Part shown: positions 1 through 64,000 of the stretch, piece by piece
Numbering within the stretch: the first letter of the stretch is position 1
How the letters are laid out: the number at the start of each line of letters is the position of its first letter
Assembly: GCF_016865255.1 (NCBI RefSeq)
Contig: NZ_CP033381.1
Span: 992,001-1,056,000 of the forward strand
Direction of reading: 5' to 3'
DNA from: Methylomonas sp. LW13
GTDB lineage: Bacteria; Pseudomonadota; Gammaproteobacteria; Methylococcales; Methylomonadaceae
Length of the DNA stretch: 64,000 nucleotides
Made by a program: the position numbers and the translations under genes
Notes under the pieces: generated by a model
The model's database searches: none
Seen by the model: the letters and a program-made list of their open reading frames with translations, nothing else
Told to the model about the DNA's origin: nothing

Positions 1-467
1 ACGTCATGGTGTAATGGATCGTACGCCGAATGATTTACTCCGAATACCACACTGATATCGCAACCGCTGACATTCCAAGTGCAAAGGATTTTTTTAGCGA
101 CTTCCTGCGTTATCAATGAGCGGAAATCATGGATCGTGGCGGTGCCCGTGGCGTCAAATAATACATCGAGATCAAATTGGCGCAATACTCCCCAGCTGCC
201 GTCATCGGGCGAACTACGGCGCCGGTCTACCTTCTGATAGCGAACTCTTTTGCCGTCTATGATTAAATCGTCGCCATCGCAATCTACATTAAATGGGGGG
301 CGGCCATAGGTGCTATCGTTTGCTAATAGGTAAGCAACGTGATCGATAGCCATTACGTCACAGACTACACGTATATCGAATCTGCCGCCTTTTTCTTGTG
401 CGAAATTTCCTCTTAATACCCCGCGACCAATTCTGCCTAAACCCACGATCCCAATGTTAAGGCTCAT
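1..467 (-). CDS. Glyceraldehyde-3-phosphate dehydrogenase-like protein (3' end outside window)
   Basis: Only the N-terminal 155 residues are in the window; the gene runs off the left edge. It opens with the Rossmann fingerprint GLGRIGRG (about residues 9-16), followed by the family landmarks NDSTYGRPP, FDATGT and FGVNHSAYDP, which fit the NAD-binding half of a type I GAPDH. The catalytic Cys segment would lie beyond the edge. It is atypical: the usual segment after the beta-strand KKIL (normally SAPAKG-like) reads CTWNVSG, and the P-x-x-I/L-P-W region is replaced by an Arg- and Ser-rich stretch. It could be a glycolytic GAPDH, an erythrose-4-phosphate dehydrogenase or a divergent paralogue. 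The ATG start at 467 fits the beginning of the family. Confidence 0.75.
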   Translation of the reverse strand, partial: MSLNIGIVGLGRIGRGVLRGNFAQEKGGRFDIRVVCDVMAIDHVAYLLANDSTYGRPPFNVDCDGDDLIIDGKRVRYQKVDRRRSSPDDGSWGVLRQFDLDVLFDATGTATIHDFRSLITQEVAKKILCTWNVSGCDISVVFGVNHSAYDPLHHD

Positions 468-712
468 TGTTGAAAATCCCCGCTTCGATAGTGCTTTGCA
501 TAGAAACGCCAATTTCTCCTGTGGTTTGGAGAGGTCGCTGGTGTTGATTTATGGTCATGGCGTTGGTTTCGTTATTATTTTCATGATAAGGAGCAGCAAT
601 GCTGAAAAACTAGAGCAACAAGCCGGACAAGTCAAGGCAAAGCAAAATATAGCGAACGGAGTTGCGTTTGTTTGGGTAGAGGCGGGAGATTTTTGAGTAG
701 CCTAAAGGGGCG

Positions 713-1282
713 TTATTGAGGCTCGTCTTCGGATGTCACAAATTTTTCTGATAAGCGTAACAGTACGAACAAGGCACCTGTACCGCCAGCCTTGGGGGGA
801 GCGGAGCAAAACGCCAGGACATCTTTATGTTGGCGTAGCCAGAGATTAATATCATTTTTTAAGACTGGCTGATTATCCGTAGAGTTGTACCCCTTGCCGT
901 GAATGATTTGTACGCAGCGATAACCGTCTTCAACGCAATAGTGTAAAAATCGTAATAGCTGCTGTTGTGCATCTCGGCTACTTAAGCCATGTAAATCTAT
1001 ATCGGCATCCAGGCCGTAATATCCCTTCCGAAGTTTTTTGATGACGCTTTTTTGCATGCCTGGCACCAGGAAGGCGATCTTGTCTTCTTGGAACAGGGTA
1101 TCCAAGCTACCCTCAACATCTTTTTGTAACGGATCAACCTGCTCGAGCGGCTTGTATGAAGGTATTGGCCGCGGTTTCTTATCAGGCTTAAGAATAACGG
1201 TATTGGTGTCTATGGTCTGGACTTTGCCGATCGAGTTTCGAAACAAGAGGACATCGTCTGCGGAAGTGGTTTTTTTTGTCAC
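713..1282 (-). CDS. smrA: Smr-domain protein (SmrA/YdaL-like)
   Basis: 189 residues with a C-terminal Smr domain (about residues 92-180): the DIDLHG motif, the HGKG loop (IIHGKGYNS) and a final ALFVLLR strand are all present. The length matches stand-alone proteobacterial SmrA/YdaL proteins. Smr domains are associated with nuclease activity on nicked DNA or on RNA; the exact role of this one is not evident. The likely start is GTG at 1282 with a weak ribosome binding site. The gene is divergent from surE, 64 bp away, so that gap should hold both promoters. Confidence 0.85.
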   Translation of the reverse strand: MTKKTTSADDVLLFRNSIGKVQTIDTNTVILKPDKKPRPIPSYKPLEQVDPLQKDVEGSLDTLFQEDKIAFLVPGMQKSVIKKLRKGYYGLDADIDLHGLSSRDAQQQLLRFLHYCVEDGYRCVQIIHGKGYNSTDNQPVLKNDINLWLRQHKDVLAFCSAPPKAGGTGALFVLLRLSEKFVTSEDEPQ

Positions 1283-1346
1283 GTAAGCTGCTGGTTTTGC
1301 GCTTTTTTTGCTACTATGCGTGAATTTTAAAGCGTTTCACGGCAGT

Positions 1347-2102
1347 ATGCACATACTAATCAGCAACGACGACGGTTATTTAGCGCAAGGCATCAACACA
1401 TTGGCCGAAGCTCTGCGTCAACACGCCAACGTATCAGTAGTGGCGCCAGATAAAAACCGGAGTGCCGCAAGCAATTCTTTAACCCTGGATATGCCTTTGC
1501 GCGCCACTCAATGTGAAAACGGTTTTGTCAGGGTGGATGGTACGCCGACGGATTGCGTTCATCTGGCGATTACAGGATTATTAGCGAACGAACCGGATAT
1601 GGTATTCGCCGGTATCAATCATGGCGCCAATCTTGGCGACGATGTGCTTTATTCTGGCACCGTGGCTGCGGCTACCGAAGGGCGTTTTCTTGGGTTGCCT
1701 GCGGTGGCTATCTCTTTAGCATCCAGCGACCCTAAACATTTCGATACGGCGGCACATGTGGCTGTGACAATAATGCAAAAAATCCTCGCTCATCCCTTGC
1801 CGGAAGACACTTTGTTAAACGTCAACGTGCCTGATTTACCGATTGCCGAATTAAAAGGTTATCAATCTACCCGACTCGGGCAGCGGCACAAAGCGGAACC
1901 AGTAATACGTTCCCATGATCCGCGGGGGCAGGTTATTTACTGGGTGGGACCGCCCGGCAGCGAACAAGACGCCGGGCCAGGTACCGATTTTGATGCGATA
2001 AGAAACGGATACGTGTCCGTAACGCCGCTACAGTTGGACTTAACGCGATATGAACGATTGGAGGGATTGAGTGAATGGCTGGCAATGGAGGCGCTCGTAT
2101 GA
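1347..2102 (+). CDS. surE: 5'/3'-nucleotidase SurE
   Basis: 251 residues, the usual SurE length. The protein begins with the metal-binding ILISNDDGY motif, followed by a second conserved block ([22 protein letters not shown]) that supplies the Asn, Ser and other active-site residues. SurE hydrolyses nucleoside monophosphates and is linked to stationary-phase survival. The reading frame extends upstream to 1308, but the family starts at the Met just before HILIS, so ATG 1347 is chosen. The last codons overlap the pcm start in an ATGA, the conserved surE-pcm arrangement of gammaproteobacteria. Confidence 0.95.
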
Positions 2103-2761
2103 GTAGACGCATCCAGGGTATAGGCATGACTTCTCGGCGGACCAGGGAGCGGATGATTTCTAGGCTGCGCGAGCAAGGCATCTATAACAGTAAAGTCCTG
2201 GCGGTAATGTCTGACACACCTAGGCATATTTTTGTCGACGAAGCTTTGGAGAGTCGTGCTTATGAGGATACTGCCTTACCTATCGGCCACAATCAAACTA
2301 TATCGCAGCCTTATATTGTCGCCAAAATGACCGAATTGCTATTGGAAAAAGGTCCGCTGCAAAAGGTACTGGAAATTGGTACAGGTTGCGGCTACCAAAC
2401 CGCAATATTGTCGAAGCTGGTAGCGCAAGTCTATTCGGTGGAACGGATTGCGCCGTTGATGAAAAAAGCCCGGGATACCCTATGGGAGTTGGGTATCAAG
2501 ACTGTGGGTTTTAAGCATAGCGATGGTGGCTGGGGCTGGCCGGAGCACGCGCCATATGATGGGATTTTAGCTGCCGCCGCGCCGGCGGAAATTCCGGAAG
2601 CCTTACTTGAGCAAATGGCTGTGGGGGGCGTGATGGTGATTCCGGTCGGGCTGGAAGGGATGCAGGAATTACATCGGGTAACCCGCACCGAGCAGGGCTT
2701 TGAGGATGAAGTAATAGAGCGGGTAAGTTTTGTGCCGTTTTTATCAGGTGTCAGTCAATAA
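2099..2761 (+). CDS. pcm: Protein-L-isoaspartate O-methyltransferase
   Basis: 220 residues from the ATG that overlaps the surE stop by 4 bp. PIMT motifs are clear: [18 protein letters not shown] near residues 60-77, the SAM-binding [15 protein letters not shown], and FVPFLSG at the C-terminus. The enzyme methylates isoaspartyl residues in damaged proteins with S-adenosylmethionine, starting their repair. The upstream in-frame ATG at 2075 and the internal Met at MTSRRTRER are alternative starts; the ATGA overlap makes 2099 the best choice. It is translationally coupled to surE. Confidence 0.95.
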
Positions 2762-2776
2762 GTTTTAATCGCTTTA

Positions 2777-2816
2777 TCGCGCCGGTTTTATTAGCCAATT
2801 GGCTTGTCCGGCGCGA
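2777..2816. terminator. Hairpin between convergent genes
   Basis: A perfect 9-bp inverted repeat (TCGCGCCGG at 2777-2785 with CCGGCGCGA at 2808-2816) encloses a second perfect palindrome, AGCCAATTGGCT (2793-2804). It sits between the convergent ends of pcm and the PEP-CTERM gene, where a bidirectional terminator is expected. There is no strong T tract on either side, so the terminator role is inferred from position and symmetry. Confidence 0.5.
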
Positions 2817-2830
2817 CGGTGATGATTTTG

Positions 2831-3757
2831 CTAGAAATTCAGAAGCTGCTTACGTTTGCTGGCAATAAAACCCAATAAAGCAGAGCCGAATAGCCAAACG
2901 GCGGAAGGAACCGGCACTGCGGTTACCGAAACTTGCCAGCCCACATCTTTCAGCGCGGCGAGGTCGAGTTGCGTAAATACTTTGCGCGTACCGACGCGCA
3001 AAGTAGGGTCCATGGCGGCTTCTTGCTCAATCCCGTTTGCCGTGCTTTTGGTGCCCTCTAACCAATGAACCTTATCGCCCTCCAGTGGTACATTGCCGCC
3101 ATAAGCCGCTACCGCATTGGCACCGGTAAAGCCGGAGCCTGAGGCTTGATTATCCCACGAGTCCGAACTGCCTAGGCCTAATAAGTGGCCTAACTCATGC
3201 AGTGCCACCGAATAAAAATCATTGCCGGTAAATGTCTCGGTGGTAGAAAGATCCGTGTCGAAATACCAGTTTGCCGAACTACTGAAGGTCAATTGGCCGC
3301 CCCATGGCGCAAAATCAGTTGCGGACGGGCCGGAGGTAGCATTGGATTGGCCGCGTTGTGTTGCATTGGTCAAAAAATCTTGGGTGCCGCTGACGCTGTA
3401 ACCGCCATAGCCGCCATAGCCCAGGTTGCCGGCGCCCATGGTCTGTCCACCCACAAACACCGTGAGTGTGTCGGCTGCCACGCTGAAATTGCTCAGTGTC
3501 GTGCTGGCGCCGGTATCAGGACGTTGAAATACCGCGCTGAAATTATTGATGCCGCCGGATGTAATCGCAGTCAAGCTGTCGGTTAAGATACCTCCCAAAA
3601 ACCCGCCTGCGGCATCCAGGATGTCTCGTCTACTTGCGTTGCTGCCGGAGAAAAATCCGCCATCGTAGGTGTAGTCGAAATTGATGACGACTGCCTCTGT
3701 TGATTGGCTGGCGGCCAGCAACACGACGCCGGCTAATGCGGAAGGTTTAATAAGCAT
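2831..3757 (-). CDS. PEP-CTERM-sorted matrixin-like protein
   Basis: 308 residues with an N-terminal signal peptide (about residues 1-23), a metzincin-type zinc motif HELGHLLGLGSSDSW in the middle and a C-terminal sorting tail: VPVPSAVWLFGSALLGFI followed by basic KRK. The tail is the PEP-CTERM signal, processed by exosortase in exopolysaccharide-producing Gram-negatives, so the protein is predicted to be secreted to the surface or matrix. The motif is HExxHxxGxxS: the third zinc ligand expected in a matrixin (His) is Ser, so either another residue completes the site or activity is altered. Transcribed toward pcm. No exosortase gene is in the window. Confidence 0.85.
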   Translation of the reverse strand: MLIKPSALAGVVLLAASQSTEAVVINFDYTYDGGFFSGSNASRRDILDAAGGFLGGILTDSLTAITSGGINNFSAVFQRPDTGASTTLSNFSVAADTLTVFVGGQTMGAGNLGYGGYGGYSVSGTQDFLTNATQRGQSNATSGPSATDFAPWGGQLTFSSSANWYFDTDLSTTETFTGNDFYSVALHELGHLLGLGSSDSWDNQASGSGFTGANAVAAYGGNVPLEGDKVHWLEGTKSTANGIEQEAAMDPTLRVGTRKVFTQLDLAALKDVGWQVSVTAVPVPSAVWLFGSALLGFIASKRKQLLNF

Positions 3758-4119
3758 GAATTTAACTCGTTCAAGTTGGTTAATAATTGCTGCGGTGCCT
3801 GGTCTTGATTCAGACTCGACTACTTTACAGCGCTAGATCTTGTTCTCGGTGGGCGCATTCAGTAATGCAATGCACTGATGGTTGCCGTAGGCGGAAAGTA
3901 ACATCGCAAACATTAGGCGCGCAAGCATTTTATTCGAAACACATCGAAAGATTGTTGTTTGTGGAAATTTATTTCACCCGGCAACCACGGCTTGGATAGT
4001 GCTATCTAGAAAAACGAGAGTGTTCGATCAGAAAGCCGACTAAAATAGGCGCTCGCGCGCGCCTGCTTGAATACTTGTCAGGCTGCCCTACATAATTAGA
4101 ATAAACATACTAAGTCCTT
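3758..4119. other. Intergenic region upstream of the Hsp70 gene
   Basis: This 362-bp gap separates two divergent genes. No convincing gene is seen; the one plus-strand frame here (3787-3999) has no recognisable features. A short GC hairpin (AGGCGC at 4047-4052 pairing with GCGCCT at 4059-4064) lies just upstream of the promoter candidate for the Hsp70 gene. Confidence 0.5.
4075..4102 (+). promoter_or_regulatory. Candidate sigma-70 promoter for the Hsp70 gene
   Basis: TTGTCA (4075-4080) and TAGAAT (4097-4102) each match the consensus at 5 of 6 positions with a 16-bp spacer. The predicted start near 4109 leaves only about ten bases before the TTG start codon at 4120, so the message would be almost leaderless. 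This agrees with the lack of a Shine-Dalgarno sequence there. Confidence 0.45.
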
Positions 4120-6888
4120 TTGAAAAACTACACTGCTACTTATTCGGTCGGAATCGATCTAGGTACCACCCATACGGTGGTCGCTTACTCCGATATAGGC
4201 GACCCTGCTAAAGCTATTCACTTGTTCGAAATTTCTCAGTTGATCGCGCCAGGCGAAGTGAGTGCCAAGCCACTATTGCCGTCGGTGCGATACCATCCCG
4301 CGCCAGGCGAAATAACGGAAGAAGCCGGATTTTTGACTCAGGAAAAAGGCGCTGTGCTTGGTGAAGCAGCGCGCTTGCTGGGTGCAAAGTCGCAAGGTCG
4401 ATTGGTTACCAGCGCTAAAAGCTGGTTGTCGCACACTTCGGTCGATCACAGCGCGGCCATTTTGCCCTGGGGTAGTGACGAATCGGTATTTAAAATCTCG
4501 CCGCTGGAAGCCAGTGCTAGTTATTTGCGACATGTCTGCGCCGTTTGGGAGCACCGTTTTCCCAAAGCACCACTTGCGCTTCAGGAAGTGGTGATTACGG
4601 TGCCGGCCTCCTTTGACGAGTCCGCGCGCTCCTTAACATTGGAAGCGGCCAAGATGGCCGGCTTGAGCGGTGTAAGATTGCTGGAAGAGCCGCAAGCGGT
4701 TTGTTACGACTGGCTGCGCCGGCATGCCGGTACCATCAAATCCAGTCTGGCCGATAGGCGCTTATTGCTGGTTTGCGATGTCGGTGGTGGTACTACCGAT
4801 TTGACCTTGATCAAGATTGAGCAGGGGGTTGACGAGCCTAAGCTGACGCGCATAGGTGTCGGCGACCACTTGATGTTGGGGGGCGACAATATCGATCTGG
4901 CTCTGGCGCATTTAGCGGAAAGCCGCTTGCGAACCGGCGATAAAAAACTCTCGACTGCCGATTTATCGCAATTGCTGGAGCAATGCCGGATCGCCAAGGA
5001 ACAGCTATTAGCCGACGACGCGCCCGAGCAGGTTGCCATAACCTTGTTGGGTGGCGGCTCCAGGTTGATTGGCGGCACAAAAAGTACGTCGCTGAGCAAA
5101 GAAGAGGTTAAGCAAATTGCATTGGATGGCTTTTTACCCATGTCCGGTTTGCAAGACCTACCGGATAGGAAGCGTAGCGGCGTAGTGGAGTTTGGCTTGC
5201 CTTACGCGGCGGAGCCGGCTATCAGTAAGCATATTGCCGCCTTTTTGCAAATGCATGCCCAGGCTGCGCAAATGGCGTTCAGTGGAACGGGCACAGAGCA
5301 TCAAATAGTCCCCGACGCCTTATTACTGAACGGCGGCGTGTTTCGCAGTCCGGCCATGGTGCAACGCTTAATCGATTTATTAGCCGGTTGGCGCGGCGGG
5401 CACCCCCCCTTATTGCTGGATAACAGCCATCCGGAATTGGCGGTGGCTTACGGCGCGGTCAGTTATGCGGTTGCCCGCCGAGACAAGAAGTTGAAAATCG
5501 GCGGTGGCGCCGCCCGTAGTTATTTTCTGCTGGTTGATGCCGCGGCCAAAAGTGGTGATGGTAAGCCTGGGGGGCATGGCGTTTGTATCCTGCCGAAAGG
5601 AAGCGAGGAAGGTCATGAGATTTTGTTAAGTGATCGGCAATTCGCTCTCCGGGTGGGCCAACCGGTACGTTTTCATTTGTTGTCGAGCAGCGGAGACGGA
5701 ACTTACCAGCCCGGCGCAATAGTCGAGCTGGATGACGAGCGCTTCCACAGTCTGCCGCCGTTGGCAGTGGCGTTCGAAGGCCAACTGAAAACCGAAGTGG
5801 CGGTGCAATTACTGGCGACATATACCGAAGTCGGTACTTTGCAATTGCAGTGCGTAGCGGTGGCAGACTCCAACCAGCGTTGGGATGTAGAGTTTCAAAT
5901 TCGCAAAAAAGCCCAAACAGCCGTCAATGCCGAATTACCTAGTCAATTGCCGCAAGCGCTGGAGAAAGTCCAGGCCGTATTCGGAGCCAAATCCAAACAA
6001 GTCGATCCACAAGCGGTAAAAACCTTGCGCGCCGATCTGGAAAACGTTCTTGCGGCACCGCGAGGCGCCTGGCAAACCCCGTTGTTGCGCGAGTTGTTTA
6101 CGGCCTTATTGGAAGGCAGTAAATATCGGCGGAGGAGCGAACAGCACGAACGCCTCTGGTTAAGTCTAGCCGGTTTTTGCTTGCGCCCAGGCTTTGGTTA
6201 TCCGCTCGACGATTGGCGGGTAGAGCAACTCTGGAAGCTGTATTCGGAAGGGCTGCAGTTCGTTAACGAAAAACAAAACTGGGCCGAATGGTGGACCTTA
6301 TGGCGGCGCGTTGCCGGCGGCTTGAATGCCGATGCCCAGCAACGCATCTTTAACGACATCGCCAAATTCATCAATCCGGCTGCCGCGCGCCAGCCGGGTG
6401 TCGGCAAGCAACTGGCTACACGAGGTTACGAAGATATGGTGCGACTGGCGGCGGCACTAGAGCGGTTGAACCTTGTCGATAAAATTCAATTGGGCAATTG
6501 GCTGTTAAAGCGCCTGGAAAAAGCCGGAGAGCCTGAACAGAGTTGGTGGGCGGTCGGACGTATCGGCGGGCGGATTCTGTTTCACGGCAACAATCATCAG
6601 GTCATTCCAGCGGAGACTGCCGAAATCTGGCTGAAACAGCTATTGAAAGCTGATTGGAAAAAGCTAACCCAGGCCGCCTTTGCCGCCACCTTGTTGGCTA
6701 GACGCTGCGACGACCGGGCTCGGGATATCGACGATAGCCTGCGAGCGCAGGTGATCGACAAGCTCAAACAAGCTAAATCCCCTGTGTCGTGGGTAGACAT
6801 GGTTGCCGAATTCAAACAACTGGATGAACAACAGGAAAAGCAAGTCTTCGGCGAAGCGCTGCCGCCGGGCTTGAAACTAATTGTTTAA
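4120..6888 (+). CDS. Divergent Hsp70-family ATPase with long C-terminal extension (DUF3731-like)
   Basis: 922 residues. The N-terminal ~480 residues form an Hsp70 ATPase: phosphate-1 motif VGIDLGTTHTVVAYSD (residues 10-25), phosphate-2 motif CDVGGGTTDLTL (about 219-230) and the adenosine motif LLLNGGVFRSP (about 401-411). No standard DnaK substrate-binding lid is recognisable. The C-terminal ~320 residues are Trp- and Leu-rich (GFGYPLDDWR, WWTLWRRVAGGL) and resemble the DUF3731 region of large proteobacterial Hsp70-like proteins. Clients are unknown. The start is probably TTG at 4120, because the next in-frame Met lies far inside the ATPase domain. No DnaJ or GrpE partner is adjacent. Confidence 0.85.
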   Translation: MKNYTATYSVGIDLGTTHTVVAYSDIGDPAKAIHLFEISQLIAPGEVSAKPLLPSVRYHPAPGEITEEAGFLTQEKGAVLGEAARLLGAKSQGRLVTSAKSWLSHTSVDHSAAILPWGSDESVFKISPLEASASYLRHVCAVWEHRFPKAPLALQEVVITVPASFDESARSLTLEAAKMAGLSGVRLLEEPQAVCYDWLRRHAGTIKSSLADRRLLLVCDVGGGTTDLTLIKIEQGVDEPKLTRIGVGDHLMLGGDNIDLALAHLAESRLRTGDKKLSTADLSQLLEQCRIAKEQLLADDAPEQVAITLLGGGSRLIGGTKSTSLSKEEVKQIALDGFLPMSGLQDLPDRKRSGVVEFGLPYAAEPAISKHIAAFLQMHAQAAQMAFSGTGTEHQIVPDALLLNGGVFRSPAMVQRLIDLLAGWRGGHPPLLLDNSHPELAVAYGAVSYAVARRDKKLKIGGGAARSYFLLVDAAAKSGDGKPGGHGVCILPKGSEEGHEILLSDRQFALRVGQPVRFHLLSSSGDGTYQPGAIVELDDERFHSLPPLAVAFEGQLKTEVAVQLLATYTEVGTLQLQCVAVADSNQRWDVEFQIRKKAQTAVNAELPSQLPQALEKVQAVFGAKSKQVDPQAVKTLRADLENVLAAPRGAWQTPLLRELFTALLEGSKYRRRSEQHERLWLSLAGFCLRPGFGYPLDDWRVEQLWKLYSEGLQFVNEKQNWAEWWTLWRRVAGGLNADAQQRIFNDIAKFINPAAARQPGVGKQLATRGYEDMVRLAAALERLNLVDKIQLGNWLLKRLEKAGEPEQSWWAVGRIGGRILFHGNNHQVIPAETAEIWLKQLLKADWKKLTQAAFAATLLARRCDDRARDIDDSLRAQVIDKLKQAKSPVSWVDMVAEFKQLDEQQEKQVFGEALPPGLKLIV

Positions 6889-6912
6889 TGCTAAGCTTTG
6901 TGATGCCGATAT
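6886..6912 (+). promoter_or_regulatory. Possible FliA (sigma-28) promoter for the glycosylation island
   Basis: TAATGCTA (6886-6893), 11 bases, then GCCGATAT (6905-6912). Against the FliA consensus TAAAGTTT-N11-GCCGATAA this is about 5/8 plus 7/8 with exact spacing. It lies about 105 bp before the first island gene, like the better site before flagellin. It is the weakest of the three such sites in the window. Confidence 0.45.
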
Positions 6913-7018
6913 AACAATCAACAGCGGCACGTTACCTGAACCGGTTATTGGCATAGAAATCGCTTTATCCGGTTCAATAGCGGTTTTTCACTCCGAAAGC
7001 ACATTAAACGACAAAAAC

Positions 7019-8119
7019 ATGGCAGACAAATACGGCATAGACAGTCATAAACTGGTGTATCACCCGCAGCGAGTGGCACAGTGGTTGGACGGCAGGCACG
7101 ATTGGCAGCAAGCGAAAGCCGTGTATCCTATCTACATGGAGGTCTCTCCGGTAGGTGCCTGCAATCACCGCTGCACGTTTTGCGCAGTGGATTACATCGG
7201 ATATAAAGCGCAGCGTCTGGATGTCAAAATTTTGGCGGAGCGTTTGGCTGAGATGGGTAGGCTTGGTGTGAAAAGCATCATGTACGCCGGTGAAGGCGAG
7301 CCTATGTTGCACAAGGAGATTAATGACATTGTCAAATGGACTTTCGACGCCGGTATCGATGTGTCTTTCACTACCAACGGCACCTTGATGAACCAGCGTT
7401 TTGTCGAGCAATCCTTGCCGCTGGTGTCTTGGATTAAAGTATCGCTAAATGCCGGTAGTGCCGAAAATTACGCGGCCATTCATCAAACCAAGGCGTCCGA
7501 TTTTGACTTGGTGCTGAACAATCTGCGTCGTGCGGTCGACCATAAAAAAACCCGGCAATTATCCTGCGCTCTGGGAGCACAAATTTTATTGTTGCCGGAA
7601 AATCAACATGAAGTAACCACCCTGGCAAAAATCTGCCGCGAAATCGGTTTGGATTATCTGGTCGTCAAGCCGTATTCCCAACATCTATTCAGCGAAACCC
7701 GCCGCTACGAAGCCTTGCGATACGACAATCTACTGGGAATGGCCGAGGAACTGGCCCAATTCAACGCCGATGGCTTTAACGTGGTATTTCGCGAACAGAC
7801 CATGAAGAACTACAGCCAGTCGGAAACCGAGCGTTACAAAACCTGCCACGCCACGCCTTATTTTTGGGGCTATATCATGGCTGACGGAGAAGTGTACGGT
7901 TGCAGTGCCTATCTCACCGATCAACGCTTTGCTTACGGCAATATCCATCAGCAGTCTTTCCAAGCCATCTGGGAAGGCGAGAAACGCCGGCAGAACTGGC
8001 AGTACATCACCCAGGACTTGGATATTAGCCAATGCCGCAAAAATTGTCGGATGGAATCGGTTAATCAATATTTGGACAAACTCACGGCCAACCAGCCGGC
8101 CCATATCAACTTTATCTAG
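7019..8119 (+). CDS. Radical SAM/SPASM-type enzyme
   Basis: 366 residues. The radical SAM cluster motif CNHRCTFC (Cys48, Cys52, Cys55) is followed by GEGEP (GGE-like) and TNGTLM. The C-terminal third holds further cysteines (KTCHATPYF, YGCSAYL, SQCRKNC) of a SPASM/Twitch auxiliary iron-sulfur region. Such enzymes cleave SAM to a 5'-deoxyadenosyl radical; the substrate is not evident. As first gene of a sugar and glycosyltransferase cluster, it probably acts on a sugar or glycan precursor (inference). The open frame extends back to 6881 over the Hsp70 gene, but ATG 7019 starts the recognisable protein. It ends in AHINFI, almost the same as the second SPASM enzyme at 13329. Confidence 0.85.
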   Translation: MADKYGIDSHKLVYHPQRVAQWLDGRHDWQQAKAVYPIYMEVSPVGACNHRCTFCAVDYIGYKAQRLDVKILAERLAEMGRLGVKSIMYAGEGEPMLHKEINDIVKWTFDAGIDVSFTTNGTLMNQRFVEQSLPLVSWIKVSLNAGSAENYAAIHQTKASDFDLVLNNLRRAVDHKKTRQLSCALGAQILLLPENQHEVTTLAKICREIGLDYLVVKPYSQHLFSETRRYEALRYDNLLGMAEELAQFNADGFNVVFREQTMKNYSQSETERYKTCHATPYFWGYIMADGEVYGCSAYLTDQRFAYGNIHQQSFQAIWEGEKRRQNWQYITQDLDISQCRKNCRMESVNQYLDKLTANQPAHINFI

Positions 8120-8128
8120 GACGAACGC

Positions 8129-9115
8129 ATGAAAGTATTGGTTACCGGCGGTGCGGGATTCATCGGCAGTCATTTGAGCCGGGAGTTATGGCAACAAGGC
8201 CATCAGGTCAGCGTGATCGATAGTCTGGTTGGCGGCCGTAAAGAAACGATTGCCGATTTGCTCGGCCAGGAGCGTTTTGAGTTTCATCAGGCCGATATTC
8301 GCGACGCCGAAACCATCGCACCTTTGTTCGCAGGTATTGACTGGGTTTTTCACTTGGCCGGTCTAGCCGACATCGTACCCTCCATCGAGCAGCCGCGCGC
8401 GTATTACGAGACCAATGTCAGCGGTACATTCAATGTATTGGAAGCGGCCCGCGCCGCCGGTATCAAGCGATTTGTCTACGCGGCGTCGTCATCCTGCTAC
8501 GGTATCCCAGATCAATTTCCGACACCGGAATCTGCGCCCGTTCAGCCACAGTATCCTTACGCTTTGACTAAATACTTGGGTGAGGAACTGGTGATGCACT
8601 GGGCACAGCTCTATGACTTGCCTGCAGTGTCGCTGCGCTTATTCAACGTCTACGGCCCACATGCTCGTACCACGGGCGCTTACGGCGCGGTGTTCGGGGT
8701 GTTTCTAGCGCAAAAGATTAATGGTAAACCCTTTACCGTGGTCGGCGACGGCACCCAGACCCGCGACTTTACCTACGTCACGGATGTGGCCAAAGCCTTT
8801 ATCGCCGCTGCCGAATCGGAACTTTGTGGCGAGATCATGAATGTCGGTAGCGGCGGCACCTACAGTGTCAATCAACTGGTGGGATTATTGGGCGGTGCGA
8901 TCGAATACATTCCCAAGCGGCCCGGCGAGCCCGATTGCACCTTTGCCGACACCCGTAATATCAAGACAAAACTTGGCTGGCGGCCGCAAGTTAGTTTCGA
9001 GCAGGGTGTGGCCAATATGCTGGCGCGCATCGATTACTGGCAAAACGCCCCGCTGTGGACTTCGGCTTCTATCGCTGACGCTACTGCGGGCTGGTTTAAG
9101 TACCTGGACAAATAG
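8129..9115 (+). CDS. NAD-dependent sugar epimerase/dehydratase (extended SDR)
   Basis: 328 residues of the GalE/WbpP-type extended SDR family. Motifs: GGAGFIG NAD fingerprint (residues 7-13), FHLAGLADI, SSSCYG, the catalytic YALTK (Tyr144, Lys148) and RLFNVYGPHAR. The substrate should be a nucleotide-activated hexose, modified at C4 or by dehydration; which one cannot be told from the sequence. It lies 9 bp after the radical SAM gene and directly before the SIS isomerase, so it probably belongs to the same glycan-precursor operon. Confidence 0.85.
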   Translation: MKVLVTGGAGFIGSHLSRELWQQGHQVSVIDSLVGGRKETIADLLGQERFEFHQADIRDAETIAPLFAGIDWVFHLAGLADIVPSIEQPRAYYETNVSGTFNVLEAARAAGIKRFVYAASSSCYGIPDQFPTPESAPVQPQYPYALTKYLGEELVMHWAQLYDLPAVSLRLFNVYGPHARTTGAYGAVFGVFLAQKINGKPFTVVGDGTQTRDFTYVTDVAKAFIAAAESELCGEIMNVGSGGTYSVNQLVGLLGGAIEYIPKRPGEPDCTFADTRNIKTKLGWRPQVSFEQGVANMLARIDYWQNAPLWTSASIADATAGWFKYLDK

Positions 9116-9125
9116 GGAGGAGCCC

Positions 9126-9689
9126 ATGGCTATCGGACAAGCGGCAGCGGATTTTGCGACTTTGCTGAACAGCAGCGTATTTACAGACGCGCAGGGCCAA
9201 ACCCTGGACGGCGAATCGGTGATACAGCAATTGCTTGCCGAGTTTGCCAGAGTCCGCGACCAGCAGGCTAAGATCATGGTGCTGGGCAACGGTGGCAGCG
9301 CGGCGATTGCCAGTCATGTGATTACCGACTTGCGGAATGTTGGCGGCTTGTGCGCCTTGACCTTACACGAAGCCGCGCCCTTGACGTGTTTTACTAACGA
9401 CTTCGGTTACGAGCAGGCCTTTGCCAAACAAATTACCGCGTTTGCGAATCCGGACGATTTATTGATCGCAATCAGCAGTTCCGGCCAATCCTTGAATATC
9501 GTCAACGCGGTACAAGCTGCCAACGCCAAAGGCTTGCCGGTCATGACGCTAAGTGGCTTTAAGTCCGACAATCCGCTCCGTAAACTGGGGCGCTGGAATT
9601 GCTGGCTGGACAGCAGTCATTACGGCATGGTCGAGTTGGGGCATCTCTTCGTGTTGCACCATATTACCGATCATCTGCTCAGGAAATAA
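9126..9689 (+). CDS. SIS-domain sugar-phosphate isomerase (GmhA-like)
   Basis: 187 residues, a single SIS domain: LGNGGSAAIASH phosphate loop, then ISSSGQSLN and a final ELGHLFVLHHITDHL helix comparable with the metal-binding end of GmhA. GmhA converts sedoheptulose 7-phosphate to D-glycero-D-manno-heptose 7-phosphate. Here the residue matching the GmhA Glu after the phosphate loop appears to be Asp, so the substrate may differ. The start is ATG 9126 with the strong site GGGAGGAG just upstream. The next gene carries the kinase and nucleotidyltransferase steps of a heptose-like route. Confidence 0.8.
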   Translation: MAIGQAAADFATLLNSSVFTDAQGQTLDGESVIQQLLAEFARVRDQQAKIMVLGNGGSAAIASHVITDLRNVGGLCALTLHEAAPLTCFTNDFGYEQAFAKQITAFANPDDLLIAISSSGQSLNIVNAVQAANAKGLPVMTLSGFKSDNPLRKLGRWNCWLDSSHYGMVELGHLFVLHHITDHLLRK

Positions 9690-9693
9690 GCTC

Positions 9694-11214
9694 ATGTCCA
9701 CGGAAAAAATTGTCTCCATCGAACAACTGGCGCAGCGTGCCGCCGAACTGAAAGCGCAAGGCAAAACCGTGGCTTTATGCCATGGGACTTTTGATTTACT
9801 GCACATTGGCCATATCCGTCATTTGCAAAGCGGAGCAAGGCAGGCAGATGCATTATTGGTTAGCGTCACCGCCGACGAATATGTCAATAAAGGCCCCGGT
9901 CGGCCGGTGTTTAATCAATATTTGCGCGCCGAAAACATTGCGGCACTGGCTTGCGTCGATAGTGTGGCGATCAACCATGCGATTACCGCCGTGGAAGTAT
10001 TGGATCAGGTGAAGCCTGATTTATATGTGAAGGGTAGCGATTACAAAAGTACCAGCGACGATCTGACCGGCAATATCCAGCACGAAAAAGACGCCGTGGA
10101 ACGGCACGGCGGCAGGATTTACTTTACCGACGAATTGACGTCCAGCTCAACGCGCTTATTGAACGAGTATTTTGAGGTGTTCTCCCCGGAAATCTCAGCG
10201 TACCTGGATCAGTTCAAGGAAACGGTCGGCGCCAACGAGATTATCGACAAACTCAAGGCCTTAAGCGGTTTGAATGTACTGGTGGTCGGCGAAGCGATAG
10301 TCGACGAATACCATTACACCTCCCCCTTGGGCCAAACAGGCAAAGGCAACGTGTTTTCAGTGAAATACAATGATTACGAACGCTTTGCCGGCGGCGCTAT
10401 CGCGGTGGCGAATCACGTAGCGGAATTTGCCCATAATGTCACGTTGCTTTCGGGCCTGGGCGCCACGAAAAGCCACGAAGATTTTATTCGTACCAATTTG
10501 AACCCGGCGATTGATCCGGTGTTCTTCTTCAGTCAGGATCGGCCGACGATTGTGAAGCGACGCTATGTCGATGCCGACATCGCCAAGTTATTTGAAGTGT
10601 ATTTTTATAACGATGCGCCGTTGCCGGAGGACACCAATCGCAAGATCGTGGCTTGGCTGGACAAACATTTGCGCGATTACGATGTGGTGATCGTACCGGA
10701 TTTCGGCAACGGCTTTATCTCCAATCAAATGGTCGCGGCCTTGTCCAAAGGCGCTAAATATCTGGCGGTGAATGCGCAGGTTAACAGCGGCAATCGGGGG
10801 TACCACTTGATCACGCGGTATCCGAACGCAGACTTCTTGTCGTTAAACGAACCGGAATTGCGGTTGGCGAGCCACGATAGAGGTGCTGCCATTGAGGAAT
10901 TGGCCGGCCAGTTGGCCGACAAATTAAGTGCCCAGCACATCGCCATCACCCGCGGTACTAAAGGCGCGTTGATGCTGGATCAAACCAAAACGGCTTACAA
11001 GATTCCCGCGTTGTCCTCCAAAGTGGTGGATCGCATCGGTGCCGGCGATGCCTTTCTGTCTGTGGCCGGCTTGTGTTTGGGCGGCGGCTTGTCACCGGAG
11101 CAAGCCTTGTTCGCCGGTAGCGCCGCGGCCGCACTGGATGTGCAGATTGTATGTAACCGCGAACCGGTGCGGGCAGTGGCTTTATTCAAATACATCACTA
11201 CCTTGTTGAAATGA
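9694..11214 (+). CDS. Nucleotidyltransferase-PfkB kinase fusion, reversed HldE order
   Basis: 506 residues. Residues about 1-160 are a cytidylyltransferase-like domain (ALCHGTFDLLHIGHIRHLQ, residues 28-46; SSSTRLLNEYF near its end). Residues about 185-506 are a PfkB/ribokinase-type kinase (GGAIAVANHVAEF; GAGDAF with catalytic Asp452). In heptose enzyme HldE the kinase comes first and the nucleotidyltransferase second; here the order is reversed. Expected activity: phosphorylation of a sugar phosphate at C1 and transfer of NMP to give an NDP-sugar, after the isomerase encoded 4 bp upstream. It overlaps the next gene in an ATGA. The start is ATG 9694; an in-frame extension to 9553 would overlap the SIS gene. 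Confidence 0.85.
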   Translation: MSTEKIVSIEQLAQRAAELKAQGKTVALCHGTFDLLHIGHIRHLQSGARQADALLVSVTADEYVNKGPGRPVFNQYLRAENIAALACVDSVAINHAITAVEVLDQVKPDLYVKGSDYKSTSDDLTGNIQHEKDAVERHGGRIYFTDELTSSSTRLLNEYFEVFSPEISAYLDQFKETVGANEIIDKLKALSGLNVLVVGEAIVDEYHYTSPLGQTGKGNVFSVKYNDYERFAGGAIAVANHVAEFAHNVTLLSGLGATKSHEDFIRTNLNPAIDPVFFFSQDRPTIVKRRYVDADIAKLFEVYFYNDAPLPEDTNRKIVAWLDKHLRDYDVVIVPDFGNGFISNQMVAALSKGAKYLAVNAQVNSGNRGYHLITRYPNADFLSLNEPELRLASHDRGAAIEELAGQLADKLSAQHIAITRGTKGALMLDQTKTAYKIPALSSKVVDRIGAGDAFLSVAGLCLGGGLSPEQALFAGSAAAALDVQIVCNREPVRAVALFKYITTLLK

Positions 11215-12239
11215 CAGACATGAACCTTACGCCTGCCGATTTGAAGCAGCTGTATTATCAAATGTTGCGCATCCGCCGAGTCGAGGAAGCGATTGCCCGG
11301 CGCTATGCCGAACAGCAAATGCGTTGTCCCACCCATCTTTGCATCGGCGAAGAAGCTATTGCTGTCGGGGTCTGTGCACATTTGACCAACCAGGACAAGG
11401 TGTTCAGCAATCATCGCGGCCACGGCCATTATTTGGCTAAAGGCGGTGATTTGCCGCGCCTGCTGGCGGAGTTGTACGGCTATGCCGAAGGCTGCTGCGG
11501 CGGCCGGGGTGGGTCGATGCATTTGACCGACCTGGAAGCCGGGTTTGTTGCGTCCACGCCTATCGTCGGCGGCACCGTGCCATTAGCCGCCGGTTATGCC
11601 TGGGCCGAGCAGATGAAAAAATCCGGCGCCGCACAGGGATGTGCCAGTGTCGCGAGAGGCAGGATGCCGGAAGCGACCAACGTCGTGGTGATTTTCTTCG
11701 GCGATGGCTGTTTTGAAGAAGGCGTGATGCACGAAACGATGAATTTTGCGGTATTAAAAAAGCTACCGTTGCTGTTTGTCTGCGAGAACAACCAATACTC
11801 GGTGATGACACCGTTGGCAGAACGCCAACCCAAACGCGATATTTATAAAATAGCCGCCGCCCACGGCTTAAACGCGGTTAGCGGCGACGGTAATCGGGTC
11901 GATGAAGTATATGAACTGGCGCGAATAGCGGTTGGCAACACTAGGAATGGCTTGGGCCCGCAGTTTTTGGAATTGCATACTCACCGCTGGCCGGAGCATT
12001 GCGGACCTAATGAAGATGACGACTTAGGCTATCGCCGCCCCGGTGAATTGGCCGAGTGGAAATTGCGCTGCCCGCTACTGCAAACCCGGCAGGCCTTGCT
12101 TGACGCGCAGTTGAGTGATGATGCCGAACTAACGCAAATGGAAACCCGCTTGGCCGAGGAAATTGAACAAGCTTTTGCTTGGGCTTTGCAAGGCACACGT
12201 CCGACTGTCGATAGCATGAGGCAACATCTGTATGCGTGA
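11211..12239 (+). CDS. TPP-dependent dehydrogenase E1 alpha-type subunit
   Basis: 342 residues of the pyruvate/acetoin/branched-chain 2-oxoacid dehydrogenase E1 alpha family. The TPP-Mg motif is intact: GDGCFEEGVMHETMNFA (starting near residue 164) to CENNQYSV. Other family marks are HRGHGHYLAKGGD and GGRGGSMHLTD. It pairs with the E1 beta gene that overlaps its 3' end. No E2 or E3 gene is nearby, so it is unlikely to be an ordinary oxoacid dehydrogenase complex. In this cluster it may transfer or remove a two-carbon or acyl unit during sugar synthesis (inference). It starts in an ATGA overlap with the fusion gene. Confidence 0.85.
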   Translation: MTDMNLTPADLKQLYYQMLRIRRVEEAIARRYAEQQMRCPTHLCIGEEAIAVGVCAHLTNQDKVFSNHRGHGHYLAKGGDLPRLLAELYGYAEGCCGGRGGSMHLTDLEAGFVASTPIVGGTVPLAAGYAWAEQMKKSGAAQGCASVARGRMPEATNVVVIFFGDGCFEEGVMHETMNFAVLKKLPLLFVCENNQYSVMTPLAERQPKRDIYKIAAAHGLNAVSGDGNRVDEVYELARIAVGNTRNGLGPQFLELHTHRWPEHCGPNEDDDLGYRRPGELAEWKLRCPLLQTRQALLDAQLSDDAELTQMETRLAEEIEQAFAWALQGTRPTVDSMRQHLYA

Positions 12240-13305
12240 AGTAGAGACGATGACTTATGGTGAGGCAATCCGCGAGGCTTTGGACGATGCTTTGGCCCAA
12301 TATCCGGAAATGTTGCTGATTGGTGAAGGTGTGCCGGACCCGAAGACCATCTTTGCCACAACCCAGGGTTTACGGGAGAAATACGGCGCGGAGCGGGTAT
12401 TGGATATGCCGTTGGCGGAAAACGGCATGACTGGTATTTGTATCGGCGCAGCCTTGGCCGGCATGCGGCCGGTGCTGGTACATCAGCGTATCGATTTTGC
12501 CTTGCTGTCGGTCGATCAGTTGATCAATAACGCCGCCAAGTGGCATTACATGTTTGACGGCCAACAAAAAGTGCCGTTGGTAATTCGCGTCATCATTGGT
12601 CGCGGTTGGGGGCAGGGGCCGCAACATTCGCAAAGTCTGCAAGCCATGTTTGCGCAAGTGCCGGGCTTGAAAGTGGTGATGCCGACCACGGCTGGCGATG
12701 CCTACCATTTTATGCTGGAGGCGATTGCCGATAACAATCCGGTGCTGTTTATCGAACACCGCTGGTTACACCATGTCCAAGGTGAGGTCGACAAACTTCG
12801 TCCGGCGGCCGGGTTGTCCGGCGCGGCTTTGCTGCGGCAAGGCACCGATATTACCTTGGCAGCATTCTCGCACATGAGCATAGAAGCCTTGAAAGCCGCC
12901 ACGGTATTGGCAAGGTATGGTGTCGACGCCGAAGTCTTGGATATGCGTTGCGTCAGCAGCTTGGATGTGGATAGCGTTGCCGGATCGCTGGCAAAAACCG
13001 GCGGCAAATTGCTAGTAGCGGATTGCGCGCCGGAAATGGCGTCAATTGGTCATCAGTTGCTATCCAAACTGGTGTTGGCCCATGGACATGGTTTACAACA
13101 AGCGCCGCGCTTGATTGCTTATCCCAACCATCCGGTGCCGACCTCGCATTTTGTCGCCAACGAGTACTATCCTGGCGCCGAGCAGATCGCCTGTGCCGTG
13201 TTGGACATGGTGGGTCGATCAGAATTAACAGCCTCGGTAATCGGCGCTTTGCAGTCCGACTTGCCCAAAGATCAACCCGACCGCAGCTTCGTCGGCCCGT
13301 TTTAA
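12232..13305 (+). CDS. TPP-dependent dehydrogenase E1 beta-type subunit
   Basis: 357 residues of the transketolase-like E1 beta family: YGEAIREALDDAL at the N-terminus, MPLAENGMTGICIGAALAGMRPV (shared with acetoin and pyruvate E1 beta), RGWGQGPQHSQSLQ and a transketolase C-terminal domain from about residue 200. It should form the alpha2beta2 enzyme with the preceding gene. The C-terminus is followed by a short Asp- and Pro-rich tail (SDLPKDQPDRSFVGPF). The start is ATG 12232, inside the end of the alpha gene, or ATG 12250. It is followed 23 bp later by a radical SAM gene. Confidence 0.85.
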   Translation: MREVETMTYGEAIREALDDALAQYPEMLLIGEGVPDPKTIFATTQGLREKYGAERVLDMPLAENGMTGICIGAALAGMRPVLVHQRIDFALLSVDQLINNAAKWHYMFDGQQKVPLVIRVIIGRGWGQGPQHSQSLQAMFAQVPGLKVVMPTTAGDAYHFMLEAIADNNPVLFIEHRWLHHVQGEVDKLRPAAGLSGAALLRQGTDITLAAFSHMSIEALKAATVLARYGVDAEVLDMRCVSSLDVDSVAGSLAKTGGKLLVADCAPEMASIGHQLLSKLVLAHGHGLQQAPRLIAYPNHPVPTSHFVANEYYPGAEQIACAVLDMVGRSELTASVIGALQSDLPKDQPDRSFVGPF

Positions 13306-13328
13306 CGCATTGAACAGAGCATCAAACC

Positions 13329-14720
13329 ATGGCTAAAACAGAACAAACCAATCGTTTCGGCAACAGCGCCGTGACTGATATACCCGACAATGTGCCGATG
13401 TTCAGCCAGCCCGGGCATAAACTGCGGACCTCCAACAATATTGTCGACCGTAGCGCTTTGTCGAATGACTACCAGGTTATCGACACCAGCCAGTTGGCTA
13501 AATTGCCCGGACAGAAATTACAGAGCATTTCCCACGACGATCAAGAAGGCATCATTCGTCTGGAAGCGGGGAGCGAGCATGAACAACACGTTCCCAACCA
13601 GTTCACCGGCCCCAGTTTTCGCACCCAGCGAGAACGCTTCCGTTTCGACGGACACAAAATGATGCATCATTTGGATAGGGTGCAGGCCTGGCAAAACGGC
13701 CAGCGCTTTGCGCCGGTGCATATCGATATGGGGCTGACCAAGTTTTGCAACACGGCTTGCCTGTATTGCTACGCGGTGGTACAGAACATGACCAAGGGCA
13801 CCATGATTGGCCGCGAAGCGCTGCTCAATTTTGTCCGCGACTGCGGCAAATTGGGTGTCCGTTCTTTGGGGTTCATCGGCGACGGCGAACCGACGCTCAA
13901 CCCCACTCTCTACGACGCCACCGTGCTGGCCGGTGAATTAGGTATCGATACCGCAATGGCCACTAACGGCATTTTGTTGGACATGGATCGCGCCCACGAT
14001 TTGCTGAAAAACATGAGCTACATCCGCTTTAATCTATCCGCCGGTACCCCGGAAGGCTTCAGGCGAGTGCATCAATCCAAGGAAGTCAATTTTCACTTGT
14101 TGATCGACAAGATTCGCGAACTGGTGAAGATCAAAAAAGCCAACAACTATAAATGTACACTGGGCTTGCAGATGGTGTTAATCCCGGAATGCTTCGACGA
14201 AGTGCTGGCGGAAGCCAAACTGGGCGCCGAATTGGGTGTGGATTATTTCGTGATCAAGCATTGCTCGGATTCCGAGTACAAGGAAATTGGTATCGATTAC
14301 GACGCCTACTTAAAAATCGGCGATGTCCTGAAACAAGCTGAAGCTCTGAGTACGGACAGCTATGTGGTCCAGGCCAAATGGAACAAAATCAACGCCGCCG
14401 GCGAAACCAATCTATACAAGGACGGCTACCGCAAATACGACCAATGTTTCGGCACACCGTTTTTATTGCAGATTTCCGGCAACGGCAAAATCTATCCTTG
14501 CGGGCCGTTTTTCAATAAAGAGCGTTTTTACATAGGCGATTTGCACACCGATTCCTTTTACGACTTGGTTGCCACCAGCGAACGCTACTGGCAGGTGCAT
14601 AAAGATGTGGCCGAATCGGTGGATGTGCATAAAGACTGCGCCATCGGCTGCCGGCAGGATTATGTGAACAAGTTTTTGTGGGATTTGAAGAATCCGCCGG
14701 AACACATCAACTTCATTTGA
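13329..14720 (+). CDS. Radical SAM/SPASM-type enzyme with N-terminal extension
   Basis: 463 residues. The radical SAM motif is CNTACLYC (Cys140, Cys144, Cys147), preceded by about 125 residues with no recognised domain. GDGEPTLNP and ATNGILLD match the SAM-binding barrel. C-terminal cysteines (QCFGTPF, YPCGPFF, KDCAIGCRQDY) form a SPASM-like auxiliary cluster region. It ends in EHINFI, close to the AHINFI end of the enzyme at 7019, so the two are diverged relatives or act on related substrates. The reaction is unknown; the context suggests sugar or glycan chemistry. Confidence 0.85.
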   Translation: MAKTEQTNRFGNSAVTDIPDNVPMFSQPGHKLRTSNNIVDRSALSNDYQVIDTSQLAKLPGQKLQSISHDDQEGIIRLEAGSEHEQHVPNQFTGPSFRTQRERFRFDGHKMMHHLDRVQAWQNGQRFAPVHIDMGLTKFCNTACLYCYAVVQNMTKGTMIGREALLNFVRDCGKLGVRSLGFIGDGEPTLNPTLYDATVLAGELGIDTAMATNGILLDMDRAHDLLKNMSYIRFNLSAGTPEGFRRVHQSKEVNFHLLIDKIRELVKIKKANNYKCTLGLQMVLIPECFDEVLAEAKLGAELGVDYFVIKHCSDSEYKEIGIDYDAYLKIGDVLKQAEALSTDSYVVQAKWNKINAAGETNLYKDGYRKYDQCFGTPFLLQISGNGKIYPCGPFFNKERFYIGDLHTDSFYDLVATSERYWQVHKDVAESVDVHKDCAIGCRQDYVNKFLWDLKNPPEHINFI

Positions 14721-14737
14721 TTGCGCTGGAATGCACG

Positions 14738-17700
14738 ATGAATTCGGCGGTTAAGGACATATTTTTTCTGAATATAGAGGACGCCTACGCGGAGGCGTCC
14801 AAGCAACAGAGCATCGTGGATGAATCCGGCAGTGTGCGCCGGCAATATTGCTATTACGACGGGCTGTTGACCGATATTGTATTGCCGAATTTTATTCAGG
14901 TCTCCGCCGACAAGTTTGTCGAGTTTTTTTCGCACAACTCATTACCGATACCGCAACTGATCGCCATTTCTCAAGACGGCGCCGTACATTTCAACGACAT
15001 GCCCCGGGATGTCATTGACGAAGTGATGCAGTACCGCAGTCAATATCGCGTGCCGGAGTATGTGCATTTCGATACCTATTTTATCGATCCGCTCCAGGCG
15101 TTAAACGTGGCAAAGCAGGCCAATCGAGTTTCCTGCGGCCATCCCACCATAGACGGTTTGCAGATTTGCTATTACCGGGGCGAGTTGCCCGAATCGGACT
15201 TACCGAACTTGATACATCTGGAATTGCCGGATTACGAGGAATTTTTCATCCGCTCCCGTTTGCGTATTCCGGAAAATATTGATATTCCCGACGGCTTGGA
15301 AGAGGAGGTTAAGGCCGCCATCCGGCAGGATATTGCCGCAGCCGGTGAATCGATCAAGCGCAGGCGCCTGTGGTTGATCCAACAATTGCTGAACAAAGCC
15401 AAGGCCTTGCCACCGCGTTGGGTCGGCAATCGGCCGCCGCGGATATTTATCCCGACGAGTCGTTTGACCACCGTTATGCAATATAGCTCGCAAGGCTTGG
15501 CCAAGGCCTTTGCCGCTCTGGGTTGGGAGGTGCTGTTTTACATTCAGGATAACGATATGGAAGGCAGCAATATGGTCGATATGCTCGAAAAGTATATCGA
15601 TTTCGACCCGCATGCCTGCTTGTATGTCAATAGCTTGAACAACAGTTTCATGCACGACGATATTGTCAATATCGTCTGGTGGCAGGATTTGATGCCGCAA
15701 TTGAAGGATTCGCAGCCGCTGAAATGGCGAGCCCGGGATTTCAATTTTTCGATTTCGCCGTTGTTTGATCGTTATCTGGAGCAACGCCAGGCCGCCTTGG
15801 TGCAACGCTTACATTTTGTGATAGACGATGTGGTGTTTCATGCCGGTAACAATCAGGCGCGAGCCGACAAGATTGTGTTTATCGGCAGCTCCTATCTGCC
15901 GGTGATCAATATCGACAATAGCCAACATCAGCAGGCTTTGGATAGCTTGATTGCGGCGATGGAATCCGGCGCTTGCTTTGACGAAGCGAGCGTGCGGCAA
16001 ATTGCCGAGGCCAGCGGGCTAAGTTATGAATTTGTGTTCTGGAAATTACTGCATTATGTAATTCGCGATTATTCGGTGAAGTGGCTGTGTGCCGATCCTG
16101 GTCTGCCGGTGGATGTTTACGGACGCTACTGGGATCAGGATGCCGAGGTGGCACCGTTTTATCGAGGCGAATTGCCGCACGGCGAAGCGGTGGCGGAGGT
16201 TTACCGTTCCACCCGCTATGCTTTGGTTTGCCATCCGTTCGAAATCAATTCGCAGAGGTTGGCTGAAGCGGCCGCTTGCGGTTGTATCCCGGTGGTTTAC
16301 GATTGCCGGGATGTGGCCGAGCCGCCGTATTGGGATGACTATTGCTTGTTCTTCAAGACGGCCGATCAGTTGCGCAACATTCTGCATAAGCGCTTGCAAC
16401 CGGTCAAGGCGCCGGAAGGTTTGGCCGCGCAATTTACCTATCGGGCCGCTGCCGAACGCTTGATCGAGCTGAGCGACTTGCGTTTGTTGGCTAAAGTGGC
16501 TGAGCCCGCACCGGAGCCAGTCGCCCTGTTGCCGGAACTGTTCGGCGATAAGTTGCATGTGCTTGCCGGCGCGGAATTTGGCTCGGAAACTTTTTTGGCA
16601 CAGTTGCAAACCAATCTGGCTTGCCTGGCCAAGCATCGCCCGGCTTTGCACGAAGCCCTGTTGGCAGCTTGGTCGCAACAGCCTATTACGATCTTCGTTG
16701 ATCAGGCTATACGCGGTGAGTACTGGCGGGTATCGGTAGCGCAGGCTGGCGAACAAATCTATCGCCTGGATAACATCGCCTTGTTCGAACACAGACGCCT
16801 GATTGCCGAAAATGCGCAAACGATGACCCGGGAAAATACCTGCTGTTATGCGCTGGTCGGTTTGGGTGCCGGTTACGAATTGTTGGCGGCGTTCCGCGCC
16901 ACCGAGTCGCCGATTCCGGAAATGGCGGAATTTGAGGTGCCGGTGTATTTGATCGAAACCAAGCCGGCCGTATGGTTGTTAAATTTGCTGTTGCATGACC
17001 TTCAGCCGTTGCTGGCGGCCGGGCGTCTGCGGATTTTTTCCGACCTCGCAGCGGAGGCTGATTTAACCGCCGAGTTTTCGAAGTTCGAAGCAGCCTTGCC
17101 GGATATGTTGTTCAATCCGGACCCCGACGCCGCTATCAGCTCAGTGCGCGTTTATCAGCTGTCGGTCGAGGCAAAGCAGGCCCGCGCCGAACGGCATGCC
17201 GCTAATTTGCGACAAGTTGCTGACTACTATCAGAGCATCAGCAGCGAACAGTGGCGGAAAAAATTCAGCGCGGAAAAAGTTGGCGAATTGCGGGTAATGG
17301 GCTTTATCTCGCGCTTTTCCAGCTTTTTGAAATACTGCATGCGCGACTGGCTGGACGGTTTTCAAAGATTGGGTGCGACGGTGCTACTGTGTAGCGAAAC
17401 AGAAAATTATTATCTAACCAACATCGAGCATCTGATTGACGAGATTAACCGCTTCAAACCGGACTTGATTTTAACCATAGACCATTTTCGGCATGAATTT
17501 GAAGGTATCCCGGCAACTGTTCCTTTTGTAAATTGGATACAGGATATGTTGCCGAATATTCGCTTCAATGAAATGGCGCCCGGTCCGTTTGATTTGAATT
17601 TTGTGTTTGCTCGGCGCTGGCTGAGTTTCAACACGCTGCCCTTGTACGGTGACTACCCGCTGCAGTTTTTACCTTTGGGATTCAATGACAGCCAATATTA

Positions 17701-18550
17701 CCCGCTGGAGGAAGAAACCATTGATTGCGACGTGTTGCTGGTCAGTCATTTGGAGGCGCCAGGCAAAACTTTACAACCTCTGCGCGACCCTACTTTGGAT
17801 ATGAGCTTGCTTGAGCAAGAAGACGCTATGCTTCGAAGCGGTGCACTGAATTTGGCACGGTTGCGCGAGTTGTACGCCGTGCTCGAACGCCACTGTGCAT
17901 CAATGACGATGGCTGAATTCGAGGAGTTTTGCACAGTGCATCCCGGCAAAACCATTGCTGATTTTCGCGCATTGTTTGCCGGCAACGGCTATTCACTGAG
18001 CGACGAGGTAGTCGAGTTGTTGCTATGCATAAAAGGCAACCGTCTGCATTGCGAGTATTTGAATCGCATGAAATATTGGCCCATCCAGCTATTGATGGAT
18101 GCTTTTCCGAACTTGAAAATTCAACTTTACGGTAAGCATTGGGAGGCATATCCGGCGTTTGCCGACTTGGCCCGTGGCGTCGCTGAAAACGGTACGGCGC
18201 TAAACCGCATCATGCAACGGGCTAAAATTTGTTTGAACGCCAATCCCGGTGTCACGCTGCACATGCGGGCCTTGGAAATCATCTCCGCCGGCCGATTTAT
18301 GTTGTCTAGGCAGATGCTTTACGACGGCTCGCCGTTGCGCGAGTTCTTCGATGCTGACGCCGTCGTGCTGTATGACGACGAAGCCGATTTGCTAGCCAAA
18401 GCCGCGTATTACTTGAATAACTCGGAGGCCCGCAAGCAGGTTGCCGCCAATGCGCTGCGCGGACTGGACGCCAAATTGTCTTATCGTGCTGTGGCTAAGC
18501 GTGTCTTGACGGCAGCGGGTCAACGGTTTTCTAAGTTGGCGGTGGCATGA
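14738..18550 (+). CDS. Giant two-unit glycosyltransferase (CgeB-like)
   Basis: 1270 residues. The first ~230 have no recognised fold. A GT-B-like unit follows at about 235-590 (FIPTSRLTTVMQYSSQGLAK; YRSTRYALVCHPFEINSQRLAEAAACG). A linker of about 250 residues leads to a second unit at about 850-1265 with a DUF3880/CgeB look (KPDLILTIDHFRHEF; NLKIQLYGKHWEAYP; RAKICLNANPGVTLHMRALEIISAG). Both units show a donor-site element in which a short 'LN or H-E-xx-S' segment precedes a helix with A-C/S-G. It probably adds two sugars, or one sugar repeatedly, to the flagellar glycan. Start chosen at ATG 14738; the frame runs back into the previous gene. Confidence 0.75.
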   Translation: MNSAVKDIFFLNIEDAYAEASKQQSIVDESGSVRRQYCYYDGLLTDIVLPNFIQVSADKFVEFFSHNSLPIPQLIAISQDGAVHFNDMPRDVIDEVMQYRSQYRVPEYVHFDTYFIDPLQALNVAKQANRVSCGHPTIDGLQICYYRGELPESDLPNLIHLELPDYEEFFIRSRLRIPENIDIPDGLEEEVKAAIRQDIAAAGESIKRRRLWLIQQLLNKAKALPPRWVGNRPPRIFIPTSRLTTVMQYSSQGLAKAFAALGWEVLFYIQDNDMEGSNMVDMLEKYIDFDPHACLYVNSLNNSFMHDDIVNIVWWQDLMPQLKDSQPLKWRARDFNFSISPLFDRYLEQRQAALVQRLHFVIDDVVFHAGNNQARADKIVFIGSSYLPVINIDNSQHQQALDSLIAAMESGACFDEASVRQIAEASGLSYEFVFWKLLHYVIRDYSVKWLCADPGLPVDVYGRYWDQDAEVAPFYRGELPHGEAVAEVYRSTRYALVCHPFEINSQRLAEAAACGCIPVVYDCRDVAEPPYWDDYCLFFKTADQLRNILHKRLQPVKAPEGLAAQFTYRAAAERLIELSDLRLLAKVAEPAPEPVALLPELFGDKLHVLAGAEFGSETFLAQLQTNLACLAKHRPALHEALLAAWSQQPITIFVDQAIRGEYWRVSVAQAGEQIYRLDNIALFEHRRLIAENAQTMTRENTCCYALVGLGAGYELLAAFRATESPIPEMAEFEVPVYLIETKPAVWLLNLLLHDLQPLLAAGRLRIFSDLAAEADLTAEFSKFEAALPDMLFNPDPDAAISSVRVYQLSVEAKQARAERHAANLRQVADYYQSISSEQWRKKFSAEKVGELRVMGFISRFSSFLKYCMRDWLDGFQRLGATVLLCSETENYYLTNIEHLIDEINRFKPDLILTIDHFRHEFEGIPATVPFVNWIQDMLPNIRFNEMAPGPFDLNFVFARRWLSFNTLPLYGDYPLQFLPLGFNDSQYYPLEEETIDCDVLLVSHLEAPGKTLQPLRDPTLDMSLLEQEDAMLRSGALNLARLRELYAVLERHCASMTMAEFEEFCTVHPGKTIADFRALFAGNGYSLSDEVVELLLCIKGNRLHCEYLNRMKYWPIQLLMDAFPNLKIQLYGKHWEAYPAFADLARGVAENGTALNRIMQRAKICLNANPGVTLHMRALEIISAGRFMLSRQMLYDGSPLREFFDADAVVLYDDEADLLAKAAYYLNNSEARKQVAANALRGLDAKLSYRAVAKRVLTAAGQRFSKLAVA

Positions 18551-19701
18551 GGCTGCAACATTTAGCACTGTTCATGCCGCGTAATACGCCGTTTTATCGG
18601 CGTGTTTACGGTTTTTTGCGCGACGCATTCGCCAGCCTGGACGTTCGTGTTAGCGGCGGTTGCGGTTTGCTGGACGAGGCGCAAATGCAGGCTTGGTTGG
18701 CCAAACATAAGCCGGACGCAGTGTTCGAAATGAATCGGGTCAAGGACGAAGTGCCGGCTTTACACCGGTATAAAATTCCGCATATCGCTTGGATCGTGGA
18801 TTTTCAGGGGCGGACCGAGGCGCAAATCGCCGGCAGCGAAATCACTTATTTTTTTGATCCCGGCTGGGATGCCAACTACTGTACCGGGGGGCTGCAAGAT
18901 TGGTTGCCGCCCGGCACGTGCGTGCAAACCTTTCAGCCGTTGCCCGGGGCTCTGCCGCTGGATGTGGAATTCAATTTTATCGGCCATATCCCGTTGCCGT
19001 GGAGTGCTGCCGAATTGGCGCGACCGGTCGCCGCTGACTCGACGTTGACCTTTGCCGAGTTGTTGCAGCGTTACGACAGGCATTTACAGACCACACGCGA
19101 GCAGATCAAAACTCACGGCGATTTAAAACGTATCATCGACGATTTGTTGGACGTAGCCGGTGCGACCCCCGAACCCGAATTTTTAAACGCTTGCTATTAC
19201 AATTTGATGGAGCGGACCAAGCGGGTGCAAAACCGCACGGAGCTATTGAATTTCGCGCTGGGTAAGTCGAAATCGATTGCGATTTACGGTAGCGACAATT
19301 GGGCGCAATGGCGCGAATACCGGCCGTTTTATCGGCATTTTTTAGACTGTCCGGCCGAGTTGAACCGAGTACATCAATATTCGCGCATCAATTTGCACGA
19401 CGGGGTCAGTTTTCACTTTCGCGCGATCGATTGCCTGGCTTCCGGCGGCTTATTGTTTTGGTACGATAACGACGAGGTCGATTCAGAAGTTCTACTTGGC
19501 CGCGGTTTGCACGACCACTTTGACGCCAGTCGGCACTACTTTGCGTTTAAAAGCGAAAATTTCGAATATGTTTACCAGCAGGCCATAGAGGGCCGAGCGA
19601 TGGGGCAGGCTATTGTCGCCGAGGTGCGGGCGTTGATAGCAGCCAAACATACCTGGCGCGCCCGTGCCGAAAAAATTATTCACGACTTAGCCTATGTCTA
19701 A
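18547..19701 (+). CDS. CgeB/DUF3880-like glycosyltransferase
   Basis: 384 residues. The N-terminus (LFMPRNTPFYRRVYGFL, KPDAVFEMNRVKDEVP) and C-terminus (SRINLHDGVSFHFRAIDCLASGGL, HTWRARAEKI) fit family-1-type glycosyltransferases with a DUF3880-like first half. It is a clear paralogue of the 383-residue protein at 21642: both contain FEMNR, GSEITYLF or GSEITYFF, GHIPxPW and the INLHxGxSxHFR block. Donor and acceptor are unknown. It is coupled to the giant glycosyltransferase by an ATGA overlap. Confidence 0.75.
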   Translation: MRLQHLALFMPRNTPFYRRVYGFLRDAFASLDVRVSGGCGLLDEAQMQAWLAKHKPDAVFEMNRVKDEVPALHRYKIPHIAWIVDFQGRTEAQIAGSEITYFFDPGWDANYCTGGLQDWLPPGTCVQTFQPLPGALPLDVEFNFIGHIPLPWSAAELARPVAADSTLTFAELLQRYDRHLQTTREQIKTHGDLKRIIDDLLDVAGATPEPEFLNACYYNLMERTKRVQNRTELLNFALGKSKSIAIYGSDNWAQWREYRPFYRHFLDCPAELNRVHQYSRINLHDGVSFHFRAIDCLASGGLLFWYDNDEVDSEVLLGRGLHDHFDASRHYFAFKSENFEYVYQQAIEGRAMGQAIVAEVRALIAAKHTWRARAEKIIHDLAYV

Positions 19702-19713
19702 AAGGTAATTGCG

Positions 19714-21645
19714 ATGAAAACCCTTTTGATTTCCCCCAGTTATTATCCTCAGGCCAACGCTTCGTACTTTCCTCTGGGCTTGGCTTATATTTCGGCCTAT
19801 ATCCAAAGCCAAGGGCATCAGGTAATAGGTTTGAACTTCAATCACATGCCTATGGAAAAGCGCAATCCGGCCTTGTGCGATACGTTGTTGCAAGAAGAGG
19901 TCGATATTATCGGCATCAGCGGATTGACCGTGGCGTATAACGAGATCGACCGTTTGATTAAAGCCATCCGGGCGATTCGCGCCGATGTGCCCATCGTATT
20001 GGGCGGCGGCATTACCTCGGTGGAAGGCGAGTTGATGATGAACACACTGCAGCCGAATTATGCGGTGGTCGGCGAGGGCGAGCTGATCTTCACCCGTTTG
20101 TTGAAAGCCTTGGAAGAAGGTGACGACGTTCGTAAAATCGCCGGGATATGGTGCTGGGACGCGGATAAGCCCAAATTCACCGGCGAGGGTGAGTCGCCTA
20201 AATACCTGGACGAATTGCCGTTGCCTGATTTGGATTCGTTTGGAATACGCGAGCATATCGGCTTGCAGGGTGAACACGGCCAGTTTTCCTATCATTTGAC
20301 CCGGCTTGACGCCGGTCGCTCATTTCCGATTGCCGCCAGTCGGTCCTGCCCGTTTAAATGCACTTTTTGCCATCACGCCGGCATGGGCACGTATAAAAAA
20401 CATGACATTGGCCGGGTGGTCGACCAAATCGAAGGGTATATTCAAACTTACGGCATCAATAACTTTTCGATTTACGACGAATTATTCTCGGCCAATAAGG
20501 CTAGGGTGGTCGAGTTTTGCGATCTACTGAAACAGCGCAATCTGAATATTCAATGGTTTTGCCAATTGCGTATGGATCAGCTGGATTTGCCGATGCTGAA
20601 AATGATGAAGGAAACCGGCTGCAATTATATTTCGTTCGGCATAGAGAGCGGCAGCGACGCGATACTGGGCAGCATGAAGAAAAAAATTACCAAGCAAACC
20701 ATTACCGATGCGGTAAAAATCGTGCGCGAGGCGAAGATCGGCATCCAAGGCAATTTTTTATTCGGCGATCCGGCCGAAACGCAAGAAACCATCCGAGAGA
20801 GTTTGCAGTTTCAACAAGACAATCAATTATATTTTTGCGATTGGTCGGCGGTGATTCCCTATGCCGGTACTCCCATTTACCATTATGCGCTGGAAAAAGG
20901 TTTAATTGCAGACCGTGAAACCTTTATGCGCAGTTTGTGCAATATATCCGGCTATCTATACAACAGTCAGGTCAATATGACGCAGATGAGCGACGAGGAG
21001 TACAAGGATTGGTATATCTCGCTGCGCGAGCTGAACGATGAAAATCACCGCAAGCGCTGCACCAAAGTGGTAGCCGGGGAGATATTGGAACGCTGGAAAT
21101 CAAGAATTACTATTGAATGCCCGTGTTGCAGTCATCAACAAACCTTGGATTTGCCGTTCCCGTTCGAACAGGACGAAAACGGCCCGATTTTGACCGGACC
21201 AGTCGGGGTGCAGGGCATGAACGTATTATGCCCGGATTGCGGGCGGAAAATGCATTTGAAGGCTAGGGATATTCCTCACATGAAATTGGTTTATGACCGA
21301 TTTCAGGCAGAAATGGATGCTTTAGCGGAAAATCAGCAGCAGGCAATTTTTATTCCCGCACTTGACCGGTTTGCTACAGTCTTTTTAGAGGATATTAAGA
21401 TTGATCAAACCTGTGTCGCAGCGGTTTACGATACACGGCCATTTCGAGAGGACAAGCTATTTTTGGATAGGCGGACCCAATTGCTTGATATTGACCGAGT
21501 TAAGGAACTCGACGGGCAGAACGTGGTGATTTTACCTTGGATCGAATATCAAAAAGTTTTGGACTGGCTGAAACACCAGAACGTGACACCTAAAAAAGTG
21601 ATTTGTTGGAATCAGTTTTTCCGCAACGCCATTTCCGAGGCATGA
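19714..21645 (+). CDS. Cobalamin-binding-type radical SAM enzyme with C-terminal zinc ribbon
   Basis: 643 residues. Residues 1-140 look like a B12-binding Rossmann domain (TLLISPSYYPQ, GISGLTVAYNEIDRLIKAIR, VLGGGITSVEGE, VVGEGE), lacking the DxHxxG signature, as in many BchE-type proteins. The radical SAM motif CPFKCTFC follows (Cys212, Cys216, Cys219) with YISFGIESGSD. About residues 465-520 contain two CxxC pairs (ECPCC, LCPDCGRKMHL), a likely zinc ribbon. Such enzymes often perform methylations or rearrangements at unreactive carbons; methyl or ring modification of a sugar is plausible here. It lies between two paralogous glycosyltransferases and overlaps the second one. Confidence 0.8.
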   Translation: MKTLLISPSYYPQANASYFPLGLAYISAYIQSQGHQVIGLNFNHMPMEKRNPALCDTLLQEEVDIIGISGLTVAYNEIDRLIKAIRAIRADVPIVLGGGITSVEGELMMNTLQPNYAVVGEGELIFTRLLKALEEGDDVRKIAGIWCWDADKPKFTGEGESPKYLDELPLPDLDSFGIREHIGLQGEHGQFSYHLTRLDAGRSFPIAASRSCPFKCTFCHHAGMGTYKKHDIGRVVDQIEGYIQTYGINNFSIYDELFSANKARVVEFCDLLKQRNLNIQWFCQLRMDQLDLPMLKMMKETGCNYISFGIESGSDAILGSMKKKITKQTITDAVKIVREAKIGIQGNFLFGDPAETQETIRESLQFQQDNQLYFCDWSAVIPYAGTPIYHYALEKGLIADRETFMRSLCNISGYLYNSQVNMTQMSDEEYKDWYISLRELNDENHRKRCTKVVAGEILERWKSRITIECPCCSHQQTLDLPFPFEQDENGPILTGPVGVQGMNVLCPDCGRKMHLKARDIPHMKLVYDRFQAEMDALAENQQQAIFIPALDRFATVFLEDIKIDQTCVAAVYDTRPFREDKLFLDRRTQLLDIDRVKELDGQNVVILPWIEYQKVLDWLKHQNVTPKKVICWNQFFRNAISEA

Positions 21646-22793
21646 AAATTCGCCGGGTTTCGTTATTTTTACCCCGTGATACCCGTTGGTATCGGATGTT
21701 GTCGAGACAGATGGCGCAAGGGTTTAGCCAAGCCGGTTTGGAGGTAAGTTACTGCTGCGGCTTGCTCGATCAGGCCGGTTTATCCGATTGGATAAACCAG
21801 TATCGTCCGGATGTGATTTTTGAAATGAATCGAGCTCGCAACGATGTGCCGTTTTTACCGAAGCATATTATCCATATTTGTTGGCTTGTCGATTTTAATG
21901 GTCGTGTCATTAGCGATTTTTATGGTAGCGAGATAACGTACTTGTTCAGCGCCAATTGGCTGGATAAGTTTTGCTACGATGGCTTTTATCGCTGGCTGGC
22001 GCCGGGGGCGTGCCTGAACGATTATTACCCCGTTACTCCCGATGTGCGGTATCCGGCTAGTTTTGTTGGGCATATCCCCAAGCCCTGGTCTAGGGACGAA
22101 TTGGATGCCGATATTTCAGCAGATTCTATGCCGTTGCGGTTTGGCGAGGTGTTGCCGATTTTAGAGAGTCGTATCACTAGCCAGCGTACTTATTTGAACG
22201 TGCATGACGATTATTTGGCGTTGCTGCAAACTGTTGCCAAAGAGCATTTCAATCGAACGGTAAAGCTGACTAATAAACTCGAATATGACGTCAGCGGGCG
22301 ATTAATTCGCATGCTGAATCGGCGCGAGTTAATTGACAATATCCTGACAGTAACTGATTTGGCGCTGTTTGGTCCGCAAAACTGGAATGATTGGGACGTT
22401 TATCGGCCTTATTATCATTGCCAGCTGGATAGTGTTATGCAGATGCGCCAAGTATATGCCGGTTCGCAAATCAACTTGCACGAAGGCGAGTCTGCGCATT
22501 TTCGGGTGATGGATTGTATGGCTTCCGGTGGTTTGATTTTAATTAAAAAAAATCACTGGGACGAATTAGTAGGCGGCGGAATCAGGAATTTCTTTGTTCC
22601 TGGGTTGCATTACCTGGAATTCGATGTCGATCAGGTCGGTGATATATGCCGATATTACCTAAATCAGCCACTGGCTGCGCAAAAGATTCGTTCCGCTGCA
22701 GTAAAGGCGGTGCGTCAGGCCCATACCTGGCGGCATCGGGCCGAAGCCATTTTGGCTGATTTGGCCGGTTTGGGTTATAAAGTCGCCTGCTAA
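21642..22793 (+). CDS. CgeB/DUF3880-like glycosyltransferase (paralogue of 18547-19701)
   Basis: 383 residues from the ATG that overlaps the radical SAM stop (ATGA). It starts MKIRRVSLFLPRDTRWYRML and shares the order of motifs with the protein at 18547: PDVIFEMNRARNDVP, WLVDFNGR, GSEITYLF, GHIPKPW, SQINLHEGESAHFRVMDCMASGGL and HTWRHRAEAI. It probably arose by duplication with the radical SAM gene between the copies. Role: transfer of a sugar in flagellar glycan assembly (inference from context). Last gene before a 331-bp gap. Confidence 0.75.
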   Translation: MKIRRVSLFLPRDTRWYRMLSRQMAQGFSQAGLEVSYCCGLLDQAGLSDWINQYRPDVIFEMNRARNDVPFLPKHIIHICWLVDFNGRVISDFYGSEITYLFSANWLDKFCYDGFYRWLAPGACLNDYYPVTPDVRYPASFVGHIPKPWSRDELDADISADSMPLRFGEVLPILESRITSQRTYLNVHDDYLALLQTVAKEHFNRTVKLTNKLEYDVSGRLIRMLNRRELIDNILTVTDLALFGPQNWNDWDVYRPYYHCQLDSVMQMRQVYAGSQINLHEGESAHFRVMDCMASGGLILIKKNHWDELVGGGIRNFFVPGLHYLEFDVDQVGDICRYYLNQPLAAQKIRSAAVKAVRQAHTWRHRAEAILADLAGLGYKVAC

Positions 22794-23124
22794 TCTAATT
22801 TGTCTGATTCGAAGTAAGCCCGTTACACCAACATGGAGACTGGCATCCAGTGATTTGGGCGGCAGCTTTGATTCTCACTGGGACTTAGTTCCGGCAATCT
22901 TTATTTGGGGGTGATCTGCGGTAAGGCCGGATGAAATCTGACAAAATAGAGTTGGATGTCGGTATTTTAGGTTTCTGCTACCGCTGCCGATAACTAAATT
23001 GTCCGGGCATGGCGTCGTTTTGAGGTCGCCACATGTTGCTTGGAAAGCGTTTGAATTCATTGCGTCCATCGGGGTGGCCCGATGGGTAGGTCAAGTGTTA
23101 ATCAATTGGGTACACATACAACAT
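22794..23124. other. Intergenic region between the two halves of the glycosylation island
   Basis: 331 bp without a convincing gene. Frames running into the next gene from 22999 lack features before the phytanoyl dioxygenase homology. It contains the FliA-like promoter at 22967-22993. No clear terminator for the upstream operon is seen. Confidence 0.5.
22967..22993 (+). promoter_or_regulatory. Candidate FliA (sigma-28) promoter
   Basis: TTAGGTTT (22967-22974), 11 bases, then a perfect GCCGATAA (22986-22993). Against TAAAGTTT-N11-GCCGATAA this is 6/8 plus 8/8 with exact spacing. Transcription would begin near 23001 and give a leader of about 125 bases before the dioxygenase gene. This would place the second half of the island under late flagellar control. 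Confidence 0.7.
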
Positions 23125-23976
23125 ATGTCAAATCACTATTCTCGAGGTCGTTCTAACCTACCGGAACCCCTGTCGGTATTAAATGCCGAACGGTTCTGCG
23201 AACAGGGCTTTATTGCCGTTAACGACTATTTTGATACTAATTTGTTGCTGCGTGTTTCAGAGGAATGGCAAGCGTTCTGCGCCAGCGCGACGCCGAGCGA
23301 GCTACCGGTCGACCGCCCGGCGGCGGTGTTTTGGCGTCACGTTCAGGGTGACGTAAAGCGCATAAGGCCGCTGGCTGAGTTCCCCGCGTTGTCCGAGATA
23401 GCGCTTGGGCACGCGGCTACTCAAATTGCCCGGCAGTTGGCGCAAGTCAGTCAAGGTGAAATGGAACTGCGTCTGTTTGAGACTATCGTGTTTTCCAAGC
23501 CTCCTTTGGAGGGCGGTATGCTTAGCTGGCACCAGGACAATCCGTTTTTTCCTTTTGATCCGCAAAATCAGATTGCGTTATGGATTCCTCTGGATGATGT
23601 CGATCCCGAAAATGGTGGATTGGAATATGCAATAGGCAGCCATAAAGCCGGTGTCAGTGCGCCGTTTGATTTGCATTCCGGTGCGAACCTGGGCGATGGG
23701 CAAATTTGCTTGACCCCGGCCGATTTCGCCGACGATAAATTCGACACGTTTGCAGTTAGCTTAAGGGTGGGTGGCGTCGCAGTGCACGACGGTCGAACTT
23801 GGCATCGTTCGTTTCCAAATACTTCCACTACCCGACAACGACGAGCGATTTCGTTGCGTTATTTAGTTGGTCCGACCCGCTATTCGCCGCGCCAAGGTAC
23901 TGCAGCCAGCATGAATGCCCAAATCAATTTGGCTGCTGGCGCGTTGATCGATTGCTCGGCTTTTCCTTTGGTCTGA
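23125..23976 (+). CDS. Phytanoyl-CoA dioxygenase (PhyH)-family Fe(II)/2-oxoglutarate oxygenase
   Basis: 283 residues. The metal-binding triad is recognisable: LSWHQDNPFF supplies the HxD pair, and the distal His lies in VHDGRTWHRSFPN, followed by the Arg-rich RRAISLRYL that binds 2-oxoglutarate. IPLDDVDPENGGLEYAIGSHK is typical of PhyH. Expected reaction: hydroxylation of an unactivated carbon, here perhaps on a sugar or its acyl group. ATG 23125 is chosen; upstream in-frame starts add residues without homology and lie close to the predicted transcription start. Confidence 0.8.
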   Translation: MSNHYSRGRSNLPEPLSVLNAERFCEQGFIAVNDYFDTNLLLRVSEEWQAFCASATPSELPVDRPAAVFWRHVQGDVKRIRPLAEFPALSEIALGHAATQIARQLAQVSQGEMELRLFETIVFSKPPLEGGMLSWHQDNPFFPFDPQNQIALWIPLDDVDPENGGLEYAIGSHKAGVSAPFDLHSGANLGDGQICLTPADFADDKFDTFAVSLRVGGVAVHDGRTWHRSFPNTSTTRQRRAISLRYLVGPTRYSPRQGTAASMNAQINLAAGALIDCSAFPLV

Positions 23977-24003
23977 GCATTGTCCGGGCAATCTAATTCA
24001 ACA

Positions 24004-25152
24004 ATGCCGGATGTGTCGGCAGTGCCTGTCTGCCACGCTTGCAGCGCCGATTCGTTAAGCGTATTTAACGAGTCGGCTGACTTAGCAGCAGTCTCTTCTG
24101 ATTGCCGAGCTTGGCCGGCATCGTTTGCGGTGGCGATTTGTTTGAACTGTGGTTTGGTGCAAAAAGTGGTCGATGCCTTATGGCGACAGTCCGCCGCACA
24201 AATTTATGCTAGTTACGACCTTTACCATCAAACGCCCAATCGTACCGAGCAAGTGATTTTTGATCAGCTTAGCGGAACGGCCCTGCCGCGCTCGGAATTG
24301 ATGTTTGGGCATTATTTTCAACGGCGGCCATTGACGTCAGGCGGTACGTTTCTTGACCTGGGCTGCGGCACAGGCCCAACCTTGACAGCGTTTTCCAAGC
24401 TTGCAAACGGCTGGCGATTATTTGGCTACGATCCCAATTTGCCGGATCGGCAGCGGGTGCTTGCCGTCCCCGGCGTGCAGGAAGTGTTTGCCGGCGATTT
24501 GTGCGAAATTGCCGGTACATTCGATCTCATAACCGCTGTGCATGTACTTGAGCATGTCACCGAGCCTCTCCGCTTTCTGCAGGGTATGCGGTCATTGATG
24601 CACACTGATAGCCGGGCTTTAATCCAGATACCGCATTTTCCCAGCTCTCCCTTTGACTTAGCGATTTTTGATCATTGCTCACACTTCACGTGCTCGAGTA
24701 TTTCAAGCCTGCTGGCGAGGGCAGGATTGATGATCGAGACTATCGATATTGATTTGATCCCCAAGGAAATCAGCATTGTCGTAAAGCCTGGCGAACCTTC
24801 AGTAGTTCATTCGGCTAACGAGTTGGCCAAGTCGCGAGCTGAAGTAGAGGCTAGCATTGCTTGGCTGCGCGACCTGCAAGATCAAGCGCTGAGTGTCGAA
24901 AGCGAGCGCTTAGGGATTTTCGGTACTTCGATTGGAGCGAACTGGTTACATGGTTTGCTGGAGGAGCGGGTAGGATTCTTCGTGGATGAGGATCGGACTC
25001 GCCAGGGGCAACTTTATCGAGGATGCCCGGTATTTGCGCCGAGTGAGGTACCGGAATTAGGCAATATCTTGATGCCACTGCCCCGCAGCACGGCTGAAAA
25101 AATTTGCCGCCGAATCGGTGCGGGTAGTAATTATCTGCTGCCGCCGGCCTAG
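24004..25152 (+). CDS. Zinc-binding class I C-methyltransferase
   Basis: 382 residues in the three-part layout of sugar C-methyltransferases (NovU/TylC3 type). An N-terminal zinc finger (CHACSADS ... CLNCGLVQ) precedes a SAM-binding domain (FLDLGCGTGPTL; HVLEHVTEP) and a C-terminal domain with GIFGTSIGANWL and GCPVFAPSEVP. It probably C-methylates an NDP-keto-sugar, possibly the branching step of a deoxysugar. The ATG at 24004 is preferred over TTG 23980, which gives eight more residues. It follows the dioxygenase by 27 bp. Confidence 0.8.
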   Translation: MPDVSAVPVCHACSADSLSVFNESADLAAVSSDCRAWPASFAVAICLNCGLVQKVVDALWRQSAAQIYASYDLYHQTPNRTEQVIFDQLSGTALPRSELMFGHYFQRRPLTSGGTFLDLGCGTGPTLTAFSKLANGWRLFGYDPNLPDRQRVLAVPGVQEVFAGDLCEIAGTFDLITAVHVLEHVTEPLRFLQGMRSLMHTDSRALIQIPHFPSSPFDLAIFDHCSHFTCSSISSLLARAGLMIETIDIDLIPKEISIVVKPGEPSVVHSANELAKSRAEVEASIAWLRDLQDQALSVESERLGIFGTSIGANWLHGLLEERVGFFVDEDRTRQGQLYRGCPVFAPSEVPELGNILMPLPRSTAEKICRRIGAGSNYLLPPA

Positions 25153-25185
25153 GTCAAGCAGCTTCTTTAAACGTTCAGGAGACGT

Positions 25186-25947
25186 ATGAGTACATTCGAC
25201 GGTTTTCGCAAAACGGGTACCGATCAATCCACCGAAGACAGACTGCAACAACATTGTGCCAACTTTGCTATCGATCCGCTGACTGCTGTCAAGCTGTTTC
25301 CAGTGCTAGCGCGTCGGCAGTGGTTAAAACGGTTTTTGGCGCATGCCGAGCTGTTCAAACACACGTTGAACGTACCGGGCGATATTGCTGAGTTTGGCGT
25401 GTTTCGGGGGCTAAGTTTAATGACTTGGGCTAATTTACTGGAAACTTATGCGATTGGTGATCGAACCAAAGTTGTTTATGGCTTTGACAATTGGCGGGGA
25501 TTTACCGAATTCGCTGCGCAGGACGGTAAGCCCACTGCTGAAGTCGATAAAGTCCTGGGTGGTTACGATTCATCGGGCTTTAAATCCGAGCTGGAAGCGG
25601 CATTGGCTATTTTCGATGCTGACCGGTTTGTGCCTTGGAAGCCCCGGGTGAAACTCATCGAAGGGGATATTGGTGACACTGTGCCGCGATTTGTGGCTGA
25701 AAATCCTGGCGTCCGGTTTTCATTAGTACATTTTGATTGCGATTTGTATACGCCGACCAAAGCCGCCTTAGAGGCAATTTGGCCGAAAGTCAGCAGGGGA
25801 GGAGTGGTGCTGTTCGATGAGTATGCCTTGAAGGAATGGGAAGGCGAAAGCCAAGCGGTGGACGAGTTTTTTGCGAATCAGCCGAATCTAAGGCTGCTCA
25901 CACTGGAGTGGACTAACTCGCCGGCAGCCTATCTGATCAAGCCTTAA
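25186..25947 (+). CDS. TylF/MycF-family O-methyltransferase
   Basis: 253 residues of the macrocin O-methyltransferase family: GDIAEFGVFRGLSL SAM-binding loop, VYGFDNWRGF, the metal-binding HFDCDLYTPTKAALE, GGVVLFDEYAL. TylF-type enzymes O-methylate sugar hydroxyls with SAM and Mg2+; homologues are common in bacterial polysaccharide clusters. A good Shine-Dalgarno (AGGAGA) precedes ATG 25186. Together with the previous gene it suggests at least two methyl groups on the glycan. Confidence 0.85.
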   Translation: MSTFDGFRKTGTDQSTEDRLQQHCANFAIDPLTAVKLFPVLARRQWLKRFLAHAELFKHTLNVPGDIAEFGVFRGLSLMTWANLLETYAIGDRTKVVYGFDNWRGFTEFAAQDGKPTAEVDKVLGGYDSSGFKSELEAALAIFDADRFVPWKPRVKLIEGDIGDTVPRFVAENPGVRFSLVHFDCDLYTPTKAALEAIWPKVSRGGVVLFDEYALKEWEGESQAVDEFFANQPNLRLLTLEWTNSPAAYLIKP

Positions 25948-25972
25948 TCCAAATGCTGAAGGATGTACTGCA

Positions 25973-27649
25973 ATGAATCTTAGCGATGCACTTACCGATA
26001 CCGCTGTCCTAAGAACAGCGGCGCTGGCTGCATTGGGCGATGGTTGGCGTGAAATGCTGAATGGCGAGTCGTTTAATCATGCGGTTTACGCGCAAGCCTT
26101 GATCACCGTGTTGAGACAGTATTTACCTAGCGGCACGGTGGCGATTCGTGGGATTTCGCCGGTGACCGGCTTGTTATGCGAACAACTGGCCGACCTGCCG
26201 TATCGAGTTGCGATTGATCCGCTCGATAACTCAACAAATCGGCGTCAATTTTGTGGTGTGCCGCTGCAACGTGGCCGCACTGCAGATGCCGTACTTAACG
26301 CGCTTGTCGCTAATAAGGCTAACGCGACGGAAGCCGGCGTGCTGGGTATTGACAATCCCGATGTGGAGCTTGCTTATGCCTTGCTATTGAATCAGCATCG
26401 ACGGGATTTGGCAGAGCGATTGAATCAACGATTGGCAGCTAGTGCGCCAGTGGTTTTGTTTGTCGCCAAAAATGCATATTACAACCAGCTAAGAATGAGT
26501 GTTAGTTTGCGTAGACAGGGCTTCTACACGTTAGCGGTTACCTTTAATCCCGATTTGCGAGACCACAAGGCCGGATATTTCGATGAGATTCTGTCGACCG
26601 ATCTGCTTAGTTTTTTGTTGTGGTTGAAAGGCGCAAGTGGGGCGGTAATTCATACTCAAGGTTGGCTGTTTCGCTACCATATTCCCGTGTTAATCGATGC
26701 GTTTTTACCGAGTAGCTGCCGGCAGTTCGTTGAGTTGATGGATTTAAACTCATTTTTTTTTGCACCGGATGACCTACCGCAGTTACTGCCTTATATGAGG
26801 CAAACTTGGGGCGATGGTGTGGATGCGATGCAAAAAGTACAACTGGCGTGTGAGACATACTTGGTAAACCATGTCGATGGCGTTGTCTATCAGGGCAGTA
26901 GCCGCATTGTCGATTTGTTTGATGGAGCCAGGCGGAGGATGCGCTGGTTACAGTTTTTGTGTTACCCGCTGCCGGAGTTTTGCGTCACTGCCAATGCTGA
27001 AAGGCCAATACCCGAACAACCTAGGCTGGTGTTTGCCGGTGGCGTTCCTCCCATCAATTCCAAGCATCCTGCCGAACTGTTCGGTGATGCGCAGTTGGTC
27101 GATACCGTCGAAACGATCATCAGTCAGGGTTTGGTTCTGGACGTATACAACAATCCGCTCAAGATTGCCGAAGAAGACTATGCAAATGTGTATACAGCCC
27201 ATTTGACGCTGGCAGAACAATACCCGAATTACCGTTTCCTAAAGGGTGAGTTGCCGGAGCGTATTGCCCAAATCATTAGCACTTACGATCTGGGTTTGAT
27301 CGTTTACGATTATTCTGATGAGCTTTTAGTGGGGCCGGAACATTTTAAAACCTTGATTCCTGCTAAATTGTTCATGTATCTGGAAGCGGGCTTACCCGTC
27401 TTAGTGAGTCGTCGCGCTGAGGCAACTGCCGAATTTGTTGAGCAACATCGCTGCGGAGTGGCTATCTCCAGTGCCCAACTTCACGACTTGCCCAATTTCT
27501 TGCAAGGTTTGGATTGGCGGGAGCTACGTGAAGGTGTGTTGGCCGCTCGAGAGTATTTGTGTATGGATAAACAAATTCAGCGTTTGATTGCGTTTTATCA
27601 GCTTTGCGCGCAGCAGCGGAGCGCATTGTTGGCCGATTCAGTCTGCTAA
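25973..27649 (+). CDS. Putative GT-B glycosyltransferase
   Basis: 558 residues. The C-terminal half has a glycosyltransferase pattern (RLVFAGGVPPINSKHPAE, VLDVYNNPL, YRFLKGELPERIAQIIS, and IPAKLFMYLEAGLPVLVS near residue 455, the E-xx-xG donor-site segment). The N-terminal ~150 residues have a nucleotide-binding flavour but no family I recognise. It lies between the methyltransferases and the legionaminic-acid genes, so it probably transfers a decorated sugar. The specific linkage cannot be inferred. Confidence 0.65.
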   Translation: MNLSDALTDTAVLRTAALAALGDGWREMLNGESFNHAVYAQALITVLRQYLPSGTVAIRGISPVTGLLCEQLADLPYRVAIDPLDNSTNRRQFCGVPLQRGRTADAVLNALVANKANATEAGVLGIDNPDVELAYALLLNQHRRDLAERLNQRLAASAPVVLFVAKNAYYNQLRMSVSLRRQGFYTLAVTFNPDLRDHKAGYFDEILSTDLLSFLLWLKGASGAVIHTQGWLFRYHIPVLIDAFLPSSCRQFVELMDLNSFFFAPDDLPQLLPYMRQTWGDGVDAMQKVQLACETYLVNHVDGVVYQGSSRIVDLFDGARRRMRWLQFLCYPLPEFCVTANAERPIPEQPRLVFAGGVPPINSKHPAELFGDAQLVDTVETIISQGLVLDVYNNPLKIAEEDYANVYTAHLTLAEQYPNYRFLKGELPERIAQIISTYDLGLIVYDYSDELLVGPEHFKTLIPAKLFMYLEAGLPVLVSRRAEATAEFVEQHRCGVAISSAQLHDLPNFLQGLDWRELREGVLAAREYLCMDKQIQRLIAFYQLCAQQRSALLADSVC

Positions 27650-27668
27650 CTATCTACCAGACCGATAG

Positions 27669-28370
27669 ATGAAAATACGGGTTTTGATCGTGGTGCCGGC
27701 CCGCTCGGGTTCCAAAGGACTGATGGATAAAAACGTGAAATTGCTGGACGGGCGGCCCTTACTTGCCTGGACTGCCGAAAGCGTTGTCCGAGCGGCTGTT
27801 CCGGATAGCTTGGCGATTTTATCGACTGACTCTGAGCATTATGCGGTATTGGGGCGTAAAGAAGGGCTCTGCGTTCCGTTTCTTCGTCCTTCTGTTTATT
27901 CGGGAGATAGTGTCGCGGCTTTCTCGGTGGTTGAGCATGCTGCAGATTGGTTTATCGCTGTATATGGTTACCGGCCGGAATTAATGATGTGGTTGCAACC
28001 AACCTCGCCGTTTCGTTCTGCGGCTATAATTCGGGAGGCTGTTGCCATGGTCAGCGATAGGCAAGTTGATGCGGTAGTCGGCTGCAAGGAAATTCACCGC
28101 GATTTGACTACTTTGTTTCGCCTTGAGAGTGGTCATATGTTGCCCTTGGACAATCAAAAACCCACCCAGACGTCGCGTCAACAAAGCCAGCCATTGCTGA
28201 CACCGAATGGCGCGATGTACTTATGCAAGACCGATTATTTACTGGAGCACAAATCGTTTTACCCGCCAAAGACGGTGCCGCTGATCATGAATGCAATCCA
28301 AAGTCTGGATATTGACACCGAAGAAGATTGGGCCATCGCTGAGGCGTACATTAAACAAGGATTGGTATGA
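27669..28370 (+). CDS. legF: Legionaminic/sialic acid cytidylyltransferase
   Basis: 233 residues of the NeuA/CMP-NeuAc synthetase family: VVPARSGSKGLMDKNVKLL binding loop near the start, LQPTSPFRS, and a final DIDTEEDWAIAEAYI. It forms CMP-activated nonulosonic acid from CTP. The product is called legionaminic acid because the following genes are a legB-legC-legG-legI set and not a pseudaminic (pse) set; substrate choice cannot be read from this protein alone. ATGA overlap with legB. Confidence 0.8.
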   Translation: MKIRVLIVVPARSGSKGLMDKNVKLLDGRPLLAWTAESVVRAAVPDSLAILSTDSEHYAVLGRKEGLCVPFLRPSVYSGDSVAAFSVVEHAADWFIAVYGYRPELMMWLQPTSPFRSAAIIREAVAMVSDRQVDAVVGCKEIHRDLTTLFRLESGHMLPLDNQKPTQTSRQQSQPLLTPNGAMYLCKTDYLLEHKSFYPPKTVPLIMNAIQSLDIDTEEDWAIAEAYIKQGLV

Positions 28371-29347
28371 ACAAGGTTTTAGTCACCGGCGCCGACGGTT
28401 TTATCGGCTCGCATCTGGTGGAAATGCTTGCGGCGCGCGGCTTTCAGGTGCGTGCACTCACCCAATACAACTCTTTTAATAGTTGGGGTTGGCTGGAGGA
28501 GGCTGCCTGTAAAAATGAGATAGAGGTGATCTGCGGCGATGTCCGTGATCCGCAGTTTTGCCGGATTGCTTGTCGGGATATTGATGTTGTGTTTCATTTG
28601 GCGGCATTAATTGCCATCCCGTATTCCTACCAGGCGCCGGACAGCTATGTCGATACCAACATTCGCGGCACGCTGAACATCTGTCAGGCCGCTCGGGATA
28701 ATGGCGTTAAACGCCTAATTCATACCTCAACCAGTGAAGTGTACGGCACCGCACAATATGTGCCGATCGACGAGAAACATCCGTTGCAGCCGCAGTCTCC
28801 GTATAGTGCGTCGAAAATTGCCGCCGATGCGATGGCGATGAGTTTTTTCAATGCCTTCAATATGCCTGTCACCATTGCACGACCCTTCAATACCTATGGT
28901 CCCCGGCAATCGGCGCGCGCGGTGATTCCGACCATCATTACGCAAATTGCCGCCGGTAAAAAACAGATTCAACTGGGTGATGTCGCGCCGACGCGCGATT
29001 TTAATTATGTAGAAGACACTTGCCGGGGTTTTATCGCGTTGGCCGAGTCGGCGCAAGCCATCGGCGAGACGGTGAATATCGGCTCCAATTTCGAAATTTC
29101 TGTCGGCGAAACGCTGAATCTGATCAAAAGCATCATGGCCAGCGATGTCGAATTTTTGGTGGACGAGCAAAGGTTGCGGCCGGAGAAGTCCGAAGTGAAC
29201 CGCTTGTGGTGCGACAACACCAAGATCAAACAACTGACCGGTTTTGCCCCGCAAGTGACTTTGGAGGAGGGTTTGCGCCGCACCGTAGCCTGGTTTACCG
29301 AGCCGGATAATCTGAAACGATACAAAGCGGATATTTACAATGTTTGA
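28367..29347 (+). CDS. legB: NDP-sugar 4,6-dehydratase (LegB-like)
   Basis: 326 residues, extended SDR: GADGFIG NAD motif, FHLAALIAIPYSYQ, TSTSEVYGTAQ, catalytic YSASK, RPFNTYGPRQSAR. This pattern, including SEVYGTA and IAIPYSY, matches LegB-type GDP/UDP-GlcNAc 4,6-dehydratases. It starts the legionaminic route by making a 4-keto-6-deoxy sugar. Both ends overlap neighbours (legF by 4 bp, legC by 8 bp), so translation is tightly coupled. Confidence 0.85.
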   Translation: MNKVLVTGADGFIGSHLVEMLAARGFQVRALTQYNSFNSWGWLEEAACKNEIEVICGDVRDPQFCRIACRDIDVVFHLAALIAIPYSYQAPDSYVDTNIRGTLNICQAARDNGVKRLIHTSTSEVYGTAQYVPIDEKHPLQPQSPYSASKIAADAMAMSFFNAFNMPVTIARPFNTYGPRQSARAVIPTIITQIAAGKKQIQLGDVAPTRDFNYVEDTCRGFIALAESAQAIGETVNIGSNFEISVGETLNLIKSIMASDVEFLVDEQRLRPEKSEVNRLWCDNTKIKQLTGFAPQVTLEEGLRRTVAWFTEPDNLKRYKADIYNV

Positions 29348-30479
29348 CAGCTTTATCCGCTTGGTCCGGGAGATTTATCAAACCGAACAATTCATCCCTT
29401 TGCACGAACCGCGCTTCGCCGGTAACGAAAAACAGTATCTGCTGGATGTGATCGACAGTACCTTCGTGTCTAGTGTCGGCCCGTATGTCACCGAGTTCGA
29501 AAGCAAAATCGCTGCATACACCGGTGCCAAGCACGCGATAGCCACCGTCAACGGCACCGCGGCGCTGCACGTTGCCCTGTTGCTGGCCGGCGTTCAGCCC
29601 GGCGAAGAAGTGATTACTCAAGCGGTGACTTTTGTCGCCACCTGCAATGCGATTCATTACTGCGGTGCCGAGCCGGTGTTTGTTGATATTGATGCGGCGA
29701 CGCTAGGTTTGTCGCCGCTGGCCTTGGCGGAGTTTTTGGATCGATTCGGCGAACGCTGCGATGATGGCGTTTACAACAAAACCAGCGGCAAGCGCATCGC
29801 CGCCTGTTTGCCGATGCATACCTTCGGCCATCCTTGCGATCTGGCTGGGTTGATTCGAGTATGCGACGACTTCGGCATGCCGTTGGTGGAAGATGCCGCG
29901 GAAGCGTTGGGTAGCCGACTCAATGGCCAGCATTGCGGCACTTTCGGCAAACTTGGGGTGCTTAGCTTCAACGGTAACAAGATCATCACCACGGGCGGCG
30001 GCGGCATGATTTTGACCGACGACGAGGAACTGGCGCGTCGGGCCAAACACCTGACGACCACGGCTAAATTACCGCATGCCTGGAAATTCGAACATGACCA
30101 AATCGGTTACAACTACCGGATGCCGAATTTGAATGCCGCCCTGGGGCTGGCGCAACTCGAGCAATTGCCGAGATTTGTCGAACTTAAACGTGGATTGGCG
30201 CAACGTTATCTGGATTGGGCGCAAGCCAACGGTGCGCAAATCGTCGAAGAACCGGCTGGCGCTGATGCCAATTACTGGCTCAACGCTTTGTTGCTCGATG
30301 ACCATACGCAGCGCGACGCCTTTCTGGAATTGTGCAATACCCGCGGTGTGATGACTCGACCGCTATGGGAGTTGATGGCGGATTTGCCAATGTACCAACA
30401 TTGTCAACGGGATGACTTGCGGCAATCGCGCCAACTGGCTGAGCGATTGGTCAATGTGCCCAGTAGCGTGGTCGTATGA
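29340..30479 (+). CDS. legC: PLP-dependent sugar aminotransferase (LegC-like)
   Basis: 379 residues of the DegT/DnrJ/EryC1 aminotransferase family. VEDAAEALGS and SFNGNKIITTGGGGMI carry the PLP pocket, with the Schiff-base Lys in NGNK. The LegC-like N-terminus places an FIPLHEPRFAGNEKQYLLDVIDS block before the fold core. It should aminate C4 of the keto-sugar made by LegB. It overlaps legG by 4 bp. Confidence 0.85.
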   Translation: MFDSFIRLVREIYQTEQFIPLHEPRFAGNEKQYLLDVIDSTFVSSVGPYVTEFESKIAAYTGAKHAIATVNGTAALHVALLLAGVQPGEEVITQAVTFVATCNAIHYCGAEPVFVDIDAATLGLSPLALAEFLDRFGERCDDGVYNKTSGKRIAACLPMHTFGHPCDLAGLIRVCDDFGMPLVEDAAEALGSRLNGQHCGTFGKLGVLSFNGNKIITTGGGGMILTDDEELARRAKHLTTTAKLPHAWKFEHDQIGYNYRMPNLNAALGLAQLEQLPRFVELKRGLAQRYLDWAQANGAQIVEEPAGADANYWLNALLLDDHTQRDAFLELCNTRGVMTRPLWELMADLPMYQHCQRDDLRQSRQLAERLVNVPSSVVV

Positions 30480-31657
30480 CGACTGGGGCGCCACGTAAAA
30501 TCTGTGTCGTGACCGGTTCCCGAGCCGAATACGGCCTGCTGTATTGGCTACTGCAGGAAATTCAAGCGGACCCGGACCTAGACTTACAGTTAGTCGTGAC
30601 CGGCATGCACTTGTCGCCGGAGTTCGGTTTGACCTGGCGGCAAATTGCTGCCGATGGTTTTACGATCAATCGCAAGGTGGAAATGTTGTTGTCGTCGGAT
30701 ACGCCGGTCGGCATCAGTAAGGCCATGGGTTTGGGCTTGATCGGTTTCGCCGATGCCTTACACGATTTACAACCGGACATCGTCGTGGTGCTGGGTGATC
30801 GCTTCGAAATATTCGCGGCGGCGCAGGCAGCAATGAACTTGCGCCTTCTCATCGCGCATATCCACGGCGGCGAACTGACCGAAGGCGCGGTGGATGATGC
30901 CATTCGTCATGCCATCAGCAAAATGGCCCATCTACATTTCACCTCAACCGAGGTTTACCGGCAGCGGGTGATTCAGCTCGGTGAGCAGCCTAATCGCGTG
31001 TTCAACGTCGGCGCACCGGGACTAGACAGCGTTTATAAGTTGCCATTGCTGGATAAAACTGAGCTGGAACAAGCGCTGGATTTCAAGTTTGGGACACGCA
31101 ACCTGATGGTCACCTTTCATCCGGTGACTTTGGAAGCGGCGACGGCGGCTGAGCAGTTTGCCGAGTTGTTGCGGGCTTTGGATGAGTTTGACGATGTGCA
31201 TATCATATTCACCCATGCCAATGCCGATGCCGACGGCCGGGTTATCGCCAGCATGATAGAGGAGTATCGACGACGCCATTCCCGCCGAGTAAGTAGCTAT
31301 GTTTCCCTGGGTTCTCTGCGTTATTTGTCGACCCTGAAGTTGGTCGATGCGGTAGTCGGCAATTCGTCCAGCGGTATCATAGAAGCGCCGGCTTTTCGTA
31401 TCGCTACTGTCAATATCGGTGATCGCCAGCGGGGACGGATCTGTGCCGGTAGCGTAATCCACTGCGCGCCGCAAACCGATGCGATCCGCGCCGCCCTGCT
31501 AAAAATATTTTCCGGCGAATTTGCGAATACCTTGGCGCGTGTCGAAAATCCCTACGGTCAGGGCGGGGCTTCGGCGAAGATTAAAGAGCTTCTGAAACAC
31601 GCGCCTGTGGATGGGCTGCTGAAGAAGCGTTTTTTCGATTTAGAGGTGCTTGAATGA
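30476..31657 (+). CDS. legG: Hydrolysing NDP-sugar 2-epimerase (LegG/NeuC-like)
   Basis: 393 residues of the UDP-GlcNAc 2-epimerase family, hydrolysing branch: VVTGSRAEYGLLYWLL at the start, VVLGDRFEIFAAA, HIHGGELTEGAVDDAIRHA and GNSSSGIIEAP. In the legionaminic route it inverts C2 and removes the nucleotide to give 2,4-diacetamido-2,4,6-trideoxymannose. It starts and ends in ATGA overlaps. Confidence 0.85.
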   Translation: MTTGAPRKICVVTGSRAEYGLLYWLLQEIQADPDLDLQLVVTGMHLSPEFGLTWRQIAADGFTINRKVEMLLSSDTPVGISKAMGLGLIGFADALHDLQPDIVVVLGDRFEIFAAAQAAMNLRLLIAHIHGGELTEGAVDDAIRHAISKMAHLHFTSTEVYRQRVIQLGEQPNRVFNVGAPGLDSVYKLPLLDKTELEQALDFKFGTRNLMVTFHPVTLEAATAAEQFAELLRALDEFDDVHIIFTHANADADGRVIASMIEEYRRRHSRRVSSYVSLGSLRYLSTLKLVDAVVGNSSSGIIEAPAFRIATVNIGDRQRGRICAGSVIHCAPQTDAIRAALLKIFSGEFANTLARVENPYGQGGASAKIKELLKHAPVDGLLKKRFFDLEVLE

Positions 31658-32721
31658 GTGCGTTCATTATTGCCGAAGCGGGCGTCAACCATAACGGTAG
31701 TTTGCAAACCGCTATGCAATTGGTCGATGCTGCAGTCGCGGCGGGTGCCGATGCGGTGAAGTTCCAGACCTTTAAAGCCGAGAAACTGGTCACCCAGTCC
31801 GCTACGAAGGCTGAATATCAAAAACACACGACAGGTGCGGCCGAAAGCCAGTTGGATATGTTGCGCAAGCTGGAGCTGAAATACGAGTTTCATTTTCAGT
31901 TGCGTGATTATTGTCAGCGCCTAGGTATCGAGTTTCTTTCGACCGCATTTGATTTCGATAGTCTGGCGTTTTTGGTGGGCGAGCTAGGTCTATGCAGATT
32001 GAAAATTCCATCGGGTGAGATTACCAATGGACCGTTTTTACTGGCCCATGCCAAAACCGGCAAGGACATCATTGTCTCCACCGGCATGGCCACGCTAGGT
32101 GAGGTGGAAACCGCGCTGGGGGTTTTGGCGTTTGGCTTGTTGGGTGGGAAGCAACCGTCTCTGGCGGCATTTCAGCAAGCCTACAGTTCGGAAGCGGGGC
32201 AAGCGGTTTTACAGGAAAAAGTCACCTTACTGCATTGCACCAGCGAATATCCGACGCCGATGGCGGACGTGAATTTGCGGGCGATGGATGTGTTGCAGCA
32301 GGCTTTTCGCCTGCCGGTCGGTTATTCGGATCACACCGAAGGGCTGGTCGTGCCGATCGCCGCCGTGGCGCGGGGCGCGGTATTGATAGAAAAACATTTC
32401 ACCTTGGACCGAAGTCAAAAAGGCCCTGATCACCAAGTGTCACTGGAACCGGCTGAATTAAAGCAAATGGTGCAGGATATTCGCGCCGTCGAACAGGCAC
32501 TTGGCCGTCCCGGCAAGATGCCGCAAGCGGTGGAATTGCAAAATCGCACGGTCGCCCGCAAAAGTTTGGTGGCGAATAGTTTGATAGCAGTGGGTGAAAC
32601 TTTTAGCGCCGAAAATTTGACGACCAAGCGGCCTGGAACCGGTCTGAGTCCGATGGAATATTGGCGATTGCTTGGTCAAACCAGTCATCGTTGTTATGAC
32701 GTGGATGACTTGATCGAATGA
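31654..32721 (+). CDS. legI: Legionaminic acid synthase (NeuB family)
   Basis: 355 residues: an N-terminal NeuB barrel (IIAEAGVNHNGSLQTA, DAVKFQTFKAE, KIPSGEITN, GYSDHT, EKHFTLDRSQKGPDH) and a C-terminal SAF/antifreeze-like domain (about 290-350, TTKRPGTGLSP). It condenses the 6-carbon precursor with phosphoenolpyruvate to give the nine-carbon acid. It sits between legG and the acetyltransferase with 4-bp overlaps on both sides. Confidence 0.9.
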   Translation: MSAFIIAEAGVNHNGSLQTAMQLVDAAVAAGADAVKFQTFKAEKLVTQSATKAEYQKHTTGAAESQLDMLRKLELKYEFHFQLRDYCQRLGIEFLSTAFDFDSLAFLVGELGLCRLKIPSGEITNGPFLLAHAKTGKDIIVSTGMATLGEVETALGVLAFGLLGGKQPSLAAFQQAYSSEAGQAVLQEKVTLLHCTSEYPTPMADVNLRAMDVLQQAFRLPVGYSDHTEGLVVPIAAVARGAVLIEKHFTLDRSQKGPDHQVSLEPAELKQMVQDIRAVEQALGRPGKMPQAVELQNRTVARKSLVANSLIAVGETFSAENLTTKRPGTGLSPMEYWRLLGQTSHRCYDVDDLIE

Positions 32722-33365
32722 GTAAGCCGGTCATTTTGCTGGGAAGCGGCGGACATGCGCGGGTGCTGCTCGACATGTTACGGCGGTTGGAGATTGAGAT
32801 ACTGGGCATAGCCGATCCTCACCGACTGCCCGGCAGCGAGCACTTCGGAGTGAGGGTACTGGGCGACGACTCGGCTATACGGGCTTATGCGGCGGATGGT
32901 ATCGCGTTAGTTAACGGCATTGGTTCTCTACCGCGCGATGCAGGCTTGCGCGAGACCTTGTATCAACGATGTGTGGCGCAAGGTTATCGGTTTCAAACAG
33001 TGGTCGATCCTCGCGCGTTTACAGCAAGCGATGTGCAACTGGCTGAGGGCGTACAGGTCATGGCGGGTGCCATTATTCAGGCAGGCACACAAATTGCTGA
33101 AAACTGCATCGTAAACAGCGGGGCGATTGTCGAGCACGATTGCCGGATCGGGCGGGATGTCCATATAGCGCCCGGCGCGGTCCTGAGTGGCGGAGTGGAA
33201 TTGGGCGATAAGGTGCACATTGGCACCGGCGCCACCATCATACAAGGCCTACGTATCGGTTCCGGCAGTGTGGTGGGCGCGGGCAGCGTGGTGACGCGCG
33301 ATGTCGGTTGCAAGCAGATTGTCTATCCGCCGCGTTCGCACATACAGGATTTGCAACAGGATTGA
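32718..33365 (+). CDS. NeuD/LegH-like sugar acetyltransferase
   Basis: 215 residues of the NeuD/PglD family: an N-terminal sugar-binding Rossmann fold (VILLGSGGHARVLLDML) and a left-handed beta-helix of hexapeptide repeats (about 100-205; VNSGAIVEHDCRIGRDVHIAPGA, including the catalytic His-Asp region). In a leg cluster it should N-acetylate the 4-amino sugar before LegG (LegH role); a later O-acetylation role is the alternative. Confidence 0.8.
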   Translation: MSKPVILLGSGGHARVLLDMLRRLEIEILGIADPHRLPGSEHFGVRVLGDDSAIRAYAADGIALVNGIGSLPRDAGLRETLYQRCVAQGYRFQTVVDPRAFTASDVQLAEGVQVMAGAIIQAGTQIAENCIVNSGAIVEHDCRIGRDVHIAPGAVLSGGVELGDKVHIGTGATIIQGLRIGSGSVVGAGSVVTRDVGCKQIVYPPRSHIQDLQQD

Positions 33366-33368
33366 TAA

Positions 33369-34421
33369 ATGAAACAGCATTGGCAGCAGGTATTGATTCG
33401 TCCGGAAGCGACGTTGCGAGCGACCATCGAGGTGATTGATCGCGCGGCATTGCAGATTGCTTTGGTCGTGGACGACCAAGAAAAACTGCTGGGTGTGGTG
33501 ACGGATGGCGATATTCGTCGCGCCTTGATTCGCGGCTTATCCCTGGAACATCCGGTTTTCGAGGTGATGAATAAGCGGCCGAAAGTTGCCGCTTTAAATG
33601 ACAGTAAGACCCAGTTGATTGCCATGATGGAGGGTCATCATCTCTACCAATTGCCGGTTGTCGATGAACAGGGCAGGGTGGTGCGGCTGGAGTCGTTGCA
33701 GGCGCTTTACAAGCAGCCGGCATTCCCCAATCCGGTATTTTTGATGGCGGGTGGATTCGGTACCCGTTTGCGTCCCTATACGGACGAATGCCCCAAGCCG
33801 CTGTTAGAAATCGGCGGCAAGCCCATTTTGGAAACCATCATCGAGAATTTCGTTAAGTCAGGGTTTCGACAGTTTTATATAGCCGTGCATTACCGAGCGC
33901 AGCAAATCAAAGACTACTTTGGAGATGGCGGACGTTGGGGAATTAAGATCGACTATATTGATGAGACCGAACCGATGGGGACTGCCGGCGCAATCGGTTT
34001 AATGCCGGACAATTTGCCGGATGTGCCGTTGATTGTGATGAATGGCGATATTCTGACCCAGATCGACTTTTCCAGATTGTTGGCCTATCACAACGAACAG
34101 CAAGCGATTGCTACCTTGTGTGTGCGCCAATACGAGTACCAAATTCCTTACGGTGTCGTGAGATTGGAGCAGCAAAGAGTGGTGGGGATTGAAGAAAAAC
34201 CCTTGCAAAGCTGCTTGGCCAACGCGGGAATTTATGTGCTGGATCACAGTTTGATTAATAGCATCTCAGCCCAGAAAAAGCTGGATATGCCGACCTTATT
34301 AAACCAGCAAGTGGCTGCAGGCGAGATAGTCTCTATGTTTCCGGTCAATGACTATTGGTTGGACATAGGACGCGAAGCCGATTTTCTAAGGGCACAGGGC
34401 GAATTCGCCAAGTATTTCTGA
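33369..34421 (+). CDS. ptmE: CBS-nucleotidyltransferase (PtmE-like)
   Basis: 350 residues: two CBS motifs (about 1-120; LGVVTDGDIRRALIRG and LPVVDEQGRVV) followed by a sugar nucleotidyltransferase (about 122-350; FLMAGGFGTRLRPYTDECPKPLLEI). In Campylobacter, PtmE has this architecture and is a guanylyltransferase that makes GDP-glucosamine for legionaminic acid. Its presence suggests the GDP-linked route. PtmF- and PtmA-like genes are not in the window. It is the last gene before flagellin, 4 bp after the acetyltransferase. Confidence 0.8.
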   Translation: MKQHWQQVLIRPEATLRATIEVIDRAALQIALVVDDQEKLLGVVTDGDIRRALIRGLSLEHPVFEVMNKRPKVAALNDSKTQLIAMMEGHHLYQLPVVDEQGRVVRLESLQALYKQPAFPNPVFLMAGGFGTRLRPYTDECPKPLLEIGGKPILETIIENFVKSGFRQFYIAVHYRAQQIKDYFGDGGRWGIKIDYIDETEPMGTAGAIGLMPDNLPDVPLIVMNGDILTQIDFSRLLAYHNEQQAIATLCVRQYEYQIPYGVVRLEQQRVVGIEEKPLQSCLANAGIYVLDHSLINSISAQKKLDMPTLLNQQVAAGEIVSMFPVNDYWLDIGREADFLRAQGEFAKYF

Positions 34422-34431
34422 ATGAGAGGGT

Positions 34432-34458
34432 TAAAGTTCTCCAAATTCGGGCCGATAC
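34432..34458 (+). promoter_or_regulatory. FliA (sigma-28) promoter of flagellin
   Basis: TAAAGTTC (34432-34439), 11 bases, then GCCGATAC (34451-34458): 7/8 plus 7/8 matches to the FliA consensus with perfect spacing, about 90 bp before the flagellin start. This is the strongest promoter match in the island. Confidence 0.85.
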
Positions 34459-34548
34459 ATCATTCGAGTTTGAAACAAATCTTTTTAATTCAACACAACA
34501 CAAAATCTTCGAAGCGCTGAACGTTCTCGAAATTTGGAGGGTAACATC

Positions 34549-35400
34549 ATGGCAATGGTAATCAACACAAACGTCAATTCGTTGAACAGTCAACGTTTTT
34601 TAAATAAAACCAACGATTCACTGGCGACATCAATGGAGCGTTTGTCTTCGGGTTTGCGGATTAACTCTGCAAAAGACGACGCGGCAGGTTTAGCCATCAG
34701 CGATAAAATGACATCGCAAATTCGCGGTATGACCGTAGCAGTGAGAAACGCCAACGACGGCATTTCGATGGCGCAAACAGCTGAATCCGGGATGGGAGCT
34801 ATTACCGATACATTGCAACGTATGCGTGACCTTGCGGTTCAAGCGGCCAACAGGGCTGCGGTGAGTGGTTCCGACCGGGACAAACTTCAAACCGAATTTA
34901 AACAACTGGGCCTTGAGATTAAAAGGATTATTCAGAATACCGAATTTAACGGTAAAAAAATCTTGAATGGCTCATTGGCGGGTGCTAACTTCCAAGTGGG
35001 TGCCAATACCACGACAGACAACCAAGTCTCTGTTACTGTTTCTAACTTGGAAAAAGTTAACAGTCTTAGTGCCTTGTTTGGCGCTGCGGGATATTCGATC
35101 GGCTCGGGTGCGGCTTCCGCCAAAGTGAGATCGGCAATTTCAGCTATTGATAGTGCGATCAAAAAGATCGATACTTTCAGGTCAACTTTGGGTGCTATTC
35201 AAAACAGGTTCACTACTACTGTAGCCAATCTGCAGTCTTCGATAGAAAACCAAAGCGCCGCCAGATCCCGTATCTTGGATGCCGATTTTGCCACAGAGAC
35301 ATCCAATTTGAGCAAAACGCAAATATTGCAACAAGCCGGTACAGCGATGCTGGCTCAGGCTAATCAGTCCGGTCAATCCGTGTTGAGTTTGCTAAGGTAG
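34549..35400 (+). CDS. fliC: Flagellin (copy 1)
   Basis: 283 residues, a short flagellin consisting of the conserved N-terminal ([43 protein letters not shown]) and C-terminal ([23 protein letters not shown] ... LLR) D0/D1 arms with little variable D2/D3 between. It is the filament subunit, exported by the flagellar apparatus and chaperoned by FliS. It is preceded by a strong Shine-Dalgarno (GGAGG) and a FliA promoter. The large glycosylation island upstream and the Maf protein downstream suggest it is glycosylated on Ser/Thr. The second copy at 38607 is very similar. Confidence 0.95.
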
Positions 35401-35408
35401 TTTTGATT

Positions 35409-35437
35409 GGGGGGTTGCGGACCGTAACCTCCCGTTT
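35409..35437 (+). terminator. Terminator or attenuator after flagellin
   Basis: GGGGGGTTGCGG (35409-35420) pairs with CCGTAACCTCCC (35422-35433) through a stem of about ten pairs with two G-T pairs and a tight loop, followed by GTTT. It could limit readthrough from the flagellin promoter into flaG-fliD, giving more flagellin than cap protein. Confidence 0.55.
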
Positions 35438-35463
35438 AATACGAAAAGCATAAGGTGAATGTC

Positions 35464-35901
35464 ATGAACAGTGAGATTTCAAATGTGTTAAAGCTATCTC
35501 CCGTGACTGTTGCTAAAGCTGATAAGCAAACGGATGAAAAATCATTTGCGGGAGCCAGGGTCGAGGCTGACAAGCGTAACCCTGGTATTTCCGCGTTGCA
35601 AAATGACTCGACTGTGTCCTCTTCAGTTTCTAATCAAGATCAGGACAAACAGAATGAGGCCAAACCTTCTTTCGATTCGGTAAAAAAAGCGGCGGATAAA
35701 GGGAATTCGTTGCTCCAATCGGTTAACCGTAATCTCCAATTCAAAGTAGATGATTCAACCAAGGAATTAGTGGTGAAAGTCGTTGATAGTGAAACGGGTG
35801 ATGTCGTGCGGCAAATTCCGTCCGAAGAAATGCTGGCGTTTATCAGAAGAATGCAGGAGTTAGATGGCCAACAAGGCTCTATGATTCAGGATCGTGCTTA
35901 G
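35464..35901 (+). CDS. flaG: FlaG family protein
   Basis: 145 residues. The C-terminal ~65 residues match FlaG: NRNLQFKVDDSTKELVVKVVD and VVRQIPSEEMLAFIRRMQEL. The N-terminal part is polar and low in complexity. FlaG lies between flagellin and fliD in polar flagellar clusters and influences filament length. Start ATG 35464, with AAGGTG eight bases upstream; GTG 35455 is an alternative. Confidence 0.85.
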   Translation: MNSEISNVLKLSPVTVAKADKQTDEKSFAGARVEADKRNPGISALQNDSTVSSSVSNQDQDKQNEAKPSFDSVKKAADKGNSLLQSVNRNLQFKVDDSTKELVVKVVDSETGDVVRQIPSEEMLAFIRRMQELDGQQGSMIQDRA

Positions 35902-35927
35902 TAAGTTAGTCGGATGAGGAGAGTGTC

Positions 35928-37325
35928 ATGAGCATAGTTTCGTCGACGGGTATTGGTAGCGGTATCGATATTGGCACCCTCGTGTCGCAATTGGTGACAG
36001 CTGAAGGTCAGCCGGCACTGAATGCGATACAGCGGCAACAAGACACAACGAATACGCGCTTGAGTGGGTTGGGGACCTTGAAAAGCGCGTTGTCCGATTT
36101 CCAGACGGTCGTAAGCAAACTTAAAGATGGGAATCTGTTTAAAACGCATAAAGCCGCGTCTGCCGACGAATCTATCCTAAAAGTCGCGGCGGGTGCAGGA
36201 TCCGTGGCCGGGTCTTATGCCGTCGAAGTTACTCAGTTGGCGAAGGCGCAAAAATCTATTTCGGGGGAGTTTGCCAACTCGGCTGCCACCGTTGGGACTG
36301 GATCTTTGACTATCGCAACCACCGCCGGAGCTTCGTTCAATGTGACGGTTGCTTCGGGCAATAACACGTTGCTGGGAATCAGGGACGCTATCAACAACGC
36401 TTCCGGCAATACCTCCGTTACCGCAAGTATCGTTAACGTCGACAACTCGACCGGCACCGGCACGATTTCCAAGTTAGTCCTCACAGCCAAAAATTCAGGA
36501 CTCGCCAACGCATTTACTGTGACGGGTACCGATGACGATGGTAACAACGCCGATACGTCAGGATTGTCACAAATTTTTTCTTCTAATTTGAGCGCTCAGA
36601 CAACGGCTACCGACGCTATTATCAAAGTCGATGGTCAAACCGCGACACGAAGCACCAATTCCATAACCGATGTCATCCAAGGTCTGACCTTAGATTTGAA
36701 ATCTGCTCAAGTGGGTACCAAAGTAAACGTCGATGTTAGTTTGGACAATGAGGCTGTCAATAAAACGCTGACAAGTTTCGTCACTGCGTACAACAAGTTA
36801 CATACCACTTCCAAAGATTTGGGCAAATATGGTGGAGGTACTGGCGGTAGTAGTTCCGGAAATGGTGCGTTAATCGGCGATGCTACCCTGCGTTACGTGA
36901 CTTCTCAAGTCAGGCAGGATTCGGCAAATCCGGTTTCTTCAGCAACGGGCAACTATAACTCGCTAGCCATGATCGGCATAAAAATAGATAAAGATGGCGT
37001 GATGTCATTGGATAGCACGCAGCTTAACACCGCATTGAGTGCCAGTTTACAATCTGTAAGTGACGTGTTTTCGTCGTCTGATGGCGTAGCGACCCGGCTT
37101 TATTCAAAATTGGATAACGTATTGCAATCGGGTGGGCCGTTGGATAGTCAGCAAACATCGCTGAAAAAACAATTGTCAGCATTGGATAGCCGTAAAGCCG
37201 ACGTGCAGGTTAGGCTGGATAATTTGCAAAAGACTTTGCAAAAACAATTCACAGCCATGGACGTCAATGTAGGTAAATTTAAATCAACCGGTTCTTTTCT
37301 AAGTAACTGGATCAGCAAATTGTAA
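35928..37325 (+). CDS. fliD: Flagellar hook-associated protein 2 (filament cap)
   Basis: 465 residues. FliD N-terminal domain (SSTGIGSGIDIGTLVSQLVTAEGQPALNAIQRQQ) and C-terminal domain (SSSDGVATRLYSKLDNVLQSGG; DSRKADVQVRLDNLQKTLQKQFTAMD) are both clear; the middle is Thr/Asn-rich. It caps the growing filament and helps polymerise flagellin. It is followed 15 bp later by fliS. Confidence 0.95.
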   Translation: MSIVSSTGIGSGIDIGTLVSQLVTAEGQPALNAIQRQQDTTNTRLSGLGTLKSALSDFQTVVSKLKDGNLFKTHKAASADESILKVAAGAGSVAGSYAVEVTQLAKAQKSISGEFANSAATVGTGSLTIATTAGASFNVTVASGNNTLLGIRDAINNASGNTSVTASIVNVDNSTGTGTISKLVLTAKNSGLANAFTVTGTDDDGNNADTSGLSQIFSSNLSAQTTATDAIIKVDGQTATRSTNSITDVIQGLTLDLKSAQVGTKVNVDVSLDNEAVNKTLTSFVTAYNKLHTTSKDLGKYGGGTGGSSSGNGALIGDATLRYVTSQVRQDSANPVSSATGNYNSLAMIGIKIDKDGVMSLDSTQLNTALSASLQSVSDVFSSSDGVATRLYSKLDNVLQSGGPLDSQQTSLKKQLSALDSRKADVQVRLDNLQKTLQKQFTAMDVNVGKFKSTGSFLSNWISKL

Positions 37326-37340
37326 TGAAGAGGTTTTCCC

Positions 37341-37727
37341 ATGTACGTTGATGCTCATAGAAAAGGCGCTAGACAATACGCAGAGGTCCATACCTCCAGC
37401 AATTTTGGCGAGGAATCTCCCCATCGGCTGATTCAAATGTTGATGGAAGGGTTCTTGGCTCGAATCAATTCTGCTAAAGGTGCAATTACTCACGGGGATA
37501 TGGAAGCGAAAAGTATCTATATATCCAAGGCAATTGGCATAGTTGGTGGTCTGAACGAGGTGCTTGACCTAGAGCAGGGTGGCGAAATTGCCGTCAATCT
37601 TCGCCAATTGTACGATTACATCAACTTTCGGCTGTTACAGGCAAGCAGTGAAAACAGCGAGGACATATTAAACGAGGTAACTGTATTGATGAAAGACGTC
37701 AAAGAAGCCTGGGATGCGATTGCCTGA
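37341..37727 (+). CDS. fliS: Flagellin export chaperone FliS
   Basis: 128 residues matching FliS: ARQYAEVHTSSNFGEESPHRLIQMLMEGFLARI, GGLNEVLDLEQGGEIAVNLRQLYDYINFRLLQAS, DVKEAWDAI at the end. It binds flagellin in the cytoplasm and prevents early polymerisation. Its stop overlaps the next start by one base (TGATG). Confidence 0.95.
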   Translation: MYVDAHRKGARQYAEVHTSSNFGEESPHRLIQMLMEGFLARINSAKGAITHGDMEAKSIYISKAIGIVGGLNEVLDLEQGGEIAVNLRQLYDYINFRLLQASSENSEDILNEVTVLMKDVKEAWDAIA

Positions 37728-38059
37728 TGTCTCTTGATTTCCCGGATCCTAATTTCTTGGAGTGGCAGCAACAATTACAAGGTTTTGCCGACAATATCCA
37801 AGAGTGCATACTAAAGGCGGAATGGGAGGGTCTGGCTGATATTTTGGATAAAAGGCAAGTTTGTTTAGAACAGTTTTTTGCGGGCGTGGCGTGCTTGCCC
37901 GAGCATAAAAAACTACTTGTCAAGCAAGTAGCTCAGTCGATGCTTGAGCAGGATTCGGTTTTTATTTCTTATATCGAAGAGCAAAAGTCGCTCTCGGCTG
38001 CTCAGCAAGCGGTCTTGGATCGCGGCCGCAAGGCAATGCAGGCTTATAACAGTTACTAA
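37727..38059 (+). CDS. fliT: FliT-like flagellar chaperone
   Basis: 110 residues, predicted all-helical, directly after fliS where fliT is usual. Sequence support is only moderate (LQGFADNIQECILKAEWEGLADILDKRQ; ISYIEEQKSLSAAQQAVLDRGRKAMQAYNSY), as FliT proteins diverge strongly. Expected role: chaperone of FliD. It is the last gene before a 547-bp gap. Confidence 0.7.
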   Translation: MSLDFPDPNFLEWQQQLQGFADNIQECILKAEWEGLADILDKRQVCLEQFFAGVACLPEHKKLLVKQVAQSMLEQDSVFISYIEEQKSLSAAQQAVLDRGRKAMQAYNSY

Positions 38060-38606
38060 GTCATCTGATTCAGACTTATCCCCGTTTTTCCCCGGGTTCA
38101 TCCCGTTCCAACACGCTGTTCAGTGTATCGATATACCCCTTAATTTCTTGATTGTTGTTCTGGCGGCAATGAAATGCCGCTCCTCTGTGTGTTCTTCTAA
38201 GGTTCTCAATTGTTTGCCTGATTTCAGCTTGCAGCGCTCTTCGACGTTTTTGTAATCCTTTCGTATATTGAAATAGCGATCCTCAAGTTATGTGATTCTT
38301 GTGTATATTGTTGATTTAATTCAATTTTTTTGTTTTTATTGGGGGTATTTGGTATGTGGTTCTTCTAGGTAAGGTATTTCGGAGGGGCGAGTCAAAAAAA
38401 TGTCGTTCTAATTGGCTTAAGGCTGTTTAATTGGCGAAACGGCCTTTGATCGGGTGTGTTTTAGCCGTTCTTGATGATGCTAATAGCGTATTATTTTTTT
38501 AATTATTGAATTTAAAAGGGATTTTTATACATTGGCATGAAAAGTGATTGATGTTTAGTGGCGGCAATAATGCCTATTCCATTTAGTATCAACCGGGAGA
38601 ACGATC
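38060..38606. other. AT-rich intergenic region upstream of second flagellin
   Basis: 547 bp with no supported gene. From about 38240 it becomes markedly AT-rich. It holds an imperfect 10-bp inverted repeat (AAGGCTGTTT at 38419-38428 with AAACGGCCTT at 38437-38446, one G-T pair, 8-base loop). No FliA site with correct spacing is seen. A TGGCAT at 38533 resembles a sigma-54 -24 element, but the -12 half is poor. The promoter of the second flagellin should lie here. Confidence 0.5.
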
Positions 38607-39461
38607 ATGCCATCATCAATGGTCATCAATACAAACATCGCGTCATTGAATAGTCAGAAGTTTCTGACGCGGACTAACGATAGCCTGCAAATGTCTATGG
38701 AGCGCTTATCATCAGGTCTCAGAGTCAACAGTGCTAAAGACGATGCCGCCGGTTTGGCGATTGCCGACCGGATGACATCGCAAATTCGCGGTATGACTGT
38801 TGCTATGCGCAATGCCAACGACGGTATCTCCATGGCGCAAACTGCGGAAGCTGGGATGGGTACAATCACTGAAACGTTGCAAAGGATGAGGGATTTAGCA
38901 ATTCAGGCGGCCAACAGAGCGGCTGTTAGCGGTGAAGATAGGCAAAAGCTTCATACCGAATTTAAGCAATTGGGTGCAGAGGTTAAAAGGATTATTCAAA
39001 ATACCGAATTCAACGGCAAAAAAATTCTAAACGGTTCTTTAAAGAATGCGAACTTTCAAATTGGAGCTAACACGGCGGCAGACAATCAAATATCGGTTAC
39101 GGTATCCGATCTGCTGGCTGTGACAAGTTTAAGCGCGCTTTTTGGTAATAAGCATTCAATTGGATCAGCGGCTACCTCGGGAAATGTGCGCTCAGCAATC
39201 AACGCTATTGACACGGCAATCAGAAGAATCGATACATTTCGTTCGAATTTAGGTGCAATTCAAAATCGGTTTTCCACCACTATATCGAATCTGCAATCTT
39301 CTATTGAAAATCAAAGCTCTGCACGTTCGCGGATCATGGACGCCGATTTCGCTGCCGAAACTGCGAATTTAAGCCGCAGTCAGATTCTGCAGCAGGCCGG
39401 TACGGCAATGTTGGCTCAGGCTAATCAGGTAACCCAAGGCGTATTGCAGCTATTGAAATAA
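38607..39461 (+). CDS. fliC: Flagellin (copy 2)
   Basis: 284 residues, a close paralogue of the flagellin at 34549 with the same short D0/D1-only plan ([42 protein letters not shown]). Differences concentrate in the central ~40 residues (LLAVTSLSALFGNKHSIGSAATSG). The start is ATG 38607 after GGGAGA. Unlike copy 1 it has no recognisable FliA promoter close by, so it may be expressed under different conditions. Confidence 0.95.
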   Translation: MPSSMVINTNIASLNSQKFLTRTNDSLQMSMERLSSGLRVNSAKDDAAGLAIADRMTSQIRGMTVAMRNANDGISMAQTAEAGMGTITETLQRMRDLAIQAANRAAVSGEDRQKLHTEFKQLGAEVKRIIQNTEFNGKKILNGSLKNANFQIGANTAADNQISVTVSDLLAVTSLSALFGNKHSIGSAATSGNVRSAINAIDTAIRRIDTFRSNLGAIQNRFSTTISNLQSSIENQSSARSRIMDADFAAETANLSRSQILQQAGTAMLAQANQVTQGVLQLLK

Positions 39462-39567
39462 AAGTAGCCGCAGTATTTAGTCTGAATTCACGGTGTATTT
39501 GAATAAAGGAATGCTAAGCTGATACATCGCTAGTGAGATTCCGTAAACTTTAATCAAGAAGTAGCAA

Positions 39568-42063
39568 ATGGATGATGAACTTGATCAGGTGAGACAATAT
39601 GACTTAGGGCCAATAAGCGTAAATAATTTTGGTGAAAAATATTTTTTCAACCTGAATAGAAACAGCTTCGATAGAGTGAGTGCTGGAGTATTGTTTGACG
39701 CGAAGTTTGGTAAGGATCTGTTTGCAGAAGATACACTTAATGTGGTTATCGGCACGGATTCAGGGTTATTGCCAAAATACTTGCAAAGCAAGTTTTTACC
39801 AAAGGGTACGCGCTACCTCTTCATTGAGCCGGAAGGTGTTTTGCAGGCTTTAAAACAAAACCAATTGCTTGATGGCTTGGATGAGAAGATTCTGTGTGTT
39901 GGTTTGGAGCAATGGCCGGAGGCTATTAAAAATTTCAAAATAAACGACTATTTGTATATCAACGCAGTACGCTCCTACAATGCAATTTGTGCGCAAGACG
40001 ATTATATAGAGGAGTATGCAGAGCTAAGTTGGCATATCACGGAAGTTCTATCGCAACTGCATTGGCAAATTAGCGTCGAGCTGGGTAGCGAGGCGTTTAT
40101 TGCCAGACAGATTATTAACCTAGCCGATAACCAAAGGCCGGCAAAAGTGCTGGAAAAGGCCTTTGTCGATAATACGGTATTAATTTTGGCGGGTGGTCCC
40201 TCGCTTGATGAGGTTTTACCATGGCTCAGATCGCATCGGAACGACGTTGTGGTTTTTGCGGTTTCCAGAATTTCTCGCCAGTTATTACAAGCCAATATCG
40301 AGCCGGATTTTGTGTTTTCGGTGGATCCGACTGAGCTGAGCTTTGATATCAGCAAGGAAATGCTCGAGTTCAGCAGCAAGCCGATTTTTGTGTATTCATA
40401 CCACACTGTCCCCACTTTAGTTAACCAATGGCATGGTCTTGGGTTCTATCTTGGTCCGCGACTGCCTTGGCCGTCGCCACTGAACGTAGCGAATATTGGC
40501 AGTGCGGGGCCGACTGTGACCAATACTGCGTTGAGCGTGGCGTATCATTTTGGCTTCAAAAGAATGGTGCTCGCCGGCGTAGACTTATGCTTCACGAGGG
40601 AAGGCTTCACTCACGCCACCGGTAGCGACGAGCAAATGGCCGGGCCACGCTTTAATTTGACATCGTTGCAAGTAGAGACAAATGCCGGTTTTATGGCGCC
40701 TACAAGTTGCGACTTCGCTCAAGCCATTCTCTCACTGAGTTTCCAGGCGAAACAGTTGTCTGGCATGGGATGTCGGATTTTCAATATTTCCGGTGGTTCT
40801 GCCAAAGTCGAAAATATCGAGTATTTACCCATATCCGAAATTGAATTTGGGGATGGCTCCATTAATGTGGCTGAAATCGTAGCCGAGCGCGTTAGCGAAT
40901 CCGCTGAACATAGTAAATATCACAAACAAATTCTTGATGAGTTGGGGCGTGCTCAATTTCAGATCAAAGGAATTGCTCGTCTGGCGGAGAATGCGCGCCG
41001 TGTCAACGACGAGATGTATAGTGCCGATGGGGTCATTGGAAACTATAAGGATAAAAAAAGACTGGATCAGATCGAGAAGAAGTTTAAGCGAGAACATAGG
41101 CATTACAGCAAGTTGGTAAAAAGCTTTGGTATCAGAAGTTTTATAAAGTTGACGAAGGCATTTAACGATGAGGCATGGAGTGCTGAAGAAGCCAAGCAAC
41201 TTGGCAATGTTTTCTATGACGCCTATCGGGAAGGTGCAGCAAAATTGATGTGTTTGTTGGATGACGCTGTCGAAAGAGTTAAGGCCAGGCAACAGGAATA
41301 TGCGGATGTGCCGGATTTTGGTTTGATAATGGAGCAATATCGAAAAGACAGAAGTTTTGGGCGAGCAAGATTGTGGAAAGCTACTGCCGCTGAGGTGCCG
41401 GTAGATGTTCGGGCTCAATTTGCCGATTTTGAAAAACGCTTCTTAGATATTGTTCACGATAAACATACTCGGCATTTTGCGAAGGCCAAAAGCCAGGGAA
41501 ATCTTTCAAGTCTAAAGCAAAGGGCGGGCTTGTTATTCAAGCATAAAAAAATCGAAGAATTGAGTGATTTGCTGATTAGTCTGAGTAAGCATCAGGATCA
41601 GCAGGCGGTTGAGCCGTATCGCCATTTGATTACTGGTTACTTGGCCGAATTGCAACACGCATCGGCCCAGGCGCTGGATGCATATCGACAAATTGTTGAC
41701 GGTGGTGGTGTGTTGGTAGAGCAGGCTCTGATAAGAATTGCGGATATCGGTATCGATAGCGATGACGCTCATACCGCCAATTTAGCGTTACAGTGTTTGT
41801 CGCAATTGAATCCCGTCTACTTACCCTTATATGCGGAAATGCAAAGGCTGCATGGCGATGTGATGGTCGCTATAGACGCCTACAATAATTACATCGGCCA
41901 ATTCCCCAGCGATACGTTGGCGCAAATAAAATTGGCTAACTTGTATACGGAGCAAGGAATCTATGATGCGGCTATCATGATGCTGGATTATATTTTGGCT
42001 CAAAAACCTGATCTGGAAGTTGCTCTCACCATGAAGGCTGCGTTGGTTTCTGCTGGATCTTAA
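39568..42063 (+). CDS. Maf-type flagellin glycosyltransferase (DUF115)
   Basis: 831 residues. Residues about 200-420 are the DUF115/MptE-like domain: LILAGGPSLDEVLPWL (starting near 205), FSVDPTELSFD, GSAGPTVTNTALSVAYHFGFKRMVLAGVDL. This layout fits motility-associated factor (Maf) proteins, which transfer nonulosonic acids onto flagellin Ser/Thr. A helical middle region follows. The last ~170 residues look like TPR-type repeats (EPYRHLITGYLAELQHASAQALDAYRQIV; IKLANLYTEQGIYDAAIMMLDYIL). Next to flagellin and a leg cluster, it is the likely enzyme that attaches legionaminic acid. Confidence 0.85.
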   Translation: MDDELDQVRQYDLGPISVNNFGEKYFFNLNRNSFDRVSAGVLFDAKFGKDLFAEDTLNVVIGTDSGLLPKYLQSKFLPKGTRYLFIEPEGVLQALKQNQLLDGLDEKILCVGLEQWPEAIKNFKINDYLYINAVRSYNAICAQDDYIEEYAELSWHITEVLSQLHWQISVELGSEAFIARQIINLADNQRPAKVLEKAFVDNTVLILAGGPSLDEVLPWLRSHRNDVVVFAVSRISRQLLQANIEPDFVFSVDPTELSFDISKEMLEFSSKPIFVYSYHTVPTLVNQWHGLGFYLGPRLPWPSPLNVANIGSAGPTVTNTALSVAYHFGFKRMVLAGVDLCFTREGFTHATGSDEQMAGPRFNLTSLQVETNAGFMAPTSCDFAQAILSLSFQAKQLSGMGCRIFNISGGSAKVENIEYLPISEIEFGDGSINVAEIVAERVSESAEHSKYHKQILDELGRAQFQIKGIARLAENARRVNDEMYSADGVIGNYKDKKRLDQIEKKFKREHRHYSKLVKSFGIRSFIKLTKAFNDEAWSAEEAKQLGNVFYDAYREGAAKLMCLLDDAVERVKARQQEYADVPDFGLIMEQYRKDRSFGRARLWKATAAEVPVDVRAQFADFEKRFLDIVHDKHTRHFAKAKSQGNLSSLKQRAGLLFKHKKIEELSDLLISLSKHQDQQAVEPYRHLITGYLAELQHASAQALDAYRQIVDGGGVLVEQALIRIADIGIDSDDAHTANLALQCLSQLNPVYLPLYAEMQRLHGDVMVAIDAYNNYIGQFPSDTLAQIKLANLYTEQGIYDAAIMMLDYILAQKPDLEVALTMKAALVSAGS

Positions 42064-42106
42064 CTGCGGATGTGGTGCTGCGTGGTCTCGGGCTATTTTT
42101 AAGGGG

Positions 42107-42904
42107 TCAAACTTTTTTCAATATCAATTCCAAAACCAATTTACTGCCGAAATAGGCTAATAGTAATGAAGTAAAGCCTATGAGGGTCCACTGAATTGCG
42201 CTTTGCCCACGCCAGCCATAGCGAATCCTGCCGAACAGTAGTGCGGAAAAAATTATCCAGGCCAGTATCGATAGTACGGTTTTATGAACCAAATGCTGCG
42301 CAAATAAATCCTCTACGAAAAAGAAGCCGGTGACCAAGGACGCGGTCAAAAACAGTAATCCCGTTGCAATCATTTGAAACAACAGTGATTCCATGGCTTG
42401 CAAGGGTGGTAAAGCCAACATAAAGCGTTTGGGGTGGCGATGGCGTAATTGTTGATCCTGAACGGCCAATAAAATGGCTTGTAAGGCAGCGATATTTAAT
42501 AGGCTGAATGCCAATATTGATGTCAGTATGTGAGTGCTCATCTGCCAATTGTGGTTCACAAGCAGGCGTGGCGTAGCTGGGTAATGAATATCTAAAGCCA
42601 GCATGGCTGCAGCGACTGGAAAAATCAACACGCCCAGTTTTGCCACAGGTTTGTCCAGCGAGGCAATTAACAGCAGAAGGCAAATAACTAAGCCTGCAAG
42701 CGATGCGGTACTGAAAAAACTGAAGTTGAATCCGTTATGGTTTTGTACGTTTAAGACGGTGTAGGCGCAATGCAAGCCTGCGCCAAGCCAAGCCAGTTGC
42801 ATGGATAGTCGGTGCTGTTTGGCGCCAAAAATTTCTTTAACGATCAATGTTGCGGCAATCGCATAGCTTAATATCGAAAATAGGCCGGCGGGTGTGGTGT
42901 ACAT
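42107..42904 (-). CDS. ypjD: Cytochrome c assembly-type membrane protein YpjD
   Basis: 265 residues with about eight predicted membrane helices, of the CcsA/CcmC-like (cytochrome c assembly) family. The WxxxSTH-type histidine region (NHNWQMSTHILTSILAFSLLNIAALQAI) and the later LVHKTVLSILAWIIF are visible. It matches YpjD, which is divergent from ffh in many gammaproteobacteria, as here. The biochemical role of YpjD is not settled. Confidence 0.85.
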   Translation of the reverse strand: MYTTPAGLFSILSYAIAATLIVKEIFGAKQHRLSMQLAWLGAGLHCAYTVLNVQNHNGFNFSFFSTASLAGLVICLLLLIASLDKPVAKLGVLIFPVAAAMLALDIHYPATPRLLVNHNWQMSTHILTSILAFSLLNIAALQAILLAVQDQQLRHRHPKRFMLALPPLQAMESLLFQMIATGLLFLTASLVTGFFFVEDLFAQHLVHKTVLSILAWIIFSALLFGRIRYGWRGQSAIQWTLIGFTSLLLAYFGSKLVLELILKKV

Positions 42905-43030
42905 GGCGATGGCAGGGGAATAATCAAAAGGTGTTGCGATACGGTTATGTTAAACTAAGCAGACCAATTGTTGTAATCCGTTTGTGTTGGCAGACATCCG
43001 CCGGAACCCTAGAAAAATAAAGACGCAGCT

Positions 43031-44386
43031 ATGTTTGATAATTTATCTGATCGCCTCAGTGGCACACTAAAAAAAATTAAAGGCCAAGGTCGTCTGACCG
43101 AGAGCAATATCCAGGACACCATGCGCGAAGTAAGAATGGCTTTGCTGGAAGCCGATGTTGCTTTGCCGGTGGTGACCGATTTTATCGATCAAGTTACTCA
43201 GCGCGCGTTGGGTCAAGAAGTGCAAACCAGTTTGACGCCTGGGCAGGCAATGATCAAAGTGGTGCAGTCCGAGCTGGTCAAGGTGATGGGTTCTGCTAAC
43301 GAAGAGCTGAATCTACGGATCAACCCGCCGGCAATCGTATTGATGGCAGGTCTTCAGGGTGCGGGTAAAACGACTACGGTGGCAAAATTAGGTCGCCATC
43401 TAAAAGAAAAGAAAAAGAAAAAGGTAGGCGTGGTGAGTGTTGACGTTTATCGTCCTGCCGCGATTAAGCAATTGGAGACGTTGGCCGCCGATGTTGGATT
43501 AAAATTTTTCGAAAGCGATGTCAGCGAAAATCCTGTCGATATTGTCAACAGGGCTATAGATGCAGCAAAGCGCCAATTTTTAGATGTGGTAATTGTCGAC
43601 ACCGCCGGACGTTTGCATGTCGATGACGAGATGATGGCAGAGATCAAAGCTTTGCACGCCGCAATCAAGCCGATTGAGACCTTATTTGTGGTTGATAGTA
43701 TGACCGGTCAAGATGCTGCAAACACTGCCAAGGCTTTTCATGATGCCTTGCCATTGACCGGTGTCATTCTGACCAAGGCCGACGGCGACGCGCGTGGCGG
43801 AGCGGCGCTTTCCATTCGGCATATAACAGGCAAGCCGATTAAGTTTATCGGTGTCGGCGAAAAAACCGATGCCTTAGAGCCTTTCTATCCTGATCGGTTG
43901 GCTTCGCGTATTCTCGGTATGGGCGACATGTTGTCGCTGATTGAGAATATCGAGCAAAATGTTGATAAGAAAAAGGCCGAGCAATTAGCCAAAAAATTGC
44001 AAAAAGGCAAAAGCTTCGATTTGAATGACTTGAAAGAACAGTTGGAGCAAATGCAAAATATGGGCGGGCTTGGCGCGATGATGGATAAGCTGCCGGGTAT
44101 GGGAGGAGTGCCCAAAGATATTAAGGATAAAGTCAACGACAAAGATCTGGCGCATCAGATTGCCGTAATCAACTCAATGACCAAACAAGAGCGGCGTTTT
44201 CCCGATCTGATTAAAGGCGGTCGGAAGCAGCGTATCGCCGATGGTTGCGGCTTGGACTTGCAGGCTGTAAATCGTGTGTTGAAGCAGCATCAAATGATGG
44301 AAAAGATGATGAAAAAATTCAGCAAGGGTAATATTGCCAACATGATGCGCGGCTTGAAGAGCAATATGCGCGGCATGAGAATGTGA
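43031..44386 (+). CDS. ffh: Signal recognition particle protein Ffh
   Basis: 451 residues: N domain, GTPase G domain with LQGAGKTTTVAKLG, DTAGRLHVDDEMM and TKADGDARGGAALS, and a Met-rich M domain ending KMMKKFSKGNIANMMRG. It binds signal sequences and 4.5S RNA and delivers ribosomes to the membrane via FtsY. It precedes rpsP, a conserved order in gammaproteobacteria. Confidence 0.98.
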   Translation: MFDNLSDRLSGTLKKIKGQGRLTESNIQDTMREVRMALLEADVALPVVTDFIDQVTQRALGQEVQTSLTPGQAMIKVVQSELVKVMGSANEELNLRINPPAIVLMAGLQGAGKTTTVAKLGRHLKEKKKKKVGVVSVDVYRPAAIKQLETLAADVGLKFFESDVSENPVDIVNRAIDAAKRQFLDVVIVDTAGRLHVDDEMMAEIKALHAAIKPIETLFVVDSMTGQDAANTAKAFHDALPLTGVILTKADGDARGGAALSIRHITGKPIKFIGVGEKTDALEPFYPDRLASRILGMGDMLSLIENIEQNVDKKKAEQLAKKLQKGKSFDLNDLKEQLEQMQNMGGLGAMMDKLPGMGGVPKDIKDKVNDKDLAHQIAVINSMTKQERRFPDLIKGGRKQRIADGCGLDLQAVNRVLKQHQMMEKMMKKFSKGNIANMMRGLKSNMRGMRM

Positions 44387-44402
44387 TTGTCGTAATTTGT
44401 CC

Positions 44403-44430
44403 TTCACTTATTGTAAAAATCGCGTAGAAT
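44403..44430 (+). promoter_or_regulatory. Candidate sigma-70 promoter of rpsP operon
   Basis: TTCACT (44403-44408), a 16-bp spacer and TAGAAT (44425-44430) lie 44 bp upstream of rpsP. The -10 is good (5/6), the -35 moderate (4/6). Confidence 0.45.
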
Positions 44431-44474
44431 AGTTTGATTAAGTTTTTTGATTCAATGTTATTTAAGGTATCCAA

Positions 44475-44726
44475 ATGGTAAGCATTCGTTTGTCCAGAGG
44501 CGGCGCTAAGAATCGTCCTTTCTATCATGTTGTTGTTACCGACAGCAGAAGCAGTCGCGATGGTCGTTACATTGAGCGCGTAGGTTTTTTCAATCCTTTA
44601 GCTCGCGGTGGTGAGCAAAGATTAGTATTGGATAGCGAACGCGTCCAATACTGGAAAGCCAATGGAGCGCAACCTACTGACCGCGTCGCTAGATTGATTA
44701 AAGACGCCGATAAAGCAGCCGCTTAA
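44475..44726 (+). CDS. rpsP: 30S ribosomal protein S16
   Basis: 83 residues, typical S16: [53 protein letters not shown]. First gene of the conserved rpsP-rimM-trmD-rplS operon that couples ribosomal proteins with a 16S maturation factor and a tRNA methyltransferase. Confidence 0.98.
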
Positions 44727-44752
44727 TTTTAGCTTTGTCAGAAGGGGATTTT

Positions 44753-45244
44753 TTGAACGTCGGCCAAGTGTCCGGCGTTTTTGGTGTAAAAGGATGGGTA
44801 AAAGTCTATTCCTTCACCGATCCCCGTGAAAACATATTGCAGTATTCCCCATGGATTCTGCGAAAAAATAGCCACTTCCACGAAGTTAAATTGCTTGGAG
44901 GTCGGCGGCAAGGCAGTTTGGTCGTCGCAGAGTTGCAAGATATTACTGACAGAGATGTCGCAGCAGGGTTGATGGGCGCGGATATTTTGATTCGCAAGCA
45001 ACAATTACCCAAAGCGAGCGATGGAGAATATTATTGGGCGGATCTGATTGGGCTGGAAGTACGCAATCTAGAGGGTTGCCAATTAGGTAAAGTTGATCAT
45101 TTGTTGGAAACCGGTGCTAACGATGTTTTGGTCGTAGTTGACGGGGAGTCAGAACGTCTGATTCCGTTTTTGCAGCAGAGTACTGTTTTAAAAATTGATC
45201 TTGACGATGGTCTGATTATCGTCGATTGGGATCCTGATTTTTAA
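44753..45244 (+). CDS. rimM: Ribosome maturation factor RimM
   Basis: 163 residues from TTG 44753, which has GAAGGGGA just upstream; TTG 44735 is the longer alternative. The protein opens [22 protein letters not shown] and contains [24 protein letters not shown] and ends VDWDPDF, all typical of RimM. It assists maturation of the 16S rRNA head domain with S19. Confidence 0.95.
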
Positions 45245-45252
45245 CTCAAGGC

Positions 45253-45993
45253 ATGCGTTTCGATGTTATCAGTCTCTTTCCTGATATGGTATCGGATGCC
45301 GCTGGTTACGGGGTAACTGGTAGAGCAATTGAGCGAGGCTTGGTTGATTTGTCCGTTTGGAATCCTCGTGATTACACGCACGATAAACACCGGACAGTGG
45401 ATGATAGACCTTATGGCGGCGGGCCGGGCATGGTAATGAAATGCCAACCTTTGCTCGACGCGGTAGATGCAGCCAAACAGCATAATGCCTTGGCTAATAG
45501 CAAAGTGATTTGCTTGAGTCCGCAGGGGCGTTTGCTTGATCAGGAGTTGTTGCTGGATGCGAGTTGCTATGATCAATTGATCCTCGTATCCGGTCGCTAT
45601 GAAGGTATAGACGAACGTTTTATCCAGCATGCCTGTGACGAAGAATGGTCGCTGGGGGATTACGTCATCAGCGGTGGCGAGCTGGCAGCCTTGGTAGTAA
45701 TCGATGCGGTTACCAGGTTAATTCCTGGCGTACTTGGTGACGAAGAATCTGCTAAACAAGATTCGCATTTTGATGGATTGTTGGATTGCCCGCATTATAC
45801 GCGGCCCGAGCATAGCGATATTGGCGACGTTCCGGATGTACTACTCGGCGGAAATCATGCTGAAATCAAACGGTGGCGTATGAAACAGGCGTTGGGGCGG
45901 ACTTGGTCTAGGCGCCCTGATATGCTTGGAAAAGTAACATTAAGCGCAGAGCAGGATGCTTTGTTGAAAGAATTTAGAACTGAAGTTGTTTAA
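45253..45993 (+). CDS. trmD: tRNA (guanine37-N1)-methyltransferase
   Basis: 246 residues: [12 protein letters not shown] start, [53 protein letters not shown] (SAM-binding trefoil knot). TrmD methylates G37 next to the anticodon to prevent +1 frameshifting. It follows rimM by 8 bp. Confidence 0.98.
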
Positions 45994-46005
45994 TAGGGTG
46001 TGGTT

Positions 46006-46353
46006 ATGAGTAAAATTATTGAAGAATTGGAAGCTGAACAGCTGAAAAAAGATGTACCGGAATTCGGACCTGGCGACACTGTCGTGGTGCAAGTTAGAGT
46101 AACTGAAGGCACGCGGGAAAGGTTACAGGCTTTTGAAGGCATCGTGATTGCTAAACGTAATCGCGGTTTGAATTCAGCATTTACCGTCAGAAAAATTTCG
46201 CATGGCGTGGGTGTTGAGCGTGTTTTCCAAACCCACAGTCCATCGGTTGGCAGTATCGAAGTAAAACGTCGCGGTGACGTTCGTCGCGCTAAACTTTATT
46301 ATCTGCGCGATTTGGCTGGTAAAGCCGCACGTATCAAAGAGAAACTTTCTTAA
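46006..46353 (+). CDS. rplS: 50S ribosomal protein L19
   Basis: 115 residues: [46 protein letters not shown] and [26 protein letters not shown] are diagnostic. Start ATG 46006 after AGGGTG; an upstream GTG at 46000 is less likely. Last gene of the rpsP operon, followed by a terminator. Confidence 0.98.
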
Positions 46354-46395
46354 TACGCTGCAATCTGGTTCGTTTATAGCGAATCAGGTAATGAG

Positions 46396-46427
46396 AAAAG
46401 GCGGCCTGCTCAGCTGCCTTTTTTTTT
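46396..46427 (+). terminator. Rho-independent terminator of the rpsP operon
   Basis: AAGGCGGC (46398-46405) pairs with GCTGCCTT (46413-46420) with one G-T pair and a 7-base loop, followed by a run of nine T. This is the clearest intrinsic terminator in the window. Confidence 0.9.
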
Positions 46428-46450
46428 GCCGATAGCAAAAGAGAGATGTG

Positions 46451-46957
46451 ATGCCTTTACATATCGTTTGGCAAAATGTTGCGGATGGTGAAGAGTCCCT
46501 GCTCGCCGTGCCACTACTCAATGCGGAATTGATATTAACCATGGCCGGTGAAATCATTACGGATGCATCTTGGCACGTTGGCGGAGAGTTAACTAAGACT
46601 TTGTCACCACAGGCTGTTAGTGTGCAAAGTTATCTGTTAAACCCGATGCAAACCGAACTGCATGTTACCTTGCTAAGCCAGGGTAGCGTGTACGCTAATA
46701 CGGTTTGGAGTGCGTTATTGGCTATTCCCGTCGGGCAAGTGGAAACATATTCGGGGTTGGCGGAAACGCTGGGTTCAGGACCTAGAGCAATAGCGGGGGC
46801 TTGCCGAAATAACCCTTATGCCGGGATTATCCCGTGTCATCGGGTGGTGGCAAAGCGTGGCATCGGCGGTTTTATGGGGCAGGCCGATGGCGAGTTTGTG
46901 GCGCTTAAACACCGTTTACTCGAGTACGAGCGTGGTTTGGGATTGGACAGGGAATGA
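46451..46957 (+). CDS. ogt: Methylated-DNA--protein-cysteine methyltransferase
   Basis: 168 residues with the acceptor motif GIIPCHRVV (Cys129) and the helix-turn-helix segment GPRAIAGACRNNPYAG. It transfers O6-alkyl groups from guanine to its own Cys in a suicide reaction. The N-terminal half is diverged. ATG 46451 follows GAGAG. It overlaps xerD by an ATGA. Confidence 0.93.
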   Translation: MPLHIVWQNVADGEESLLAVPLLNAELILTMAGEIITDASWHVGGELTKTLSPQAVSVQSYLLNPMQTELHVTLLSQGSVYANTVWSALLAIPVGQVETYSGLAETLGSGPRAIAGACRNNPYAGIIPCHRVVAKRGIGGFMGQADGEFVALKHRLLEYERGLGLDRE

Positions 46958-47838
46958 ATTCGGCGCAGACCATAGAGGCATTCTTAAACGCATTGTGGTT
47001 GGAATTTGGATTAAGCGACAATACGCTATCGGCTTACGGCAGCGATCTTAAATTGTTTGCGAAGTGGCTGAAGGATAAGGATATAACCGCTGTTGACGAC
47101 ACGACGATCAAGAGTTTTTTGGCTAACCGACAGCAACAAGGTATAACCAGCCGTTCGTCGGCCAGAATTGTCTCTTGTTTGCGGCGCTTTTACGGTTATT
47201 TGCTGCGCGAAGGTAAGATTAATATCGATCCTACCCAATTAATAGACTCGCCACAGCTTGGCCGCACGTTGCCTGATTCATTGTCAGAAACCGACGTCGA
47301 ATTATTGTTAAATGCTCCGGAAGTTGCCGACAAGTTGGGTTTCAGGGATAGAACGATGCTTGAAATGCTTTACGCCACAGGGCTGCGGGTGTCCGAGTTA
47401 GTCGAACTGAAGTTTAGCCAAATCAATTTCCGGCAAGGTTGTGTGCGCATCGTCGGTAAAGGCGATAAGGAACGCCTGGTGCCGGTTGGTGAAGAAGCCA
47501 TGGATTGGGCGGAACGTTATCTGAATACTGCCAGACAAGCAATCCTGGGAAATAGGCAAAGCGACTATTTGTTTGTTACCACCCGGGGCACTTCTATGAC
47601 CAGACAGGCTTTTTGGCACATTATCAAACGCTATGCTGTGCGGGCAGGTATCGATAAACATTTGTCGCCGCATACGCTGCGTCATGCGTTTGCCACGCAT
47701 TTATTGAATCATGGCGCTGACCTTAGAGTGGTTCAGCTACTGCTCGGCCACTCGGATTTATCCACTACCCAAATTTATACGCATATTGCCCAACAGCGTT
47801 TGAAAGTATTACATACCCAACATCATCCAAGAGGCTAA
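46954..47838 (+). CDS. xerD: Tyrosine recombinase XerD
   Basis: 294 residues of the XerC/XerD length. Catalytic residues are visible: the first Arg in ATGLRVSELVEL, HTLRHAFATHLLNHGAD (His-Leu-Arg), LLGHSDLSTTQIYTH (His and nucleophile Tyr). XerD with XerC resolves chromosome dimers at dif. No dif site was recognised nearby. It overlaps ogt by 4 bp and is 2 bp from lpxA. Confidence 0.95.
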   Translation: MNSAQTIEAFLNALWLEFGLSDNTLSAYGSDLKLFAKWLKDKDITAVDDTTIKSFLANRQQQGITSRSSARIVSCLRRFYGYLLREGKINIDPTQLIDSPQLGRTLPDSLSETDVELLLNAPEVADKLGFRDRTMLEMLYATGLRVSELVELKFSQINFRQGCVRIVGKGDKERLVPVGEEAMDWAERYLNTARQAILGNRQSDYLFVTTRGTSMTRQAFWHIIKRYAVRAGIDKHLSPHTLRHAFATHLLNHGADLRVVQLLLGHSDLSTTQIYTHIAQQRLKVLHTQHHPRG

Positions 47839-47840
47839 CC

Positions 47841-48614
47841 ATGACTGCATCGATTCATCCCACCGCTTTTATCGAAACCGGCGCCATGCTTGGAGAAAAC
47901 GTCAGCGTTGGGCCGTTTGCGGTGATAGAGGCGGGCGCCGTAATAGGGTCGAACAGTCAAATAGGTGCTCATGCCGTAGTGCATGCGCATGTCAAAATGG
48001 GCGACGGTAATGTGTTACACCCGCACGCTGTGCTAGGCGGCTTACCTCAAGATTTGGGGTTTGATGCGCAAACCGAGTCGTGGCTAGAGATTGGGGACAA
48101 TAACGTGTTTCGAGAAGGATTTACCGCCCATAGGGCTACAGTAGCTGGCAGCGCTACCAGGATCGGTTCAGGTTGCTATTTCATGAACAACAGCCACGTT
48201 GCCCATGATTGCGCGGTTGGTGACAAAACGATTTTTGCCAATAATGTGGCGATTGGCGGTCATGTAGAGGTGGGGCATAACGTGTTTATGGGCGGGGCGG
48301 TAGTTGTGCATCAATTTTGCCGGATCGGCGCTTATGCCATTGTGCAAGGCACTACGGGGATTAACATGGACGTGATCCCGTTTATGCTGATAGGTGGCCG
48401 GCCCGCGAAACATTATCGGCTCAACATAGTGGGCTTACGGCGAGCCGGTATAGTAGGTGAGAATTACAAAGTGCTTTCCGCCGCGTTCAGATTGTTGAAA
48501 AATAAAAAAAGCCTCGAAGAATTGCAATCTACCGAAGAGCTGCAATACTTAAGGCGTTGGCTGGCGGTCGATTCCAAGCGTGGATTACACGGATTTATCG
48601 ATGTTACCAACTGA
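47841..48614 (+). CDS. lpxA: UDP-N-acetylglucosamine acyltransferase (LpxA)
   Basis: 257 residues, a left-handed beta-helix of hexapeptide repeats with the LpxA active-site region MNNSHVAHDC and the C-terminal block IGGRPAKHYRLNIVGLRRAG. It performs the first step of lipid A synthesis, adding a 3-hydroxyacyl chain to UDP-GlcNAc. The usual neighbours lpxD, fabZ and lpxB are absent, so it may be a second copy or an unlinked gene. Confidence 0.88.
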   Translation: MTASIHPTAFIETGAMLGENVSVGPFAVIEAGAVIGSNSQIGAHAVVHAHVKMGDGNVLHPHAVLGGLPQDLGFDAQTESWLEIGDNNVFREGFTAHRATVAGSATRIGSGCYFMNNSHVAHDCAVGDKTIFANNVAIGGHVEVGHNVFMGGAVVVHQFCRIGAYAIVQGTTGINMDVIPFMLIGGRPAKHYRLNIVGLRRAGIVGENYKVLSAAFRLLKNKKSLEELQSTEELQYLRRWLAVDSKRGLHGFIDVTN

Positions 48615-48709
48615 ATTCAATAGTCAGGGGCAATGCCGTAGGAATTTAACAAATTAGTTCCGGAGGTCAAAGTGGCAAGCCAGTCAGCTAACAGACAGCA
48701 AGATTTATC

Positions 48710-49132
48710 ATGAAAATACAAGTAATCGATAACATCGACCAAATCCAGCCACTGATGTTGATGGCGGAAGCGGATGTTGCGTTTTATTCGGATGAGATCC
48801 AAGCCCTTAATGCCGCTGAACAGCTCCAACCCAACATCATTTTGCTGAATTTTGCGTTGCGCGGTAGCCAAACGCCCGACTATACCAACTTGTTATTGGC
48901 GGCCAGTCCGACCAGTAATATCGTGATCATCGGCGATGACTTGCATGAAGAGCAAATTCTGCACTGCGTGTTGGCTGGCGCCAAGGGCTATCAGAATAGT
49001 CAGTCACTGGCGGCCTATATCAACAGAATGATCCACGCAGTCGCGGCTGGCGAGGCTTGGTTGAGCCGTAAGATCGTTGCTTATCTTCTGGATGCCATCC
49101 ACCGGAATTATTCGCTGCAAGCGAGCAGCTAA
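48710..49132 (+). CDS. Receiver-like protein without phosphoacceptor
   Basis: 140 residues resembling only the receiver half of NarL/LuxR response regulators, with no DNA-binding domain. The tail AGAKGYQNSQSLAAYINRMIHAVAAGEAWLSRKIVAYLL matches the end of such receivers. The acidic pair at the start is reduced (QVIDNID) and the expected phosphoacceptor position reads Asn (NIILLNFALRG, where Asp is usual). It is thus a probable pseudo-receiver, possibly a truncated regulator. Its stop overlaps the end of the convergent TonB-receptor gene by 4 bp. Confidence 0.65.
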   Translation: MKIQVIDNIDQIQPLMLMAEADVAFYSDEIQALNAAEQLQPNIILLNFALRGSQTPDYTNLLLAASPTSNIVIIGDDLHEEQILHCVLAGAKGYQNSQSLAAYINRMIHAVAAGEAWLSRKIVAYLLDAIHRNYSLQASS

Positions 49133-51300
49133 AAGTGTAAACCAGCCTCGAAATAAAAAGTTTGTCCGGCGATGGGCTGATTATAAGGGTAACTGGACGT
49201 AGCCGGTTCCTTGCCATGGCTATCGAACAGGTTCCGAGCGGATGCAGTCAGATCCAGATATCCCATCAGTTTTTTAGCATTTAAAGTTAGGTCGACCGTT
49301 TCATAATCTTTTAAAACTCGCGTATCTTCCGGGCTGCTAAGGCGGTGACCTATCCAGTTAATTTGGGTTTGAATCTGCCATTTCGGCATAAAATTCCAGG
49401 CGAGTGCGGTGTAAACATGATGCTCGGGGACATTGCTAACCCGGGTGTGCGTCGCTTCGCTGCGGGCAAATTGCCAAGCGTAGTTACCGCGTAGATTCCA
49501 ATCTGCGTGAAATTTCCAATCCCATTCAAACTCGCTGCCATAGCCGTCTTGACCTGACGTGTTACGCTCGGTTAGCGTGCCGGCGCCGGAAATCGGGCCG
49601 CTAATCAAATCGCGGATCTCATAATGGTACAAATTCAACGCGGTTCTCAGATTCTTCGTTGGACGATAATCGAATGCCAGTTCGGTAGTTGAGATGGTTT
49701 CCGGGCTCAAAGCCGGGTTACCAAGGAAAAGCGGACTGTTTTGCTGATATTGTTCTACGAAGCTTGGCGCTCTGTAAGCTTGTCCATAGAGCAATTTAGC
49801 AGTCAACTCAGAATTGATGTTCCAGACCAACGCAGCGCGGGGGTTCAATGTGCCGCCAAAGTCGGAATAGTGGTCAAATCGCAAACCGGTGGTCAGGTGC
49901 CAGTCCTTGGCAAATTGCCATTCGTCTTGTATCGCCGCGGACCAGATGTCGCGATGATGGTCGTCAATGAATGTGAGAGGGGTTCCAGTTAAGTCTTGTA
50001 AACCGCCAGCAACATTGATGGCGGGAAATGCCGATAGCCCGGACCCGTTGATAACACCTACGCCGTAATTGCGCGCTTCCTGGGTGTTCATCTCCTCATA
50101 GCGGAAGCCGGCGATCATGCGGATTAAATGATCGGAAAAGCCTTTGTAAATACTGGTTAACTCAAAACTGGGTACAGTATTTTTAAAACCGGCGACAAAG
50201 CGCAGCCCCTCCGGAAATAGCACCAAGCCTCGGGTCGCCGCCAGTTGATCGGTGACGTTGCTGTCCGCGCCAATCGGTAAAATTGAGCCGGCCGGAAACC
50301 CGTAAATATTGGCGGATACATCGCTATGTAAAAAGCTGGCGTGTGCTTGTAGTTCCCAGTTCTCCAAATCATCCTCAGTGGAATAACGCACATCCGCCAA
50401 GTAATTGCTGCCATCGCCCTTGCCCTTGTTATCCAGCGCGCCATAAGCGCCGGAACGAAACCCGTAATCGCTTTCGTTAAAAGCCCAAAATCCCAAATCC
50501 CAATGTTTGCGCTGTAAGCTGAGATGACCGTTCCAGCGTTCGTTTTGGGTTTGCATGGGGCCGGGAGCGAGCGATATATTCGTTCCCAACGCTTGGTCGA
50601 CTTGGGTTTGCGCGTCGGCAGCGATGATTCGCTCGGGATCGACCCCGTTATGACTATATTGCAGGCTACCTGCCACATCCCAGCCTTGCCATTTACCGCC
50701 GTATTGACCCCAAGCGCTTTTCGTATCGGCATTGCCGCCGCGTGCGCCGACCGTGACGCCATCAATATCCGCGGCCTTTTTGGTGACAATATTAATCACC
50801 CCCGCGAAGGCGTCCGCCCCGTATAGCGCTGAGCCCGGCCCGCGAATCACCTCGACACGTTGAATATTTTCGACGGGAATAATCATTCCCGCCATATGCG
50901 TACCCTGATAGGGCACGGAGAAACGTGTGCCGTTGAGCATGAGCAAGACTTCGGCATTGGTTTCATTGCGCATGCCGCGCATCGTGTAACTATAGTCGTT
51001 AGTCACCGGTTGGATCGTAACATGCATGCCAGGTACGGTTTCCAGCACCTCGTGCAGATCGGTAGCGCCCATCGTGGCAATTTGCTCGGCGGTGATAACG
51101 GTGGTCACTGCTGCCGATTGCGATACCGATTTGGCGGTACCCGAGGCAATACTCACTGAAATATTGGCTAATTCCGCTGGCGATAAATCCAGAAAATCGT
51201 TGACGGTTTGGTCGGCATAGGCCTGCTGACCGATGAGACTAAGGACTAGAGAGTGTTTGAAAAGCCGTTTCTTCACTGTTTTCAGCATAGGATTTCTCAT
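49129..51300 (-). CDS. TonB-dependent outer-membrane receptor
   Basis: 723 residues: signal peptide (about 1-30), plug domain (AVTTVITAEQIATMGATDLHEVLETVPGMHV ... VIRGPGSALYGADAFAGVINIVTKK) and a beta-barrel ending in aromatic Phe (YFEAGLHF). The ligand is unknown. The mature N-terminus DFLDLSPAELANISVSIASGTAKS is a pattern seen in receptors co-encoded with c-di-GMP enzymes. It is last in an operon with a YfiR-like and a GGDEF/EAL gene, joined by an ATGA overlap. ATG 51300 has GGGA upstream; ATG 51288 is an alternative. Confidence 0.9.
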   Translation of the reverse strand: MRNPMLKTVKKRLFKHSLVLSLIGQQAYADQTVNDFLDLSPAELANISVSIASGTAKSVSQSAAVTTVITAEQIATMGATDLHEVLETVPGMHVTIQPVTNDYSYTMRGMRNETNAEVLLMLNGTRFSVPYQGTHMAGMIIPVENIQRVEVIRGPGSALYGADAFAGVINIVTKKAADIDGVTVGARGGNADTKSAWGQYGGKWQGWDVAGSLQYSHNGVDPERIIAADAQTQVDQALGTNISLAPGPMQTQNERWNGHLSLQRKHWDLGFWAFNESDYGFRSGAYGALDNKGKGDGSNYLADVRYSTEDDLENWELQAHASFLHSDVSANIYGFPAGSILPIGADSNVTDQLAATRGLVLFPEGLRFVAGFKNTVPSFELTSIYKGFSDHLIRMIAGFRYEEMNTQEARNYGVGVINGSGLSAFPAINVAGGLQDLTGTPLTFIDDHHRDIWSAAIQDEWQFAKDWHLTTGLRFDHYSDFGGTLNPRAALVWNINSELTAKLLYGQAYRAPSFVEQYQQNSPLFLGNPALSPETISTTELAFDYRPTKNLRTALNLYHYEIRDLISGPISGAGTLTERNTSGQDGYGSEFEWDWKFHADWNLRGNYAWQFARSEATHTRVSNVPEHHVYTALAWNFMPKWQIQTQINWIGHRLSSPEDTRVLKDYETVDLTLNAKKLMGYLDLTASARNLFDSHGKEPATSSYPYNQPIAGQTFYFEAGLHF

Positions 51301-53657
51301 AATTCCCGCAGAGGTGCCGGTTTGGCAATGCCGTAGCCTTGTGCGTAATTCACTCCCAAGGTTTGTAGTAGATCGAAAATACTCTGGTTTTCCACAAATT
51401 CGGCGATGGTTTTTTTGCCCATTACATGGGCGACCTCATTGATCGCTTTAACCATAGTCAAATCCACCCGATCATCCAGTATGTCTTTTACAAACAGCCC
51501 GTCTATCTTTAAATAATCGACCGGTAGGTTCTTTAGGTAAGCGAAAGACGATAGGCCACTGCCAAAATCATTCAGGGAGAACGAGCAGCCTTTTTGGCGC
51601 AGCGAATCGATAAATTGCCGGGCATAGGAAAGATTGCTGATAGCCGCTGTTTCGGTGATTTCGAAACAAATCTTGTGGGTGGGTATCTGCCATTTGCGGA
51701 ATTGCTCGTCGATAAAGCCCAGCATGGCTTGGTCCGACAGCGACAAACCGGACAGATTGACCGAGCACATTTCCAGACGGTCCAGAAAGCCTGGTGTCGT
51801 TGCCAAGTGCTCGAACAAACGGGAGATCACCCAACGATCTAAAGGCGAAGCCATATTGTAGCGTTCCGCAGCAGGTAGAAAGGCGCCGGGCGGAATCACC
51901 TTATCTTGATCGTCTCGGTAGCGGATTAAGGTCTCGAAATGCAGACCACCACGATTAGCGGCTATGGGTACGATCAATTGACCGAACAACTGGAAGCGGT
52001 CTCGCTCGATTCCCAGGCGGATTTTTTCCACCCATTGCATTTCGCCTTGGCGCAGCGTGAGTTCTTCATCGTCCGGGCTGAATATATGTACTCGGTTGCG
52101 GCCTTTTTCCTTGGCGGCATAACAGGCGGCATCGGCTTCTTTCAATACATCAACAGCATTGCCGCAAGCGCGATTGATGGGGGCGATACCAATGCTTACG
52201 CCGATATTGAAACTGCGATTTTCCCAGGCAAATTGGAAGTCGCATACCGCATTACGTAACTTTTCTCCGGTGATGATGGCTTGTTCCAGAGAACAATACG
52301 ACATCAGGATGCCAAACTCGTCGCCGCCCAGTCTAGCCAATATGTCCATTCTGCGTACTTGTTGGCGCAGTACTTCGCCGAGTTGCCGTAGTAGCTCGTC
52401 GCCCGCCAGATGGCCGCAGGTATCGTTGACGATTTTGAATTGATCCAGATCCAAATAACACAAAACGTGATGGCTGTCGTTGGCTTGCGCCTCCAACACC
52501 AAGTTTTGAATATGGATGTCGAATTGGCGGCGGTTGACTAGGCCGGTCAATTCGTCGTGGCTGGCCTGATAAGCGATTTTTTCCGAGAGGCGTCGGGTTT
52601 CGGTAATGTCTTCGCAAACCAGCAACAGGTGCGAACGATTGTTTTCGTCTTTCACCAGACGCGCGGTTTCCCTGGCCCAGATGATGTTGCCGTTGCGGCA
52701 GATGATGCGGCTTTCCAGCTTATGTACTTGTTCGGGATGATTACGGCAGATTTGGAAGAACTGGTTGCAGTTGCCTATATCTTCGGGATGGGCGAAGTTG
52801 AAAATAGAGCAGCCTTGCAGTTCTTCAACGCTCAAACCCAGCTGGCGGGCGCCGAAGCGGTTTACCGAGATGATTTGCCCTTGCATATCCAGGTTAAACA
52901 CCATGGTCGGGTTGTTGTCGTACAAGGCCTGGAAGTTATTTTTGACACTAATCAAGGCTTTGTTTTGAATCTCCACGGTATCCAGCATACCGTTGAACGC
53001 ATCGACCAAAATGCCCATTTCATCATTGCTGTGCTTGGCTGCGCGCAAGGAATAGTCGTGTTCCTGGCTGACTTTCTGCGCGGTTTTAGCCAGTTGGGCG
53101 ATGGGTTTCGCCACCCGGTTTAATAAGGGGGCAGTCAGCAAAAAGGTAATGGATAAAGCCACAAACAATACAATCAGCACCACACCGATAAATTGCAGTT
53201 CTCGCCAGAAGGCCGCACTGAGGTCGGAGGATAGAAAAATTCCGCCGACAATTTCGTCATCCAGGCGCATGGGCTGATAAACATAAAGGTTGAGTTTATC
53301 GAAATAATTACGCAAGCCATGCGATACGATCGGGCAGGTGGCGGATTGCTTGTCCAGCGAGGTGAACAGCTGACCTCTTTTGGTGTAAACGCACGCGCTG
53401 CGCAAATCAGGGAGATTATTCAAGGACACCAAGTTTTCCTTGGCCAAATTGGCGTCGTCGAACATCACTGCAGCCACACTTCGGTTGGCGATCAGGCTGG
53501 CTACGGCGATTAAGTCGCTTTGGGCCTTGCGCTTTACTTCGGTGACGTTCACCGTTACCAAAATCACCAAGGCCAACAGCATGGAAAATAAGCTGGAGGT
53601 GATGGCGATGCTGAACAATTTGCCTTTGATGGATAGCCGTGAGAAGAATCTACTCAT
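51297..53657 (-). CDS. Membrane GGDEF/EAL c-di-GMP enzyme with HAMP and PAS
   Basis: 786 residues: TM helix (about 15-38), periplasmic sensor (40-155), TM helix (about 157-180), HAMP (182-235), PAS (250-365), GGDEF (370-530, LARLGGDEFGILM intact) and EAL (545-786). In the EAL domain the signature is ETL (HFETLIRYRD). VNLSG, FEITE, LKID and AEFVEN are kept, but the DDFG metal motif reads NDFGSG, so phosphodiesterase activity is doubtful while cyclase activity is likely. It is translationally coupled to the upstream YfiR-like gene, which probably regulates it. ATG 53657 is chosen over an earlier in-frame start. Confidence 0.9.
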   Translation of the reverse strand: MSRFFSRLSIKGKLFSIAITSSLFSMLLALVILVTVNVTEVKRKAQSDLIAVASLIANRSVAAVMFDDANLAKENLVSLNNLPDLRSACVYTKRGQLFTSLDKQSATCPIVSHGLRNYFDKLNLYVYQPMRLDDEIVGGIFLSSDLSAAFWRELQFIGVVLIVLFVALSITFLLTAPLLNRVAKPIAQLAKTAQKVSQEHDYSLRAAKHSNDEMGILVDAFNGMLDTVEIQNKALISVKNNFQALYDNNPTMVFNLDMQGQIISVNRFGARQLGLSVEELQGCSIFNFAHPEDIGNCNQFFQICRNHPEQVHKLESRIICRNGNIIWARETARLVKDENNRSHLLLVCEDITETRRLSEKIAYQASHDELTGLVNRRQFDIHIQNLVLEAQANDSHHVLCYLDLDQFKIVNDTCGHLAGDELLRQLGEVLRQQVRRMDILARLGGDEFGILMSYCSLEQAIITGEKLRNAVCDFQFAWENRSFNIGVSIGIAPINRACGNAVDVLKEADAACYAAKEKGRNRVHIFSPDDEELTLRQGEMQWVEKIRLGIERDRFQLFGQLIVPIAANRGGLHFETLIRYRDDQDKVIPPGAFLPAAERYNMASPLDRWVISRLFEHLATTPGFLDRLEMCSVNLSGLSLSDQAMLGFIDEQFRKWQIPTHKICFEITETAAISNLSYARQFIDSLRQKGCSFSLNDFGSGLSSFAYLKNLPVDYLKIDGLFVKDILDDRVDLTMVKAINEVAHVMGKKTIAEFVENQSIFDLLQTLGVNYAQGYGIAKPAPLREL

Positions 53658-54231
53658 GCTCGCCCCCCTCCACCAGCGTGGCAACTTCGATGAGTTTGGC
53701 GCTGACGTTAAAACCGCTTTGCTTCAAAGCCTTGAGGTTGAGGTGCAGTTTGACTTTGCCGTCGTCGAGTGCAAAGCCGATCATGCCGCCGGATTCGGCA
53801 AAAAACGGCTCACTACTGACCGTCAGTGATTTTTTCAGCGATCCGACCAGTAATACACCGGGTAAAGCAAGGTCCGCCCGCTGTTCGGGATTGTCGAAAT
53901 AGACGATGTCGCAATCTTTCGCCTGTTTGGGCGCATCGAATTTGAACAACCGAATCGGTTTTTCCTGAACGGTCTTGCTCTCCAGCGGGCTCAGCAGACT
54001 GCCGAAAGGGTCGTGGCCGATGATACAAATATTAAAGGTGGGGCTGGCTTTTTCCGGCCAAGTGATGAATTTGGTGAAGTTATAGAGATAGGCGGCCTTG
54101 ACCTTATACTCCAGGTTCAGTTCGTCTGCCGGCGACGGCTGACTGACAACGCAACATAGGATTACCCACTTTACGAGCTCAAAAGCGCGCCGCAACGACA
54201 ATGCGTCATCAGTGGAAAAGACGGAAACCAA
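53650..54231 (-). CDS. YfiR-like periplasmic protein (DUF4154)
   Basis: 193 residues with an N-terminal hydrophobic segment (about 19-36) and the YfiR/DUF4154 core: AAYLYNFTKFITWPEK, ICIIGHDPFG, CDIVYFD, VLLVGSLKKSLTVSSEPFFAESGGMIGFALDDGKVKLHLNLKALKQSGFNVSAKLIEVA. In Pseudomonas, YfiR is a periplasmic repressor of the cyclase YfiN. The next gene encodes a membrane cyclase and its start overlaps this stop, supporting the same role. The start is probably TTG 54231 with AGGGA upstream. Confidence 0.85.
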   Translation of the reverse strand: MVSVFSTDDALSLRRAFELVKWVILCCVVSQPSPADELNLEYKVKAAYLYNFTKFITWPEKASPTFNICIIGHDPFGSLLSPLESKTVQEKPIRLFKFDAPKQAKDCDIVYFDNPEQRADLALPGVLLVGSLKKSLTVSSEPFFAESGGMIGFALDDGKVKLHLNLKALKQSGFNVSAKLIEVATLVEGGEHE

Positions 54232-54278
54232 GGTTATTCCCTACCGGATAAAATCATCAGGCAAGGATAGTTGAAAAA

Positions 54279-55586
54279 TTATCGGTTGCTGAAAAATCCC
54301 CGCAAGGCCCGAATCATATAGGCATGGTCGAGTACGCCGGCACTCTCGCGAATGCTGTGCATGGCCCACATAGGGGAGCCGACATCGACACTGCGGATGC
54401 CTAATTTCGCCGACGCTATCGGGCCTATCGTACTGCCGCAAGGTAGGTCGCCGTGATGCGCGTATTTTTGATAAGGCACGCCGGCTTGCTGGCAAACGCG
54501 GATGAAAGTCGCCTCTGAAATGCATTCGGAGGCATAACGATGGTTAACATTTACCTTGATGACCGGCCCATGGTTGACGATAACTTTGTGGCCGGGTTCG
54601 TAGGCGCCGGGAAAGTTGGGTTGATAGGCATGCGCCATATCCGCGCTAACCATAAAACTATTAGCTAGCGAACGCCGGTAGTCGTCCGGGTTACTGCCTA
54701 CCGCATTGGCGATACGCTCAAGCACATCCGGCAGGAAACTGCCAGCCGCGCCTTTGCAGCTTTCGCTGCCGATTTCCTCGTGATCGAAAAACGCGCAGAC
54801 CAGAGTGCTCTCGGTATCCAGTGTCGGTGCATCCAGCAAAGCCGTCAGTCCGGCATGGCAAGACGCCAAATTATCCAATTGGCTATCGGCATAAAACAGT
54901 TGCTCATCACCCCACAGACTGCCTTTCTGGGTGTCGTAGGCATTGAGCTCCCAACTTAAAATTCGCTCGGCGGCAATGTTGCCGGCTTGTTCCAGCAATT
55001 GCCGAAACCGGTCGGCGGGTAATTGTTGCTCGACACTGGCTGAAAAAATTAGCGGCAACTCACTTTGTTTTTTTAGCTTCAGGCCGTCTTCGTTGACGCT
55101 GCGGTTCATATGAATCGCCAGATTCGGCAGACGCAGCAACGGTTCTTCAAATCGCAGTAGCCGGCTGGCAATGTTGCCGTTTTTATCCAGATAGGCAATA
55201 CGGCCGGCCAGACTCAGATCACGGTCAGTAAACGTAGCGAGAATTGGCCCGCCGTATACTTCCACGGCCAGCCGCAGCAATTTGTCCGAGTCGATCAGCG
55301 GCTGCGGTTTGACGCGCAGCCCCGGCGAATCGGTATGGGCGCCGAGTATTTTGAAGCCGGTTTCCGCCAAGGCTTGTTTGCCGATGACAAATGCGGCGAT
55401 GGAAGAATCGTCTCTGATCACATAATAGCGACCACCGCTAACCAATGACCATGTGTTGCTTTCTTGGATGCGTTGGAACTGATGCGCCTGCAAGCGTTCT
55501 TCTATGCTGGCCACCGCATGCCAAGGGCTGGGGCTGGCGTCGATGAAGTCCAGCAAATCTTGCACTTGTTGCTGAGCGGAGATCAT
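54279..55586 (-). CDS. apeB: M18-family aminopeptidase
   Basis: 435 residues of M18 aspartyl aminopeptidases: [15 protein letters not shown] (first metal His/Asp), [15 protein letters not shown] (catalytic Glu pair), [18 protein letters not shown] and [13 protein letters not shown] near the C-terminus. It removes N-terminal residues, often Asp/Glu, using two metal ions in the cytoplasm. It is coupled to msrB by an ATGA overlap. Confidence 0.95.
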
Positions 55587-55975
55587 GATTTTTCCAGTGT
55601 CAGCGCCACGGAATTAATGCAATAGCGCAGGCCTGTTGGTTGCGGTCCGTCTTCGAATACATGGCCAAGGTGAGCGCCACAGGACTGGCAGGTCACTTCA
55701 ATTCGCCGCATGCCGTGGCTGTTATCGGGGTGCTGATCCAGGCTTTCCGAGTTCAGCGGATTCCAAAAACTGGGCCAGCCGCAGCCGGAATGGAATTTAT
55801 GTTCAGAAGTAAACAGGGCGTGACCGCAGCAGACACAGCGGTACACGCCGGCTTCGTCACAATCGGTATATTTGCCGGTAAAGGGCGGCTCGGTACCTTT
55901 TTCCCGGCAGACATGATATTGCTCGGGAGTTAGCTTCTCGCGCCAGGCTTGTTCAGTATCGTGTTTCTCGGTCAT
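55583..55975 (-). CDS. msrB: Peptide-methionine (R)-S-oxide reductase
   Basis: 130 residues: zinc pairs CVCCGH and [36 protein letters not shown] with the catalytic Cys in RYC. It repairs R-methionine sulfoxide in proteins. ATG 55975 fits the family start and has GGAA upstream; in-frame Met codons upstream (to 56008) seem unused. Confidence 0.95.
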
Positions 55976-56083
55976 GGTAGTGTTCCGCATGCTGTAATTA
56001 GTGGGCATTGTACCCAGTCTACCTCGGCATCAAAAGCAATCAAAAGCCGGGAATATTTCAGTTCATTGCATCAGGAGGTCCTA

Positions 56084-56128
56084 ATGTTCTTGAGCCGTAA
56101 GGTTTTGAAGCATATAACACCACTATAA
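56084..56128 (+). other. Possible 14-codon leader ORF upstream of sqr
   Basis: A 14-codon reading frame (MFLSRKVLKHITPL) with an excellent Shine-Dalgarno (AGGAGG, five bases before ATG). It ends 52 bp before sqr. It may be a leader peptide or chance; it overlaps a promoter candidate, with which it cannot both function in one transcript. Confidence 0.3.
56090..56118 (+). promoter_or_regulatory. Candidate sigma-70 promoter of sqr
   Basis: TTGAGC (56090-56095), 17-bp spacer, TATAAC (56113-56118). About 4/6 and 5/6 matches with ideal spacing; it would start transcription about 55 bp before the sqr start. Confidence 0.45.
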
Positions 56129-56180
56129 AAATAATTAATATGCAGAGTGTGTTCATCTAAACAGCAGCGAGGAGAAGGTC

Positions 56181-57458
56181 ATGGCAAGAATTGTAGTGTT
56201 GGGTGCGGGGATCGGCGGTGTGCCGATGGCTTACGAAATGAAGGAAACAGTGGGGAATGCGCATGAAGTCGTGGTGATTTCCGATTCGCCGACTTTCCAC
56301 TTTGTGCCGTCCAATCCCTGGGTGCCGCCGAAATGGCGCAAACCGGAGGATTTGAAAATCGAGCTGGCGCCGGTGATGGCGAAAAAAGGCATCAACTTCA
56401 TTCAAAAGGCCGCGACCAAAGTCGATCCGGCCAACAACAAAATTGATCTGGCGGATGGCTCTTCGGTTGAATACGACTATTTGATTATCGCCACTGGTCC
56501 ACGCCTGGCCTTCGATGAAGTACCGGGTTTGGGGCCGCACGGTGGGCATACCTCGTCGGTCTGCCATGTCGATCATGCTGCATTGGCTGCCGAGGATTGG
56601 GACAAATTTATGGCCGATCCCGGTCCAATTGTCGTTGGCGCGGTGCAAGGAGCGTCCTGTTTCGGCCCGGCTTACGAATATCTGATGATTCTGGAAACCG
56701 AACTGCGTAAACGCAAAATCCGCGACAAAGTGCCGATGACTTTTGTCACCTCCGAGCCATATATCGGCCACCTGGGCCTCGGCGGGGTCGGCGACACCAA
56801 AGGCTTGCTGGAAAGCGCGCTGCGCGACAAGACCATTAGATGGATCGCCAACGCCAAAGTGGATCGCATCGAAGCCGGCATGATGTATGTCACCGAAGTG
56901 GATGAAGACGGTAACGACAAGAAAAAACATGAAGTGCCGTTCAAGCATTCGATGATGCTGCCGGCGTTTACCGGCGTAGATGCGGTGCGCCATTGCGGCG
57001 CGGAAGGTTTGACCAATCCGCGGGGATTCGTGATCGTAGATCAACATCAACGTAATCCCACCTACAAAAACATTTACTCGGTCGGGGTCTGCATCGCCTT
57101 GCCGCCGGTGGAGAAAACCCCGGTGCCGACCGGTACCCCTAAAACCGGTTACATGATCGAATCCATGGTGACGGCTACCGCCCACAACATCCGCGACGAA
57201 CTAGCCGGCAAACAGCCGTCGGACATGCCGAGTTTAAGCGCTTTGTGCCTGGCGGACTTGGGCGACACCGGCGTGGCGTTCTTGGCCGTGCCGCAAATCC
57301 CGCCCCGAAATACCACTTGGTCCAACCATGGCAAATGGGTGCATCTGGCCAAAATCGGTTTTGAGAAATACTTCATGCGCAAGATTAAAAACGGCATCAG
57401 CGAACCATTTTATGAACGCATGATCTTGAAATTCCTCGGCGTGGTGCGTTTGAAATAG
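56181..57458 (+). CDS. sqr: Sulfide:quinone oxidoreductase
   Basis: 425 residues, flavoprotein with the FAD fingerprint VVLGAGIGGVPMAYEM (5-20) and ATGPRLAFDEVPGLG. The three redox cysteines are at 128, 160 and 356 (SSVCHVDH, QGASCFGP, SALCLADL), the same numbers as I recall for the Acidithiobacillus ferrooxidans enzyme. It should oxidise sulfide to polysulfide or sulfane sulfur and reduce quinone at the membrane; the C-terminal helices (GKWVHLAKIGFEKYF, MILKFLGVVRLK) fit membrane anchoring. A good site GAGGAGAAGG precedes the ATG. It is followed by a broken DUF2892 gene. Confidence 0.92.
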   Translation: MARIVVLGAGIGGVPMAYEMKETVGNAHEVVVISDSPTFHFVPSNPWVPPKWRKPEDLKIELAPVMAKKGINFIQKAATKVDPANNKIDLADGSSVEYDYLIIATGPRLAFDEVPGLGPHGGHTSSVCHVDHAALAAEDWDKFMADPGPIVVGAVQGASCFGPAYEYLMILETELRKRKIRDKVPMTFVTSEPYIGHLGLGGVGDTKGLLESALRDKTIRWIANAKVDRIEAGMMYVTEVDEDGNDKKKHEVPFKHSMMLPAFTGVDAVRHCGAEGLTNPRGFVIVDQHQRNPTYKNIYSVGVCIALPPVEKTPVPTGTPKTGYMIESMVTATAHNIRDELAGKQPSDMPSLSALCLADLGDTGVAFLAVPQIPPRNTTWSNHGKWVHLAKIGFEKYFMRKIKNGISEPFYERMILKFLGVVRLK

Positions 57459-57466
57459 CAGGCTAT

Positions 57467-57681
57467 ATGTCTATTGATCGTCTGGTAATGGCGTTTGCCG
57501 GCTCGTTCGTTCTGATCAGTCTGGCGCTGCGCTGGCGCGCTGGCATTCGCCGAATTGGCTTTGGTTTACCGCGTTTGTGGGCGCCAATCTTGTGCAGGCG
57601 TCATTCAGCGGCTTTTGCCCGTTGGCGATCATTCTGAAAAAGCTGGGTGTTAAAGCCGGGGAGCGCGTATTGAGTTGTTAG
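57467..57681 (+). pseudogene. Frameshifted DUF2892 (YgaP transmembrane-like) gene
   Basis: The first frame reads [21 protein letters not shown] and the second continues [16 protein letters not shown] and then [20 protein letters not shown] to the stop at 57681. Together they make a complete small two-helix DUF2892 protein of about 70 residues. The span is 215 bp, not a multiple of three, so one base is missing (or two extra) near 57530-57545 in the CTGCGCTGGCGCGCTGG stretch. Either a sequencing error in this GC-rich run or a true pseudogene. Intact homologues often follow sulfur-oxidation or rhodanese genes. Confidence 0.75.
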
Positions 57682-57698
57682 ATTTTTGCTGGGGAATT

Positions 57699-57723
57699 GG
57701 GTTGGTAGCGTTTATACCAACCC
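57699..57723. terminator. Hairpin between sqr/DUF2892 and the ParA gene
   Basis: GGGTTGGTA (57699-57707) and TACCAACCC (57715-57723) form a perfect 9-bp stem with a 7-base loop between convergent transcription units. There is no T tract, so its role as bidirectional terminator is inferred from location. Confidence 0.5.
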
Positions 57724-57771
57724 TGACAGCATGTTGATGAGGGGTTTATAATTCGAGCATTAACCGCTCAG

Positions 57772-58758
57772 CTAACAGAGGAATCCTACACCAGCCTGAC
57801 CCGCAATTTTAGCTGCTAGTTTCTCGAAATCTTCATAGCAACTTCTAACTGCTTCAATATGGGCGCCAATCGCACCATCAGCGGATTTCAGAAAAAAGAT
57901 CGGTTTACGTGCTTCCATTGCCATGGGCATAAGGCTGCGGTAGTGTTTGAGCATGGATAGACAATATGGATCTTGTTCCACAACAAGTCCAGAACCGCTT
58001 TGCTCATCCAATACGTCAGTTCGATAAACATCTGGAATACGTTCCATCCATCGTTTATAGGCTTTCACCGGGCGCGTGCTCATCGTACTGTGTTGCATTA
58101 CGATATAACCGATCGGTTGCATAGAACCTTTGGGCATTGATAGATCGGAAGGTGCTGTTGGAAGAATCTCACTCCACACCCTTCGCCATTCTCGCAAAGT
58201 GGGCCCGAGGTTTTTGAGGCCTTGCAAAGAAAAGAGATCGGGAGCCAAAGGCAAGCAAACTTGATCGGAAGCAATTAGTGCTGAACGGTTGATCGCTCCC
58301 AAATTGGGGCCAACATCTATGAACGCTATTTCCGCTCCCCAGTCCGCTCCTTGCTGAATCAAGCGATGAAAAGCCGTCATAGACCGAAAAGCCGACTCAT
58401 CGTTGTTACGACAGCGCGGCCACGCATCGGAAAGTTTATCCTCAAATCTTGAAAGGCCCAGATCACCGGCTATAAGGCCAAGTTGTTCAGTAATCATTTC
58501 TACATGTGGCTTGTTAATATCACCTATGCCTCGCAGAATGGGGCGAATTGATCCGTACACAGTGTCGGGATGTTCTGCATCCGGCCAAAGCTCCTCCAGC
58601 CTATTCTCATCCAGAAACATACTGGTAAGGTTGGCTTGGGGATCAAGATCAGCCGCCAGAGTTTTAATGCCATGGTCTGCAAACATCCAAGCCAAATGAT
58701 AAACGAGGGATGTTTTACCTACGCCGCCTTTGTTGTTAAAAAAAGCGACTGTCTTCAT
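57772..58758 (-). CDS. ParA/MinD-family ATPase
   Basis: 328 residues with a deviant Walker A motif NNKGGVGKTSLVYHLA (residues 8-23), DLDPQANLTSMF and IAFIDVGPNLGAINRSAL. Plasmid and chromosome ParA proteins carry DNA cargo with a ParB partner. Here no ParB follows; the gene is preceded by and overlaps (4 bp) an AlbA/HATPase-like gene. This suggests a two-gene module, perhaps defence or regulation, not segregation. The length and long C-terminal region exceed the smallest ParA proteins. Confidence 0.85.
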   Translation of the reverse strand: MKTVAFFNNKGGVGKTSLVYHLAWMFADHGIKTLAADLDPQANLTSMFLDENRLEELWPDAEHPDTVYGSIRPILRGIGDINKPHVEMITEQLGLIAGDLGLSRFEDKLSDAWPRCRNNDESAFRSMTAFHRLIQQGADWGAEIAFIDVGPNLGAINRSALIASDQVCLPLAPDLFSLQGLKNLGPTLREWRRVWSEILPTAPSDLSMPKGSMQPIGYIVMQHSTMSTRPVKAYKRWMERIPDVYRTDVLDEQSGSGLVVEQDPYCLSMLKHYRSLMPMAMEARKPIFFLKSADGAIGAHIEAVRSCYEDFEKLAAKIAGQAGVGFLC

Positions 58759-59939
58759 GTCGGCCTCCGGTAAACCTTAACTAGTACCGTATGCTCATCG
58801 AACACGAACTCGGCCGGACGATTGCCGTTCTGCGCTAACAGGGCTTGCGCTCTTTGAACGCCGTAACCGAACCTGTTTACAAAACCGAGCGATTTCATTG
58901 CCTCGGCAATAATCGGATTCCGATAACTATTGCGCGTTGGGAAGTTTTCCGGCGTTGCTTCTCCATACAAACCGCCCGGGCTATGAATTTCGATGTGATC
59001 ACTGAACATATAAAAGCGAATTGGCGTATTGCTGTCGTAGTTGCGATGCATCACTGCATTCATCAACAATTCCCTTAAGGCCCATTCAGGATAATCCGGG
59101 AGTAGTTTCTCGGCAAGTAAGCTGGTTGGGCGCATGCTGGTCTGGATAATGCTTTTTAGCCTGACCTCCAATTCGCGCAGTACTGAATGAAGATCGCCGG
59201 AAATTTCAGCCTGATCATCAGGCAGTTCGGTAAGCGTAGTGTTGGGAACCTTGAGATATTGGACATATGCCCCCGGCAGGAAAAAACGCGGGTTTTTGCC
59301 AAATAACAAAATGCCGGCATGAGAAGGACGTTGTCGCTCCGGATCGTAAAGCCGAAAAGAGGCTAATTGTTGTTCGATGGGTCGATGGTTGGCTGCGATG
59401 GTTTCTGAATCGACCGCTTCGCGCCGATAAGCGTCGAATTGTCCTAGAGCCAGATCACTGATTGTTGATTCCGGACAGGGGCGAGCGTCGAACGAGCGAG
59501 CCATGGCGACTCTGCGTTCGCTGAGTATGCGTTCTTCTTGTTCGGTGGCAATAGCTTTGCGTGGGCCGACCCTGATCCATACCCGGCCTTTGTAGCGTAC
59601 CGGCGGCAGATCGGACGCCGTGACTTCGACGACTGCGATGTCGCCGTCGGCAAAGGAAAACTTGCTGACGGTCATGGGGGGTTGCGGTAGAACGTTGCCA
59701 TCGGATCTGATGCCGCCGAGATTCTTCAATAATTCATCATTGACAGTCAAGCCGGCGAGTGTGCCATCGTCTTTAACGCCAATTAGTAAGTAACCGGGTT
59801 GTTTGTGATTGGGTAAGTTATTGGCGAAAGCGCATATCGCTTCGCAAAACTTGTCGGTTTTATTGATCGACTCAGTTCTTTCGATGTTGTCGGCTTCTAG
59901 TTTCAGTAACAAATCACGTAGGTGGCTTTCGGTCAACAT
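58755..59939 (-). CDS. AlbA/Schlafen-type ATP-binding protein
   Basis: 394 residues. The N-terminal ~120 residues match the AlbA_2 (Schlafen-like) domain: TDKFCEAICAFANNLPNHKQPGYLLIGVKDDGTLAGL, FADGDIAVVEV, PPVRYKGRVWIRVGPRKAIATEQEE. The C-terminal half has a GHKL-type HATPase fold (ALRELLMNAVMHRNYDSNTPIRFYMFSDHIEIHSPGGL ... NPIIAEAMKSLGFVNRFGYGVQRAQ). Proteins of this kind are usually called transcriptional regulators or RecG-like ATP-binding proteins and occur in defence islands. ATG 59939 is chosen; TTG 59951 is an alternative. It is divergent from nifE. Confidence 0.8.
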   Translation of the reverse strand: MLTESHLRDLLLKLEADNIERTESINKTDKFCEAICAFANNLPNHKQPGYLLIGVKDDGTLAGLTVNDELLKNLGGIRSDGNVLPQPPMTVSKFSFADGDIAVVEVTASDLPPVRYKGRVWIRVGPRKAIATEQEERILSERRVAMARSFDARPCPESTISDLALGQFDAYRREAVDSETIAANHRPIEQQLASFRLYDPERQRPSHAGILLFGKNPRFFLPGAYVQYLKVPNTTLTELPDDQAEISGDLHSVLRELEVRLKSIIQTSMRPTSLLAEKLLPDYPEWALRELLMNAVMHRNYDSNTPIRFYMFSDHIEIHSPGGLYGEATPENFPTRNSYRNPIIAEAMKSLGFVNRFGYGVQRAQALLAQNGNRPAEFVFDEHTVLVKVYRRPT

Positions 59940-60096
59940 AAGGAGATACAAGGTCAGTAGAGCCGTAATAGTTAGATGATCGGTCGATTATGGCAAGTTA
60001 ACCGAACGACCAGCAAGCTAATAACAACAGCAATTGGCGATATTGGTCGTCCTCTCCGTGCTGATTGTAGTCATCATTCCTCCGTAAGCTCCGGTT

Positions 60097-60112
60097 TGTC
60101 GTGTTTGCTACA
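60097..60112 (+). promoter_or_regulatory. NifA upstream activator site
   Basis: TGT, ten bases, ACA (60097-60112), the NifA binding consensus, about 80 bp upstream of the predicted nifE transcription start. Spacing to the sigma-54 promoter fits activation by DNA looping. Confidence 0.75.
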
Positions 60113-60156
60113 ATTTAAATTCAACAAAACCAGATAGAAATCAGTGTCTTATCAAA

Positions 60157-60172
60157 TGGCACACCGGTTGCT
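60157..60172 (+). promoter_or_regulatory. Sigma-54 promoter of nifENX
   Basis: TGGCAC, five bases, TTGCT (60157-60172) is a full match to the sigma-54 consensus. Transcription would start near 60184, shortly before the nifE ribosome binding site (GAGG at 60191-60194). Confidence 0.9.
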
Positions 60173-60203
60173 TTGTTGTTAACAAAAAGCGAGGTGTGAT
60201 GCC

Positions 60204-61646
60204 ATGAAATCGACCAAAGATATTGCGGAACTGCTGGACGAACCGGCTTGCGAGCATAACAAGAAGGAAAAGTCCGGCTGCGCAAAACCCAAGCCCGGTT
60301 CGGCGGCGGGCGGCTGCGCTTTCGACGGCGCTCAGATTGCGTTGCTGCCGATCGCCGATGTGGCTCATATCGTCCACGGTCCTATCGCCTGTGCCGGCAG
60401 CTCCTGGGACAACCGCGGCACCCGTTCTTCCGGCTCGGAATTATACCGAATCGGTATGACCACTGATTTGACCGAACAAGACGTGGTGATGGGGCGTAGC
60501 GAAAAACGCCTGTTCCATGCGATCAAACAAGCCATCGAAACCTACAATCCGCCGGCGGTGTTTATCTACAACACTTGCGTACCGGCTCTGGTGGGCGACG
60601 ACATCAACGCGACTTGCAAATCCGCCGCCGAACGCTGGGGCGTGCCGGTCGTACCTATTGATTGCGCCGGCTTCTACGGCACCAAAAACCTGGGTAACCG
60701 CATCGCCGGCGACGCAATGGTCAATCACGTGATCGGCACCCGCGATCCTGATCCGTTGCCGCCCGGCACCGAGCGCCCGGGTATCAAGGTACATGACGTG
60801 AATCTGGTGGGCGAATACAACATCGCCGGCGAGTTTTGGCACGTGCTACCGCTGCTCGACGAAATGGGCTTGCGCGTATTGTGTACCTTGTCCGGCGACG
60901 CCCGCTTCCGCGAAGTACAAACCATGCATAAAGCCGAAGTCAATATGATGGTGTGCTCTAAGGCCATGGTCAACGTGGCCCGCAAACTACAACAAAGCTA
61001 TGGCACGCCGTGGTTCGAAGGCAGTTTTTACGGCATTACCGATACCAGCCAGGCTTTGCGCGACTTCGCCCGAGTGATTAACGATCCTGATTTAATCGAA
61101 CGCACCGAAGCCATCATTGCCCGCGAGGAAAACCGCATCCGCGAAGCGCTAGCGCCCTGGCGAGAAAGGCTAAAAGGCAAGCGGGTATTGTTGTTTACCG
61201 GCGGCGTGAAAAGCTGGTCGGTGATCTCGGCACTGCAGGATTTGGGTATGGTGGTGGTGGCTACCGGCACCAAGAAATCTACTGAAGAAGACAAAGCGCG
61301 GATTCGCGAACTGATGGGCGAAGACACGCTGATGATCGAAGACGGCAGCCCGAAAGCCTTGTTAAAAGTCGTTGCCGACTACAAAGCCGACATTCTGATC
61401 GCCGGCGGCCGGAATATGTACACCGCGTTGAAAGCGCGGATTCCGTTCCTGGACATCAATCAAGAGCGCGAGTTCGGTTACGAAGGTTATCAAGGCATGC
61501 TGGAACTGGTCCGGCAATTGGCTTTGACTTTGGAAAGCCCGGTTTGGGAAGCTGTGCGGGCGACACCGCCCTGGCGCACCGGAGGCCTGAAAAAATCGGC
61601 CACTATCGAGGCGCCAGCAGAGCCTTTAGCGGCTCAGGCGGCATAG
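60204..61646 (+). CDS. nifE: Nitrogenase FeMo-cofactor scaffold subunit NifE
   Basis: 480 residues. NifD-like fold with conserved cysteine segments [29 protein letters not shown] and [14 protein letters not shown], and no VTIE-type features of nifD itself. With NifN it forms the scaffold on which NifB-cofactor matures to FeMo-co. Start ATG 60204 after GAGG. The sigma-54 promoter and NifA site upstream predict expression only under nitrogen limitation. nifHDK is not in the window. Confidence 0.97.
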
Positions 61647-61647
61647 C

Positions 61648-63045
61648 ATGGCCGACATCGTCAAACGCAATAAAGCCCTGTCGGTCAATCCGCTAAAGGC
61701 CAGTCAACCTACCGGCGGTTCCTTGGCCTGCCTGGGTTTTGACCGGGCGATTCCGATGCTGCACGGCTCGCAAGGTTGCACGGCGTTTGCCAAGGTGTTT
61801 TTCGTGCGGCATTTCCGAGAGCCGATTCCGCTGCAAACCACTGCCATGGATCAAGCCAGCTCCGTGTTGGGTGCCGACGAAAATGTCATCGAAGGCATCA
61901 AAGCGATTGCCGAAAAATCCAACCCGGCTCTGATTGCGGTACTGACCACCGGTTTGGCGGAAACTCAAGGCTGTGACGTGCACCGTAATGTTCGCGAGTT
62001 TCGCGACCGTTATCCGGAATATGCCCACGTGGCGGTGGTCGCAGTAAATACGCCCGATTTCACCGGCTGTGTGGAAACCGGCTATGCGGCGACGATTTAC
62101 GAAATTATCAAAGCTCTGGTGCCGGACGCGGAAACCGCAGGGACCAAGCCTGGCAATCGTCAGCGTCAGGTCAATTGTCTGGTTAGCCCCATGTTGACGC
62201 CCGGCGATCTGGAAGCTTTGCGCGATTTGATCGAACAATTCAATTTACGCCCGGTGCTGGTGCCGGACTTGTCCGATTCGCTGGACGGCAGCTTGACAGA
62301 CGACGATTTTTCGCCAGTCACCATCGGCGGTACGCCAGTGTCGGAGTTGGCGACCTTGGGTGAAGCTAAAGCCAGCTTGATAATCGGCGCCTCTCTGCGT
62401 AAATCCGGCGAACTGTTGCAGGAAAAAACCGGTGTCCCCAGTTTCTATTTTGACCATCTTTATGGCTTGCAGGCTAACGACGCCTTGATTACAACCTTGG
62501 CCGACATCAGCGAAATGCCGGTGCCGCAAAAGATTGAACGGCAGCGCGCGCAATTGCAGGACGCAATGCTCGATACCCATTTCATGCTCGGCCAACTGCG
62601 GGTGGCGATCGCAGCTGATCCAGATCAACTCAATGCTTTGATTCATCTGGTACAAGGCATGGGTGCGGAAGTGGTGACCGCGATTTGTGCCGGAAATACA
62701 CCAGTGCTGGCGACGGCACCGGTGGACAGCATCAAGATCGGCGACCTGGAAGATTTGGAAGTTATGGCTAAAGAACGCAAGGCGCAATTGCTGATCGGTA
62801 ACTCGCATGCCGTGGCTAGCGCCGAACGCTTGGGCATACCGATTCTGCGTATCGGTTTTCCGTTGTACGACATCATCGGCGGTTATCAGAAAACCTGGAT
62901 AGGCTATCGCGGCACTCGGCAAACCTTGTTTGATTTAGCCAATTTGGTGATCAACTTTGCCCACGAGGAGATCGAGCCTTACTACTCGCCGTATGCGCAA
63001 AAACCCGAATCCGAACGTCAAGCGTGCTCGCCGTCATGTCATTAG
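61648..63045 (+). CDS. nifN: Nitrogenase FeMo-cofactor scaffold subunit NifN
   Basis: 465 residues. NifK-like: NPLKASQPTGGSLACLGFDRAIPMLHGSQGCTAFAKVFFVRHF at the N-terminus, TTGLAETQGCDV, FDHLYGLQANDALI, IRIGFPLYD-like GIPILRIGFPLYDIIGG. It partners NifE in cofactor assembly. It starts one base after the nifE stop; its end precedes nifX. Confidence 0.97.
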   Translation: MADIVKRNKALSVNPLKASQPTGGSLACLGFDRAIPMLHGSQGCTAFAKVFFVRHFREPIPLQTTAMDQASSVLGADENVIEGIKAIAEKSNPALIAVLTTGLAETQGCDVHRNVREFRDRYPEYAHVAVVAVNTPDFTGCVETGYAATIYEIIKALVPDAETAGTKPGNRQRQVNCLVSPMLTPGDLEALRDLIEQFNLRPVLVPDLSDSLDGSLTDDDFSPVTIGGTPVSELATLGEAKASLIIGASLRKSGELLQEKTGVPSFYFDHLYGLQANDALITTLADISEMPVPQKIERQRAQLQDAMLDTHFMLGQLRVAIAADPDQLNALIHLVQGMGAEVVTAICAGNTPVLATAPVDSIKIGDLEDLEVMAKERKAQLLIGNSHAVASAERLGIPILRIGFPLYDIIGGYQKTWIGYRGTRQTLFDLANLVINFAHEEIEPYYSPYAQKPESERQACSPSCH

Positions 63046-63089
63046 CCCGCCGCATGCACGTTTTGCATACCCACGAACAGAGGATGCCT

Positions 63090-63521
63090 ATGGAAACCGC
63101 TATTAAAGTCGCTTTTGCCACTACCGACATGGTGCACGTTGATCAGCATTTTGGCTCAGCCAAATCGTTTGCTGTCTACGCGGTGGATCCGGAACAGTTC
63201 GAATTCATGGAAGCTGCGCAATTTGGCGAACTCGCGCAGGACGGTAACGAAGACAAGTTGTCGGTGAAGATTCAGTTGCTGGAAGGCTGCGCGGCCGTGT
63301 ATTGCCTGGCGATTGGTGCCTCTGCAGTGAAACAAATCGTCGCGCAAGGCATTCAGCCGGTCAAAGTCCACGAAGGCAGCACCGTCAAGGATCTGATCGC
63401 GGATTTGCAAGCCGAAATGAAAGCTGGGCCATCCAGTTGGTTGGCCAAAGCCATCAACCTACACAAAGGCCCCAATCCGGAGCGGTTTAACGCGATGGAA
63501 GAGGAGGGGTGGGATGAATAG
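63090..63521 (+). CDS. nifX: Nitrogenase cofactor carrier NifX
   Basis: 143 residues: IKVAFATTDMVHVDQHFGSAKSFAVYAV, EDKLSVKIQLLEGCAAVYCLAIGASAVKQI, GPNPERFNAMEEEGWDE. NifX binds and transfers NifB-cofactor or the VK-cluster. ATG 63090 is chosen because AGAGGA lies six bases upstream; longer in-frame starts (63024, 63084) would overlap nifN or give a non-conserved N-terminus. Confidence 0.92.
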   Translation: METAIKVAFATTDMVHVDQHFGSAKSFAVYAVDPEQFEFMEAAQFGELAQDGNEDKLSVKIQLLEGCAAVYCLAIGASAVKQIVAQGIQPVKVHEGSTVKDLIADLQAEMKAGPSSWLAKAINLHKGPNPERFNAMEEEGWDE

Positions 63522-63584
63522 ATTGGGTTGGGGTAGCTCGTAAATAGTTAAAAGCCTTGGCGCGTCGGAATGGTTTTGCCCCGC

Positions 63585-63827
63585 ATGCCGCGCCGAGCAC
63601 CGGAGCTTTTGAACGGATCGGCCCGGTAGGGGCGCCGCAGGGATGCGGCGCGTTGCCGAAGGGGCAGGAATCCCCTTTCGGCAACCCTGTTCAAAAGCTT
63701 CGGAGCGCAGGGAATAAGCGGCATCCGGGTGTCTTTTCTTTTGGATACTTTTCTTTGGACAAGCAAAGAAAAGTATCTCGCCTGTCGGTGCGAGAACCGA
63801 CATTAAAACAGTCGTCGCGTTAGCGAC
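63585..63827. repeat. Palindrome-rich dispersed repeat element
   Basis: A run of nested inverted repeats fills most of the gap between nifX and the DUF269 gene. Outer arms CCGGAGCTTTTGAAC (63600-63614) and GTTCAAAAGCTTCGG (63689-63703) enclose GCGCCGC/GCGGCGC (63632-63651) and a 13-14 bp stem 63652-63685. Then a perfect 14-bp stem (63744-63757 with 63764-63777, loop GACAAG) and a 7-bp stem (63783-63802). Short hairpin GTCGC/GCGAC follows at 63814-63827. It resembles intergenic mosaic repeats; it holds short frames that are not genes. Confidence 0.75.
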
Positions 63828-63846
63828 ACCCAAATGAATATTTTTC

Positions 63847-63867
63847 AGTTAGGCCATAAACCTAACT
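63847..63867 (+). other. Short hairpin before the DUF269 gene
   Basis: AGTTAGG (63847-63853) and CCTAACT (63861-63867) form a 7-bp stem with a 7-base loop, followed by A-rich sequence and the Shine-Dalgarno AAGGAG. Possibly an RNA-stabilising or processing hairpin after the repeat. Confidence 0.35.
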
Positions 63868-63893
63868 AAACAAAAACCCAAAGGAGAACCACC

Positions 63894-64000
63894 ATGGCCC
63901 AACCCGCATTAGTCGTCGAAGCAGGCGACCCGTTCATGAACTCGGAAATCGTCGTCGAGATGGTCAAACAACTGCGCGCACTCGATACCTACGACACCTA
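63894..64000 (+). CDS. NifX-associated nitrogen fixation protein (DUF269), partial
   Basis: Only 35 codons are present before the window ends. The sequence MAQPALVVEAGDPFMNSEIV then VEMVKQLRALDTYDTY fits the start of DUF269 proteins (typical LVKQLRAQDTYG), which lie next to nifX in many diazotrophs. AAGGAG precedes the ATG. The role in cofactor biosynthesis is not defined. The repeat upstream separates it from nifX, so its promoter may be separate. Confidence 0.75.
   Translation, partial: MAQPALVVEAGDPFMNSEIVVEMVKQLRALDTYDT

Follow-up and report, generated by a model that had tools for sequence, protein, structure and literature searches.

A FliA-type promoter before flagellin A and a candidate RpoN promoter before the neighbouring sugar genes at a variable flagellar locus of Methylomonas

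In Helicobacter pylori and Campylobacter jejuni, enzymes of flagellin glycosylation and the minor flagellin FlaB depend on RpoN, and the major flagellin is under FliA (PMC3930126, available sections of a review). In Shewanella, flaB is FliA-dependent and flaA is not (PMC3120886, available sections), and the legionaminic (leg) genes of Plesiomonas shigelloides lie among its polar flagellar genes, between flagellar regions I and II (PMC4481668, available sections). The locus analysed here resembles each of these systems: the split that we propose, with glycosylation enzymes in the RpoN class and the major flagellin in the FliA class, is of the same kind as that of H. pylori and C. jejuni (PMC3930126); one of its two flagellins would be under FliA and the other not, as in Vibrio and Shewanella (PMC3930126, PMC3120886); and its legionaminic genes, too, sit beside flagellar genes. 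Unlike H. pylori and C. jejuni, the host is a gammaproteobacterial methanotroph with another sugar gene set, and unlike those of P. shigelloides, the legionaminic genes are joined to a radical-SAM/HldE-like operon in the interval between hsp70 and flagellin; furthermore, both the split and the promoter types are predicted here from sequence. The available portions of PMC12316311 and PMC9290775 contain nothing on a sugar locus between hsp70 and flagellin.

The window analysed is a stretch of 64,000 nt (bases 992001-1056000) of the single-contig 5.23-Mb genome of Methylomonas sp. LW13, in which both fliA and rpoN are encoded. The sugar island within it is bounded by a DnaK-related gene, hsp70, and by flagellin A (Table 1). 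A left gene set led by rSAM1 is followed by a gap of 330 bp and then by a right set whose first gene encodes a PhyH-type dioxygenase and whose last encodes a sugar nucleotidyltransferase; judged by gene order, each set probably forms one operon, and a scan of the gap revealed two terminator-like sites near the junction of the two, versus 0.6 expected. Proteins of the right operon scored above the NCBIfam cut-offs of all five models LegB, LegC, NeuC, NeuB and NeuD, making a legionaminic-type acid the likely product of this part of the island; the cytidylyltransferase belongs to the Pfam family of that name and reached 116 bits with the PseF model (cut-off 205.7). Flagellin is the predicted target of the island sugars. 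Downstream of flagellin A lie the genes for FlaG, FliD, FliS, a second flagellin and a Maf-type protein, the last of which scored 46.6 with the PseD model, far under the cut-off of 670.

Table 1. Genes and promoter-like elements of the island and its flagellar flank, in window coordinates.
Feature	Position	Strand	Sequence or Pfam families	Remark
hsp70, DnaK-related gene	4120..6888			
Site 1, FliA-like in the −10 half only	6886..6912	+	TAATGCTA-N11-GCCGATAT	
RpoN-type −24/−12 element	6948..6964	+	TTGGCATAGAAATCGCT	54 bp before rSAM1 ATG
rSAM1, radical SAM/SPASM protein, first in left operon	7019..8119	+	PF04055, PF13186	
Left operon remainder, first part: epimerase, SIS isomerase, HldE-like kinase/nucleotidyltransferase, E1 alpha and beta, rSAM2	8129..22793	+		
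Left operon remainder, further genes: 1290-aa glycosyltransferase, two more glycosyltransferases, B12-radical SAM	within 8129..22793	+		
Site 2, FliA-like −10 with broken −35	22967..22993	+	TTAGGTTT-N11-GCCGATAA	matrix 13.5
Right operon, first genes: PhyH dioxygenase, two methyltransferases, 558-aa unknown protein, cytidylyltransferase	23125..34421	+		
Right operon, later genes: LegB, LegC, NeuC-type epimerase, NeuB-type synthase, NeuD-type acetyltransferase, nucleotidyltransferase	within 23125..34421	+		
Site 3, putative FliA promoter of flagellin A	34432..34458	+	TAAAGTTC-N11-GCCGATAC	matrix 23.6
Flagellin A	34549..35400	+	PF00669, PF00700	
RpoN-like element before flagellin B	38532..38548	+	TTGGCATGAAAAGTGAT	GG-N10-GA, not GC
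Flagellin B	38607..39461	+	PF00669, PF00700	
Maf-type flagellin glycosyltransferase candidate	39568..42063	+	PF01973	

To score candidate promoters, a FliA matrix was built from 27 Methylomonas promoters (22 flaA and 5 flgM; 14 distinct), with this genome and one other of the same species excluded. Eight of the 30 flagellin loci were not used, namely two for kinship, four of flaB type without a site and two divergent flagellins, which do carry FliA-like sites with 2-3 mismatches. Leave-one-out scores of the 14 distinct promoters ranged from 17.7 to 26.5, figures that flatter the matrix since the training sites were picked by consensus likeness inside a fixed distance window. The sequence-only reading had proposed FliA-type sites 90-135 bp before the first gene of three blocks, and their sequences, with exact N11 spacing, were confirmed at 6886, 22967 and 34432, with gaps of 106, 131 and 90 bp to the likely ATGs of rSAM1 (7019), PhyH (23125) and flagellin A (34549). 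Scored with the matrix, site 3 (23.6) falls inside the training range, as does the flgM site of this genome (24.7), whereas sites 2 (13.5) and 1 (12.5) lie under the lowest of the 14 distinct promoters; the earlier grade of 'good' was too generous for site 2, which scores hardly above site 1. With two mismatches to the consensus, site 3 has the TAAA(G) core of the −35 half and is conserved across the genus, an equivalent site lying 68-97 bp upstream of the 22 flaA genes used in training; on all the sequence tests made, it is a FliA-type promoter. Flagellin B, by comparison, lacks a FliA site within 160 bp upstream. Alignment of ten flaB upstream regions showed GG-N10-G kept in 10/10 and the full GG-N10-GC in 1/10. 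Neither this second flagellin (38607) nor the RpoN-type element at 6948-6964 had been mentioned in the sequence-only reading.

The RpoN consensus is YTGGCACG-N4-TTGCW. The element upstream of rSAM1 has the GG-N10-GC core exactly and mismatches this consensus at 3 of its 13 specified positions, the −12 part reading TCGC instead of TTGC. All nine closest genomes share TTGGCATAGAAATCGCT, in G043 as the variant CTGGCATAGAAATCGCA. Orthologues of rSAM1 were found in 15 of 37 genomes of the genus (66-100% identity) and in 21 of 301 genomes of the order (E 1e-60), together giving 22 distinct loci (L036-L050 and L125-L131). A locus was classed as operon-leading when no open frame of 100 codons ended 20 bp or less upstream, frames being read from stop to stop and possibly not genes. 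By this definition 16 orthologues are operon-leading, of which 14 have an RpoN-type element 43-55 bp upstream of the ATG; the two without it are Methylobacter loci (L125 and L126). At the six loci whose upstream frame ends 10-20 bp before the gene, it was found in none. The element goes with rSAM1, since the 400 bp after hsp70 at 21 loci without an adjacent rSAM1 (one of which, in G003, offered 37 bp only) held no such element apart from one RpoN-like match with three mismatches each in G005 and G009. At the rSAM1 loci of Sulfurimonas and Nitrospinaceae MAGs (L170 and L171), no TGG-N10-GC was present within 300 bp.

Conservation of the element was measured across divergent orthologues, extending a test on four lineages, all carrying the element, to six and to all twelve. 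In six divergent leading lineages (L045, L046, L047 and L127, plus L125 and L126, which lack the element), the 17-mer showed 70 identities of 102, a value reached in 0 of 300 shuffles (largest 61); the leader adjacent to the ATG, with 74, was more conserved than the 17-mer. Over all 12 divergent loci, with L048 left out as a near copy of L046, the 17-mer scored 113, matched by 1 of 300 shuffles. Among the nine closest genomes the element varies at 2 of 17 columns and is not significantly quiet relative to its flanks (Fisher P=0.23). Its RpoN matrix score of 6.7 is below the lowest leave-one-out value of the flagellar RpoN-type sites of the genus (9.7), and 111 places in 230 kb score as high; the elements of L045, L046, L047 and L127 reach 8.9-12.6, and that of G043, from the same species, 1.4. 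It is conservation, not this weak score, that carries the RpoN reading. A consensus scan of the whole window gave 18 matches with at most three mismatches, against about 21 expected. RpoN-type sites with the GG-N10-GC layout were found before flgB (8/8 genomes), before flgA (6/8, all in which the gene was found) and before fliL in this genome, and a FliA-type site accompanies flgM in each of the 6/8 genomes in which it was found. A search for the activator domain returned 19 places, 16 of them strong, with a model that also matches 14/14 control genomes; around four activator-domain genes (L114-L116 and L124), no flagellar cluster was seen, judged from open frames.

From these comparisons we infer a division of labour to which we give an even chance of being right: flagellin A transcribed by FliA, the left sugar operon by RpoN with an activator, sites 1 and 2 at most weak or accessory, and the right operon left without a convincing FliA or RpoN promoter. 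FliA would transcribe flagellin A late, from site 3, while RpoN, together with an enhancer-binding activator, would transcribe the left operon (7019-22793) from the −24/−12 element at 6948-6964. The left operon would thereby join the class of hook and basal-body genes, and as a member of that class the sugar machinery would precede flagellin. For this operon, an RpoN promoter is the better candidate than FliA, if an unproven one.

An alternative that we consider unlikely, though one to be reckoned with, is that no flagellar sigma factor acts on the sugar genes, which would be served by housekeeping transcription or by read-through from hsp70, the motifs having arisen by chance. At 5 of the 30 hsp70 loci (G002, G012, G033, G034 and G047), a cytidylyltransferase homologue (58-61% identical) begins almost immediately downstream of hsp70, and the 400 bp examined there contain neither a FliA-like site (matrix 4.4 or less) nor an RpoN-like one. 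Similarly, the Leg operon follows other genes in four relatives (G011, G043, G013 and G031), and in none of the four do the 200 bp before the cytidylyltransferase score above −0.8 for FliA or above 2.6 for RpoN. Chance motifs fit poorly, however, with an RpoN-type element that is conserved where rSAM1 leads, and a simple sigma-70 scan of 22700-23300 found no site. A BLAST comparison of the 330-bp gap before PhyH with the collected loci returned only itself and one 16-base match. For the right operon, no convincing FliA or RpoN promoter was found.

It is rather unlikely that, as the sequence-only reading had it, FliA reads both sugar operons through these two weaker sites and so keeps them in step with flagellin; on that model, a strong composite −10 or an activator would make up for the poor −35 halves. 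The spacing is exact and the −10 halves, after the 11-base spacer, match GCCGATAA at 7/8 positions in site 1 and 8/8 in site 2 (7/8 in site 3), while TAAAG, present in 27/27 training sites, is missing from both: the −35 core reads TAATG in site 1, which has 4/16 mismatches, and TTAGG in site 2, whose two mismatches both fall in the TAAA core. FliA-dependent expression from the aer promoter of E. coli drops severely when any one of positions −32, −30 or −28 in the −35 octamer is altered (PMC2859248, available sections); these are not the exact positions changed in sites 1 or 2, and the result counts against broken −35 halves without excluding such sites. The probability of a score of at least 12.5 in random 160-bp sequence of intergenic composition is about 0.002, which puts sites 1 and 2 above chance expectation at their location, with the reserve that both were chosen post hoc, by eye, from 64 kb; 0 of 4,000 random 160-bp sequences had two or fewer mismatches to the consensus. 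Ten places in 230 kb of this genome score at least 12.5, comprising the flgM site, sites 1-3, one inside fliL and five others. The exact consensus with an N10-12 spacer is absent from the whole genome. Sites with at most three mismatches number 2 in the window (0.77 expected; reached in 17/100 shuffles) and 84 in the genome versus 127 for the reversed pattern, showing no global enrichment. Of 12 genomic sites with at most two mismatches, four lie outside a frame and no more than 250 bp before a start on the same strand, and two of these are sites 2 and 3.

The sharing of the sites bears on the same proposal. Of the 22 rSAM1 loci, the nine in the closest genomes have site 1, well conserved relative to its surroundings, and the other 13 lack it, although the two leading loci that lack the RpoN element, L125 and L126, do carry a FliA-like sequence scoring 15.4 (at −247 and −98), within the coding end of the preceding frame, and L125 a second one (11.7) located 42 bp before the ATG. 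Among 37 genomes of the genus, only two have PhyH, this one and G040 (82% identical), where the upstream region aligns poorly and contains no FliA-like site (best score 1.0 in 330 bp); the four relatives in which the Leg operon has a different left neighbour likewise offered none in 200 bp. FliA control of the right operon, which would depend on a single site that is unshared and has a broken −35, is not well supported. What stands of the proposed common FliA control is flagellin A, with its conserved site 3 and an encoded fliA; for the sugar island, whose sites score low and are poorly shared, it is not well supported.

Dual control of the left operon appears rather unlikely. It would take one of two forms. 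In one, site 1 would be a weak FliA promoter that adds to an RpoN promoter, the operon being expressed both early and late; in the other, the activator of the RpoN promoter would bind the conserved site 1 block, which lies about 50-90 bases upstream of the start. Across the nine closest genomes (L036-L044), site 1 differs by one spacer base in one genome, which leaves 1 variable column of 27 versus 26 of 89 in the remaining non-coding DNA (Fisher P=0.004), and its position suits an upstream activator site. The nine genomes are closely related, however, the block overlaps in part with the hsp70 stop codon, and no counterpart of site 1 is kept outside this group, the six divergent leading lineages showing 50 identities of 102, below the shuffle mean of 55.5. 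On the strength of the quieter block, site 1 is possibly an activator site or a second, weak promoter. Site 1 as a general feature of hsp70 3′ ends was rejected, being absent after hsp70 at 21 of the 30 loci, those without an adjacent rSAM1. Three equal FliA sites were rejected on the matrix scores (12.5 and 13.5 versus 23.6) and on the absence of site 2 in G040.

The genomic setting of these promoters varies between species. Five relatives compared over the whole island share its left end, from rSAM1 to the 1290-aa glycosyltransferase, and its right end, from the cytidylyltransferase to flagellin, and differ in the middle. In 11 genomes, a single contig carries hsp70 and a flaA-type flagellin at a distance of ~4-41 kb, and by coordinates the interval contains no rSAM1. 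What occupies this fixed place between hsp70 and flagellin is a sugar island that differs from species to species. A tentative and rather doubtful extension would make it a swap-in, swap-out locus for flagellin sugars resembling those of O antigens, into which the radical-SAM/heptose-like cassette brings an RpoN promoter of its own, acquiring weak FliA-type entries (sites 1 and 2) in individual lineages, the sugar being made in step with flagellin but timed slightly before it.

If the preferred division between RpoN and FliA is right, two sigma factors would order sugar enzymes and flagellin in a methanotroph genus, and glycosylation genes of the RpoN class would occur beyond Helicobacter and Campylobacter, in a gammaproteobacterium whose sugar cassette is quite different. 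A tempting over-reading is corrected as well: calling FliA control takes more than a good −10 and an exact spacer. The variable locus between hsp70 and flagellin is, moreover, suited to studying the exchange of surface-sugar genes.

The interval between hsp70 and flagellin is a sugar locus that differs between species of the genus, and in five genomes a cytidylyltransferase gene lies almost directly 3' of hsp70. Across the nine genomes that are closest among those with rSAM1, the radical SAM/SPASM gene that opens the left operon, the hsp70 stop codon and the DNA right after it showed almost no variation; the remainder of the hsp70-rSAM1 gap was variable in the same nine genomes.

Upstream of flagellin B, a conserved RpoN-like element stands in place of a FliA site, its -12 dinucleotide being GA, GC or GT across 10 aligned regions. 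Elsewhere in the genome, a FliA-like site was located within a fliL-like gene, 47 bp before the gene that follows, apparently fliM. Separately, a sequence resembling the RpoN consensus (two mismatches) was observed just upstream of two nitrogenase-component-1-type genes; it scored only 4.1 with the matrix built from flagellar RpoN-type sites of the genus.

Coordinates of the features discussed (window positions unless stated)
Feature	Position	Strand	Detail
Sugar locus	6889-34421		
Nearly invariant block	6886-6921		
Left operon part	7019-14720		radical SAM, HldE-like, SIS and heterodimeric E1 dehydrogenase genes
1290-aa protein	14678-18550		
558-aa protein	25973-27649		
Flagellin B element	38532-38548		TTGGCATGAAAAGTGAT
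RpoN-consensus-like sequence	60156-60172		ATGGCACACCGGTTGCT
Nitrogenase-component-1-type genes	60204-63045		
FliA-like site	1501-1527 of locus L002 (genome 4832179-4832205)	minus	TAAAGTTT-N11-GCCGGTAA; score 19.7

The best Pfam stretch of the 1290-aa protein is a C-terminal glycosyltransferase domain, and the 558-aa protein matched nothing in Pfam at 1e-4 or in NCBIfam at 1e-10. Relatives of rSAM1 with 53-55% identity were found in one Sulfurimonas MAG and one Nitrospinaceae MAG. The gene combination of the left operon is unusual; none of the six proteins scanned against NCBIfam (the SIS protein being left out) scored above an equivalog cut-off, and the product of the set may be a modified heptose.
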